From Branchiostoma floridae (Eukaryota; Chordata; Leptocardii; Amphioxiformes; Branchiostomatidae): a DNA stretch of 64,000 nt. Where the stretch lies: contig NC_049981.1 in assembly GCF_000003815.2 (NCBI RefSeq), positions 5,642,043 to 5,706,042 on the forward strand, written 5' to 3'. Made by a program: the position numbers and the translations under genes. The notes beneath the pieces are model-generated. The model did not search any database. It saw nothing but the letters and a program-made list of their open reading frames with translations, and was not told the DNA's origin. Position 1 is the stretch's first letter. Each line of letters starts with the position of its first letter. Below, in pieces: positions 1-64,000 of the stretch.

Positions 1-2610
1 CCCTTTTGCTTGCGCATTTCCTATTGGTTAATTCCCTTGTAGATCATACACCTCGGGCCGGGGCATTAACCCTTTAATATAATACTTTCTGGTATTATCT
101 ATATTTCTATATACATACATTGGGTAGTATAGTAATAGACAATAAACAGCAGTTCTTGATATCCGTTCTAGCTTTTAAAGGAAATGAGCAGGAATTGTTT
201 GGTTTCTTCGAATGGGAGTCTGAATAGAATGCTATGTTTTCTCTAATTTTGAATCGGCGGCTGGACCGTCGCCTACAGCAATAGTTCATTAATTAACTCC
301 GGCCCGTAAGATTTAACACTTGTATTGAATACCTTAGGGTATGCGCTTTCTAAATTTGCCTTAAAAACTCACGGGCCACGTTTAAATAAGTGACAGATTC
401 CGATTTCAGACCAGGCTGAAGCCTTGGTCGTCAATGGGGCCTGATATTTGTGTTTAATCGTTGACATAATACTTTCTGTTATTACTTATGTTTATATAAC
501 CATATATTGGGTAGTAATAGACAATATTCAGCAGTTATTGATATTTTTTCAAGATTTTCAACGAAATGAGGATTTTTTTTGCTTTCTTCGAATGGGCGTC
601 TGAATGGGATGCTATGTTTTGTCTAATAACGAATCGGCGGCTAGCCTATGATCGTCGCCTACAACTATTGTTCATTAGTTAAATCCGGCCCGTAAGATTT
701 AACACTTGTATTGAATACCTTAGGGTATACGCTATCTAGATTCATCTTAAAAGTTCACGGGCCGCGTTCAGATAAGTAGAAGTTTGCTCTAGAAGCCGTA
801 TGAAAGCCGATTTTAGCGCCCCTTTGCTTGCGTGTTTCCTATTGGTTAATTCCCTTGTAGATCATTAATTAAATCCGGCCCGTAAGATTTGACACTTGTA
901 TTGAATACCTTAGAGTATACGCTATCTAAATTCATCTTAAAAATTCACGGGCCACGTTTAGATAAGTAGCAGTTTGCTCTAGAAGTCGTATGAAAGCCGA
1001 GTTTAGCGCCCTTGCTTGTGCATTTCCTATTAGCTAATTACGGTCTAGTTCATTATTTAAATCCGGCCCGTTAGATTTGACACTTGAATTAAATACGTTA
1101 TTATATACGCTATCTCAATTCGTCTTCAAAGTTCACGGGCCACGTTTAGATAAGTAGCAGTTTGCTCTAGAAGCCCTATGAAAGCCGATTTTAGCGCCCC
1201 ATTGCTTGCGTATTTCCTATTGGTTAATTCCCTTGTAGATCATTAATTAAATCCGGCCCGTAAGATTTGACACTTGTTTTGAATAAGTAAGGGTATACGC
1301 TATCTCAATTCGTCTTAAAAGTTCACGGGCCACGTTTGGATAAGTAGCACTTTGCTCTAGAAGCCGTATGGCAGCCTATTTTAGCACCCATTCGCTTGCG
1401 TATTTCCTATCAGTTAATTCCCCTCTAGTCCATTAATTAAATCCGGCCCGTTAAATTTGATACTTGTATTGAATACGTTATGGTATAAGCTATCTCAATT
1501 CGTCTTAAAAGTTCACGGGCCACGTTTAGATAAGTAGCAGTTTGCTCTAGAAGCCGTATGAAAGCCGATTTTATCGCCACTTTGCTTTCGCATTTCCTAT
1601 TAATTAATTCCCTTGTAGATCATTAATTAAACCCGGCCCGTAAGATTTGATACTTATTTTATATACGTTATGATATACGCTATCTGAATTCGTCTTCAAA
1701 GTTCACGGNNNNNNNNNNNNNNNNNNNNNNNNNNNNNNNNNNNNNNNNNNNNNNNNNNNNNNNNNNNNNNNNNNNNNNNNNNNNNNNNNNNNNNNNNNNN
1801 NNNNNNNNNNNNNNNNNNNNNNNNNNNNNNNNNNNNNNNNNNNNNNNNNNNNNNNNNNNNNNNNNNNNNNNNNNNNNNNNNNNNNNNNNNNNNNNNNNNN
1901 NNNNNNNNNNNNNNNNNNNNNNNNNNNNNNNNNNNNNNNNNNNNNNNNNNNNNNNNNNNNNNNNNNNNNNNNNNNNNNNNNNNNNNNNNNNNNNNNNNNN
2001 NNNNNNNNNNNNNNNNNNNNNNNNNNNNNNNNNNNNNNNNNNNNNNNNNNNNNNNNNNNNNNNNNNNNNNNNNNNNNNNNNNNNNNNNNNNNNNNNNNNN
2101 NNNNNNNNNNNNNCTCTAGAGTCGTATGAAGCCGATTTTAGCGCCCCTTTGCTTGCATATTTCGTGTTAGTTAATTACGCTCTAGTTTATTAATTAAATC
2201 TGGCCCGTAATATTTGACACTTGTATTGAATACCTAAGGGCATACGCTATCTTAATTCGTCTTACAAGTTCACGGGCCACGTTTAGATAAGTAGCAGTTT
2301 GCTCTAGAAGAATTGTGGCAGCTAACGTTAGACCAAGCTGAAGACAGTGGCTGCTGATTGGGCCTATTATTTGCGCTTAATCGTTGATTTCCTACTTTTT
2401 GTTATAATTTATGTTTATATTTGCCTATATTGGTTGGTAATAGACAATATCCAGCTGTGCTTGATATTTATTTAAGCTTTTAATGGAAATTAGGAATTTT
2501 TAGTTTCTTCGAATGGGGGTCTGAATCGGATGCTATGTTTTGTCTAATGACGAATCGGCGGCCCAATCGGCGGCTACGAATCGGCGGCCCAATCGGCGGC
2601 CAACTTCAGC
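1..2610. repeat. satellite array, unit about 190 bp
   Basis: The segment GGCCCGTAAGATTT recurs near 301, 686, 876, 1064, 1254, 1444, 1634 and 2202. The spacing is 188-190 bp, with one longer interval at the left and a 568-bp interval (3 x 189) across the N gap. Each unit also holds ACGGGCC about 95 bp after GGCCCGT, so the two form a spaced inverted repeat. A longer flanking segment (about 100-300, 410-660, 2310-2540) with a TCGAATGGG...AATCGGCGGC block occurs at both ends of the array, and AATCGGCGGC itself is repeated at 2550-2602. No coding sequence is recognised. This could be a satellite or the internal tandem repeat of a large DNA transposon. Confidence 0.85.
1709..2113. other. assembly gap (N run)
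   Basis: 405 Ns lie inside the satellite array. The interval between repeat landmarks on either side is three unit lengths, so the gap size is consistent with missing repeat copies. Confidence 0.99.
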
Positions 2611-3654
2611 CTGGTTATCTTTCTATTCTGAGAAGTCATGTTAGCTTTGAGGACACTGAGCATAAGAATCGTTGTTCATTTCATTAACACTTAAGCACTT
2701 ACTGGAAAAAAAAAAATTGATGAATGCGAGATCATGCGACATAATCGACATTATGATTTATTCATAAATGACTTCTCAACAGACCCTCTAGATTTGATAC
2801 AAACAAAAAAACATTATACCAAACAGAGAAAGTTCAAGGGTCCAAGTTTCTGTACTGAGACTGTTCAAGACTACTTACAATCGTGGCATGACACAATAAA
2901 AGATTTCTACTATGTACAAGTGCAAAAAAAATTATGTGAATTAAAGACTTTCAATGTTAATGTGAATATTTAGCAAGTACATGTATCAAAGACTGATAAT
3001 TTCTACAAAAAAGGCACTTTTTCTTTCAAAATTCTAATCTTGGAGATCTAGCAGCAGAGAGTAAACATAGCAGCACGTTTGGAATGGCAACATTCGAGCA
3101 GATGGCACTGCATGACTTGGCAAAACCTTTGGCAGTCTTTCCTGTTCAATATTTCCTGACAATCTAAACAAATTTCCTGTACAGTCTAAAGCACATAAGG
3201 AAGATAGGCTGGACCTAAAACACGTATTGACCATCTCATCATAAGGACAACTTTTTCATTGTGGGCACTTTTCTTTTTCAGGTAGATTATTTTCCCCATT
3301 GGACCAAGAATCTGTCTATAGCAACCACCTGTGTAGTGTTTTTTATTTTCTCCATGTCTCTTGCATTTGAATAGTCACAACAGATAGCCTGACTGCACTT
3401 GGACATGTTAGATGGTTGGCTGTGGTTAAGTAGGTGGTAACACACAAATGTTATGAATTTTTTATCCTATAGACAACTTTGTGGTCTTATTGGCCTTTCA
3501 GCATCTTTATGACCTACAAATAGATTCAAGAGCATCAAACCCTGTGTACCCATGTGTATGTTTATATTACAAGGCATACTATTGCATCTTAAGAGTATCT
3601 GTTGTCTGTTTGTTTAAAGGCAGCAAGTTTATGGTCTTATTACACAAGTTCAGT
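2611..3654. other. 3' flank of hinderin-like gene, no recognised gene
   Basis: AT-rich DNA between the satellite and the last coding exon of the minus-strand gene. It probably includes that gene's 3' UTR; a minus-strand AATAAA (plus TTTATT) lies at 3342-3347. A 79-codon plus-strand ORF at 2734-2973 shows no recognisable domain and I do not call it a gene. Confidence 0.5.
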
Positions 3655-6600
3655 TTACTTCAAGAAGAAGACTTCCTCTAGAATTCTGGACTCCTGTTCC
3701 GTAATGGACTCTTCCTCTTCGTCATCTGCAAACAGGTCTGGACTGATACCTCGATCATACCCTGTCACCCCCTCCTGACCTAATGGCACAGTCCGGTCGT
3801 ACCCCGACACCCCCTCCCTTCCCAATGGCGCAGTCCTGTCATACCTTGACCCCCCCTCCCGACCTATTGACCCAATCCTTCCATGTCCTATCACCCCCTT
3901 TTTCTCGGAAGATGGTGCGGTCCATGGACGTTGCCTGCTGTTTGGACGTGACGACTTGTTTCCATGGTGAAGGGGCGTGACCCTGCTGCCATGGCGATGT
4001 CCAGAATGACTACCCAATGACGGAGGTTCTGACGTGATGGAATTCCGATCCACCAAGTCCACTATGTCCACCAAAGATGACAAGAAGCTGCCAGTGCTGC
4101 AAGTTTCAAATTGAAAGATCAGCCAAATTATATATTTGTTTGTTTGTTTTATTGTACTCATAGAAGTCCACAAATGAAAAAATGATGGTAAAAGACACTT
4201 AGAATCTTTAAAAATAAAAGTTGAAACCTATTTAAACTTGACAAAATAAGAAAAAAAAAAAAAGTTCCACCAAATGATAATGTGATAGTCTATGCAGCTC
4301 TCCTGTAGATCTATCATGTAGAAGCAAGAGCTTTATATCTAAAAAGATAACTGTCTGACCAGTCATACAGATCAGGGTTCAGCACGTACAGTTAATGAGG
4401 GCCCCTATGCTGTGATTTGTATCCCCATGCAGTGAATTGCATTGCCTATGCTGTGATTTGGGCCCCTACACATGTACCTTGTATTTCCACCAGAGCAGGG
4501 GGCATTAAATGTTGTTTCCCAACAAGGTACATAATGTTGGCTTTATGTCATTAAATCTGACCCTCAAAATGTAGGAAATAGTGCTTCAATCTGTAGGATT
4601 ACAAAATTTTATTGCAAACATTTTCAGGAGAGGGCACCCCATACCCATACAATGTAAAAGTATGCCTTGGTTTCCATGTTGCTTTGCTATGCTAAGATGC
4701 CCCCTACGCTGTGAAAAAAATCCTGGGAAGAATCCTACATATGGCAAGCTTCCCCCTTTTTGACCCTCCTACCTGCTAGCAGGCCTTTGCTTGTTCTGTG
4801 AGTTGATCTGTGAGAAGTGCACAGGAGAGGTGCCCACAGACACAGTACCTCCGTCTGTCTGTACACTGGACTCTGTGTAGGCTGGGGAGGTGGCCATGTC
4901 TGCTGTGGTACCTGCAACTGAGAACAAGAAAGTTTTTTTTTTACAATTTTTGCATGAAAGCTCAGTTGTGCTTTGAATAACATTAGGCCAGACTAAATCT
5001 ATTTGTTGCTTCTCGGATGTTTTCAGAAAACAAATTGGATCAACAGTTATAAATAAATTTTTCAAAAAGTCTGGGGTACATAAACGGCTTAAATCACAAC
5101 AAAAAACAGTTGAGGAGTTAAATGGCATGTTGTATACAATGAATCCCATGTCGACCCCCTCCTCCGTCTCTGTCCAATATTAGACAGTGACCACTACTGC
5201 AGTAACATCCCAGACATGGCTGACAAATTTGGGTTAACCTTATCTTTCTTTTGGTGTTGGTTCCATTAAGTTAAAGAATTTTTTTCCCATTAAAAAAACA
5301 AACAAACTTGTAACCTCCTTGGCATTACTGATAAAATCTCATTAGCTAACTCCTACCTGTCCCTGGGGAGTTCTTCTGCTCCCCTGGGTACAGGGAGGCA
5401 AAACCCTTGATGGAGCTGGCATCGCTGACCCTTGACCTGGGCCTCTCCTGCTCCTTCCCATCATCCCCTGCAGTCTCGCCCCCCACCCCCTTCTCTGCTG
5501 TAGCAGCTCGGATGGGTTCTGTAAAAGAAATCAAGATAAGGTACGTTGACGACATGTCTTTGTCGGAGGCAAGGCACGTTACACAGGACTCCACAGTGCA
5601 AACTGACGTGGACAACCTTGTTCATTGGACAGAAGCCAACTACATGCAACTGAACCCCTCCAAGTGCATTGTACTGCTAATATGCTTTATGCGAAACCGT
5701 CCTCCCCCACCTGTAGTGACTGTTAAGTCAACAACACTTGAAGTAGTTGAATTCGCGAAGATCCTTGGGGTGATCTTTCAAGCTAACCTTAAGTGGGACA
5801 TCCACGTCAACATGATGGTCAGCAAAGGCAGCCGCAGGCTGTACCTGCTACGAGTATTAAAGAGGCATGGTCTAGACTCTATTGACTTGACATTAGTGTT
5901 CTGTGGATTTATACGACCTATCTTAGAATACGTGTGTCCGGTATGGCACCCAGGAATCACTAGTGCCCAGTCTAGGGCCATAGAGAACGTGCAAAAAAGA
6001 GCTTGCCGCATAATTCTTGGTTCCACCTTTGCTAGCTATGACATGGCTCTAGTCCAGTTGTCACTTCCGTCTCTGTGCAACAGACGACACGAACTCTGTA
6101 CAAAGTTTGGTACCTCTTTGCTGAGCTCTCCGTCTTTCTCAAAATGGCTACCGCCAAACCGTGTGAGCCTACATGGCAGAAACCTCAGGTCCAAACACTA
6201 GATAACACAATTCCACTGTAGAACTTCTAGGTATAGGAAGACTACACTGCCGTACCTTGTCGACTTGCTTAATAATAATAGTTCAAAATGCTAGCTATGA
6301 ATAAGTCTTGAATGTATATACAGTTATGTTAAAAGTAATTATTGTTATTTTTAAAATGACATTGTGTTGAATTATGTACCTCTATTGTTTTTCATTTTAA
6401 TTGTAATATGTGTAAAACATACTGCAATTCAGCCGAGAGATATAAAGGCTGCCATTGTATGTTATTGTATGTCGCATGACGCGAAAAATAAACCATTCAT
6501 TCAACTTCAACTTCTCACATCGACATTTCTGCCCCCAGTTATTAAGACAATTTGACACCACTGTTCCCTTATGACCTCAATAAGAAGTGGCCAGCTAGCT

Positions 6601-9600
6601 AATCTTCGTCCATTTCCAAAAAGGAACTAATATATACCATAATAAAAAAAAAAGTATTGTAAAATGAATAGTAATGTCAAGGAATGCCACAGTCAATTCC
6701 AAAATCAAAAAACAAGATCTAAAAGAACAAAAATGAAGAATCTATTGTTTGATGTACCAGGCCCTGTGAGTTCCATCACATGTTCAACCTTTCTGAACAC
6801 TTAGACTTCATAATGAAAGCAAACTTTTTTGCAATATGTTTTAAATTTGTTCTCATGCACTCGCATCACTTTGGGGTTCCCAGAGGATGTCATCCATATA
6901 TTCAAATCAACGTGGTTTAAACAAGATACAAATACTATGATCATAATGGCATTAGCCTCGGTACCATTCGGATAGTAGTTTGCTCCTATGTTCGCTTCTG
7001 CAACCCGTCTGGAGACTTGTGCATTCAAACCTTTTGGTGGTTACGTCAGTTAATGAGCGAATTAAGGAATGGGTTCTAGAGCGCTCGTTCAATAACAACA
7101 GGCCCTACCGCAAGCGGATGGAGGGCTTGTCTGGTGTTGGAACGCCTATTCAAACAATCACTGTATATAGTGTATAATGAATGTCAGTGCTTGAAGAGAC
7201 TGTATATGGTATATAAGGAATGCCGGAGCAAACTACTTTCTGGATGGTACCCAGGTGACTATGGCATGGGATTGCAATCATCTTAACAACCTTTACATCA
7301 TTGAGGAACATACCAGTAACAGGAGTGTCCTGTTGTTTCCCTGGTCCCCCGGTAGTCTCAGGCTTGGAGAGTCTTACGGGAGACTTGAAGCCGGGTTCTG
7401 AGGGGGGGTACTTGGTGGAGGGTGGGGACAGCTCCTGGGAGGAGACCTGGTCCGATGTTCCGTCTGTGTCCACCTGTAACCACTGATCGTACCTGTACAG
7501 GTGTCAACACAGGTGGAAAAATTTACATAAAAATACCAGGAAGAGAGAACTGGAAACAGCTTGAAGAAGGTATACCTTTGCCAATCCCTAATTAATCCCT
7601 ACAAAACAAAAATAAAAATGCAAAAAAAAGGATCAATCTAGCAAAAGCCTTTACAATAATTATAACTCCAATTTAGAAGTTGACTACTGCATATGGGTAC
7701 TATAACTAAGGAACTGTGACTAAATGTAAGTATTTATAGAAAGAAAAATAAACTAGTCAGTTGTCATGAGAAAAAAATAATCAAACAATACAAGAAAAAT
7801 CAAATGGAAATATGCTGATGAAATACCATGTAATACAATACATTGTCATGGGATTCATAACATCCTTAATTACTTACTAGGGACACTTCTTTCTTTCCCT
7901 CATATTTCTAGATACTAGTAACTCATGTAGTTAAACTGTTCTGTATGTATTGTATGTACAAGTTGCCAAACACTGTATCCTCTACAGTTGTCGTGCAATA
8001 AAGTTCTTCTTAAACTTTAAAGTTCTTCTATTTGACAGCTGACTCACTGCAATACTAGTAATGTTGAGTGTTTTTGATTACTGGTAACCACAAAAAGAAA
8101 TACCTAGGCATGTCGGTTCTGGGCTTCCCTTGTCTGTATCCTCTTCCCAGACTGGATGGATCTGAAACCCCGGCCTCCTGCGATACGTTTGTCTGTATGT
8201 AGGTGGGATGGCTGTAGTCATAGGTGTGGTCCCAGTCAAACGGTTCAACACCATGCCTACTGGGATTATCCATTCTAGGATCCGTGGGGAGTTCTTGTTG
8301 GCGTTTCATGTTTCTTCTTCTCCCGGATTCCTTCGATGTTCGAGATGGTTGGCGGGGCTGACTGGATGGGCGTGAGACAGGCGCACGGGGCAGTTTACGG
8401 TCCGTGGATGGGATAGAGCTGCGCACTGAGGAAGCCACGCTGGAGTCGGAAGGAAAACGCCCCATCTCCTCAAAGAACTGCAGCCTGCCCTTATGTCTTA
8501 CCTGGATGGTGGAAAAGAAATGTACAAATCAAAGTCGAAGTCAAAACAAAATGTACAAAGTCAGAAAACAGATCAAAACTTATTAGTTAAATCTTCTTTA
8601 CATAACAATTCAGTTTTTTTCTTCTTTCCTTCTATCTCATTCCATTTATTTATCTATTGCTTATTCAGAGTACATCCGAATCAAAGTCTTTTCGCGTGGG
8701 TGTTCCACAAGGTTCTGTACTTGGACCCACCCTCTTCATCCTTTACATTCCATTCATCTGCTCATCTATCATTTCATTAATTTCTGGAGTTAGCGTCCAC
8801 TGCAGCTATTCCTGTCAAGTGTTCGCTCACTGTCATTCATTCAATTTTTTGTTCATTCATTCATAATATATATAATCTAACTGACCTGTTGTCTGTGCAG
8901 CTGAGCCCTCTTCAGGTTCAGTTGGTCCTCTTGTGCTGCCAGCATCCTCCTCAACCTCTCCTGCTCCTCTATCAGTCTCTCCTTCTGTGCCATCAGCTGT
9001 TCTCTCTGCTGTTCCCACGCCTGTTGCCGTGACAACGCCTCCTCCGTACCATCCTTCCCATCATGCATTGCCATTAACCCATGATGCACTTGGGCACCAA
9101 TCCCGTTTTGTTCAACTCTATAGTGAGCGTGTCCATTTGTCTGTGACTTGTCGTACACATAGCCCTGCTGTTCAGTCCTTATTTGAGATGCGATTTCGCG
9201 GCCTGCTTGCGTCGACTGCGAATCGAAATCCAGCTCGGGTTTTAACGGCTGGAAGTCTGCAGAGGAGTACTGAGAACTAGACTGCTGGCTAGAGTAGGGG
9301 AAGAAAGTCTCTGCCGGCAAAGACGATGGTTTGGGCAGATCATGGTTCGTGGGCGGTGTGGATCGCACGGAAGAGATGACCGAACTGGCGCTGTGAGCGC
9401 TGTGTGTTTCGGGGTCGTGTGAGGGAATGACGGAGTTGTACTGGGGAGGGGCGGGCCGGTCAGACGGTAACGCGCCGGGCGGGAGGTTGGACTGGATCCT
9501 CTCTGGATGGTCCATGTAATAGTGGACAGCATACTTTCCTGTAAGACACGTCAAGTGCTTAAAGTTACACAGTGCAAACCATCTTTTAAAAACTGAATGA

Positions 9601-12600
9601 GGCCCAGAAAAAAAGTTGTGTTTCTTGTTTCAGTCCTGAAAAAAGTTTGGTAGGCAAGGATTATCTTTTTAACTTGTAATTTTTTTAAGGCTGGCCAAGT
9701 TTCTATAGTGATACACATTACAATACAGTTGAACAGTAAGATGAAATGCATGATGACACTTGTATTTCAATGTCAAACTTTAATTTTGTGCATTATAGAT
9801 ACAATGTACATTTATCCTTCATTAGATACGACAAGCAGTGTTACTGGGAGCTATGTGACTCCACTGCCCACCCAAAAAAAGTCTTGGATTGGCAAGTTTT
9901 TCTAGGGTAGGTAGGGAAACAGGAAACACAAGATTTTTATCTCGGGCCTGAGAAGAAAATTAACACAAAATGGGAATAATTTCATCAGGTTGGTATGTCA
10001 CTGAATAAAGAGACTCTTTTTACACAACCAATGCTTTTTATTCTCACCAACGTTGCCTGTACATATGCAAATACTTTAAGATTTGTGACCGCATCTAAAT
10101 GAGCAGCGACACCTGTCCTGCAGTACAATGTGAACCAGTCAGAATTGCCCTTAAGAAGGTGACAGACAGTCACCGAAACGTCGATGAGAATAAAGCATTG
10201 TTTGTGTAAAAAGAGTCTCTTTATTCATTGGTTGTCACAATCAGTTACCTGTGTACACTGTGTCTTCATTGTCAGAGTAAATCACATCTCTGGATGGAAC
10301 TGTGCACTCCTTTGGCCTGGAATAAAAATACATAAAATGTCAAAAACATGAATAAATTACAGCTTGTAAGCATAAAAAAGAGTCTGAATCATAACATTTC
10401 ATAATTCAACACTAACTGGAAAAAAATCAGGTATTTTTTTTTACCTATAAGAACCACTGAGGTCTGTTTCCCCCTGTTTCCCATGAGTGGTAGGTCCCAC
10501 GCGGGACATTCCTCTCAAAGAGACCTCAGCACCAGGCTGTACCATGTTGACTTGAGGGGTGTAGAGGTTGGCATACCTCTGTGGAGGGACAGGATCCTGT
10601 ACACCCCTGTCTAACCTCTGAGGTGGTGTGAACCCTACAGTAGACGCAGGCATTGCTGTATGCGGTACAGTTTCTGGCACCTGAGGAACATACAAATTAG
10701 ATTTTTTTGTCAGAAAACTCTTGAACTATTCTGAACAAAAAGAGGAAAACCTCAGAGCATCCATGAACAGTAAACATCAGGTTGGTATGTCACTGAATAA
10801 AGAGACTGTTTTTTACACAACCACAGCTTTATTTCCACCAATGTTTTTGTGACTGTCTGTCACCTTCCTCAGGGCAATTCTGACTGGTTCACTTTGTACT
10901 GCAGCAAGATGTGTCACCGCTTACATATTGGAGTATCCAGACGTATATGGCCTCCTCTTACAAAATAGTCCCGTATACCTCTTACAAGGTAAGCCATATA
11001 CATCGGGGCACTCCAGTCATGATCATTAATGAACAAAAAAGTGGCACTGGGCATTATAAACTTCCTGGCACGTTTTACCAATTGCTGATGTCGCGTATTC
11101 ATAAGACCACGTTAATAAGATCATGTGTCTGTTACACTCACGAGTTTAAGTTCTAATGTGATTGGTCATCAGTTTTGATCCTAAAGATGGTGAAAGTGGT
11201 CATTGAAAATTTGATAAGTGTATTCCTTTGTGTTTGAAAAAAGTTCAGCATTGCACTATGATAACTACCAACACGGATGAGTTTCCATGATAATCAATGT
11301 GTGTAGTCTAACCAGTATGGACCCTGCGCAGTGGTCCTGGTATAAAGAATAGCTGACTATTACAATCCAACAATTTTTTGCAAAGAATGATTTTCCTCAT
11401 TTTAACGCTGAGCAATTCACCTGTGGTGACAACCTCCTTGGTGAAGATAGCAGCTCATTGAGCGACTCATTCAGCTTCTCGTTGACCATCTCCTGCTGTT
11501 CTGTGATCTGTCGCTGGTACAAAGTCAGCAAGGCCTGGGTCTCCTGGTACTGTTGCTGGAACAGCAGTGAGAGACCATATTTTACACCTTTTCTTTCTCA
11601 AAAGCCAAAGTCCTTTTTCAAATTTATTTCTTGTGTATATCACAAAGAACTAAAAACTCTGGAAACAATACTTGCCAGAGGGAGTTACTGTCACAGTGGC
11701 AAAAATTGATCTAAATTTCTGTTTTGCTCCTGTCAGGCAAAACTTATATATAAATGATAATCATAACTTGCTGGTTATAGGATAAAAAAAAATGCTAAAC
11801 TGGAATGTCAACATTAAAAGAGAGCTGAGTCACTCCCAGACTCTGAGGAAAAGCCTGAAACTTGATATATGCAGTTTGGGGAAATGAATTTAGTCAGATA
11901 TAGCTTACTAAGTTGCAGGGCTCGAAATTTCACTGGTGAAGGTAACATTGAAAGTTACCTGCACCAGACAAATTCTACCTGCACCACTCTCAACTTAGGA
12001 AGTCTGAATCATAAATGTACTAAAATTGTTCAGGAACCATTGCCATTCTTTTCTTTTATAATATTATCAATGCAGCTAATAGCAATTAATACACACCTAA
12101 TCATAGGACATTTATGTATAAAACACGGTACATGGACCAGTGCAGGTTAGGTGCAGGTAGACACCAGAAACACCTGCACAGCTCCAATTCCACCGGCACT
12201 AACCTGCATAAGCAGGTGGTATTTTGAGCCCTGTAAGTTTCTCTCCCAGCCCTCTGTTTCCATCTGGTCATTGGGCTACAATTCTACAAAAAAAACACAA
12301 AATAGCCCCAAACCAAGGCCAAAAATAACTGCTCATGCAGTGGCAGGGCTCGAAATACCACCTGCATATGCACGTTAGTGCAGGTAAAATTGGGGCTGTG
12401 CTGGTATTTCTAGTGTCTACCTGCACCGAACCTACAATGGTCCATGTACTGGGTTTTATACATAAATGTCCTATGAATGATGTCGGTGTATGTGGATTGT
12501 TATTAGCTGCATTGACTATTACCACCTACTGTGTATAAAAGAAAAATAACAAACTTTAAGGTTCCTCAACAATTCTAGTATGATCCATATTTCCTAAATT

Positions 12601-15600
12601 CAGGGTGGTGCAGGTGAAATTTGTCTGGTGCAGGTAATTTTCAAGGTTACCTGCACCAGTGCAGGTGTTCAGAACAAGAAAGCTTCTGAAAAAAGCTGGC
12701 TGGTGCGTATTTTGGAAAAATGATAAACAAAATCACATGAAAAAAGAGTTTTTAAACATCGAATTACTGAATTGGTCTGTCTTCTATTCAAAAAACATTA
12801 CATGAGATTTGTCTAACAAAGAAAAAAATTGTTACAAGTGGGGTTCAAACCCACAATCCACGGCTGCAAAAGCAAATCGCTATATCCACCCAGCGCGTAG
12901 ACCGCTCGGCCACGCTAACTCCATTGCATAATCGCGCGTATAGAAGGGCTATAAGAAGAGTTTGGTTAAATTGACCGATCCATGCATCCATGCAAACCAA
13001 ACCGTTGAACGAACGGCTTCTCTCGCCTCTAAGCCGGTAAAAGTATTTCGAGCCCTGAGTGGCCTACCTCTGCCATGGCTGCCCGAGACTGTATGTGGTC
13101 CCTCTCCTGAGCCAGGTGCTGATACTGGTCCTGTATGGCCTGCAGGGTTTTCTGGTGCTCCTGTTCTAACTGTTGTAACTTCTGTCCGTACGTCTGTCTT
13201 TCTGTCTGTAAGGTCTCCACGGCTTTCTCCTTCTCTTCTCCGACTCTGTAGGAAAAACAAGACATTTTTTATAAGCTGGGGTTAAGGAAGGTGTAGCTGT
13301 GTTTCTAGAGGCTTGTCTGTGTGATGTGCAGTGCAAGGGACCAGCATTGGCTGAATGCTGCTCTGCGTGTGTTGTGTTGTAGCATTTCAAAAAAGTTAAA
13401 CGATCATATGCAGGGCTCGAAATTCATTTTTGGGGTTAGGTGCACTGGTGCACCCAGCTTTAAAAATTGGGTGCACCAAAAACTTTTTGGGTGCACCACT
13501 TAAATCTAAGTAGAATGTCAGAAATCCTAAACTTACTTACAAGCTATCAAATTCTTAAACAAGTACCATGACAGACATTTATATTATCTTTGAACACTTT
13601 TTAGATGTGAAAAATATCATGTATACTAGTATACTTTGATACCTTTACATACATAAGTCTATGAAAATATTTGTGTGCACTAGTACACCCACAGGAAAAA
13701 ATTGGGGTGCACCTGGGTGCACCCAGTATTTCGAGTCCTGGTAGGTGTTGGTTTAGCAATCACTGACTGGCAAAACTTTGTCCCAACACAATAAAAAAGC
13801 TCATCAAATTGCATATCTGTAAATACTGTCTCACTTAAGAAGTCAAAGGACTAGAAACTGAACAGAATCTGCTTTGTATGGGGGATGAAGGAGGCTGTCT
13901 ACATGAACATCAAAACAAGACAGAAAATCTTGTCCATACTTTGCCAGTTCCTTGATGAGATTAGCCACCCTCTTCTTGTCTTCTATTCTCAGGTCCTTCA
14001 AGGCTGGCTTCTTACTCTCAGCACTGCCATTCTGGGGGAAATAGTTACAGAACATTAACAAGTATGAAAACAAATGTACTTATTATCTATTTTCTGCTAC
14101 GTACTAGTACTCTATACGTTTATGAAGGTTAGACATCCAGGTAAGCAATATTCAAATACAATTCAATCTCTACAACTGGATAAAAACGGATATCTATTTC
14201 CGGACGTTTCGAGTGACATCCATCACTCTTCTTCAGCTTTGAAAGAATGAACTAGTCAGAACAATTCAATACCAGTACAGCTAACTAGAAAAACTGGTTT
14301 AACCACTAAATCGTTAGGATCGTAAGCAAAAGGTTGATAATCTTCTCATTCTGTTGTTTGATGATGGAATCCTCCACCTCCTTCCCACTGTCCTCTGCTT
14401 CTATCCTAACGATTTAGTGGTTAAACCAGTTTTTCTAGTTAGCTGTACTGGTATTGAATTGTTCTGACTAGTTCATTCTTTCAAAGCTGAAGAAGAGTGA
14501 TGGATGTCACTCGAAACGTCCGGAAATAGATATCCGTTTTTATCCAGTTGTAAAGATTGAATTGTATTTGAATACTAGTACTCTATGTACCTAAAAACAA
14601 TCTCAACAACTGAATAAAATTTGGAGATTATACGCCCAGACTTGACTTGCGAGTGACATCAATTAAAAAATCTTATTCAGTTGTAGTAGACATTGAATTG
14701 TTTCTAAACATATAGTTTACCATACCCTATTCTTGTACTTTGTATGTGGGCTTCCCTGGAAATCAGTAAAGTTTAAATGTTACGTACTAGTTGGGACTAC
14801 TTAATTGTTTAAAAGATCAACGAATAAAATTAAAAAGCAATAGTACAACACAAAAACCCAGAATGCTCAATATCTACACCCACATAACTACAGAAACCTA
14901 CATTGATGGCATTTCTAAAGCAAGCTGCTAGGGGGCAAAAATTGTACCTTGATAATCTTCTCTTTTTGATGTTTGATGATGGAATCCTCCACCTCCTTCC
15001 CACTGTCCTCTGCTTCTATCCCAGAATGCTTTGTGCTGTTGTCGTCCCTCTCTGGCGTGCTGTGTGCCGTTGGGCTGGGCATCCTGGGATCAAGATCACG
15101 TGATCTCCTTCCCGGCACCCTCTTCTGTGGTCTCTTGTTGCCGATATCAGTTACACCTTGGAAAAGAGCAAAATGTAAAGGTTATGAAGTACAAAGTTAA
15201 GTTAAAATCACTCCTGCATCATATTGTGCAGACCAGTGAAATGGCTTAAGTGGGAAGAGTGTTAGATTCCTTATGAAAAAAGTTGTATTCAGTCAATCCC
15301 TGGCTGAGTCATACCCAAGACTTAAAAAAAATGGTACATGCTGCTTTCTCTGTTAAAAGCTATGGCAGTTGAGCTCATACTAGTACCATCACCATTGTGG
15401 GACCGCGTGGCGCAATCGGCAGCACGTTTGACTCAGGTCCAGAAGGTTCTGAGTTCGAACCCCGCCGTGTCACCGATCTTGTGTCCTTGGTAAAGGCACT
15501 TTACACGACTTTCCTCACTCAAGTGAAAAATGAGTATATAAGCTACAAAGGTCTTCAGCAAGTTGAAGTTTGTAGCCTCAAAACGAAAGACCAGTGGACT

Positions 15601-17721
15601 AGCCCCCTGCTGTAGTGATTGCACAAAGTTGTGTGGCCCAAGGTTACAGAAATGGAGATTAGGTGCTGCCCTATGCACCATCTGATGAGGGAAGGACTTC
15701 AACTAAAACTGAATGGTGCATAGGGCAGCGCCTATATCCATAAATCTTTAGCCCTTCGGCCATACAGCTGTAAATATAGAATATAACATGGTGTATTCCG
15801 TATCACCCGAGGTACCAGCCCGACCGCGGGAAGGATCGCCCAACAGCTGAAGGCCGGATGGCGATCCGACCCGCAGGAAGGCTGGGGCCGAGGAAACACA
15901 CCTGAGAAAACACAAAACACATATTTTTTATGCGAAATGCACCAGAAGTTGAGAAAATGTTGTGTCCTCGAACAAAAGATTGTAAAAACAGCAATTCTAT
16001 TACATTTCTAACGTCCGAATCCGGTATTCGATTTTTCAACCAGTGTCCATGTCATATTAGCCCCGTTTGAAATAGTTCGATTTACTCAAAGGAAGCCTGT
16101 ATGATACAACTTAGAACCTGTATGATACGGAAAGTTATAACACGGTCCGTAACACCCGAATCGAACGTTTTTGTGTCACAGGTATAACATAAAAATGATA
16201 AAAGCAATTAAAGCATGGGACTACATTTTGTGTACTAGTACACTGGTGGCAATGTGTGTTTAACCTCCTTGGTTTAACCAACATACTCTTTCCATTAAGA
16301 TGAAATAAAGTGATTAAAATAAAGTGGACAAGTCACAGTTACCTGGCACATGGACAAGGGAGTTCTCTTCATCAGTGACTGAAAAACAATAGTACAATGA
16401 GAAAACATGTTTTGGTGATCTCTTATTTACAAAGAGATGAGAAAACACATTCTTAGTTACTACTAGTAGAGAATTAGTCTCCTTTCCAGACTGCAACACC
16501 TGGTATACTAGTACTGAGAAGCAACAAGTATCATAACAAAGGCTCCTTTGTTTCACCTATTCTATCCCTGAATCTGGCTCATTGATAAGTAGATTATCAA
16601 AAAATCCCATGGGACAACACATGTGGCATCAAAAAATCCCAAGGGACAACACATGTGGCACATAACATGAGACATGTGTTGTATGTGTAATAACTCACAA
16701 CACAGGTACATTGTATTAACATGATCCAAACAAGCTCAAATTTTTTTTAGGGGAGGGGGGAAAGGTGCACTGGAGTAGTTAGCTTAAAGAATTTGGTGCA
16801 AAGAAAAAAAAAATGGCCGCACAACATAAGATAAAGAAAAAAAGGACAACAGAGCCTAGTTACAAACCCTACTGTCTTTCTTCATAAATTGAATATAAAA
16901 TTCTAAAGCTAACTTTCAATTTAACAATCATATGATCATATTTTCTGACACTTGGATTTCAACTAGAGTACAATGATATATCTACTAGTAGTAATGATGC
17001 CAATATGAAGAAAGAGTATACGAATAGGAACAGCTGTCATGGTAGGCAGACTTTATTATTTATATATTCAGCACAGGTATATCTATATCATAGATATTTG
17101 TATAGAATCAAGAATCTCTACAATTTAGAACTAACAAAGTAAGATGAGTGACTTTCCCTTTGAAAAAATATACTTTGCTGTCAGGTAAAACTCACTGTGA
17201 CATTAATATCAATATAAACAACAGCGAATGCATCTATTCCACACGACCCGCTTTTGAAAATTTTGCCCATACCATAGACAACTTTTCCATTACATACAAT
17301 TCCCTTATTTAAAGGGGGAGGGGGGCAAAATCATATACTAGTAGGTATGATCATACTGGTCGTTTTAGTTTTCTCTGCTTCCTATAAACTATAAGGATTT
17401 TTTTCCTCGAAAATCTCTGTTTCATGATTCTGAGCGGAAGCCTGCCGGGACACAAATTTGCAGAGTCCAGAGTTCGAAATTTCTTATCGATCAAACGTCA
17501 ACAAAAAACTGCCGGTAAAATCTTAAAACGTAAACAATCTGTTAACGGTGCCGCCATTTCACCAATTAACTGATTAGATTACTAAATTCATCTGTCCACT
17601 TATCAGCTACACCTCAAGTAGTAAATCGCCTATCTAATTAGGGTAAAAACACCTAAAATCGGTAAAAAATCTCACCGTCTTTCGTCCAGAAAACTTCGTA
17701 CGGTCTGAGATGTGCCGCCAT
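3655..17721 (-). CDS. KIAA1328: hinderin (KIAA1328)-like coiled-coil protein, 14 exons
   Basis: Exons (plus coordinates, transcript order): 17676-17721, 16343-16378, 14948-15156, 13940-14031, 13068-13245, 11421-11555, 10445-10680, 10249-10316, 8886-9538, 8104-8501, 7314-7492, 5357-5518, 4773-4917, 3655-4096. All junctions are GT-AG, phases join, and the total is 2979 nt (992 residues plus stop). Residues about 108-134 read LKDLRIEDKKRVANLIKELA then KVGEEKE, closely matching the hinderin signature as I remember it. Coiled coil follows to about residue 232, with YQRQITEQQE. A second coiled coil ends exon 9 (QREQLMAQKERLIEEQERLR). Human hinderin (about 577 residues) is reported to bind the cohesin subunit SMC3. 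This protein is much longer, with low-complexity Ser/Pro regions and a C-terminal repeat of about 15 residues (GREGVSGYDRTVPL type). The start codon sits in CCAAGATGGCGGC. The C-terminal third has no recognised domain. Exon structure is certain in the main; orthology rests on memory. Confidence 0.78.
5536..6512 (+). mobile_element. 5'-truncated non-LTR retrotransposon (RT C-terminal part)
   Basis: An open frame through 6201 contains the reverse transcriptase palm motif YVDD at 5542-5553, NLVHWTEANYMQLNPSKC, a LGVIF...LKWDIHV block and ILEYVCPVWHPG, all characteristic of CR1/Jockey-like LINE reverse transcriptases. A 3' UTR follows and ends in ATTCATTCA-like sequence near 6500. Everything upstream of palm motif C is missing, so it is a dead 5' truncation. 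It lies antisense in intron 11 of the hinderin-like gene, about 15 bp from the splice acceptor of exon 12 (AG at 5519-5520 on the minus strand). Confidence 0.85.
6655..6920. repeat. partial copy of GGATGACATCC-ended MITE family
   Basis: Shares GAAGAATCTATTGTTTG, GTTCAACCTTTCTG and the end GAGGATGTCATCCATAT with the copies near 29.4, 29.8, 25.2 and 36.9 kb. It is truncated at the left and lies in hinderin intron 11. Confidence 0.65.
8655..8865 (+). mobile_element. LINE reverse transcriptase relic (motif B)
   Basis: A short frame encodes VGVPQGSVLGPTLFILYI, the conserved RT motif B of CR1/L2-type LINEs. The frame then degrades, and the segment ends in CATTCATTCA-like repeats. It sits antisense in intron 9 of the hinderin-like gene. 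Other conserved RT motifs are missing, so it is a fragment. Confidence 0.75.
9988..10240. mobile_element. hairpin MITE with hammerhead-like core
   Basis: Terminal inverted repeats of about 45 bp pair 10002-10046 (TGAATAAAGAGACTC...) with 10186-10227 (...GAGTCTCTTTATTCA). It lies in hinderin intron 8. A partial relative is at 10781-10920. Confidence 0.8.
10150..10182 (+). ncRNA. hammerhead-ribozyme-like core, mutated
   Basis: CTTAAGA (CTGANGA with one substitution), then A, then a perfect 6-bp stem GGTGAC/GTCACC with a 5-nt loop, then GAAACGTC. The G-to-T change falls at a residue that is invariant in hammerheads, so this copy is expected to be inactive if the assignment is right. Confidence 0.35.
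10781..10920. mobile_element. partial second copy of the 10.0-kb hairpin MITE
   Basis: It begins like the first copy (GGTTGGTATGTCACTGAATA) and then contains, in reverse complement, the internal part of the first copy around 10110-10170. The far inverted arm is missing. It lies in hinderin intron 6, 100 bp past exon 7. Confidence 0.7.
10841..10872 (-). ncRNA. hammerhead-like core, degenerate copy
   Basis: The minus strand carries CTGAGGA (fits CTGANGA) and the stem GTGAC/GTCAC, but the GAAACGTC side has decayed to AAAAACAT. It shows that the family ancestor had an intact CTGANGA box. Confidence 0.3.
11916..12233. mobile_element. hAT-like non-autonomous element, CAGGGCTC ends
   Basis: It starts CAGGGCTCGAAAT and ends ATTTTGAGCCCTG. 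The subterminal regions are rich in ACCTGCACC/GGTGCAGGT. It lies in hinderin intron 5. A second copy in inverted orientation follows at 12344, and a third is at 52209. CAGGG termini are typical of hAT elements. A clean 8-bp target duplication is not seen here. Confidence 0.75.
12344..12671. mobile_element. hAT-like element, inverted copy of the 11.9-kb element
   Basis: Starts CAGGGCTCGAAATACC. Its sequence is largely the reverse complement of 11916-12233, ending at CACCAGTGCAGGT without the expected terminal GAGCCCTG. A matching ATTTCGAGCCCTG appears only at 13045-13057, so this may be a nested or rearranged pair. Confidence 0.65.
12831..12919 (-). tRNA. tRNA-like sequence, class II size, probably pseudogene or SINE head
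   Basis: The 89-nt minus-strand segment begins GTTAGCG and ends TTGTAAC. It has a good A box (TGGCCGAGCGG, plus 12902-12912) and B box (GGGTTTGAACCC, plus 12841-12852). The spacing suits a Leu/Ser-type tRNA with a long variable arm. I cannot draw a clean anticodon stem, so it is probably a degenerate tRNA or a tRNA-derived repeat. Confidence 0.45.
13411..13740. mobile_element. hAT-like element with GGTGCACC-rich ends
   Basis: Begins CAGGGCTCGAAATTC and ends GTATTTCGAGTCCTG. GGTGCACCC-type repeats lie just inside both ends. It lies in hinderin intron 4 and its interior is unrelated to the 11.9-kb family. Confidence 0.7.
14203..14236 (-). ncRNA. hammerhead-like core in left arm of the exon-capture hairpin
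   Basis: The minus strand has CTGAAGA, A, a 6-bp stem GAGTGA/TCACTC with loop TGGATG, then GAAACGTC. It is the mirror image of the copy at 14487-14520, because the two arms are inverted repeats. Confidence 0.4.
14487..14520 (+). ncRNA. hammerhead-like core in right arm of the exon-capture hairpin
   Basis: CTGAAGA (fits CTGANGA), one A, a perfect 6-bp stem GAGTGA/TCACTC closing TGGATG, then GAAACGTC. All conserved hammerhead core letters are present. An extra A precedes stem II, and stem III would be only the self-complementary ACGT, so cis cleavage is doubtful without dimerisation. Confidence 0.4.
15400..15715 (+). mobile_element. tRNA-derived SINE
   Basis: The head has an A box (GTGGCGCAATCGG) and a B box (GAGTTCGAACCCC, 15451-15463). 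The body has CTTGGTAAAGGCACTTTACACG and TTTCCTCACTC, a core also seen at 41718-41960. The tail carries GGCCCAAGG...GGTGCTGCCCTATGCACC. It lies antisense in intron 2 of the hinderin-like gene. Confidence 0.8.
16577..16655 (+). repeat. two tandem copies of a 36-bp unit
   Basis: ATCAAAAAATCCCA.GGGACA followed by ACACATGTGGC is repeated twice. It lies in hinderin intron 1. Confidence 0.7.
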
Positions 17722-17726
17722 CTTGG
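17714..17726 (-). promoter_or_regulatory. YY1-type site overlapping the hinderin start codon
   Basis: The minus strand reads CCAAGATGGCGGC. This contains the YY1 consensus AAnATGGC, with the initiator ATG inside it. Such sites just downstream of the TSS are typical of housekeeping promoters. Confidence 0.5.
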
Positions 17727-18930
17727 AAATTACGAACTAAGCGCCACGCCGCACGCGCATGCGCACTCTCGTAACAGCCTGTTAGCGCCTGCAGATTTAC
17801 TGAGATTCGCCAGAATGCGCTGCTGCATGGTGCAAAAGCCTCTTCCTACAAAATTACTTGATGATATGTCCCTCCCATATGTGCCACAATCATTGGAATT
17901 TCATCATTAACCACTGAGAAAATGTATAGGTTTCACATGAATGAATGCTTCTGCTTGTTGCATTCAGTTAGGTAGTAGACAGAACATTTGTAAATACAGT
18001 AACGCTACATTTGTAAATACAAGTAACGTTTAAATGTTACATGTATATTAATATCTCTTGGTTGCGTTTGAAGACATCTAAGAACATGTGCACAGATATA
18101 AGTAAATAAATAAATAAATAGAAAGATCGATAGTTAGCATAATATCTTTATTTCTCGTAATATTTTGTAGTTGCCTAGTTATGACGGTCTATCCATGGAA
18201 CCAATGATAGTCTCACAGAATGACTTCGCTAACCTCGACTGCATCTTTTCTTGGCAGTCAAGATTGTTGACCGTTTCTTCTTCGTCTCCTTCTTCTTCGT
18301 AACCCCCTAAAACCCCCTGCTGGGGTATAACTGGGGTATCATAAGAGGGCTTCTATGGTTTCAGATACATCTCTAGTAGTTATCAATAACCATATTCCTG
18401 CGTTTTTCTCTCTCCAACTAGCCTCTACTAAGTTCTACATGTTGCTATGGTACATGGTAGAAGTGGTTATGGTTTATTCTTTATAAAAAATGCACAGCCT
18501 CACAGCGCGCGCTGAATTGAACTGGGAATACAATTGTTTAGAACATATCCCTACATCAAATTAAAATTTTACTGTCATCTACATAGAATGATACTTATTC
18601 ACAACATATACAAAAATAGCGATTCCTGAGATAATCTTTTCATCGACATAATAAATTCACCACCTGCCCACAAAGACAAGATGTTATCGGCCCCTTCGTA
18701 GTCTTCTTGGACAGTATTGTCTGTAGATGTTTCATTTCTACTTTTAAAACAGATATTCGTACTACAGGGCGATAACCCCGCTGGCCTAAGAAACGACCAT
18801 GGATTACTGGTGCAGCACATGTGCGCATGTACACGTGTGAAAGTTTTGAATATGTATCAGAGATAGCTTTTCAAGGAGAAAAAAATCGGAAACGTACCAC
18901 ATTATTTTGATATACATCTAAATTCTTTAG
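17723..18930. other. intergenic region, no gene recognised
   Basis: Upstream of the hinderin-like gene and left of the duplicated block. It includes a short (AAAT)n at 18102-18121. Short ORFs here have no recognisable content. Confidence 0.5.
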
Positions 18931-19439
18931 ATCTAATGTGGTGAAAAAGAGGGTGATGTTCCCTAGACAACATATTTTCTTTCGGTTTGGCTTCGCGAAC
19001 GTATTAAACTATGGCCTTTGTCTTTCGTCTGCGTTGTAAATTGGATATAACGGTATGTCGCAGAGAGTTAAACAATCAGATTCATGCCTTTACATAAGAA
19101 CTTGAGCTGATTCATGTGATGTTTTATCCTTATTGAAAACTAAAACTGATTTTGCACAACCTCAGAAACAGAGTTAAATTAAACAAACAGCTATTCTCGT
19201 CTTTTGAAACCTTAAGTAGGAATTACCTGGCACGTGCTGTGCACAGGTGTGTAAGTCACCAGGTGGGATACCTGGCTTACCTGGATTTTTTCTAAGTCAG
19301 CCGTTTAGAAATACAGGCCTTTCAAAGGACCTCATGTAATCTTTTCATCTACCGATCAGCTTATGACGCAAAAGGAAAATAGAAACCCTGGTCTCAAAGC
19401 GCTAAATCTGATCTTTTGATCTTACTTAATGCGGCACCA

Positions 19440-19720
19440 GATCTTCAGTGCAACGTTTGCGGCCGGTAGTTCCGTGCCGGGCTCATCAGCCACGCTCGGA
19501 CCCGAAGGACAAGACCGCATCAACGCACGATGGACGAACATTTTACTTACGCCTACAGACCATACTTTGGTATAGACCAAGGAATAGGTCCCTCAATCTG
19601 TTTCAGTCTTGGCCCTTCTCCATCAGCTGCCCCCTGCACGTGTAGCCACGTGGAGGCGCATCAACTTCTAAGTCCTGCCTCCAGGTGTTTAATCTGCCGA
19701 ACATTTAATCCCACAAAGAA
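19440..19720. mobile_element. LINE 3'-end relic (copy A)
   Basis: Homologous to 31045-31310. In that copy the plus strand encodes a zinc-finger-like CNVCGWPFRTRIGLISH and the minus strand encodes WRQDLEADAT and QDCNRWRDLFH. Both resemble C-terminal parts of non-LTR retrotransposon polyproteins. Frames are broken here. Confidence 0.45.
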
Positions 19721-20334
19721 AAATACAGATTGAAACTCGTTGTTCCAATCGTTTAATCTATAGTATATCTTAATCAGTCTGTGGTTTCGAATAAATTCGA
19801 TGTTTTGAAGCTGGCTTGGTGACACATTGTTTAGCTTTCTTTTGAGTCAGTACAATTTATTATAAAGTTGAGTTTGCCACTGCGTGTGCGAAGTCTGGCC
19901 AAACCGTCTCATAAAAATTTTAGACCAGACAATAGACTTGGAGCCGGAGCAAAGTTGTTACGATTTTCGTCGTCTGTAGACTGTGTCAGATCGACCTACA
20001 GCAGCGGCAACGCCTAAAAATCCAGCGGGCAGCCGAGCAAGGTTCGCCGGCCGCGTCCTGCCATCGCTTCGGAAGATTCAACGGCCTTGAACTGATTCAC
20101 GTCGACGCAAGGGAGTAAGGTACAAAGACTTTGTTGTTTTAAACGCGAGATCTTGCGTTTGGGCGAGGGGAGTAACAAAATATATTTCAAGGAGGATTTA
20201 TCTCGAGATTGTCAATAAATCTTCCCTTGAGGATACGTCATCTGCAACTCTCGACAAAGATCAATCAAGGTGTCAACAACAACTGTTTTCATTGGCAATT
20301 GAACCTTTTGAATTCTACGATTCTTTCAACAAAA

Positions 20335-20950
20335 CATAACTAATTGCAAAAGCAATAAGTACGTCTTTCAATTTTATGTTTCTATTGTTTTAGTTCCCGG
20401 TTAAACTGCGAGACACGTACAGCCGGCCAGGTCTGCCCAACAAGCCGACACCTATAAACAAAGGGTACTAGGCAGAATACATCCAAATTCCTTTGGATTT
20501 TACGATTCTTTCTACAAAACGAAAGTCTGAACTGCTTGCAAAAGAATTAAGTACGTCTTTCAATTTTATATTTCTATTGTTTTAGTTCCCGGTGAGAAAC
20601 GTACAGCCGGCCAGGTCTGCCTCAACTAACCGACACCTATAAACAAAGGGTACTAGGCAGAATACATCCAAATTCCTTTGGATTTTACGATTCTTTCTAC
20701 AAAACGGAAGTCTGAACTGCTTGCAAAAGAAATCAGTACGCCTTTCAATTTTATATTTTTATTGTTTTAGTTCCCGGTGAGAAACGTACAGCCGGCCAGA
20801 TCTGCTTATCTCACAGACAGCTATAAACAAAGGGTTGGCAGAACACATCCAAATTCTTTTGGACTTTACGGTTCTTTCTACAAAATGGAAGACTGAGCTA
20901 CTTGCAAAAGAAAGAAGTACGTTTTTCTATTTTCATTGTTAGAGTTCCCG
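20335..20950 (+). repeat. four tandem splice-acceptor repeats in the LRR gene A leader
   Basis: Units of 192, 185 and 174 bp each contain a pyrimidine-rich tract, TTGTTTTAG (or TTGTTAGAG), then TTCCCGGT at 20394, 20586, 20771 and 20945. Each also has TATAAACAAAGGGT and an AAGTACGT donor-like site shortly before the next unit. They look like tandemly duplicated 5' UTR exons or alternative acceptors. The last unit leads straight into the coding exon. Confidence 0.8.
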
Positions 20951-21085
20951 GTTAATCTACCAGACACTTACAGCCCGGTCTGCTTAACTAGCCAAAGAGC
21001 TATAACAAGGCCAGCATCTTTGACAGGAACAGGCAAAAAACAACAACCAAGTATCGATATCTATAACAAGCCGTTCTGGTTCAAA

Positions 21086-23329
21086 ATGCAGGCGAATTTT
21101 CAGCATAAGATAGTCAGTCGACTTCTGATCATTCTTGCTATATCAGCCATGTGCGGCCGATCTGCCCCCGAGTCGTGTTTTCCTACGTGCGAAAGGAAAG
21201 CGCTGAGTTCGTGCGTGTTCGCCGACAAACTACTTAGTCAAACCAACGGACAGCAATTTCCCAATCTTTCTGACGACGACAAGCTGTGCGTCTCATGCCA
21301 AAACAAGCGGGTAGATATGCCGACAGGGAAGTGTTTTCCGCGGGTGAAATTGCTCGTGTTGAGAGATCTTCATATTCAGTGGTTTGGGACATTGTCTTCG
21401 GAAAAACTAGCTATGCTTCACGCTACAACCTTAACAAGTCTTTTTCTTGTCAACGCAAGTATACAGGAGATAGGCAACGCTGCATTCAGTAATTTCTTTG
21501 CTTTACGAGATTTGAATCTAGATCACAATATGTTGAAATACGTTCCTAAAAACTGGTACGCCTTTTCGTATTCGCCGATTGGCAGATTGCTCCAAAAGCT
21601 TTCCTTGTCTCACAACCACATTTCTAGTCTGGAGCCCTCGTGTTTTGAAAATCAGAACAATCTACATTCACTAGACCTAGAGGGCAACGCTTTGCAATAT
21701 CTACGAAGGGACTGGTTTACTGGTTTGGTTAAGCTCAACACATTAATCCTACGTGCAAACAAAATCCAGGCGATCCCACGCAATGCGTTTGAGCCTTTGC
21801 AGAAACTGCAGTTTCTGGATCTAACTGGCAACGGTGTAACATGTTTGGACAAGGAAGCGCTCTTAGCTATACCGAACTTGAGCAGAGCCGTATTCGGTAT
21901 GGCTTACGGGCTGCACGCGGACCACAGCACGTCATGGGACGTCGTGTTTCAAAACTGTGACGACCAAACAAGACATTGGATGCGATTGGAGATGGTAGGC
22001 ATCGTTCTAGATATCTATTATGATGCTAGCGATGAACAATTCACCATGGCCTGGCTTGGCAAGCTGTCAAAAGCCCCAATCACACCACACTCTCGGTGTA
22101 AGCCGTTCTCGGAGAAAGACAGACCCGGGCGTTTCACAGCGCACTCTCCTTTCGTCGTGATAGCCACGGACAGTGGAGATTCTTTGCACCCGGCACGATG
22201 TTCGGAAGCATGGCACTCATCAGGTGGCCTAAAATTGGCCTTCAAAGGTGCGCCCTCTAGCGAACTGCGAGTGAATAGTTTGCGTCCAATCGGTAAACCA
22301 GGTCCTGGACTAAATAGAAAAGGTACATTTGGCTTAGTGGTGCCTACAATGGAAAAGGAAATAACTGTCTCAGAAATGGAGGAATCTGCAAATGAAGCTA
22401 CAGATAGTGACGACGGTGGAGGACATCCTCATACATTTCCTGTGTCCTGCCATGTCATTTTCCATCACCAACGGGACGTTTCGTTCTTCAACGTGTCCAG
22501 TAATGTACAGCAAGCAGACAATAGTGTGTGCTTTGCGGGGGACATTGCTGTCAATGGCACCGTCTCGACTGTAGAAACGAACACTTCGTTCGTGGACGTA
22601 TCAGAGGATATCGACCATATCACAGGTACACCGGAAAATACAACATCCGTACCTTCATTGAATGTAACCAAACCTATCATCTCACGAACACTGGATAGTG
22701 CTGTAAACACTATCACAGGAATATCTCTATTTTCCGTCACACAAACGCATACAAATCCTAGCAGAGTAGAAACTACAAAAACGTCTAATACCTTTTACCT
22801 GTTTCAAGTAACATTGGGTCTGCTGTTGGCAGTTTCAGCTGCTGCAATGTGCGCTTTTGCAATTACTTTGTTTTGCTACATCAAAAGACGTCAAAGTAAT
22901 AACCATCTGCTAAGAAGCAGAACAAACTTTCTTGTATCTACAGTTCAAAGTAATCAACTGTATCAGGGCGGTTCCTCAGAAACAACGGCCCAAGGAGCGA
23001 GCACGCGGGGCGCCTGTCAAACAAGCGACAATTTTTACAACCAAATTAACGAAGACGAAGTGTACGATGCAGCCGGGCACAGCTACTGTGAAATAAAAGA
23101 TGACACTGAAACTGATTCAGAACAAGATTTTCAAAACGAGAACGGTGAAAACGACAACATGGGATCTTGTACTTTCTACGCTGCTACAGCCGAAGTCAAT
23201 CTACCCACAACAAAGAACATAACCGATGAAACATTGCTCTATAAGAGTGGCCCGGAGACGGTCGCTGTTGTGGACTCTAGAATGCAGAATGTGTCGGTCG
23301 TAAAGAGCGTCAGTGGAGACCAGATCTAG
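21086..23329 (+). CDS. LRR transmembrane receptor, copy A, tail-truncated
   Basis: 747 residues in a single exon. I start at ATG 21086 because the open frame to the left (from 20936) begins with TTG and runs through leader repeats, while this ATG opens a signal peptide (LLIILAISAM, residues 13-22). A Cys-rich N-terminal cap follows. At least four LRRs lie at about residues 110-275 (LRDLNLDHNMLKYVP, LQKLSLSHNHISSLE, LHSLDLEGNALQYL, LQFLDLTGNGVTCLD). A long unrecognised ectodomain with N-glycosylation sites comes next. A transmembrane helix spans about 572-599, followed by IKRR. The cytoplasmic part has Y651NQI and Y667CEI, an ITAM-like pair. The frame stops at TAG 23327-23329 inside a 6-bp insertion absent from copy B. 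The downstream frame (to 23884) stays open. Ligand and function are unknown; an innate-immune or adhesion receptor is plausible. Confidence 0.85.
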   Translation: MQANFQHKIVSRLLIILAISAMCGRSAPESCFPTCERKALSSCVFADKLLSQTNGQQFPNLSDDDKLCVSCQNKRVDMPTGKCFPRVKLLVLRDLHIQWFGTLSSEKLAMLHATTLTSLFLVNASIQEIGNAAFSNFFALRDLNLDHNMLKYVPKNWYAFSYSPIGRLLQKLSLSHNHISSLEPSCFENQNNLHSLDLEGNALQYLRRDWFTGLVKLNTLILRANKIQAIPRNAFEPLQKLQFLDLTGNGVTCLDKEALLAIPNLSRAVFGMAYGLHADHSTSWDVVFQNCDDQTRHWMRLEMVGIVLDIYYDASDEQFTMAWLGKLSKAPITPHSRCKPFSEKDRPGRFTAHSPFVVIATDSGDSLHPARCSEAWHSSGGLKLAFKGAPSSELRVNSLRPIGKPGPGLNRKGTFGLVVPTMEKEITVSEMEESANEATDSDDGGGHPHTFPVSCHVIFHHQRDVSFFNVSSNVQQADNSVCFAGDIAVNGTVSTVETNTSFVDVSEDIDHITGTPENTTSVPSLNVTKPIISRTLDSAVNTITGISLFSVTQTHTNPSRVETTKTSNTFYLFQVTLGLLLAVSAAAMCAFAITLFCYIKRRQSNNHLLRSRTNFLVSTVQSNQLYQGGSSETTAQGASTRGACQTSDNFYNQINEDEVYDAAGHSYCEIKDDTETDSEQDFQNENGENDNMGSCTFYAATAEVNLPTTKNITDETLLYKSGPETVAVVDSRMQNVSVVKSVSGDQI

Positions 23330-23884
23330 ACTGCTTATGGCATGACAGACTGTACAGGTAGATCAGATGACACAGATATCACCTGCATGCCTTCGACGTC
23401 AGAACACGTTACGTCAGAAAACGCCATTGTCCTGCAGTCGGAAAACGTAACTGCCATACATGGAACGTCTGAACACGTTACTGTCCTACCTGGAACATCC
23501 GAAAACGTTTCTATCCTGCCTGGAACGTCAGAAAACATTATTGTCACATCTGGAACGTCGAATAACGTTACTCTCCAACCTGGAACGTCGGAAAGCTCTA
23601 CTGTCCTACCCGAAGCGCAGGAAGACGTAACTGTTCTACCTGGAGCGTCGAAAAACGTTGCTGTCCTACCCGAAACGTCAGAAAACGTTGCTACCTTACC
23701 TGTAACGTCAGAAAACGTTGCTACCGTACCTGTAGTGTTAGAAAACGTGATCATACCTGGGACACCAGAGAACGTTGCTACGTGTGCTACAATCATCGAA
23801 GAAGGGAGAGCAGAACATTCGGAACCCTGTTTTGGGACCGGCGAAATTACGACTGGAGAAGAGGACTTAAATTCAAAGAGTTGA
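23330..23884 (+). pseudogene. former C-terminal tail of LRR gene A, cut off by a stop
   Basis: 184 codons in frame with the upstream gene and nearly identical to the tail of copy B. It encodes about eleven degenerate 11-residue repeats of the type VLPGTSENVT. It is separated from the gene only by ATCTAG at 23324-23329. It would be translated only by stop readthrough or if the insertion is not fixed. Confidence 0.75.
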
Positions 23885-24563
23885 GTTTGAAGAAAGCGAA
23901 CTAAAGCCTACGTCACGTTTTCAAACCGGGCAGCTTTAAAGAACGCAATGTATGGTATAAAAGACACCAACCTTCACAATACGTAAAGAGAATAGTTCTG
24001 GGCATTATTTGAGTATATTTTTACATATAGATGTCTATTATTCGTTGTACTTGTTATACTATAGTAGATTATTATTGTTATTACTGGTATGATTAGTATG
24101 AACTCTTATTCTGATATGATTTGATTTGATCTGTGTTAACCCTTATTCTGATATGTTGTATTCTAAATATTGATAACACGGTGGAAAATGTATAAATGGA
24201 GCTGGTTATTCAATGTTGCCATTGCCAACACTGTAAAGAGCAATCGACTGTTTGCTATGATTATGTCGCAATTGTAGTAAAACTTAGATTGATACAAACC
24301 TGATGCTTCACTAGTACTGTTCGGAACTTACGTAACAACCAGGAAATTTCAGATGTGTCATTTTGAAAACAGGAGCACTTGCATGTACCTGATGTATCTT
24401 GATTATTTGTATGTTGTTTTTGTTTATTAGGGTTAGCATCGAGTTGAAAGAAAAAAAAAACATTTATTAATCTTAGACTGAATATATTTATTCAATTAGC
24501 GTCAGCTATGAGTTGTAACGATTCTATTGAAACTGAATACGAATGGTATGAAATTCTGTGAAT

Positions 24564-24569
24564 AATAAA
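24564..24569 (+). promoter_or_regulatory. polyadenylation signal, LRR gene A
   Basis: AATAAA in GTGAATAATAAAGTATGG, about 1.2 kb after the stop. The same context is in copy B. The real poly(A) site cannot be proven here. Confidence 0.45.
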
Positions 24570-25218
24570 GTATGGTCAATGAATTTTACTTGTGTTTTAT
24601 GTGGTCTACTAATGCAGTATCATATGATAATTGTATTTGTAAATTTATGCCCATATGCCAATGACAAAAGCAATCACAAGGGAAAAAGCGTTTACATTTT
24701 ATTGCTTATGTTTCTATATACATTATTGAAGGTTGACGTCTTCTTTAGAGGCAGTGGCTGATGAAAATTCTAACGTTTATCATAATTAGTGAGTTCTGTG
24801 ATTTCAGTAGAAATGTGTTTGTGAAGATCCTCTAGCTGGTGAAAGCTCATTGAAAATGCGTTCTATTAACTGCATTATTGAGGTAGTATGGAGTGTTTTA
24901 GAACAGAAATAATAGTATGTATAAGTAGGCAAGTCCATTATAAGCGGTGAATGGCGCTCACTGGAAATAAGGCCATGTTGATTTGATTATATAATCCGGA
25001 TATAATATATGCGGGGGGAAGGGGGTAGATGATCTACACAAGCCTGGTCTAGTCTCATATTCTCTCGCGAGATCATTCTCAGCGTCCAAGATGTACTGGT
25101 AGACATCGAAAATTTGGAGGTACGTTCTCTGCCTTTAATAAACAGTCACTGTTAGAAGAAAAATTGATAGTAACTGTAAACATACGTGACTGATGAACCT
25201 TTTCAACGGATATCATAA

Positions 25219-25384
25219 TTATATGATATGGATGATATCCGCGCACGCATCAATGCCGTTTCCAAAATGAAAAAAAAAGACGTTTTCAACCATACTCTAA
25301 ATTGTACAAAGCAGCTTCAAAATAAGAAAATATATGCAGTGGATTACAAAATTAAATATTGGACGTATACTACTGTCCTTATAC

Positions 25385-25416
<32 letters not shown>

Positions 25417-25600
25417 AAGGACAGTATATATATATATATAACATTATATATAACAATATATATAACATTACAATGTCAAAAAAAGATGTTGAGGAACAAA
25501 ACGGAAGAATCTATTGTTTGATTAACTATTTTCTGTTTGTTCCGTCATTTGTTCGACCTTCCTGACCACTTTGATTTCATAGTGTCACCTATTTGTAAAC
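25219..25600. mobile_element. GGATGATATCC-ended MITE interrupted by (TA)n, copy A
   Basis: The left end ATATGGATGATATCCGC and internal AAATTGTACAAAGCAGCTTC match the 29.4-kb element. A (TA)n expansion lies at about 25386-25460. The right end is truncated. The same insert is in copy B at 36870. Confidence 0.7.
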
Positions 25601-25973
25601 AAAAATCCGTTCCTAGATCATAGAACTATATCATATCTTTTTCCGCACCATAGCCTACATCAGGCCTTTCTACTCGGATACATAGATCGTAGTAGTCCTC
25701 TGCTATTTGGGGCTGTAACTGGCCCTCTTTTCTGAGGCCGGCGAATGTAGAGCGGGCTTTTATAAGCGAGATTTAATCAGGCTAGGCTCGTACGAAACAT
25801 AGAAAAGTGATGGCGGACGCACAAGAGTTGTCGTGGCCGAGAAACGGCTACGCTCTCACATCTTCTCTCTATACCTGAATTGCAACCCGTGCTGATCTCT
25901 TGTCTTCCTTATAATATGTCGATGAAGCTTAGACATCCAGGTGATAAGATACGCCAAAAAAAAAACTGTTATT

Positions 25974-26104
25974 TAAGCAACTGGATATGATTTTCGAAAC
26001 GGTCAGACGTTTCGAACAACATCCGGTGACAGTGTCACTGACGACAAACAACGGATGTTGTTCGAAACGTCTGACCCTTTCCAAAACCATTTCAAGTTGC
26101 TTGA
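25974..26104. mobile_element. 130-bp hairpin element, copy A
   Basis: Arms of about 50 bp (25976-26024 and 26052-26102) are reverse complements around TCGAACAACATCCG/CGGATGTTGTTCGA. It lies downstream of the GPCR gene, and the counterpart is at 37564-37694. It carries the CTGACGA...GAAACGTC motif. Confidence 0.8.
26038..26071 (+). ncRNA. hammerhead-like core in the 130-bp hairpin
   Basis: CTGACGA (fits CTGANGA), CA, the 6-bp stem AACAAC/GTTGTT closing GGAT, C, then GAAACGTC. Total length is 34 nt, as in the unrelated hairpins at 14.5 and 62.6 kb. Confidence 0.4.
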
Positions 26105-26424
26105 GTACTAATAACTGATTTTGTCGCAACTTGTATACTTTCTTTTTATCTCTTAGTTGGATGCTGACACAATCAGGACATAAATTTATGACAAGATGTC
26201 TTGGGTAATGACAAACCAATTGAATGAAAATCTGAATCGGTGAGCTCCCATTTGATTCCTCTTTTTACCTTCCCACAAGGGCATTTGAAAAGCATAGTAC
26301 AAGATGCTTCTCAGTCTCTGTGGATTTCTAAGAAACCTAGCCGAGAGTTTTGCTTAGTTCACATGTGGCCAATATTCGCTCTTATTACACAACGACAAAA
26401 TCACATTGATTTCATGTATAACAT

Positions 26425-26430
26425 TTTATT
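26425..26430 (-). promoter_or_regulatory. polyadenylation signal, GPCR gene A
   Basis: TTTATT on plus reads AATAAA on minus, about 300 bp past the GPCR stop. It is conserved in copy B at 37989-37994. Confidence 0.4.
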
Positions 26431-26734
26431 CTGACGTGTGAAGGTCACAAATTCTGGATATCTAAAATAAAACAATTGGTTCGGATGCATACTCGACTAA
26501 CAAGGTCTTACACATACACATACACACAGGGTAGCTGTACTGCATCTACATTCTAATATTCTCTACATAGATTTTGTTTACTCTAGCATAAAAGGTCTTC
26601 TACAAATACAACTAGTGATCTATGTACAATACCTACATATCAGCATGAAATAACTGTCTACTTGTCATTTCTGTCCATCCACGAGCAGCGGCTGAATGTG
26701 TAGGATCAGGAAGTTGTGTTTTGACTGCTTTTTT

Positions 26735-28228
26735 CTAGTGTATATCTACAGTAGCAAGATCGATATTATTCGTTTTAGTGAACGCTACCTTTGGTATTGC
26801 CACAGCCTTGTTCACATGATTTTTACTGTGTCCTGTGGTGGGCTGTTCTGTCGGTATGTTCGGTACGGGTTGCCCGTGCAGTTCCTCCCGCCGGTAGGTT
26901 TGGTACGTTTCCTGCTCCGTGTTGCTCCGTACATGTACCGTGTTTTCCCGTACATGTATCGTGCTGACCAGGGTCCTGTTGTCAATGTTGTCAGGAGTGT
27001 TACTGTGTCCTGCGGTGAGCGGGTCTCCATGTATGTTCCGTACGGTTGCCCGTGCGGCTCCTCCCAGTAGGTTTGGTGCGTTTCCTGCTCCGGGTTGCCC
27101 GCCCTGCGGATTGCCGCCGTTTCCGCGTCTCATGGTGACCAGTGCCCGGCGGATATCCACCGCAGTTTGCCAGATTCCCTTCCGTAAGTCTGGTGTGCGG
27201 AGGATGCTTGCAAACGGGTTGATTGCTGAGTTTGCAGTTATCAGCACGGCTCTTGCGTGGGGGCCGGCTATAACTGGACATCCCCCTTCAATACTCAGGC
27301 ATATCGGGATGAGTAGGAGAGGTAGGAGCCAGAAGATGAACGCGACCACCACGTAGATTAGCACTGTCCTTGCCTTATCCATACTCTTTTGGAGTTTTCG
27401 TTGTGCCTCGAGTTGAGCGATATTGTGAGGCTGATTTTGCCCTGTGCCGTTTTGTCCCTGATTATTTACTTGTTGCTGCGACCCAAACCTTCTCTTATGG
27501 CGTTGTTTCAAAAGTACCAGTACGCTAATGTTTGTGAATAAAATGATACTGATCAGCATGATGGCTATGGTGGCTACAAGACCAAGAAATGTCGTATTGT
27601 AGAAGAACAGGCAGTTATTTGTGGGTATATCTAGACAGTTCCAACCCATACTTGGTAAGAAAATGATAACGGACAGAACAAGCCATGAGAGGGTACTAGC
27701 TAAACCTGCATCGCGCTTCGCAGTGCCAGCATGGTTGTGGAAGTACACATGATACCTTACAGCAACATACGTGTTAACTGATAGTAGCGACAGAGCTGAC
27801 GCCGACATCACTTGACTATACATCAGAAAAGTCACAATGTTCATCATGCGGTGCATTTTCATAAGTTCTATCTGGTCTACTGTTCGATACAGAAGTCCAA
27901 TGCCTCCTACCAAGTCGGAAATGGCGAGATTTGCCATGAAGAAGTAGTGCGGTTTGTGGAGTTCTCTTGCTCTGATGACTCCCCACATCACAGCGACATT
28001 GCTTGAAATGATGAAGAGTGCCAACAGCCACGAGATGACGGCGGTCGCTGTTCCTAACTCCTCGGTGTTCGCGTACACAGAGCAGGCTTCCTGGGCCACG
28101 GCATAGCCTTCGAACAGAGTCTTGTTTTGCAGGTGCCATCTGAGACAAGAGGTTTGCCCGTCGAATTTTTGTTGAACCGCCGGCATCTCTCCGGGAACGA
28201 ACGGGAAATCAAAACTGTTGTTGAACAT
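26735..28228 (-). CDS. class A GPCR, EDG/cannabinoid-like, copy A
   Basis: 497 residues, intronless. The frame is open to 28276, but its first codon there is GTG, so I start at ATG 28228 (context CACCATG). It has N-glycosylation sites near the start and seven hydrophobic segments. TM1 carries N77, TM2 has NLAISDL (D105), and ECL2 has PSMGWNC then a second Cys, the pattern of lysophospholipid and cannabinoid receptors. TM6 has FWLLP. Odd points: the DRY motif at the end of TM3 is NTY (152-154), and NPxxY in TM7 is NPFAS (337-341). The C-tail is long, Gly/Asn/Pro-rich and partly repeated. It converges on the LRR gene. The ligand is unknown, and the altered motifs suggest atypical or biased signalling. 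Confidence 0.88.
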   Translation of the reverse strand: MFNNSFDFPFVPGEMPAVQQKFDGQTSCLRWHLQNKTLFEGYAVAQEACSVYANTEELGTATAVISWLLALFIISSNVAVMWGVIRARELHKPHYFFMANLAISDLVGGIGLLYRTVDQIELMKMHRMMNIVTFLMYSQVMSASALSLLSVNTYVAVRYHVYFHNHAGTAKRDAGLASTLSWLVLSVIIFLPSMGWNCLDIPTNNCLFFYNTTFLGLVATIAIMLISIILFTNISVLVLLKQRHKRRFGSQQQVNNQGQNGTGQNQPHNIAQLEAQRKLQKSMDKARTVLIYVVVAFIFWLLPLLLIPICLSIEGGCPVIAGPHARAVLITANSAINPFASILRTPDLRKGIWQTAVDIRRALVTMRRGNGGNPQGGQPGAGNAPNLLGGAARATVRNIHGDPLTAGHSNTPDNIDNRTLVSTIHVRENTVHVRSNTEQETYQTYRREELHGQPVPNIPTEQPTTGHSKNHVNKAVAIPKVAFTKTNNIDLATVDIH

Positions 28229-28700
28229 GGTGAAGCTAATTCTGGTCTCAAGCAGCACGAGAGAGTTTAGGAACACTGGCGGTGGATGCCTGTATGCGAC
28301 GTTTTCTTTCTAAGATGAAACGGCAAGACGGAGAATGTACGCAGCTGTATGGCCATATGGCGACGGCTCACGATTAAATTCTAACGCTTCGCGGGTCCTA
28401 TTTTGGTTCTGCCCAATCGTCTGCGTCATGAGGGGACGCATGTACTGGTTATTACTTCGTAAGAGAGCAAACTAAAGTGGAGGGAAGTCGCAATACTACA
28501 AAGCAGTTCCCATGTCTAAGTGTTTTTGGTGAAGTTCATATGTACGGCAGTTTTACGTGTTGAGTGCTAGTAATGTACGCGTGTTAATGTCACTGAAAAG
28601 TCAAGCACGGGATGATCTTCGAATACTCAGGATGGAACGCTGTGGTATAGTGAGATATACAATAAAGCAGCTATTTTAAAAATATGCAGATCTTTTGGGT

Positions 28701-29416
28701 TAGAGTCCATTCCAAGTCACCATGAGGGTTTTTAGGTGATATTTGTAATTAGTCTGAATTATTTTGAATAAAAGAATATCTAAGCCACAGTAATTAGATT
28801 CTTTTAAAAAGATTGACTAAGAAAATACTCATCTATTTGAATTCCTTTGAATATTTTAGAAACATTTTGAAAGTATCTGTACATAAATATCTTTATTTAG
28901 AATAATTATGAAACCTCTGTGTGATTATTTCACATTTACAAATATTTACAAATATTTGTAAACTTTGCCAAATGGTAAAATTAGTTTATTGCCCCCCATA
29001 GAAGTAAGCCCTATTGTTGCATCTGTATATTTTTAGATTTAACTGATGGGCACTGGTGGGTCCTTTGTGATAGGCCATTGTGACATGGCACCCAACCATA
29101 CTTTGCAAGGATGTGTGAATGACTATCCTCCCCTCCCACCGGCACTGAACCATTTACAAAACATGGTAGAAAATGGTAAATAATGGTAGAATGCAATATG
29201 CTGTTATCATTATTTAGAAACCATTAGAAGTATCCAATTCCACACTATGAATATTTTTAAAGTTTTACAGGACCAGGGAAATATTTATAAAGTTGAAACA
29301 GTGTTATAAATATTTCTGAAGAATCAAATGTCCTAGACATATAATTACAAAACTTTAAAATCAATTCTAAACAATAGCAACAAACATCCGCATGGTGTCT
29401 TAGAATGGACTCTATG
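28701..29416. other. spacer between duplicated blocks, no gene recognised
   Basis: AT-rich sequence after the end of similarity of copy A. It has short direct repeats such as ACAAATATTTACAAATATTTG at 28937-28957. No coding signal is seen. Confidence 0.5.
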
Positions 29417-29419
29417 ATA

Positions 29420-29790
29420 TAATTATTTAGTATGGATGACATCCGCGTGCGCGTCAATTTTCTGCCCTTTCCAAAATAAAAAAAATGCAACCACACTGTA
29501 AATCGTACAAAGCAGCTTCAAAATAAGCAAATATGTGCAGTGGATTACAAAAATGATTATTGGAAAACGTATGTTACTGTCATAGAACATTACAAAGTAA
29601 AAGAAGATGCGGAAGAACAAAAATGAAGAATCTATTGTTCGGTATACTATCTTAATTCTGTGTGTTCAGTCATTTGTTCGACCTTTCTGACCATTTTGAT
29701 TTCATAACGAAGGCAACTTTTTTATCCGCAGGCTCACATCAACTTTTGGATTCGCAGAGGATGTCATCCATATAATCAAATCAACATGGC
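29420..29790. mobile_element. MITE with TATGGATGACATCC ends, fullest copy
   Basis: Left end TATGGATGACATCCGC at about 29431 and right end GAGGATGTCATCCATATAATC at about 29757-29777 are inverted repeats. Related partial copies lie at 6655, 25219, 29815, 36870 and 47045. Confidence 0.75.
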
Positions 29791-29814
29791 CTAATATACA
29801 AATTAATATATCGT

Positions 29815-30100
29815 ACAAAGCAGCTGCAAAATGAGAAAATATATGCCATAGATTGCCCTTATATCATAAAATGCCTATGTCAATTCCAAGATCAAGGAAA
29901 AAGATGTGAAAGCTCTAAAATGAAGAATCTATTGTTTGGTGTTCCATATTCATTGCATTCAGTGATCTGTTCAACCTTCCTGACTACTTAGATTTCATAA
30001 TGAAGGCAACTTTCATTTTCGGCCATTTTTTTATTCGCTCGCTCACACAAGTTTTGGAGTTCCAAGAGGATGTCAGTCATATAATAAAATCAACATGACC
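29815..30100. mobile_element. partial copy of the same MITE
   Basis: Shares CGTACAAAGCAGCT, GAAGAATCTATTGTTTGG and GAGGATGTCAGTCATATAAT with the 29.4-kb copy. The left end is missing. Confidence 0.65.
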
Positions 30101-31044
30101 TTACGTGGTGGAAAAAGGGAGATGTTCCCAACACCGTGCCCAACCTACTACCATCACGGCCTAAAATACTAGGGCCTTTGTCGTTCATGTGCATGGCGTA
30201 GTAGTATATTAGATATAACGCTACATGTATGGCGCGTTGATGTGAGTTACCAAAATAAATGCATGTCTTTACATAAGACTTAGTACTGATTCATGTAATG
30301 TAGGGCTGTGTACCTAAATACCCTTACCTGTACCGTACCTATACAGTTGTTTAGGCCTAGACCTTAACATCTGTGCATGCCTGTACCTAAACAATCTAAA
30401 TCACTATTGAAAACCACTTGTTGTGATTAAAGATATGTAAATTCCAAATCAAAGATGACAATTGTGATAATAGTGCAGTTGAAAATCAAGATTACTTTAT
30501 TTTGAGGTTTGAATATCTAAATCCTCATACAAAAGTTGATAATTTTTCCCTAAAAAAGACAGTTGGCTACATTTATAACTTTTTTCAATTCATTGATTAA
30601 ACTTGTTTAGGCACAGGTAACGGTTCGATCCTTTACCTAAGCCCGTTAACCTGTATTTGTACCTAAAATGTCTTTAGGTTCACATGTAGAGTTCTAATGT
30701 GATGTTATATCTTTATTGAAAACCTAAGACAGAAGTCAAGAAAGAAAGAAAGAAAGAAGGCTAATATTGTAACACCTTAGAAAGAGAGTTAAACACACAT
30801 GAACAGTTATTAATATTCTCGTCTTTTGAAACCTTAAGAAGGGATTACATGGCACGTGCGGTGCACAGGTGTGTAAGTCACCAGGTGAGAGTACCTGGTT
30901 TACCTGAATTTTTCCTAAGAGATACAGGCCTTTCAAAGGACCTCAGGTAATCTTTTCATCTACCGATCAGCTCATGACGCAAAAGGAAAATAGAAACCCT
31001 GGTCTCAAAACGATAAATCTGACCTTTTGATCTTACTTAATACG

Positions 31045-31310
31045 GCACCAGGTTTTCAGTGCAACGTTTGCGGCTGGCCGTTCCGTACCAGGATTGGGCT
31101 CATCAGCCATGCTCGACCCATGGCCATAAACAGGACCGCAACAACTTTCTTACGCCTACAGACCATAATTTGGCATTGCTCATGGAATAGGTCCCTCCAT
31201 CTGTTGCAGTCTTGGCCCTTCTCCATCAGCTGCCCCCTGCACGTGTAGCCACGTGGAGTCGCATCAGCCTCTAAGTCCTGCCTCCAGGTGTTTAATCTGC
31301 CGAACATTTA
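31045..31310. mobile_element. LINE 3'-end relic (copy B)
   Basis: Plus frame: FQCNVCGWPFRTRIGLISHA, the C2H2-like knuckle seen at the C-terminus of many invertebrate LINEs. Minus frame: WRQDLEADATPRG and GQDCNRWRDLFH, resembling the W..D......DR..WR tail of LINE polyproteins. The opposite orientations suggest two relics head to head. Confidence 0.45.
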
Positions 31311-31969
31311 ATCCCACAAAGGAAAATACAGATTGAAACCAGTTGTTCCAATCGTTTAATCTATAGTATATCTTAATCAGTCTGTGGTTTTGAATAAATT
31401 CGATGTTTTGAAGCTGGCTTGGTGACACATTGCTTTGCTTCGTTTTGGGTCAGTTCATTTTAGTGCATTGTAAAGTGAGAGTTCGTCACTGCGTGTGCAT
31501 GTTCTAGAAGTCTGACCAAACCGCCTCATAAAAAAAAGTTATAGACCAGACAATAGACTTAGAGCCGGGGCGAAGTTGCTTCAATTTTTCTCGTTTGAAC
31601 ACGAAGTGTTAGATCGACCTACAGTAGCGGCAACGCCTTTAGAAATCCTGCGTGCAGCCGGGCAAGGTTCGCCGGCCGCGTCCAGCCATCCCTTAGGTAC
31701 ATTCAACGGCCTTCAACTGATTCACGTCGACGCAAGGAAGTCAGGCACAAAGACTTTGTTGTTTCAAACGCGAGATCTTGCGTTTGGGCGAGGGGATTAA
31801 CAAAATATATTTCAAGAAGGATTTATCTCGAGATTGTCAATAATTCTTCCCTTGAGGATACGTCATCTGCAACTTTCGACAAAGATCACTCAAGGTGTCA
31901 ACAACAACTGTTTTCGTTGACAATTGAACTCATTGAATTCTTCGATTCTGTCAACAAAACAGAACTAAT

Positions 31970-32580
31970 TGCAAAAGCAATAAGTACGTCTTTCAATTTT
32001 ATGTTTCTATTGTTTTAGTTCCCGGTTAAACTGCGAGACACGTACAGCCGGCCAGGTCTGTCAAACAAGCCGACACCTATAAACAAAGGGTACTAGGCAG
32101 AATACATCCAAATTCCTTTGGATTTTACGATTCTTTCTACGAAACGGAAGTCTGAACTGCTTGCAAAAGAAATCAGTACGTCTTTCAATTTTATATTTTT
32201 ATTGTTTTAGTTCCCGGTTAAACTGTGAGACATGTACACGTACAGCCAGGTCTGCAAAACTAGCCGACAGCTATAAACAAAGGGTAGGCAGAATATAACC
32301 AAATTCCTTTGGATTTTAGGGTTCTTTCTACAAAACGGAAGTCTGAACTCCTTGCAAAAGAAATCAGTACGTCTTTCAATTTTATGTTTCTATTGTTTTA
32401 GTTCCCGGTGAGAAACGTACAGCCAGACAGGTGTGCTCAACTAACCGACAGCTATAAACAAAGGGTAGGCAGAATACATCCAAATTCTTTTAAACTTTAC
32501 GGTTCTTTCTACAAAACGGAAGACTGAGCTACTTGCAAAAGAAAGAAGTACGTTTTTCTATTTTCATTGTTAGAGTTCCC
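31970..32580 (+). repeat. four tandem splice-acceptor repeats in the LRR gene B leader
   Basis: TTCCCGGT follows a pyrimidine tract plus TAG at 32019, 32211, 32402 and 32576. The copy number is the same as in copy A and the spacing nearly the same (192, 191, 174 bp), so the array predates the segmental duplication. Confidence 0.8.
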
Positions 32581-32716
32581 GGTTAATCTACCAGACACTT
32601 ACAGCCTGGTCTGCTTAACTAGCCAAAGAGCTATAACAAGGCCAGCACCGCTGACGGGAACAGGCAAAAAACAACAACCAAGTATCGATATCTATAACAA
32701 GCCGTTCTGGTTCAAA

Positions 32717-35506
32717 ATGCAGGCGAAATATCAGCATAAGATAGCCATTCTACTTCTGATCATTCTCGCTCTATTAGCCATGTGCGGCCTCTGTGCCCCC
32801 GAGTCGTGTTTTCCTACGTGCGAAAGAAAAGCGCTGAGTTCGTGCGTGTTCGCCGACAAACTACTTAGTCAAACCAACGGACAGCAATTTCCCGATCTTT
32901 CTGACGACGACAAGCTGTGCGTCTCATGCCAAAACAAGCGGGTAGATATGCCGACAGGGAAGTGTTTTCCGCGGGTGAAATTGCTCGTGTTGAGAGATCT
33001 TCATATTCAGTGGTTTGGGACATTGTCTTCGGAAAAACTAGCTATGCTTCACGCTACAACCTTAACAAGTCTTTTTCTTGTCAACGCAAGTATACAGAAG
33101 ATAGGCAACGCTGCATTCAGTAATTTCTTTGCTTTACGAGATTTGAATCTAGATCACAATATGTTGAAATACGTTCCTAAAAACTGGTACGCCTTTTCGT
33201 ATTCGCCGATTGGCAGATTGCTCCAAAATCTTTCCTTGTCTCACAACCACATTTCTAGTCTGGAGCCCTCGTGTTTTGAAAATCAGAACAACCTGCATTC
33301 ACTAGACCTAGAGGGCAACGCGTTGCAACATGTACAAAGTGACTGGTTTACTGGTTTGGTTAGACTTAACACATTGATCCTGCGTGCAAACAAAATCCAG
33401 GCGATCTCACGCAATGCGTTTGAGCCTTTGCAGAAACTGCAGTTTCTGGATTTAAGTGGGAACGGCGTGACATGTCTGGACAAGGAAGCGCTCCTATCTA
33501 TCCCGAACTTGAGCAGAGCCGTATTCGGTATGGCTTACGGGCTGCACGCGGACCACAGCACGTCATGGGACGTTGTGTTTCAAAACTGTGACGACCAAAC
33601 AAGACATTGGATGCGATTGGAGATGGTAGGCATCGTTCTAGATATCTATTATGATGCTAGCGATGAACAGTTCACCATCGCCTGGCTTGGCAAGCTGTCA
33701 AAAGCCCCAACCACACCACACTCCCGGTGTAAACCGTTCTCGGAGAAAGACAGACCCGGACATTTCACAGCGCACTCTCCTTTTGTTGTCATAGCAACGG
33801 CAAGTGGAGATTCTTTGCACCCGGCACGATGTTCGGAAGCATGGCACTCATCAGGTGGTCTAAAATTTGCCTTCAAAGGTGCGCCCTCTAGCGAACTGCG
33901 AGTGAATAGTTTGCGTCCAATCGGTAAACCAGGTCCTGGATTAAATAGAAAAGGTACATTTGGCTTAGTGGTGCCTACAATGGAAAAGGAAATAACTGTC
34001 TCAGAAATTGAGGAATCTGCAAATGAAGCTTCAAATAGTGACAACGGTGGAGGACATCCTCATACATTTCTTGTGTCCTGCCATGTCATTTTTCATCACC
34101 AACGGGACGTGTCGTTCTTCAACGTGTCCAGTAATGTACAGCAAGCAGACGATAGTGTGTGCTTTGCAAGGGACATTGCTGTCAATGGCACCGTCTCGAC
34201 TGTAGAAACGAACACTGCGTTCGTGGACGTATCAAAGGATATCGACCATATCATAGGTACGATGGAAAATACAACATCCGTACCTTCATTGAATGTAACC
34301 AAGTCTATCTCGCGAACACTGGATAGTACTGTGAACACTATTGCAGGAATATCCCTATTTTCCGTCACACAGACGTATACAACTCCTACCAGAAGAGGAA
34401 CTACAAAAATGTCTAACACTTTTTACCTGTTTCAAATAACATTGGGCCTGGTGTTGGCAGTTTCAGTTGCTGCAATGTGCGCTTTTGCAATCACTTTGTC
34501 TTGCTACATCAAAAGACGTCGAAGTCATAAGAATCCGCTAAGAAACAGAACAAACTTTCTCGTATCTACAGTTCAAAGTAATCAACTGTATCAGGGCGGT
34601 TCCTCAGAAACAACGGCCCAAGGAGCGAGCACGCGGGGCGCCTGTCAAACAAGCGATAATTTTTACAACCAAATTAACGAAGACGAAGTGTACGATGCAG
34701 CCGGGCACAGCTACTGTGAAATAAAAGATGACACTGAAACTGATTCAGGACAAGATTTTCAAAACGAGAACGGTGAAAACGACAACATGGGATCTTGTAC
34801 TTTCTACGCTGCTACAGCCGAAGTCAATCTACCCACAACAAAGAACATAACCGATGAAAAATTGCTCTATAAGAGTGGCCCGGAGACGGTCGCTGTTGTG
34901 GACTCTAGAATGCAGAATGTGTCGGTCGTAAAGAGCGTCAGTGGAGACCAGACTGCTTATGGCATGACAGACTGTACAGGTAGATCAGATGACACAGATA
35001 TCACCTGCATGCCTTCGACGTCAGAACACGTTACGTCAGAAAACGCCATTGTCCTACAGTCGGAAAACGTAACTGCCATACATGGAACGTCTGAACACGT
35101 TACTGTCCTACCTGGAACATCCGAAAACGTTTCTATCCTGCCTGGAACGTCAGAAAACATTATTGTCACATCTGGAACGTCGAATAACGTTACTCTCCAA
35201 CCTGGAACGTCGGAAAGCTCTACTGTCCTACCCGAAGCGCAGGAAGACGTAACTGTTCTACCCAGAGCGTCGAAAAACGTTGCTGTCCTACCCGAAACGT
35301 CAGAAAACGTTGCTACCTTACCTGTAACGTCAGAAAACGTTGCTACCGTACCTGTAGTGTTAGAAAACGTGATCATACCTGGGACACCAGAGAACGTTGC
35401 TACGTGTGCTACAATCATCGAAGAAGGGAGAGCAGAACATTCGAAACCCTGTTTTGGGACCGGCGAAATTACGACTGGAGAAGAGGACTTAAATTCAAAG
35501 AGTTAA
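32717..35506 (+). CDS. LRR transmembrane receptor, copy B, full tail
   Basis: 929 residues in one exon, starting at ATG 32717 for the same reason as copy A (the upstream open frame starts with TTG; a signal peptide follows this ATG, LLLIILALLAMCG). Cys-rich cap, at least four LRRs (LRDLNLDHNM, LQNLSLSHNHISSLE, LHSLDLEGNALQHV, LQFLDLSGNGVTCLD), an ectodomain with many N-x-S/T sites, and one transmembrane helix (FQITLGLVLAVSVAAMCAFA) before IKRRR. YNQI and YCEI lie near residues 650 and 666 with 12 residues between them. It continues through SGDQTAYGMTD into a tail of about eleven imperfect 11-residue repeats (VLPGTSENV type, about residues 768-900). It ends EEDLNSKS. The tail is predicted cytoplasmic. 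I do not recognise an orthologue. Confidence 0.88.
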   Translation: MQAKYQHKIAILLLIILALLAMCGLCAPESCFPTCERKALSSCVFADKLLSQTNGQQFPDLSDDDKLCVSCQNKRVDMPTGKCFPRVKLLVLRDLHIQWFGTLSSEKLAMLHATTLTSLFLVNASIQKIGNAAFSNFFALRDLNLDHNMLKYVPKNWYAFSYSPIGRLLQNLSLSHNHISSLEPSCFENQNNLHSLDLEGNALQHVQSDWFTGLVRLNTLILRANKIQAISRNAFEPLQKLQFLDLSGNGVTCLDKEALLSIPNLSRAVFGMAYGLHADHSTSWDVVFQNCDDQTRHWMRLEMVGIVLDIYYDASDEQFTIAWLGKLSKAPTTPHSRCKPFSEKDRPGHFTAHSPFVVIATASGDSLHPARCSEAWHSSGGLKFAFKGAPSSELRVNSLRPIGKPGPGLNRKGTFGLVVPTMEKEITVSEIEESANEASNSDNGGGHPHTFLVSCHVIFHHQRDVSFFNVSSNVQQADDSVCFARDIAVNGTVSTVETNTAFVDVSKDIDHIIGTMENTTSVPSLNVTKSISRTLDSTVNTIAGISLFSVTQTYTTPTRRGTTKMSNTFYLFQITLGLVLAVSVAAMCAFAITLSCYIKRRRSHKNPLRNRTNFLVSTVQSNQLYQGGSSETTAQGASTRGACQTSDNFYNQINEDEVYDAAGHSYCEIKDDTETDSGQDFQNENGENDNMGSCTFYAATAEVNLPTTKNITDEKLLYKSGPETVAVVDSRMQNVSVVKSVSGDQTAYGMTDCTGRSDDTDITCMPSTSEHVTSENAIVLQSENVTAIHGTSEHVTVLPGTSENVSILPGTSENIIVTSGTSNNVTLQPGTSESSTVLPEAQEDVTVLPRASKNVAVLPETSENVATLPVTSENVATVPVVLENVIIPGTPENVATCATIIEEGRAEHSKPCFGTGEITTGEEDLNSKS

Positions 35507-36196
35507 GTTTGAAGAAAGCGAACTAAAGCCTACGTCACGTTTTCAAACCGGGCAGCTTTAAAGAACGCAATGTATGGTATAAAAGACACCAACCTTCACA
35601 ATACGTAAAGAGAATAGTTTTGGGCATTATTTGAGTATATTTTTACATATAGATGTCTATTATTCGTTGTACTTGTTATACTATAGTAGATTATTATTGT
35701 TATTACTGGTATGATTAGTATGAACTCTTATTCTGATATGATTTGATTTGATCTGTGTTAACCCTTATTCTGATATGTTGTATTCTAAATATTGATAACA
35801 CGGTGGAAAATGTATAAATGGAGCTGGTCATTCAATGTTGCCATTGCCAACACTGTAAAGAGCAATCGACTGTTTGCTATGATTATGTCGCAATTGTAGT
35901 AAAACTTAGATTGATACAAACCTGATGCTTCACTAGTACTGTTCGGAACTTACGTAACAACCAGGAAATTTCAGATGTGTCATTTTGAAAACAGGAGCAC
36001 TTGCATGTACCTTATGTATCTTAATTATTTGTATGTTGTTTTTGTTTATTAGGGTTAGCATCGAGTTGAAAGAAAAAAGAAAACATTTATTAATCTTAGA
36101 CTGAATATATTTATTCAATTAGCGTCAGCTATGAGTTGTAACGTCTCTCTAAGATTCTATTGAAACTGAATACGAATGGTATGAAATTCTGTGAAT

Positions 36197-36202
36197 AATA
36201 AA
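36197..36202 (+). promoter_or_regulatory. polyadenylation signal, LRR gene B
   Basis: AATAAA in the same context as in copy A, about 690 bp after the stop. Confidence 0.45.
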
Positions 36203-36869
36203 GTATGGTTAATGAATTTTACTTGTGTTTTTATGTGGTCTACTAATGCAGTATCATATGATAATTGTATTTGTAAATTCATGCCCATATGCCAATGACA
36301 AAAGCAATCACAAGGGAAAAAGCGTTTACATTTTATTGCTTATGTTTCTATATACATTATTGAAGGTTGACGTCTTCCTTAGAGGCAGTGGCTGATGAAA
36401 ATTCTAACGTTTATCATAATTAGTGAGTTCTGTGATTTCAGTAGAACTGTGTTTGTGAAGATCCTCTAGCTGGTGAAAGCTCATTGAAAATGCGTTCTAT
36501 TAACTGCATTATTGGGGTAGTATGGAGTGTTTTAGAACAGAAATAATAGTATGTATATAAGTAGGCAAGTCCATTATAAGCGGTGAATGGCGCTCACTGG
36601 AAATAAGGCCATGTTGATTTGATTATATAATCCGGATATAATATATGCGGGGGGAAGGGGGTAGATGATCTACACAAGCCTGGTCTAGTCTCATATTCTC
36701 TCGCGAGATCAAGCTGACTAAACCATTCTCAGCGTCCAAGATGTACTGGTAGACATCGAAAATTTGGAGGTACGTTCTCTGCCTTTAATAAACAGTCACT
36801 GTTAAAAAGACAAATTGATAGTAACTGTAAACATACGTGACTGATGAACCTTTTCAACGGATATGATAA

Positions 36870-37026
36870 TTATATGATATGGATGATATCCGCGCACGCA
36901 TCAATGCCGTTTCCAAAATTAAAAAAAAGACGTTTTCAACCGTACTCTAAATTGTACAAAGCAGCTTCAAAAAAAGAAAATATATGCAGTGGATTACAAA
37001 ATTAAATATTGGACGTATACTACTGT

Positions 37027-37087
<61 letters not shown>

Positions 37088-37190
37088 TGTTTAATATATA
37101 TATATTGTTTGATTAACTATTTTCTGTTTGTTCCGTCATTTGTTCAACCTTCCGGACCACTTTGATTGCATAGTGTCACCTATTTGTAAA
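36870..37190. mobile_element. GGATGATATCC-ended MITE with (TA)n, copy B
   Basis: Same insertion as in copy A at 25219. The (TA)n tract at about 37028-37084 is longer and has replaced a stretch of the element, showing divergence after duplication. Confidence 0.7.
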
Positions 37191-37563
37191 CAAAAATCCG
37201 TTCATAGATCATAGAACTATATCATATCTTTTTCCGCACCATAGCCTACATCAGGCCTTTCTACTCGGATATATAGATCGTAGTAGTCATCTGCTATTTG
37301 GGGCTGTAACTGGCCCTCTTTTCTGAGGCCGGCGAATGTAGAGCGGGCTTTTATAAGCGAGATTAATCAGGCTAGGCTCGTACGAAACATAGAAAAGTGA
37401 TGGCGGACGCACAAGAGTTGTCGTGGCCGAGAAACGGTTACGCTCTCACATCTTCTCTCTATACCTGTATTGCAACCCGTGCTGATCTCTTGTCTTCCTT
37501 ATAATATGTCGATGAAGCTTAGACATCCAGGTGATAAGATACGCCAAAAAAAAACCCTGTTAT

Positions 37564-37694
37564 TTAAGCAACTGGATAGGATTTTCGAAACGGTCAGACG
37601 TTTCGAACAACATCCGGTGACAGTGTCATTGACGACAAACAACGGATGTTGTTCGAAACGTCTGACCCTTTCCAAAACCATTTCCAGTTGCTTG
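37564..37694. mobile_element. 130-bp hairpin element, copy B
   Basis: Counterpart of 25974-26104, with the same arms and the same position downstream of the GPCR gene. Confidence 0.8.
37629..37662 (+). ncRNA. hammerhead-like core, copy B, mutated
   Basis: TTGACGA replaces the CTGACGA of copy A (first core base C to T). The stem AACAAC/GTTGTT and GAAACGTC are unchanged. If the motif is a ribozyme, copies A and B form a natural active/inactive pair. Confidence 0.35.
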
Positions 37695-38303
37695 AGTACT
37701 AATAACTGATTTTGTCGCAACTTGTATACTTTCTTTTATCTCTTAGTTGGATGCTGACACAATCAGGACATAAATTTATGACAAGATGTCTTGGGTAATG
37801 ACAAACCAATAAAATGAAAATCTGAATCGGTGAGCTCCCATTTGATTCCTCTTTTTACCTTCCCACAAGGGCATTTGAAAAGCATAGTACAAGATGCTTC
37901 TCAGTCTCTGTGGATTTCTCAGAAACCTAGCCGAGAGTTTCGCTCTTATTACACAACGACAAAATCACATTGATTTCATGTATAACCTTTTATTCTGACG
38001 TGTGAAGGTCACAAATTCTGGATATCTAAAATAAAATAAAACAATTGATTCGGATGCATACTCGACTAACAAGGTCTTACACATACACATACACACAGGG
38101 TAGCTGTACTGCATCTACATTCTAATATTCTCTACATAGATTTTGTTTACTCTAGCATAAAAGGTATTCTACAAATACAACTAGTGATCTATGAACAATA
38201 CCTACATATCAGCATGAAATAACTGTCTACTTGCCATTTCTGTCCATCCACGAGCAGCGGCTGAATGTGTAGGATCAGGAAGTTGTGTTTTGACTGCTTT
38301 TTT

Positions 38304-39779
38304 CTAGTGTATATCTACAGTAGCAAGATCGATATTATTCGTTTTAGTGAACGCTACCTTTGGTATTGCCACAGCCTTGTACACATGACTTTTACTGTGT
38401 CCTGCGGTGGGCTGTTCTGTCGGTATGTTCGGTACGGTTGCCCGTGCAGTTCTTCCCGCCGGTAGGTTTGGTACGTTTCCTGCTCCGTGTTGCTCGTCCC
38501 TCTGGTTTTCCCGTACATGTATCGTGCTGACCAGGGTCCTGTTGTCATTGTTACTGTGTCCTGCCGTGAGCGGGTCTCCATGTATGTTCCGTACGGTTGC
38601 CCGTGCCGCTCCTCCCAGTAGGTTTGGTGCGTTTCCTGCTCCGGGTTGCCCGCCCTGCGGATTGCCGCCGTTTCCGCGTCTCATGGAGACCAGTGCCCGG
38701 CGGATATCCACCGCAGTTTGCCAGATTCCCTTCCGTAAGTCTGGTGTGCGGAGGATGCTTGCAAACGGGTTGATCGCTGAGTTTGCAGTTATCAGCACGG
38801 CTCTTGCGTGGGGGCCGGCTATAACTGGACATCCCCCCTCGATACTCAGGCATATCGGGATGAGTAGGAGAGGTAGGAGCCAGAAGATGAACGCGACCAC
38901 CACGTAGATTAGCAATGTCCTCGACTTATCTATACTCTTTTGGAGTTTTCGTTGTGCCTCGTGTTGAGCGATATTGTGAGGCTGATTTTGCCCTGTGCCG
39001 TTTTGTCCCTGATTATTTACTTGTTGCTGCGACCCAAACCTTCTCTTATGGCGTTGTTTCAAAAGTACCAGTACGCTAATGTTTGTGAATAAAATGATAC
39101 TGATCAGCATGATGGCTATGGTGGCTACAAGACCAAGAAATGTCGTATTGTAGAAGAACAGGCAGTTATTTGTGGGTATATCTAGACAGTTCCAACCCAT
39201 ACTTGGTAAGAAAATGATAACGGACAGAACAAGCCATGAGAGGGTACTAGCTAAACCTGCATCGCGCTTCGCAGTGCCAGCATGGTTGTGGAAGTACACA
39301 TGATACCTTACAGCAACATACGTGTTAACTGATAGTAGCGACAGAGCTGACGCCGACATCACTTGACTATACATCAGAAAAGTCACAATGTTCATCATGC
39401 GGTGCATTTTCATAAGTTCTATCTGGTCTACTGTTCGATACAGAAGTCCAATGCCTCCTACCATGTCGGAAACGGCGAGATTTGCCATGAAGAAGTAGTG
39501 CGGTTTGTGGAGTTCTCTTGCTCTGATGACTCCCCACATCACAGCGACATTGCTTGGGATGATGAAGAGCGCCAACAGCCACGAGATGACGGCGGTCGCT
39601 GTTCCTAACTCCTCGGTGTTCGCGTACACGGAGCAGGCTTCCTGGGCCACGGCATAGCCTTCGAACAGGGTCTTGTTTTGCAGGTGCCATCTGAGACAAG
39701 AGGTTTGCCCGTCGAATTTTTGTTGAAGCGCCGGCATCTCTCCGGGAATGAATGGGAAATCAAAACTGTTGTTGAACAT
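38304..39779 (-). CDS. class A GPCR, EDG/cannabinoid-like, copy B
   Basis: 491 residues, intronless, from ATG 39779 (the longer open frame to 39827 begins at a non-ATG codon). It shares the copy A features: NLAVSDM in TM2, NTY in place of DRY, PSMGWNC in ECL2, FWLLP in TM6, NPFAS in place of NPxxY. The seven-helix core is nearly identical to copy A. The C-tail contains two related segments (GAGNAPNLLGGAARATV and GAGNVPNLPAGRTARATV), so it arose by internal duplication. Copy A reads the second segment in another frame. It converges on LRR gene B. Confidence 0.88.
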   Translation of the reverse strand: MFNNSFDFPFIPGEMPALQQKFDGQTSCLRWHLQNKTLFEGYAVAQEACSVYANTEELGTATAVISWLLALFIIPSNVAVMWGVIRARELHKPHYFFMANLAVSDMVGGIGLLYRTVDQIELMKMHRMMNIVTFLMYSQVMSASALSLLSVNTYVAVRYHVYFHNHAGTAKRDAGLASTLSWLVLSVIIFLPSMGWNCLDIPTNNCLFFYNTTFLGLVATIAIMLISIILFTNISVLVLLKQRHKRRFGSQQQVNNQGQNGTGQNQPHNIAQHEAQRKLQKSIDKSRTLLIYVVVAFIFWLLPLLLIPICLSIEGGCPVIAGPHARAVLITANSAINPFASILRTPDLRKGIWQTAVDIRRALVSMRRGNGGNPQGGQPGAGNAPNLLGGAARATVRNIHGDPLTAGHSNNDNRTLVSTIHVRENQRDEQHGAGNVPNLPAGRTARATVPNIPTEQPTAGHSKSHVYKAVAIPKVAFTKTNNIDLATVDIH

Positions 39780-40480
39780 GGTGAAGCTAATTCTGATCTT
39801 CAGCAGCACGGGAGAGTTTAGCAACACTGACGGTGGATGCCTGTATGCGACGTTGTCTTTCTAAGATGAAACGGCAAGACGGAGAATGTACTACGCAGCT
39901 GTATGGCCATATGGCGACGGCTCGCGATTAAATTCTAACGCTTCGCGGGTCCTATTTTGGTTCTGCCCATTCGTCTGCGTCATGAGTGTACTCATGTACT
40001 GGTCATTACTTTGTAACGAATACTGAAAAGCAGTTCTAATGTCTAAGTGTTTTTGGTGAAATTCATATGTACGGCAGTTTTACGTGTTGAGTGCTAGTAA
40101 TGTACGCGTGTTAATGTCACTGAAAAGTCAAGCACGGGATGATTTTCGAATACTCAGGATGGAGCGCTGTGGGATAAGTGGGATATACAATAAAGAAGCT
40201 ATTTTAAACACATGCAGGTCTCTTGGGTTACTCACGACGTCCGTATGTATATGCTATTTCTAGGCTTCTTCTGGGAATCTGCTCCTGGACTGAAGAGAGG
40301 CGAAAGGCAGCTACCAGGCAAATGTTGGGAATCTCATGAAAGACACGGAAAGTATCACAAGATTATTTTTAATTAGAGAATTAATGAAGATCAGCATTGC
40401 GTTTTGCCTAGTGTGCATTGCATCTTACCTTGAGGTTAAAAGACAAAGAGAGAATTTCCAAGTTTCTATTCAACCTCACT

Positions 40481-40640
40481 CACTCACTCACTCACTCAGG
40501 TCCGCATGCTCCGGGATGGAGCGTAGCGCCTGCACACACGGATCTCCACATAGGTCGGTTGAGGGCCAGCACCCAGGCGATGGTAAGGTCGAGGCCGGCA
40601 GCCCTCAGGTCGCCCCTCAGTTGTTCTTGCCAGGTATGCC
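40481..40640 (-). mobile_element. LINE C-terminal relic with (TGAG)n tail
   Basis: The minus strand encodes WQEQLRGDLRAAGLDLTIAW, then LALNRPMWRSV, matching the W..qL..Dl......la.dR..Wr tail of many LINE polyproteins. A stop and a (TGAG)n repeat (plus CTCA, 40481-40500) follow. Confidence 0.6.
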
Positions 40641-41089
40641 AAAATAAGTGAATACGAAATCAGAATAAGAATAAGTATGAATATAAAAATCAGATATTTT
40701 ACATGATTAATCTCGAGAGAGTTAGATCCTCTGCTTGTTTGTACTTTGTGCTGTTTTCCCTGTGTTGTGTTCTCCCTTGTAGATAATCACCTTTTATTGA
40801 AGTCAATACATTTCATTTGGCTTGTTTCAAAACAACACATAATTGTATGGCACTGTGCATTACGTGGGTTCCTTTATGCAACACTTTTTTTTCCATTCGT
40901 CTGTAACTTCGGTTTCTGGACATTGGATGCCAAACAGGGAGGAGCATAGTAAATTAGACATACACGTGTATATACTGACCCTGACCTCTCACTGCAAATA
41001 TTGTTGTTGATGATATGATGTTATACACTCCATTTTAGATGTTATGTATGTTATCCCACACCATGTATATATGAATGTTCTTTTTCTGT

Positions 41090-41205
41090 ATTGTCTATGT
41101 GTTTGTCAGCAGCGCTAGCCCTTTGTAATAGCCATAGGCTAGTTGGGCAGCCCTGGCTGTTTGTTCGTTACAGCCAAACCAATAAATAAATAAATAAACA
41201 GGGAG
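41090..41205 (+). mobile_element. LINE 3' tail
   Basis: CGCTAGCCCTTTGTAATAGC, then GGCTAGTTGGGCAGCCCTGG and an (AAAT)n end. The same tail is found in reverse at 42780-42890. Confidence 0.6.
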
Positions 41206-41717
41206 GAGCAAGTAAAAATATAGCTAATACAGGTATGTTGCTTGTTGTTTGAGTAGAAGTTTGTAAAACATGGACACGTCCGCGGTATTAGGTCCGGGAA
41301 TTAACAGCCCTCACCCTCCCCATTTTAGCCTGGTGACCATACCGTCGGGCGCTCGCCGTCATCTCTTCGGTGCTGTGAGGTTAGTCGGCCCGCCCAGAAA
41401 ATTATCGCATGCACGGCGAATCTAAAGGTATACTAGGTAATTTTTTAGAGTGACCAACAGATTTGGAGCCTCCTGGCTGTAAACAACAACTTCCAGCCCA
41501 ACCCAGCCCTCCAGTAGGTACCGGGGGGTGGGGGGTGGGGGTGGGGGGAGTTCATCACGACGCCCCAGGCTGGCTACAGGGGAAGATCTTCTTCTTTGAA
41601 AACATTCAATTTTTATCACTTCAGAATAGGATATAATCATGCACTAATAGTATTTTGTAAGGTACCAATAAGCGGAGGTTACATTCCCTTCAAAGCTGTT
41701 AGAAATCTTGCAAAGAT

Positions 41718-41960
41718 TACGGCGTCGGGCGTGGCGTAACTGGTAGAGCGTTCGGCACGGAACCTAGAGGTTCTGATTTCGATCCCCACCGTGCCCCACC
41801 CCGACGTTGTTCCCTTGGGATATGCACTTAACACGACCTTCCTCTCTTCACCCAGGTGTAAAAATGGATACCTGACGTCGGTCGGGGAGGTAAAAGGACT
41901 ATCTTTACCTTCTGTCTGTACCGTGTATGTGGCACTGCTAATATAAGTTACGAATCTTGA
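41718..41960 (+). mobile_element. tRNA-derived SINE, second copy
   Basis: Head GGCGTGGCGTAACTGGTAGA (A box) with a B-box-like TGATTTCGATCCCC, then CCCTTGGGATATGCACTTAA and a CTTCACCCAGGTGTAAAAATGG core. Shares layout and core with 15400-15715. Confidence 0.75.
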
Positions 41961-41984
41961 GTGCAGTGCCATATTGTCCCCGTC

Positions 41985-42775
41985 TGTCCAAAAGAAAAAT
42001 GAAACTAGAAAGGCCGACATTTGCTTGAGAGCAAATACAGCATATTTCAGCCATCTCCCTCCCCATGCAACAATAGACTATTCCAAAATTTACCCATATG
42101 CAAAAATGGAACACTTTTGTTTAAAAGTCACTTCTACTTCAAGGTCGTTGACCCTCTGCCTAGTGGAAAATTACCCAAAAAAATCCCCAAATATATCATT
42201 TTGAAGTGGTTTATGCCAGAAATTATGCATGGGTCATTTGAATAAATATCTAGTGCACCTATTTACCAAAATTTAGGTCATTTGGTTATAAGACCAGGGA
42301 ACAAGAGCAAAAAGCGTACGTTTTTGGTCAAACAATGGCCAAAAATCCCCAAATTAAGCATTTTATTGTACTGTATGCCAAAAGTTTTATTGAATCCATG
42401 TGCGCATATATGTAAATTGCACTTCTATACCAAATTTCAGGTCATTTGGTTGTAAAACGAGGGTATAGGAGCCAAAAATATCATTTTTGGGGCAAAAAAA
42501 TGGCAAAAAATCTCAAAATTAAGCATTTTGTTGTACCATATGCCAAAACTGTTATTGTTTTTTTGTGGGCATATGATCAAGGCACCTCTGTACCAAATTT
42601 TAGGTCATTCGGCTGTAATACCAGGGCACAGGGGGGCAAAATGTACATAAAAATTGCAAAAAAACATGAATAAAATCATTTTAAAGGCAGATATGAAAAA
42701 CGTAAAAACCGTCTGGGGGTATTGGCCCACTCTAGCCTTGTGCCAAATTTCAAGTCATTTGGTCCAGGAACAACG
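41985..42775. repeat. degenerate tandem repeats, about 150-160 bp
   Basis: ACCAAATTTCAGGTCATTTG-type sequence recurs near 42265, 42427, 42590 and 42743. The start of the segment (AGAAAGGCCGACATTTGCTTG) recurs at 43810. No coding content. Confidence 0.65.
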
Positions 42776-42777
42776 GA

Positions 42778-42895
42778 GATTTGATTTGATTTGATTTATT
42801 CGGCTGTATAATCATGAGAGATACAGCCAGGGCTACCCAACTAGCCTGAGGCTATTATCAAGGGCTAGCCCTGGTAACATTACAATATACGTTAT
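42778..42895 (-). mobile_element. LINE 3' tail, inverted copy
   Basis: Reverse complement of the 41090 tail: (ATTTG)n-like start, then ACAGCCAGGGCTACCCAACT and GGGCTAGCCCTGG. Confidence 0.6.
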
Positions 42896-43009
42896 ACAAT
42901 AGTATACAATATACAACAGTATTAACGATACATGTAACTTTGACAACGTGTTTTGAAGATTTGACAGGAGAAAGAAAGAAAGAAGAAACATTACGAATAC
43001 AATATATTT

Positions 43010-43125
43010 CACCATACCTATGGTATGGCTGAATAATTACGAATACAATATATTTCACCATACCTATGGTATGGCTGAAATATAAATATTTCACCATACC
43101 TATGGTATGGCTGAAATATAAAAAA
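43010..43125. repeat. tandem repeat with palindromic ACCATACCTATGGTATGG
   Basis: TTTCACCATACCTATGGTAT, then GGCTGAA, occurs three times at 43006-43125. Each unit holds a perfect short palindrome. Confidence 0.75.
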
Positions 43126-43286
43126 AAAAGATAACGGCCTATCGTCCCCTTATGGCTGGCACAGGGTGCGCTCCTTACCTCACTCCATAATGCCACACGG
43201 TTGAAAACAATCCATATCTCCCATTACACAGACTACACAAATATACCTATTAATAACTTACTTTTATTTTTGTATCAACTTAACAG

Positions 43287-43512
43287 AAATGCCGAAAACT
43301 GCAAGCATGGAAGGTGAAATTGAGGTCAAATCGACCGCTATCGATGGCTTCGATGACGACCCTGTGTACAATTATATCAAAGATGACACCAATGACAAAG
43401 GGCAGGATGACGAGGAAGACACTACGAGCCCCAAAAGTGTACGACTGAACGCCTCTAAAGGGTTTGCAAACCTCTCTACGAGCCTACGGTGCTACAAAAA
43501 GACGAGCAGAAA
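43287..43512 (+). CDS. orphan exon-like ORF with YxxI tail motif
   Basis: After an acceptor (ATCAACTTAACAG) the frame opens at ATG 43289 and reads an acidic stretch, DDDPVYNYIKDDTNDKGQDD, to KTSRK followed by a GTATTT donor-like site. Composition and the YxxI-KDDT string resemble the cytoplasmic region of the LRR receptors (SYCEIKDDTETDS), suggesting a detached exon of a related receptor. No transmembrane segment or partner exons are seen nearby. Without splicing the frame would run to 43591. Confidence 0.35.
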
Positions 43513-43805
43513 GGTATTTTCGGTATCCTTACAACATTATCTGGATTATATGGATGATATCCGCATTCGCCCCAATTTTATTACGTTTTAAAATACTGTA
43601 CTTTTATTCGTACAAAGTAGAAAAGAATGCATAAAAACAGGTGCAGAAGGAGGAGAAACCCGTTAACGGTTTTCACTATGCCCTTCTCCTCTATACGAAA
43701 CAAAATATATGATAATCAATAGTTAACAAAGAAAAGTAACACATAGGATGAGATATTGATACAAAAGGATAATCAAATGATAATAGTAATATGAATTGAG
43801 GTGAG

Positions 43806-44620
43806 AACTAGAAAGGCCGACATTTGCTTGAGAGCAAATACAGCATATCTCAGCCATCTCCTTCCCCATGCAACAACACACTATTCCAAAATCACCCATG
43901 TGCTAAAGGGAACACTTTTGCTTAAAAGTCACTTCTACTAATAAATCTTACAAAATTCACCGTGCAAGAATGGACTCTTCCAGTACACCCCATGTGAATT
44001 TGCAAAATAGACCAGTCCAGAAATAATCCCACTAAAAACATTGCCTTTTGATTAAGTAACCCAGTCCAAAGTTGAACTAAGCAAATGCATGAAAAGGTAA
44101 AATAGACCAATCCAAAAACACTTCCGCTAAAATTGGAATATTGAATCATCACCCGCGGCCAAAACTAAATTTGAAAAAAAAATCCCCCCTCCGTGCAATA
44201 ATGAACTCTTCTTACGATGCCCCTATGTAGAGTGGTGCAGTCCAAAAATACATCCGCTAAAATTTGGACTTAGACGTAATCACCAAAGTCCCAAAAATGG
44301 ATTCTAAAAAGTCCCCACCTCCATTTTATAATGGATTCTTCCAGCACACCCTATGTAAAACTGCAAAATAGACCAGTCCAAAAATAACCACACTCAAACA
44401 CTTTGACATAATCACCAAAGTCCAAAAACGAATTTTAAAAAAATGCCCCCCTCCATGCAAGAATTGACTCGAGCTCTTCCAGCACACCCCACGTAAATTG
44501 CAAAATAGACCAGTTCGAAAATACTCCCACTGAGAGACTTTATATAATCAACAGTCCAAAGATGAATTTAAAAAAATGTACCCCTCCGTGCCAGAATGGA
44601 CTCTTCCAGATAACACCAGA
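43806..44620. repeat. degenerate tandem repeats, about 120-140 bp
   Basis: Starts with a copy of the 42.0-kb segment. Units with ATGGACTCTTCCAG...CAAAATAGACCAGTCC then recur at about 43970, 44200, 44330, 44460 and 44590. Confidence 0.7.
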
Positions 44621-44639
44621 CTGATTGGCTGCCAAATCC

Positions 44640-45827
44640 CGTTCGGGATGTTTCAGGCTACGTGATTAGTTGCCTCTTTAATCAGGTCATTAGTATATAG
44701 ACATGTGCACATGCTGTCTTCATCTCTCTTTCAATGCGATGTTTGTATTTAAAGAACAAATGACAAGTTTCGATGGTTGATTATCACTTTTTCATAATGA
44801 TTTCAAAATTGAGTCGACCTTTAAAGTCACCATGACTATTGAATCAATGACGACCTTTATGGTACATATAAACCAACTGGGTTTAGTACAGTTCACAACA
44901 AAAGAGTATCAGAAAGACACATGAAATATCTATGATGTCATTAAACAACACAAGAATCATATTCTACTTAGTAAATCATATTCTAATTACATGTATATGA
45001 CTTTTAATTCTCCCTTCGCTGTGATACTAAAATGTAGAAAGCGATTTGTAAACGGTTGTATTGTATAATGTACGCAAATTCAATGACATCCAACATCAGC
45101 ATCGCTGCCTCGGATGCTTTCTGTATTGCCTTGTTTCATCAAAATCACATAATCTTCAACATACCGGTAAAAAGCCTATCCTGCATACGACAGTCGGACA
45201 GCGCCACCTGGGCGTTAACAGAGAAAATGCACCGGTCCGATCAACGTGACTGAGAGCACTCATTTTTTGATGTTTTCAATGTTACATATTTCATAATTTC
45301 ATTTGCTGTCGACTAACTGTTATATCGTTGTATTCGTGCCTACAGAAAAAGACTAACAGTATTGTAGGTTGACTACTGCGGTGCTTTGATTTAGAGTACT
45401 GTCCAAGATGTACAAATGTCTGAATTTATTTTTTGTGAACAAAGTTCCGTATTGTGAGTATGTTGTTTGTGCCTTGTTCAATCCTTCGGGACGTAACTGG
45501 CGGTATTCAAGGCTGCCGTATATGTACAAAACATGTAAAAGCCGTGGGGGCGTATAAATTGCGCTGACAAATGAGCAGTACAGATATCCGGCATCCACGC
45601 CATAAATAGAAATAACTTCTTCCTAAACACAAGAGCTATCTTACACCCAAAAACTATAACCATAGCTTTTTCAGAACACAATATATAAAAACATGAATTT
45701 CTGCTGCAGTACCAAGGGAAGCCGCTAGGGGTCCAAAATCTGGTCAGTTTCAGTGACAGTTTTCATCACACCCTACCAACACACCAAGTATAAAACCAAT
45801 CCACCTAGCCGTTCTTGAGGTGTCTTG

Positions 45828-45887
<60 letters not shown>

Positions 45888-45990
45888 AGAACGCTAGTGA
45901 AAATATAACCCCATGAATATTTCAAGGAGAAGACTAAATGACATTATTTTATAGTTTCTTTCACAAGTTATCCGTAGACGAAAGGAAAAC
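44640..45990. other. intergenic, no gene recognised; (TC)n and (AC)n microsatellite
   Basis: Only a (TC)n/(AC)n tract at about 45830-45888 and unremarkable short ORFs are visible. Confidence 0.5.
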
Positions 45991-45999
45991 TTAGATTTT

Positions 46000-46580
46000 A
46001 CTAAAACTTGAAAACAGCATAGGACTTGGAAAACTACTTGTACCATGATAGCAACTTTGAATTCCTCTCAGCAATATGTAAGTTAAGAATGAGTTCGCAC
46101 CCGTTAGAAATAGAGAAAAGAATGTATAAAAAGCTACCTGCTCATGAAAGAATTTGTAAGTGCACAACGAATGCAGTCGAAAGCGAAACACATTTCATCT
46201 GTGAATGTCCACGACTCGATGCTGAAAGAAACACACTGTTTGAAAGAGTGTCCGAAATCACACCAAACTTTTCATTGAAAAAAACACACAAAAAACACAC
46301 TTTCTGCATGCTAAGATCATCGAATCAATCTATCATAGAAAATGTGGGACATTTCATTTTCAACTGTCTTCAAGAAAGAAGTCAAACTCCGCAATAGTAA
46401 TGTAGGTTTTAGAATCGTACTCAATATTCTGTATGTACATATGTACATACAATCAGTTAATCTTTAAATTTTGTATGCTGGAATTTAAATTACTTACCCA
46501 TTTTCAATCACTCCATGTATTTGAGTTTGTTCACTTGCAATTAGCCCCTTGGGCATGAATTTTTAATAAAACATTACACA
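46000..46580 (+). mobile_element. LINE C-terminal fragment
   Basis: The frame 46026-46397 encodes LRMSSHPLEIEKRMYKKLPA, HERICKC and ESETHFICECPRLDAERN. This is the arginine-rich, Cys/His knuckle typical of the C-terminus of RT-endonuclease LINE polyproteins (R.S.H.L.IE.gR......ER.C..C...EdE.HF...CP). A short 3' UTR ends near TTTTTAATAAAAC. Confidence 0.75.
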
Positions 46581-46599
46581 ATAAACAACGGAAATATCC

Positions 46600-48990
46600 T
46601 TCCACTGGTAGTGACAAAGGAGATAGATGTTGTATGTTAGCTAGAAAATACTTTATTTGATTGACAGATTACGTATCTGATTCTGCCTTACATAACTTTG
46701 TACCATGAATTTAACACTTATTCAATAATTCTAATAGATCTATACAAGCGTACCGGTAACACTGTTTGTATGCTAACATGGGTGCTCAACAGAAACATTG
46801 GACGTCTGATTTACATGATGTCCACATATGTACAATGCAATTTCACAGGTATAATGTGTGGAAAGTTTAACAACTGTTTAAGGATGACATCTATGTTAGG
46901 ATCGAGAATTAATTTTATAACAATGCTCCCAGGTACGAATAATGAATAAAAATGTCATGACGTAAAGACCAAACACACAGAGTATGAAATATCTAATACC
47001 AGAAAACAATAGATTCTACATTTTTTTCTTTACATCTTGGCCTAATGGAATAGATGTTTGGCTTGTATATGTTTTCCGATTATGAATATGATTAAAAAAT
47101 GCATGGCATATATTTGCTCGTTTGTCAACTGCTTTGTACGATTTTTAGAGCATGGTTGAAATGTTTTTTTTAAACAACCGAAAATTGAAGGGTGCATAGA
47201 TGCCATGTATATGTTATCAAATTAATATGGCCTAATTTGGCATACCAAACAAGACATAACTACGAACTAATTTACCAGAAAAATGTAGAATTATTGGAGA
47301 AATAGATGTAAACCTAAGTTTAAGATACTTGTAAGCTAGAAACTTGGCAACAAGAACAACCAGCAAAGTACCTGAAATCTAATACATTTCTGCTAACATC
47401 TTTATTGAGATAAATGTTAAAGAAAAGTTTTATAACTAAATTACTATAAATTACTATGATTCAAATCTAAACAACATCTGCAACAGTGCACAATCAAAAT
47501 ATGGTATACTAGTACGTTTATTGCACATTGTTATCTAATGACGTTTCTTTCCCTAAACACTTTCCTCATTCTACAATTAAAACTGGCAAGATAAATGTAT
47601 ACTAGTAAAAGAACATGTTGATTGTTTAATTGTGTCCTTGTCCTCATGTTGACCACCTCAAAAGAAGAAAAAAGTCCTTTTTTTCTGAAATCAGGCAAAA
47701 ACATATAAGCGCTGATGTCATAGATAAAATTTACTTGCTGTAGCCTTATGTCCAAAAGCAAGGAAATGATAGTGTGCGTTGTGAATGGTGACTATTACAT
47801 GGAATTATATTTAAACTTATACTTGAATTCAGTACCATATACAATGTAGTCAGTCAATAAGAAGCAATGATACATAATAAAGCTAATAACCGTAAAATGC
47901 AGCAAATCATACACTTAATATAAATATCTTATGATGAACATATACAAACATTACATGTACTGCAAGCAATATACATGTCTGAATAACAGTAGCAACAATT
48001 TATGATATGCTTATGTGCCAAGTTATAATGAGTACGAATATAAATACAAATACAAAGTGTATTTCATATTAAATGGACCGATAACAAAATGACATGCATG
48101 TACGTAGCATCACATTAAAGTGGACACTTAATAACAACAAACATGTGATAAGATAACGAAAACTCATGATGAGAATTAATGTACCTTAGGCCCAATTTGT
48201 CAATCATATTGGTGGGTAACAAAGCATAAAAGGAATACAAGAATGGACATTAGAACTTCTATAATATTCAACTAACACACATATGTAGGTCAACTACCCA
48301 AAGCATTGCAAGAGAATATATGGAAGTTTAGGGTCAAGTACTACATGTATAAGGTATACTTACATGTTACTGACAGAGGCTATCTTTACAAAACCTAAAT
48401 AATCATTCTTACTGGTGACACAAACAATTGGTTCACAAAAATCTAAATACTGCATACTGGGAAGTTTCAGCACATAGATCTAGACATCCTTAAGTTAAGC
48501 AAATTTATTCATTATCTTTTAGAATTCGTGAAAGAACAAGTTACATCTGTGTGACATGAACAATTTCGAGCCATGTAGCCAACTAAAAACCTTTTTCATT
48601 TTTACCACTGTCATCACGGTAGCATGTACCTACCACAAAATTCTACAAACACTTGTGATGGTTACATACCCTGGGCACCTAGTTTGCATAGACCTCTACA
48701 TCACTAAGATATCTATAGGATTCTGTGTGGGCTATCTAACAATGCACTGTACACCTTATTATACAGCTGTACAAACTAAATACATATAAAATCTCTAGTT
48801 TATCTTAAATTATTCTCCAAACAAGTTTTCAGTTGGTGGGGATACTATCATAGTGGCCTGAATTCCCTTTATACTTGGTGGGGATAGTGGGCTGTGAAAG
48901 CTCTGCTAGTAAACCTCTGCTTGGAGAAAAACCTTACATCATATATCTGTAATTGTAAATCTTTACATTAATAGATGCTGTAAAGTTCTT
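46600..48990. other. intergenic, no gene recognised
   Basis: AT-rich. It contains a partial MITE at 47045-47240 (ACTGCTTTGTACGATTT, related in reverse to the 29.4-kb family) and a weak hammerhead-like motif at 47540. Confidence 0.45.
47540..47569 (-). ncRNA. weak hammerhead-like motif
   Basis: The minus strand has ATGAGGA (first core C missing), a poor stem, then GAAACGTC. Listed only because the GAAACGTC spacing resembles the other five loci. Confidence 0.15.
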
Positions 48991-49017
48991 TAAATCACTA
49001 AGTTAGATTTTAGCAAC

Positions 49018-49023
49018 TTTATT
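49018..49023 (-). promoter_or_regulatory. candidate polyadenylation signal of the LYSMD gene
   Basis: The minus strand reads AATAAA, 1.6 kb past the LYSMD stop. No closer canonical signal was spotted. Weak inference. Confidence 0.25.
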
Positions 49024-49665
49024 GTGACAAATTCACTGAGCTAAGTGTTAACAAGACACAATTTGACTGCTTCTTGAGTCATAGATCATACAATCATGTA
49101 GATTTTGTCAAATTGGCTTATAAGTAAAAGGCAGCTATTTGAAACAAAACTGGAAAATATGCCATTGTTAAATTTGTCCCATGCATTGTACCATGTTTGA
49201 AATTGTATTGAATCGACTGAGTTCACAGAACTATAGCTCTAATATCAATTTAATACCATTCTAACTGCTTCAGATAGTACAGTATTAATACTTATATATG
49301 TATTTAGACTTGACACTAGATCACAGGACCTGTCATTCCAATATTGTAGAATTCTAACTGTTGGTTGGCAAATGTTTCCGTCGTTCACTTCTATGATACT
49401 GAAATGATTTACAATACTGAACATTCATAGAGAAGTAAAATTATTATACAAATCAGGTCTCTAGCAATACTGAGAGATTACTGAACATCCTATACAGGCT
49501 TTTCATTTGACGCCATCTGCGCCATGTTGGATTACAGCATACGTCTGTGTAAAGCAGATGGAGATACCATTGCTTGATTAATTCATTCTGACGCCTACAT
49601 GGTCGCTGAGAGATTCAAATTGTAATCATTATGACGTCAACGAAAAGCCTTCATAGCTACATGTA

Positions 49666-50002
49666 CAGTCAAACCTGTCTACAGCGGCCACTGAAGGGAC
49701 TGCCCAAATTTGACCGCTATAGACAGGTGGCCACTATACAGGAGTGGGCATCTGTATAGAGAAAATACTGATTAATTGACCAAGAGCAATAAGTTAATGT
49801 TTTAGTATCCAATGATCTTTACCCACATATTCATTGAACATGTAGGTCATTTTTAGATTTACAGTTCAAGCAATTTGCAACCGTAAAAACTAAACGCAAA
49901 CTGGCCAATTTCTCTGTTAATGCTTAGGTCAATGGGAAAAACCCAAGGGACTGACAAAAAGTGGCCACTATACAAAGGTGACCCCTAATATAGGTTTGAC
50001 AG
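49666..50002. mobile_element. pogo/Tigger-like MITE, CAGTCAAACC ends
   Basis: CAGTCAAACCTGTCTACAGC at the left and TATAGGTTTGACAG at the right form terminal inverted repeats flanked by TA on both sides (49664-49665, 50003-50004). GTGGCCACTATACA-type repeats lie inside. No transposase. It lies 3' of the LYSMD coding region, possibly in its 3' UTR. Confidence 0.75.
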
Positions 50003-50627
50003 TACATGCATGCAAATCTCTATTATCATTTCCTAAAGCACTAGCCTGGTATCCATCATATGTTAACTCTGTTCACTCTTTTGATCGCTAATCCTAGCAG
50101 AATACTAGTAGTCTGGCACCAATTAAGTTGTCTGAATGACTGACATTTAAATATTTGAATGAAACATAGACGAGAGCTCTGATTGGCTAAGAAACTGACT
50201 GGTAATGGGATCAAACAAGCAGTCAAAATTTTGACCCCACTTCTAATAAAGGAACCCAAAGGTGTATATGGTGTCCTGGTACAATACAATAATAGATATT
50301 CAATGCCAAAACTAGCTAAGGGAGGAGTTTAAATGGGGAGAATGCAACACTATTCTGCAGGGAAACAATCAGAGGATCAGAGTGAACTTCAGACTATATG
50401 CCAGTTCACAGTTCGACGTACATTGTGATGCACTATGGGTATATATAGATGTCAAAGCTTTAGGCCATTAGCATACATTGTGCAGGGGCCTTAAACTTTG
50501 ACCTCCACCCAGAATGCATCACAGTAAAATGACTTATCAGAGTGCAACCACAATAGTATTTCTAACCCTAAAATACGAATATTTCTATCAATATCAATCT
50601 GAGGGCTACTTTTGACTTTGCTGTATT

Positions 50628-53600
50628 CTACAACTGAAAGAGGTCGTCCGCATTCCCCTTGTCCAGTTGGTCAAGCATGCCGCTGGTGTGGCTGGACGTC
50701 AGGAAGCCTTTCCTCCTTCCTTTGGACTTCTTAAAGTACAAGGAGGGTTCATCCGTGCTGTTGGTTCTCCTTCTTTGGTAACTCGAGGCTGACCAGGGAT
50801 CTGCCGATGCAGCGAGCCCGTCAAGATCGTAATCACTGGAAATACATAAGGCAGACTCTAGGCTTCTCTCTCATTGGTGGAAGTAAGGCCTAGGAAAATA
50901 AATGTTGTGTTTCCGTTTAGGCCCTTAAAAAAATTGGGGTCGTGAGCCGGTGATTTTTCAAAAGTTTTTGCTAGTATTTCCAGAAAACTGTAAACACAAC
51001 ATTTTTGCCTTGGCCTTATAACAGGGCTCGAAATACTTCAAAAGTATCACTGTTTTCTGCAACCTGTTTTTCATATAACCAACCATGCATTTTCTTTCTC
51101 CGCTAACTTGTGACTCGTTAAGGAAAACCAAACATTTTGTGAAAATTGCATATGCGTATTTTGAACCCTGCATTATCTTAAACAATCAGTTGGTAAAAAA
51201 AAAACAATCATGCTATAAAAGAATGCATACATACACTTGCATGCTGTTAATGTTTCAACTTATTGTCTTGTATTCATAGCATAAATTGCAAAGGCAGCAT
51301 AGTAGAAGAATACATGCACTTGAGAAGTATTTTATTCTGAAACTACAACATGCATGACAGAAATGATGAGATTGCCAAAAGGTTTCTAAAACCTGTTTCT
51401 CTAACTTTACCAAAATAAGATGACTAACAATCTAAGATGGACTGCACAACAGATCACAAGACTTCAGTCACCTTTTATTTTCACTCAGTTTTTGTACTGC
51501 ACTTTTCCTTTCTGATATCTGCAAGTCCAACTTCTTTAGGAAGTCTGTCACTGAAGATGCTTCATCCTTATTGGTTACTCCAGAAGAGGCTGCACTTGCT
51601 CCTTTACTCTCATTGGCTACTGGTTCATCTTTGTTTGATGTCTGATTGGTTGTTTCTAAGTCTCTGCTTCCATTCGTTGTACCATCATTTGTTGGTCTGT
51701 CCTGATTGGTTGGTTCGAACGGGGACCCTAATATTGCGCTGTGATTGGGCAGAATGTCAGACTGGCCCAACCCGTTGACCAATGAGGTGGAAGCAGTGGG
51801 TTGTGGTTCAGATACAGGGATGTTGAGTGTTTTTCTAAGGAAGAGACTGTCGTTGGTGTACAGCTTGTTTGCTCTTCTGATCTGTTCCATCTGCAATAGA
51901 CAACAACAAATAAAAGATATAGCAAATCGTTATTAGCTATTTGTACTAGTGTCTAATTTCTATCAAACTACTGTAAAACTGAAATCAGCAATACAAATTT
52001 GATGACTTTTAAGCAGTGGTTTCAAGGCTGCAATATTTCTCATACAACAGAATGTTCATAACAGCAAACTGAGGACTTTTTGGGATTACCATGAATGTAC
52101 GGTTCTGATGTCATGTGAGTTGTGACAGAAAAACTTGTAGCCATGTCCTGTATGTTCTGTACTAACTTATTAGAGTTAGATTTGGGCTGTACCGCTCGCC
52201 TGACATGCCAGGGCTCAAAATACTTTTTTATGCATATCTGCACTGCACTGGTGCAGGTAACATTGAAAATTACCTGCACCAGACAACTTTTACCTACACC
52301 ACTCTGAATTTAGGAAGTATGGATCATATTAAGATTGTTGAGGAACCATTGCTATTCTTTATTCTATACTTAATAGGTGGTAACAGTCAATGCAGCTAAT
52401 GACAATCTACATACGCCTACACAATAGGACATTTATGTATAAAACCCTGATGAGTACATGGACCTGTACAGGTTAGGTGCAGGTAGACATCAGAAATATC
52501 TGCACAGCTCCAATTTTACCTGCACTATAACCTGCATAATGCAGGTGGTATTGCAGGAGCCCTGCATGCACACAACCGGAAAGATTTGCAGTCCTTAGGA
52601 TGGGATGCTAAGCCATTATCCACTGTTAATGCTTTTTGAAAAGAGCTAAAGTACTGTAGGGGAATTTCCCTAGTATAAATGATTGATCCTGTAACTTGGT
52701 GTAAATACTAACAGTATACATAGCATCTTTCTTCTCTGTCACAGCCAGTGGAAGACTATAGCTCTTCAGTGATAAGCTTAAACTGGATGGAGAATGAGAT
52801 CACTTTCCTTTTTATACTACAGTATCAGCTTACTACCGGCAGTAGTGTTAGCCAACACATACTACTGTAAATGCATTTAAGTTCGCGGAGATTTAATTTC
52901 GCAGTAGCGGGGAACTGGACATTTCGCGGTGGTTTTAATTTCGTGGTATCACCATACACTGTAGTCTCTTACTGTTATGGATAAATGTTCGCGGCGGTTT
53001 TAAATTCACGGTGAAGCGGCCGCCGCGAAAACCGCAAACAGTAATCCACCGCGAAAGTTTCTGCATTTACAGTATCACTTGCATGTTACCATTTCATCAT
53101 GCAGCAAACAGTCATGAAATAGTATGGCCAAAGGTCAGGTCTAATCTAAGAGCCCTTTCTGGACTGAAGTGAGAATTTGGCTGACAGCCAGTCAGTAGCA
53201 AATTGGCTGGATTTGCTGCAAATTGGCTGGATTTGCTGGCTGGATTTGCTGCTGGTCTTTGTAGCTGTAGCAATCACAGCTTGAAATTTGTTACCAGATG
53301 CATAAGGCACAAACTAGATTGCACGCATGCATGCATAAAATCCTCTGAAGACACAACAGACACACATAGACACACTCACACATGCAAACGTGCATGCACA
53401 CAGTCACAAAGAATTATATTATTTATAATATACACACACCATGTACTAGTACACACAAACACATACACGATGGTCATGCACACACACACACACACACACT
53501 GTCACACCAATATAGACATACTAAGTAAGAGAGACAGGCAACAAAGAGAGATGCACTCACACACAATCACATACTATTACTCCTAAATAAAAACAAACAC

Positions 53601-54775
53601 ACATATACACACACAGTGACACAGTGACATGCACAGACAGAGACACACACACACACACACAGACCACAATAACAGGAAAGCTGTTTGATATAAGTTATGA
53701 ACCATTACATTCCAGACCTAAAATGTAGTGTTTTCTAACGTTGCCAATCATACCATTTGAAGGTTAAAAAATAACTTAACGTTTAAAGGCATATAGACTG
53801 CTACCACATAGTCAAATACTGGAACATGACTGTGTATGCAATCCAAAGTCTGCTATAGCTACTGGCTCCAGCTAGCTGTGTGGCATGGCAGGCATTTGGG
53901 GAATGGTAATGTTTAAATAGATAGCTTATCATACGACACACCAGTGTAAGTGCAACTACAAGCTACACAGACCACGTTGTGATGGACAGGCGCATACACT
54001 GTAAGTGTAATGCATCGTTTCATTAAGCTAAAGAGGTTCAAATCACATGGCTAGTTGACCATTATGACTATATGCCAACAAGGCCATATAACGTTACCTA
54101 ATATTATTTTTTTAGGGACAGTTTACACAGTTATGTGTTCATGAAATTAAATGTTTGAACAAACACACAGCATCTGAACTGTATTATAAAGCTGTCAGTG
54201 TCAAATTTGAGAATACCACCTGAATCTAATTGACGGTCTTTGATCCAAAAATTTGATTGCACGTAAACCTTGTACTACTGTTTATATAGAACCAAGTCAT
54301 ATGACCAACCATATGTTTACCTTGGCTTTTAGTACCATGCTTGAAAATGTCAAATTGACTACCTTTTATAAGCAAATTTCTCAATACACCAATGTTGTGT
54401 CCTCTTATGTTTTCATAGTTACATAATAACGTTATAACTTACAATTTGACAAAAATATAACATTTCAAATAAAGCTATGACTGCCTGCAAAAAATACATT
54501 TCATACACTTGATGTTATCAGCTTTGCCATTTGACAGGACAAGGTTTGTAAGGTAATACAAGATTCTGTCGAAAGGGGACGTCAACTTAGAAGGTCAAAA
54601 AACTCACCGTTACGCCATATTTTAGAGAAATTCCTTGAAGAGTATCGTTGGGAGAGACTTGGTGGGTGAAGTATCGCTCTTGGAGAGTTAACTTCTTGGT
54701 GCTACCGTAAGATCTGCCGACTTTTCCGCCACCGGGAGTCGAGAGCAACGATTTCTTGCTCTCTTTGCCAGCCAT
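50628..54775 (-). CDS. LYSMD1: LysM domain protein LYSMD1/2, 3 exons
   Basis: Exons 54608-54775, 51472-51890 and 50628-50835 (plus coordinates) join in phase to 264 residues. The LysM domain is at about residues 37-82: FTHQVSPNDTLQGISLKYGV, then TMEQIRRANKLYTNDSLFLR, then KTLNIPV, an almost diagnostic LYSMD1/LYSMD2 sequence. It is split by the exon 1/2 junction exactly after GVT. A Ser/Thr/Asn-rich middle and a FLKKLDLQISERKSAVQKL helix lie in exon 2. The C-terminus is DPWSASSYQRRRTNSTDEPS...LDQLDKGNADDLFQL. There is no signal peptide or transmembrane segment, so it is intracellular, as for vertebrate LYSMD1/2. Family members have a LysM fold but no established enzymatic role. It is slightly longer than the human proteins (about 215-227). 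It is probably the pro-orthologue of LYSMD1 and LYSMD2. Head to head with SCNM1. Confidence 0.93.
51022..51170. mobile_element. short hAT-like element, CAGGGCTC ends
   Basis: CAGGGCTCGAAATAC at the left, GTATTTTGAACCCTG at the right, 149 bp. It lies in LYSMD intron 2. Confidence 0.65.
52209..52564. mobile_element. hAT-like element, third copy of the 11.9-kb family
   Basis: Starts CAGGGCTCAAAATAC and ends GGAGCCCTG. Internal sequence follows 11916-12233 in the same orientation (GGTAACATTGAAA, ACCTGCACCAGACA, GGACATTTATGTATAAAAC). It lies in LYSMD intron 1. Confidence 0.75.
52863..53074. mobile_element. TA-flanked MITE with TTCGCGG repeats
   Basis: TACTGTAAATGCA and TGCATTTACAGTA are terminal inverted repeats, and the interior is full of TTCGCGG/CCGCGAA. 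It lies in LYSMD intron 1. No coding capacity. Confidence 0.75.
53350..53665. repeat. (CA)n-rich microsatellite region
   Basis: Long interrupted runs of ACACAC and related repeats in LYSMD intron 1. Confidence 0.85.
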
Positions 54776-54779
54776 TTTG
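54770..54779 (+). promoter_or_regulatory. YY1-type site overlapping the LYSMD start codon
   Basis: The plus strand GCCATTTTGG, within AGCCATTTTGG, fits the YY1 consensus GCCATnTTG, with the minus-strand ATG inside it. This parallels the hinderin start. Confidence 0.45.
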
Positions 54780-55138
54780 GACGAAGTGGTGGTCAGCAAA
54801 CGTAACAATTTATGACGATAATATTTTCGCACCGCATGCATTAAGAAATAAAATATCACTGAAATCAACATTGATAAAGTTTATAATACTTTGGAAGGAA
54901 ATATTACTTTTGTAGTGCGCAAACTACGTTATTTTAGGAAGATTATATATTTTCTTTTTGTTGCGTTCATCTCTCGCCTTGCGAAATCTCGCGGGATTTA
55001 GCGTTGACACGTTTCTCACTTCCGGGTTTGTAATATCAACATGTCGAAATTTATCATCGATTTCTGCTGTTTATTTGAGCTATATGAATTGCAATAGAGC
55101 CATTATTGGAACCTTATTAGTATCTTAATGATGTGAAG
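54776..55138. promoter_or_regulatory. bidirectional promoter of LYSMD and SCNM1
   Basis: 363 bp separate the two divergent ATGs. The interval holds ACTTCCGGG (ETS/GABPA type) at 55018-55026 and TCTCGCGGGA, one change from the TCTCGCGAGA housekeeping promoter element, at 54987-54996. Both are frequent in bidirectional promoters. There is no TATA box in a convincing position. 5' UTRs must be short. Confidence 0.75.
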
Positions 55139-58100
55139 ATGTCGTTCAAGCGAGAGGGAGATGATCGGAGTCAACTAAACTGCCTCAAGGTGCGACAATC
55201 GTTCAGATATATTTGAGATTTTGACTGCCATGCATTGCTTTTGTTTTCCTTCTACTATAATTGTTCCGAAAATAAACACGTGTGTTGCTTAGACATCTTC
55301 GGTTTGGTATGAGTTGTTACTCCCGCTCCCCATCTAACGCATATGTAAGCGTCACATTGCATCCGTGTTGAAAATTATAGTCACAATTCGTCAGTTTTTG
55401 ATCTAGAAAAATCTTTTATTGCAAGTGCCTTTCCCGATAACATTAATCATGATTGGGGAAAATATGTCTGATTGCTGAGCTATCAAAAATTCATCATCAT
55501 CATCATTCGTCCCATAGCCTTATTAATCAGCCGTAGGGGCAGCACAATATGTTATGCTGTATCAATAGGCATTTTAGTCCTCTGGCGGCGCCTATCTCAT
55601 CTCCGGGGAATCTAAAATTGATACCCTGTAAATTGCAATACTGCAAACAATGTTGATGTTCTATTCTCTTATGTATTAAACAGAAAAGAAGAGTGACTGA
55701 GCTGCTAGCTGGAGACATCCCAGATGATGAAGCAGTCCTGATGAAGAATGGAAGGTGGGTGTCGCAACCATGAACATAAAAATATAAAGAAATAAACCAA
55801 TGAATTACTATCAACATATAAACAGGGCTCTAGCCAGCTCGAATTTTTTTCCGTCAGCCAATTCCCATTAATTATCGCGAAAACGGCAAAAACACTTTTC
55901 CAGGAGTTAGAGAGACTGAACTGAGACCTTGAAAAATGGGTTTTAATGAGATAATCGTATGCGAAAGGGCGCCGACACACTTCGTCAACACTAATAACAA
56001 TAGCAAAACAAACAGTGTGTGGCTTTTACGGCCGTGGACGGCGTCTTCAAGCCGCCTGTAGCTTCCACCAAGAATCTTTGTCCGTCAAGGTTGACGGATT
56101 GGTTCTAAAAATTTTCTGTCACACGCAGCAAATTTCCATCAATTGACGGAAAAACCGACGCTGGCTAGAGCCCTGCATGTAAATGAACATGATACATTGT
56201 GTCATTTATTAACTCTCCAGTTGTGTACAAAGATTTCTGTTACTATTTCTGTTATTATATGATGAAAACATTTGCTCGTTAAGAGCTGCACCTAATTCCA
56301 CTCCACCCTTCTGTCTGTCTGCCAGGTTGGCCTGCCTGGTCTGCAGCCACAAGCCAGTGTTTGACACAATCGATATGCTGACTGTGCACAGGGGTGGCAA
56401 GAAACATCTCAACAGTAAGTACATACAGAACTCTTTAATCTCCAAGCAGCTGCTTTGGTGGTACATCATAATGAGCTTGACACCAAGTCAAAACATTGTT
56501 ATCTACCACCTCTATGTTTCCTTCGAGAATATAGCAAAATGATAACTGTCACTTGTAGCACTATGTACTGGTACACTGAACCGGTACTGGACTTGTGAAA
56601 AGTTTCGGTTCAAAAGTTCAGTTAAAACCGTAATGTCAAGAACTGGTTTTTTGACTTGCAAAAACTAGCACTCTTAAAACTTACAAGCCTATACTTGAAC
56701 CTGAGTCTCTTAACTCAAGTCCAGATCTGAACCTGAATGTGAGCACAGGTACACAGTACTTAATTCACTTGCATATAACGCTACTTAATCTTTATCCGCA
56801 GGGTAACCTATATCCGTTGTAGATGAAAAGGGGTTTTAGGGATATCAAGTTAGCGGGCGGCAGTTTCAAAATGCAATATCTTGAAAACATTTCAATTTTA
56901 GACCAAGGTGGTTGATTTGATAACCCTGCTTTTAAAAGTGACGGATATAAGATACCCAACGGATAAAGGTGACCTAGCGTTAAGTTGTCCTGTAGTATTG
57001 TTATCATCATCATCAGGCATCAGCAGCAATATTGTTATATCTTTTTTAGAATAGTTAATAAAACCAGCCATCTTCTACCTGCAACAAAATAGATGACAGT
57101 AGTTTGAGCATGTGTTGGAAAAGTGTTGAGCAATTAAATATTAATTGATCATTGAACTCAGACTGATATGTGGCTTATGATTTTTCAGACCAGCAGAAGT
57201 TTTACTTCAAGAAACAGGAGCTGGCTGATCTCATTCTGAAGAGGAGACAGGAACAGTTTCTATCAGCACAAGATGAGGTACGGACTTCTACGTACAGGTT
57301 TGGTCTATAAATTGCCATGTGGTCCTTATATAGAGGTGTTCACTAGTACAGGTTTGACTGTACATGTATATCAATGGCAAGGTGGTCCTTTTGTAGAGGT
57401 GCTCACTTGTATAGGTTTGAATGTATATCAATGGTCAGTTGGTCCTTATGTAGCGGTTGTTACTTATACAGGTTTGACTGTATATCAATGGCCAGGTGGT
57501 CCTTATGTAGAGGTGCTCACTTATACAGGTTTGACTGTATATCAATGGCCAGGTGGTCCTTATGTAGAGGTGTTCACTTAGTACAGGTTTGACTGTATAC
57601 TACTAGTAGGCTATTTCATAATGCTTAGGTTAATGAGAAAAATCCAAGGGACCGACAAAAAGTGAACGCAGTGGCCAGGTGGCTGCGATGCAAAGGTAGC
57701 CGCTAAATGCAGGTTTGACTCAGTATATCATATCCTGTTGGTTTATAACGGTATTTATTTTTTGCTGATTTCAGGAGGACCCCACGCCCTTTCTCACCCA
57801 GACCAGACAGATCACCCAGCATGCCTTGCTGACAGCAGCCACTCCCTACAATCCCTGTGTGAAGCAAGGAAGGAAGAAAGAAGAGGACCAGGCAAAGGGG
57901 TAAGGTGTCATGAAAGCAAATCGTTTTATGTGGCAAACTTGTCTTGTGGTTAGGTTCATGCTGTCTGTGTGCCAAATTGTGGGCAATCTTTTTTGATCCA
58001 TAAGTGGTAAGTACCGCCTCCGTACGAACTTGTAGGGAATCCGACGGATTTCGGAGCACGCAGGCACGCCGTAGAACTTTACGTGAAGCCAAAACTTTGT

Positions 58101-59999
58101 GTACCATCGGGCTACGCACCTGCCCTGTACAGCCTGAACATTTTTAGAAATACGTGGCAGACGTGGCCTCCAAAGAAAACATACAGACAAATTGCACTTA
58201 CGGCGGGTTGTGCCCTTTGCTTTAGAATCCTATTAGGTTCTGAGTGTGAATACCTTGCAGGCCCCAATGTTGTTCTCTTGGGAAAGTCACTAGTTTACAC
58301 CTATTTCTTGACGATAGGGAAATTGTGCACCTAGCATCAGTTAGGGAGTAACTCAGTCTTAGGTGCGACATAAAGCCGTATAGATCCCATATTTAAGGGA
58401 AGTCACACTGTGTTTCATTACACTGAAGAAATTCTTACTCTTAGGCTTAAAAGAACCCACCACATTTGTAAATAGAGAGGGTTCAATTCTGTAATTTATC
58501 AATTGTATCAAACTTTTATTGTATTTCTAACCTACTGTCTCTTTTCATATCAAAAATTCAAAAATGTTTTTCAGCAATACATGTGTGTGAATTGTGTTGC
58601 AGGTTGTTGTAGAACTTACCTGCACATTACTGAATGCAAGTGAGCATTTCAATTGTGTATCAACATTTACCTATCTTTTCATTATCTATAGGACAGAAAC
58701 TGGTTTCTTCCAGAGAAGCAGGGAAAGTGATGAGGAAAGTTTTGTAGTACAACCTTACAAGTCAAAAAGAGGACCTGTGGCACCAAAACAAAATGAAAGC
58801 CAAAATCCAACAACTAGTTCAAACACTGACAAGGAATCCAATCCTCAACACATGCTTTCTATCACAAATTTGCCAACTAAAGAAAAACTTATGAAGCTAC
58901 ATAAGGAATCAACTAAACCAAAAGACCCTACAAAATCTTGGAAGGAGGTTCAGCCAAAAGGGACTTCAAGATTGGTGCTTCAGAAAAAGCGGAAACCAGT
59001 CACAGAGGAAGGGAAACCAGAGCTATCAGAGGAAAGACGGAAGGAAATTGCACATCATCTTAAGCTAACAAGGTAAGAGCAAGGTCATGATACTTGAAGG
59101 CTGCACCATTTTAATTCCTTAGATGGCTTTAATCAATTGATCAGTTTGAGGGGAAAGCCATTCTACCTTTTTTAGTTAAGCTAAGGGCACAACCAGCCGT
59201 ACGTGCAATTACGTGCTGTCTAGGTGCCAAAATGTGGACAATCTTTTGGGATCCGTAAGTGGTAAGCACCGCGTTCGTACGAGCTTGTAGGGAATCCGAC
59301 GGAGCACGCAGACACGCAGTAGAACTTTTCATGCAGGCAAGATCTTGTGTGCTATTGGGCTGTGGTTTCCTACCCCGTACGTGCCAGTACGGGCAACGTG
59401 CCTGCCTTGTACAGTCTGAACATTTTCAGAAATATGTGGCGGACGTGGTCTTCCAAAAAAACCTATGGACAAATTGCACGTACGGCGGGTTATGCCCTTT
59501 AGTATGCACAGTTACAGGGAGTTGATATAGTAAGATTCACCTCCCCACCCTCTGTTGTTGCCAAAGTGAACCAAGAACCAAGAAAGTACATCATTGTTAC
59601 CTACATTGTATACCTACCTGTGTTTACAGTCAACTGTCCTTCACTGTATCAACTTCTAAGGCACGAGTTTGAAGTGGCCTACAGCAGCTGCCATGGTTAT
59701 ATTACACTAAAGGACCTGTTTCACACCTAGTTGTATGTGTTGTTTTTAAGCTATCTAGTGACAGCACTTGGTAGCAATGACAATTCCACTCTACTATGGT
59801 TCTAGGAGAATAAAAGTTTTTGTACACATCAGAACTAGGTTTATAAGTGACAGGTGAACAAAACATCATTGTTGATGTTTGTTTTGTTTTGTCCCATTTC
59901 AGCTCTGGTTGGAAGAGGGACAGAGGTGGCCAATGGGTGAAGGATGAGGATGTAGAATTTGACTCTGATGAGGAAGAACCGCCCCCTCCCCCTTTATGA
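55139..59999 (+). CDS. SCNM1: sodium channel modifier 1 (SCNM1), 7 exons
   Basis: Exons 55139-55189, 55684-55754, 56326-56414, 57189-57277, 57775-57899, 58692-59072 and 59903-59999 join in phase to 300 residues. The N-terminus MSFKREGDDRSQLNCLKKRR and the C-terminus (SGWKRDRGGQWVKDEDVEFD, then SDEEEPPPPPL) are close to human SCNM1 as I recall it. Exon 3 encodes the U1-like C2H2 zinc finger CLVCSHKPVFDTIDMLTVHR, then GGKKH. Exon 5 has the TRQITQHALLTAATPYNPC segment. Exon 6 is a charged, poorly conserved linker that makes the protein longer than human (about 230). In vertebrates SCNM1 is a splicing factor, and the human protein is a component of the minor (U12) spliceosome. A nuclear location is expected. 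Shares its promoter with LYSMD. Confidence 0.95.
55823..56175. mobile_element. hAT-like element with 8-bp target duplication
   Basis: CAGGGCTCTAGCCAGC and GCTGGCTAGAGCCCTG are perfect 16-bp terminal inverted repeats. Flanks CATATAAA (55815-55822) and CATGTAAA (56176-56183) are a 7/8 target duplication, which supports hAT. It lies in SCNM1 intron 2. Confidence 0.85.
57290..57725. repeat. minisatellite (about 57 bp) inside a pogo-like MITE
   Basis: ACAGGTTTGACTGTATATCA, then ATGG..AGGTGGTCCTTATG, is repeated at 57295, 57349, 57411, 57470, 57526 and 57585. The segment ends GCAGGTTTGACTCAGTA, like the 49.7-kb element. The unit is a multiple of three, so a frame stays open across it (VYQWPGGPYVEVLTYTGLT). 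It lies in SCNM1 intron 4, starting just past the exon 4 donor. Confidence 0.8.
57957..58217. mobile_element. MITE, left-truncated copy of the 59.2-kb element
   Basis: Shares GTGGTAAG..CCG, GTAGGGAATCCGACGG, GCGGGTTGTGCCCTTT and most of the interior with 59183-59499, but lacks the left terminal repeat. It lies in SCNM1 intron 5. Confidence 0.75.
59183..59499. mobile_element. MITE with 28-bp terminal inverted repeats
   Basis: 59183-59210 (AAGGGCACAACCAGCCGTAC...) pairs with 59472-59499 (...GCGGGTTATGCCCTT) with few mismatches. The interior also has GTACG-rich short palindromes. It lies in SCNM1 intron 6. The superfamily is uncertain; a 3-bp target site (CTA/TTA) would suit PIF/Harbinger. Confidence 0.8.
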
Positions 60000-60221
60000 C
60001 CTTGGGTTGAGGTCACATTGAAATGACTTTATTCTGCACAATTTACATTTATCTTATAAAACATGATTTTGCTTTTAAGTATATTAAAATATGTAGGAAT
60101 CCACTTTGAAAGTCACCCAAGATTGCATTGAGTATATCAATTCAAGTGTGCAACAACCCAATTTTGTAATGTGTATCTTAAAACTTGACTTTCCTTCTGA
60201 AGTCATGTAGGATTTTGCTCC

Positions 60222-60227
60222 AATAAA
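60222..60227 (+). promoter_or_regulatory. polyadenylation signal of SCNM1
   Basis: AATAAA 223 bp after the stop, in CTCCAATAAAACATTTTG. Confidence 0.6.
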
Positions 60228-60229
60228 AC

Positions 60230-61370
60230 ATTTTGTATTGAAACAAGCAAGACATCTCTACTTAGTTTGACTTAGGTAATCATTACAAAGTCAAAGCCTT
60301 TTTGATATAACGTTAACAATATGTAGCTTTAGAAGCATGCAATTTTTTTTCCCATTCTGCTTATCATTGCACCCCCCCCCCACGCACACACAATCTTTCG
60401 AATGGAGGGTCCTATGTGACAACAATAACTTTTATGAACTCAGACATCTCTGAGTGAGACATTAAGTTTGAACATGTTCCAGAAGTGTCTACAGAAAGAT
60501 AGTGCTAGATGTATTTTCAGAAAGATTTCGATTCGAAAATGAACGGACAGACCATTTCTCATGGCCCTTCTAACATATTTGGTCTGTGTAAATTTATCAA
60601 CTGCAGATTTATCAACTTGGACGTGTCTACATTAGTCTTATGTCTATGATTTTGTGTAAATGTCTCCCTGTGTTATAGGCGCCTTGAGCAATCTTATTTT
60701 TGATTGGGAGTTTAAAATGAAGACACTTATAATACTAGGCACTTAACTTCAGCGACCTTATACCTTCATGAAACATTTAGAGCTTTTGTAGATTTTATGC
60801 AAATGACTTAAACATCTACATAATTCATGCATGATGATCTTGAACAGCAATGACTTACATACACATGTCACAGTATATATCTGTATCTATATAGCCGGTA
60901 TTACGATGTAACGGTACAAAACCGGTTTGACAGGTTAAGAAAAACCGGACCTGAAAAAAAATCCGGATGTTGGACCGATTCGAAAATGAACGGATTATAC
61001 CGGCAGGCATTCACGTGTTTGGGGGCTTTATATTTACCACTCCAAGAAAATAACTATTGAAGTAGAGGAGAGGTGATAGTCATTTTACCAAGCTTCTACC
61101 GTCAAACTTGGTCTAAAACAGAGGAGTTAGCTAAAAACATGAGTAGGATAGGATTTTAAAACGCCTATGGACGCTGGATACTCAACAAAAAAGAACCCTC
61201 GGCTATTTTTGACCATTGTTTTGAGTATGGACCATCTCTGCAAGTTTTCACAGTAAATCTGGTTCAGGTGCGGACATGGACTTGATCTTCTGTACCTGAA
61301 CCGTATCTGTACCTGAATTTTCTGTACCGTTACCTACCCCTAGTAAGCAACACTATCCCTCGCAAAGCTC
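60230..61370. other. intergenic, repeats only
   Basis: Downstream of SCNM1. GATTCGAAAATGAACGG occurs twice (60530, 60978). 60895-61330 has repeated ACCGGT/GTACCTGAA strings of the kind also seen at 56560-56760 and 30303-30690. No gene recognised. Confidence 0.5.
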
Positions 61371-61372
61371 AG

Positions 61373-61685
61373 TCATACAGGAGACACATACTGGGACACT
61401 TTTCTATTGTGATTCCAATGTATGACTGAAGGATACACATGTAAAACCAAGTCATACAGTAGACACATACTGGGACACTTTTCTATTGTGATTCCAATGT
61501 ATGACTGAAGGATACACATGTAAAACCAAGTCATACAGTAGACACATACTGGGACACTTTTCTATTGTGATTCCAATGTATGACTGAAGGATACACATGT
61601 AAAACCAAGTCATGCAGGAGACACATACTGGGACACTTTTCTATTGTGATTCCAATGTATGACTGAAGGATACACATGTGAATCT
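61373..61685 (+). repeat. 79-bp tandem repeat, four copies
   Basis: GTCATACAGTAGACACATAC, then TGGGACACTTTTC...GGATACACATGT, at about 61373, 61452, 61531 and 61610, with near-identical units. Confidence 0.95.
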
Positions 61686-61689
61686 CAAT

Positions 61690-62861
61690 GGAATCACAGT
61701 CCCTAATTGGCGATAAGGAAACTTTTTGGATATACATGTATATCCTCCAAAGCAAACATAAAGAACCCTCTGACTAGGGAAAAAGACAAGATACACACAG
61801 GGGATATCTCCTCTTCAGATGGTTGTGTTTTTAGTGTTTCCCTTGAGTTTCAACTATTGAACTGAGCTTTGTGAGGGTATGGAATGAACAAAAAGACAGT
61901 TGTCTTATCTTCGTGGGCAGCATTTGTAGCAATCCCTCTTTATTTGCCACTTAACTGGTTCAGTACAATAGTTGATTCTAGAGCAGAGAGAATGCAATCC
62001 AGAGTCTTTTTTTCTACAAAGCAAACCACGTCCATCGTTTCATCTTCGGAAGTCTCTTGTCGACACGGAAATTATCAGTCGTGCTGTCAGGAAGAAGACA
62101 TCTCCGAAGCCCTGGGGACTTAACATCCTTTAATCAACAAAGTGATATTGTGTGCTTCTGTTCATGAAATAGCACAGTATCATTCTGTCTACGTATCTGG
62201 ATGGGCTACAAGTACTAAAAGCCTCTCAGATACATACAGTTACTATTCGGAGTCGGTAGTAAACTGTATACTCTACAAAGACAGATTCATCCGTTTTAAC
62301 GGACTACAGCACAGGCTTTTATTTGACAGGTTAGTGCCTGTCACAGTCTTATAGAAATCGGCGACGTTCTTTTTTCTCTTTCAAGACTTGAGAAGATCTC
62401 CAGAATGACTCCGAGCATTCATAAAACATGAGCCACACTGCCTCTTCATTTCATCTTATCCGGTAGGCTGGAAATTAGTCGGAGTGTGTTAGGAAGAGCC
62501 TGGGGGAACCACCCTATCCATATCCTGTAATCATAATTATACTTCTCTGTTCATCATGCATATTACAACACAAAACACACCCAGAATATTTGTTACAGTA
62601 CTTAAGTTTTGTAAAATTCACAAAGAACAATGTCACTGAAGAAAGGTGGTGGATGGTAAATGAAACGTCTGACCGTTTCTAAAATCACATCTAGTTTTTT
62701 TTTTTTCATTTGCTTTCATATTGTCTATCTAACTACGTTAATGTCTAAACTTTATCGAAATTCATGACACAGAAGCATGGAAAGATATTTTAGTCCATGT
62801 CTAATTGATTGGACACAAGACTCCTAAATTTTAGTTACGGTGGTATCTCACTGCAATTGGG
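61690..62861. other. intergenic, no gene recognised
   Basis: A 79-codon ORF at 61884-62123 has no recognisable domain. A hammerhead-like motif lies at 62636. Confidence 0.4.
62636..62669 (+). ncRNA. hammerhead-like core
   Basis: CTGAAGA (fits CTGANGA) and GAAACGTC at the usual 34-nt spacing, with an imperfect stem between (AAGGTGG...GGTAAAT). GAAACGTCTGACCGTTTCTA links it to the 26.0-kb hairpin family. Confidence 0.3.
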
Positions 62862-62961
62862 NNNNNNNNNNNNNNNNNNNNNNNNNNNNNNNNNNNNNNN
62901 NNNNNNNNNNNNNNNNNNNNNNNNNNNNNNNNNNNNNNNNNNNNNNNNNNNNNNNNNNNNN
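62862..62961. other. assembly gap (100 N)
   Basis: Exactly 100 Ns, the usual size for a gap of unknown length. Confidence 0.99.
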
Positions 62962-63241
62962 ATAATTAGCATGAAAGCTCATCTGTGTTGACATTATACA
63001 TATTGAAGTTTTCAACTGTCATACAATGCAAAATTTTCTCATCTGTAATTTTTGGTCGTACCTACGTCAACCTTTTTCAGGAGTAATGATTCAATTACTC
63101 TAAGCACGTGACTTGAAGACACGTGACTCGACTAACGAATCCTCGATGCCTCGCAGGCAGTATTGGGCCCCGTCCCTGTTAAGTGTTGGCTGATGTGCTC
63201 TCATGTAGATCGGCTCCTCTAACCCCTTGCAAAGTAATCCA

Positions 63242-63765
63242 NNNNNNNNNNNNNNNNNNNNNNNNNNNNNNNNNNNNNNNNNNNNNNNNNNNNNNNNNNN
63301 NNNNNNNNNNNNNNNNNNNNNNNNNNNNNNNNNNNNNNNNNNNNNNNNNNNNNNNNNNNNNNNNNNNNNNNNNNNNNNNNNNNNNNNNNNNNNNNNNNNN
63401 NNNNNNNNNNNNNNNNNNNNNNNNNNNNNNNNNNNNNNNNNNNNNNNNNNNNNNNNNNNNNNNNNNNNNNNNNNNNNNNNNNNNNNNNNNNNNNNNNNNN
63501 NNNNNNNNNNNNNNNNNNNNNNNNNNNNNNNNNNNNNNNNNNNNNNNNNNNNNNNNNNNNNNNNNNNNNNNNNNNNNNNNNNNNNNNNNNNNNNNNNNNN
63601 NNNNNNNNNNNNNNNNNNNNNNNNNNNNNNNNNNNNNNNNNNNNNNNNNNNNNNNNNNNNNNNNNNNNNNNNNNNNNNNNNNNNNNNNNNNNNNNNNNNN
63701 NNNNNNNNNNNNNNNNNNNNNNNNNNNNNNNNNNNNNNNNNNNNNNNNNNNNNNNNNNNNNNNNN
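63242..63765. other. assembly gap (N run)
   Basis: 524 Ns. Apparent ORFs crossing it are artefacts. Confidence 0.99.
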
Positions 63766-63944
63766 TTTTGTGTTGTATGACATTTTAAAAACTTGTTTTC
63801 AGGTCTCATTAAGACCTACTCACATATCAAATATCAATGCGAGCCATTCAGGCGTTCTAGTGTATGCTGGTTGTCTACAGACAAACATACAAATGCTACC
63901 GGAAATATAACGTTCTTGGCGAAGGTAATAAAGATTATGCAAAT

Positions 63945-64000
63945 GGCATGGTGCAATTGTCAGCATGCTTGGCTCAGGACCAAAAGGTCAAGTGTTGGAA
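63945..64000 (+). mobile_element. tRNA-derived SINE, head only, cut by window end
   Basis: GGCATGGTGCAATTGTCAGC, then ATGCTTGGCTCAGGACCAAAAGG, aligns with the head of the SINE at 15400 (GGCGCAATCGGCAGCACG...GACTCAGGTCCAGAAGG). Confidence 0.6.

Follow-up and report, generated by a model that had tools for sequence, protein, structure and literature searches.

A hammerhead-like RNA motif in the terminal repeats of Penelope-like elements of Branchiostoma floridae

A short motif that recurs in the 64,000-nucleotide stretch of Branchiostoma floridae DNA analysed here (hereafter the window) is almost certainly a minimal type I hammerhead-fold RNA located in the terminal repeat (pseudo-LTR, pLTR) of Penelope-like elements (PLEs), and its copies in the window are short remnants, decayed for the most part, of at least three PLE families. 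A sequence-only reading of the window had noted the motif at five loci and one mirror-image position, and all six stretches were found as described. Four of them match CTGANGA followed by 14-24 nt and GAAACGTC exactly (14487(+), 14236(-), 26038(+) and 62636(+)), and two match with one mismatch (10150, which reads CTTAAGA, and 37629, which reads TTGACGA). The third one-mismatch match in the window, at 47569(-), was read as chance because its insert length differs and it has no relative among the other copies. The chance level was estimated from 40 first-order Markov sequences with a dinucleotide make-up equal to that of the window, which contained no exact match and, per window, 0.2 matches with one mismatch.

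The hairpin elements that carry the motif had been taken to be unrelated. This proved to be wrong: they represent families of a single kind of retroelement. The copies at 62636 and 26038 belong to the same family (GTCA before, TGACC after), while the 10150 family and the 14203/14487 family are two others of the same kind. Nor are all loci independent: 26038 and 37629 lie one in each half of an 11.6-kb duplication and therefore represent one insertion, which is counted once. The 6-bp stem II proposed for the loci is present as GGTGAC/GTCACC at 10150, but it is broken at 62636 and its first pair is mismatched at 26038, where a C also occupies the place of the extra A that is usual in most copies. 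Changes in the core concern position 5 at 10150 and C3 at 37629. Beyond those listed earlier, the window holds, on the minus strand, truncated inverted partners at 25992-26046, 37583-37637 and about 10010-10054 and a diverged copy within 10810-10904 (Table 1).

Table 1. Copies of the hammerhead-fold motif and associated PLE features in the window.
Feature	Position	Strand	Support
Minimal hammerhead relic, CTTAAGA (core base 5 changed), stem II GGTGAC/GTCACC intact, stem I 1 bp	10150..10182	+	Model R1 match, E 0.095
Inverted partner of the 10150 copy, only 3' part	10010..10054	-	
Diverged copy of 10118-10212, motif damaged	10810..10904	-	86% (I4); 3 mismatches at 10872(-)
Target site duplication, left copy, 14 bp, TACTAGTACTCTAT	14102..14115		
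Two-ended PLE insertion, inverted arms 172 nt; left end with tail (~+88 from GTC), right end without tail (~+52)	14116..14572		
Minimal hammerhead, intact core and stem II, stem I 1 bp only	14203..14236	-	
82 nt between the arms	14321..14402		Apparently coding (minus strand), judged by eye
Minimal hammerhead, intact core and stem II, stem I 1 bp only	14487..14520	+	
Target site duplication, right copy, TACTAGTACTCTAT	14573..14586		
Inverted partner of the 26038 copy, 5'-truncated	25992..26046	-	
Minimal hammerhead, intact core and 4-bp stem I; stem II AACAAC/GTTGTT with one basal mismatch	26038..26071	+	
Duplicate of 25992-26046	37583..37637	-	
Duplicate of 26038-26071, C3 changed to T	37629..37662	+	
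Minimal hammerhead relic, intact core and 4-bp stem I, broken stem II	62636..62669	+	
PLE endonuclease-like frame, last 46 residues, cut by an assembly gap	63103..63240	-	Alignment with L095 and L139

The window also contains features apart from the motif. The tandem 11.6-kb duplication spans about 19537-31139 and 31140 to about 43000, with ungapped 300-nt blocks that are 90-100% alike, and carries open reading frames (ORFs) for leucine-rich-repeat proteins (20897-23329 and 32528-35506) and, on the minus strand, rhodopsin-type receptors (26735-28309 and 38304-39860). Pfam searches with eight window ORFs returned LRR, 7tm_1 and KIAA1328 domains and left five ORFs without a match. An ORF at 5350-6201 with a YVDD box resembles a remnant of a non-LTR retrotransposon; it had no Pfam match at 1e-3, and neither did the endonuclease-like frame at 63103 match any Pfam family. 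Another dispersed repeat with inverted arms occurs at 11931-12664 and 52243-52527 (I2, I3, I5-I7), and tandem repeats are present at 228-2331 (unit of ~190 bp), 20337-20972 and 31962-32603 (~185 bp), 57303-57599 (57-63 bp) and 61285-61758 (~79 bp).

Genome-wide, the motif is far more frequent than its control. Across the 513-Mb assembly (431 contigs), CTGANGA-N(10-30)-GAAACGTC matched 3,248 times (1691 forward, 1557 reverse), compared to 85 matches (40 + 45) of the reversed pattern. RNA structure was studied in 57 and later 101 sites, a non-random sample from the window and the first part of one contig (C1). As these sites were picked by their core, it is the excess over the reversed control that demonstrates conservation of the core. 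A stem II of at least 5 contiguous bp is formed in 76 of the 101 copies in the register that starts one nucleotide after CTGANGA; in the register directly after CTGANGA the number is 0/101, and two nucleotides later it is 3/101. Stem I, in which the nucleotides preceding CTGANGA pair with those that immediately follow GTC, reaches at least 3 bp in 58/101 copies at the predicted cut site, and sliding it by 1-3 nt left 0, 0, 0, 0, 0 and 1 of 101 copies. The weaker copies have a stem I below 3 bp (43/101) or a stem II below 5 bp (25/101). The words that form stem I change with the family: GTCA/TGAC, TTGCC/GGTGA, GCT/AGC, GCTTTTG/CGGAAGT and TTTTGTA/TACAGAA. The genomic excess together with the registers of both stems bears out the earlier notion of a hammerhead-like RNA.

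Covarying stems had also been proposed as a sign of selection on RNA structure, and covariation is indeed present across the genome-wide copies. In alignment A2 (36 rows, 34 distinct), 86.5% of the cells are paired compared to 72.6% after shuffling, and 57 cells show changes on both sides compared to 17.4 in the shuffles, with both-sided changes at 6/6 pairs of stem II. Alignment A3 (12 rows) gave 84.1% versus 75.4% paired cells and 18 versus 8.3 both-sided cells. In slid structures, 18-50% of the cells were paired. Two of the five measures, namely the number of pairs with both-sided change and that of further pair types, were not above the shuffles in A2 and A3. For stem I, A2 contains only two both-sided cells, so that the case for this stem rests mainly on its register and on the differences between families. 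In an initial alignment, A1 (53 rows), a gap had been put in the wrong place in families with a short loop, and A2 and A3 were therefore built from rows of equal length. Not included in these two were the duplicate 37629, the chance match 47569, the mirror copy 14236(-) and any copy whose insert length differed.

The Rfam hammerhead models, to which the sequence-only reading had pointed, did not score: no hammerhead family was returned even at E up to 10 in the window and in 19 of 20 small loci (L115 left out). Minimum free energy (MFE) folding of four single window copies yielded no hammerhead, and stem II appeared only for 10150. A pattern search in IMG/VR returned 70 matches, which were read as chance, with stems of 1-2 bp in 58 of them and none of more than 5 bp.

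The carriers of the motif are Penelope-like elements, a link that the earlier reading had suggested and that the position of the motif supports. Open frames with an endonuclease motif of the Penelope (PLE) type, putatively GIY-YIG, occur in the loci L087, L095 and L139; those of L087 and L095 end 241 nt and 372 nt, respectively, before a copy of the hammerhead-like motif on the same strand. A genome search with the L087 protein gave at least 152 matches, with 150 of 1711 first-look candidates scored, and the 3' flanks of 20 matches, chosen to span the range of identities, were examined. In 11/11 loci with at least 63% endonuclease identity, a motif with intact core lies 176-256 nt downstream on the same strand. 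Among the nine loci at 44-48% identity, three (L131, L133 and L135) have a variant motif, and in the other six the motif was not found on the same strand. The 511-aa frame of L139 matched the reverse transcriptase domain RVT_1 with an E-value of 1.9e-6 and 28.2 bits, slightly below the Pfam cutoff of 29.6. The endonuclease pieces had no GIY-YIG or other endonuclease match in Pfam, NCBIfam and PDB sequence searches.

The copies share a common 3' end and vary in length at the 5' end. Within the main family (36 sequences), homology ends about 52 nt after GTC or, with a common tail, about 33 nt later, which places the 3' ends in two classes near +52 and +86. Inverted partners are found mostly on the 5' side of the motif, within 140 bp at 16/50 sites (1 downstream), within 150 bp at 23/85 sites (2 downstream) and within 800 bp at 18/33 sites (2 downstream), in site sets that overlap; the 3' ends of such inverted pairs face outward. 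Direct copies within 800 bp are rare by comparison with these 18 inverted upstream partners (2/33 upstream, 3/33 downstream). This argues against a retrozyme, a small non-autonomous element of tandem repeats that carries a classical type I hammerhead and propagates through circular RNA. Although type I hammerheads of animals frequently belong to retrozymes, according to the passages of PMC7229834 used here, we regard this origin as very unlikely for copies whose stem III has no loop and which come after a reverse transcriptase (RT)-endonuclease frame.

Among 27 two-ended insertions (14 plus 13 more, all different), the two outer edges carry the same word of 10-14 bp in seven, i.e. a target site duplication (TSD); the remaining ones share words of 7-8 bp at chance level, or none. 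In 7/7 insertions with a clear TSD, the distance from GTC is 46-54 nt at one edge and 72-89 nt at the other. These seven include the insertion at 14116-14572, which is flanked by TACTAGTACTCTAT on both sides. For the sequence between its arms no obvious donor site was apparent, and it is perhaps a captured cellular sequence, comparable to that between the pLTRs of Adineta. Inverted arms with target duplications, as in this insertion, would also be expected if the hairpins represented termini of DNA transposons or of foldback elements whose likeness to hammerheads was accidental. The variable 5' ends, the two 3' end classes, the linked RT-endonuclease frame and the register of stem I across a loopless GUC speak against such an origin, which we consider extremely improbable.

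In the canonical hammerhead consensus, stem II follows directly upon A9 with no unpaired nucleotide. In the copies studied here, A9 is separated from stem II by a single unpaired nucleotide. This extra base, first listed as a doubt about the hammerhead assignment, proved to be near-universal, as the stem II registers above indicate, with A at this position in 97 of the 101 copies, C in three and T in one. Genome-wide, 93 + 62 matches have a nucleotide other than A at this position compared to 7 + 7 in the control, and many of the non-A matches listed belong, as judged by eye, to one uniform T family with an intact stem II. This family reads CTGATGAT-GGTGTC-TGACA-GACACC-GAAACGTC and may be recent; its copies often occur as minus-then-plus pairs at most a few kb apart (e.g. 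C3:9436328-/9438100+ and C8:22066342-/22067770+).

Stem III had likewise been suspected of being too short for a lone molecule, and in GAAACGTC it indeed amounts to 2 bp, A-C against G-U, without a loop. The same self-complementary design recurs in AATT families with GAAAATTC (AAUU), which gave 124 + 132 genome matches compared to 5 + 2 in the control; the AAUU copies of L133 and L135 lie just after the endonuclease frame and have a stem II of 5 bp and a stem I of 3 bp. Other palindromic words were found less often (AGCT, 3 + 1 versus 1 + 0; ATAT, 12 + 18 versus 0 + 2), as were the non-palindromic combinations GA/GG (23 + 23 versus 4 + 2) and AA/AG (59 + 56 versus 7 + 6), whereby the ACGT count of 3,248 was obtained with a wider gap than the counts of the other words. 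Thus, two of four palindromes (ACGT and AATT) are amplified, and the other words tested resemble scattered changed copies, with a few small clusters by eye. These word counts suggest that a self-complementary stem III, and hence pairing in trans, is favoured.

The nearly universal inserted nucleotide and the AAUU stem III are the less expected features of the copies, and we make no claim of newness for the former; a literature text search for the letters CUGANGAA/CTGANGAA, a weak test, gave no match. Taken together, they may point to a distinct architecture, obligately dimeric or protein-assisted, that combines a fixed unpaired nucleotide with a loopless self-complementary stem III and produces two-ended insertions with one 3' end per RT start site. 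In such an architecture, the inserted nucleotide would be free in its identity (mostly A, T in one amplified family) but hardly ever missing, and stem III would stay self-complementary by double change as ACGU or AAUU. We regard this reading as tentative and rather unlikely.

For the minimal type I hammerhead-fold RNA itself, we propose that stem I starts directly at the core, that stem II comprises 6-7 bp and that A-C pairs with G-U in the loopless stem III. As one molecule can hardly close this stem III, two copies most likely pair. From the sequences, it appears likely that they would do so via a 4-bp duplex of the self-complementary ACGU and that cleavage would then occur after GUC, perhaps with the assistance of the element's protein. 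As the ends of the genomic copies show, reverse transcription starts some 52 or 86 nt past the predicted cut site. Since the insertions end 3' of this site, we infer that the RNA that is copied was uncut at GUC, which agrees with in vitro work on a PLE of the anole. According to the portions of PMC11167929 drawn on here, two RT start sites explain the tail of this element, Poseidon of Anolis carolinensis (PAc), and both DNA strands are cut and extended; its hammerhead cut only in the presence of protein, and insertion in vitro proceeded without the need of hammerhead cutting. The elements described here resemble PAc, as far as that text goes, in the location of the hammerhead near the pLTR-ORF junction with RT starts downstream, in the optional tail of 30-40 bp and in a cut site that is dispensable for insertion, although PAc comes from another species and the likeness is drawn from its description in the text (PMC11167929).

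The same work lends weight to a different function, in which the structure is kept as a protein-binding or reverse-transcription signal, with the RT-endonuclease recognising a folded RNA end, and not for self-cleavage. Insertion of the anole PLE in vitro without hammerhead cutting, and cutting only with protein, would both fit a signal (PMC11167929, in the parts used), as would RT start sites as close to the motif as about 52 and 86 nt, and both the extra nucleotide and the loopless stem III would be tolerable in such a role. However, stem I is in exact register with the expected cut site, and core mutants of the anole PLE lost cleavage, as stated in the same parts of PMC11167929. The over-represented words are, moreover, those that we recall as the catalytic bases. 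On balance, we consider a role as a mere signal unlikely, and self-cleavage of paired copies remains our preferred reading.

Minimal hammerheads of PLEs, probably dimeric, have already been published, and the find is therefore mostly known. The original descriptions (Cervera and De la Pena 2014; Lunse, Weinberg and Breaker 2017) are taken here from excerpts of PMC7761336, PMC7229834 and PMC6155905. As PMC7761336 puts it in the relevant passage, the hammerheads of PLEs are of type I with a reduced helix III, number thousands per animal genome and probably act as dimers. As far as these excerpts describe them, the copies in B. floridae share the type I order, a helix III without non-conserved nucleotides, the location in PLE terminal repeats, the thousands of dispersed copies per genome and the probable action as dimers. 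Beside these published hammerheads, which we know by description only, the copies here carry a nucleotide before stem II (A in 97/101), and some families here have AAUU in place of ACGU. A further parallel is Penelope of Adineta vaga, for which the excerpted text of PMC3846280 describes inverted pLTRs that lie head to head, one of which carries a tail of 31 bp, as well as TSDs of 8-10 bp and unrelated sequence caught between the pLTRs. Inverted pLTRs, a one-sided tail, TSDs and sequence caught between the pLTRs are likewise found here, whereas the TSDs found here measure 10-14 bp compared to the 8-10 bp given in that text (PMC3846280).

The B. floridae genome thus provides thousands of natural hammerhead copies without a usable stem III in one animal, some of which adjoin their own RT-endonuclease genes. 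This makes it possible to test what purpose the ribozyme of PLEs serves if insertions derive from RNA that is uncut at its site, and how a hammerhead core can function when it contains an additional nucleotide.
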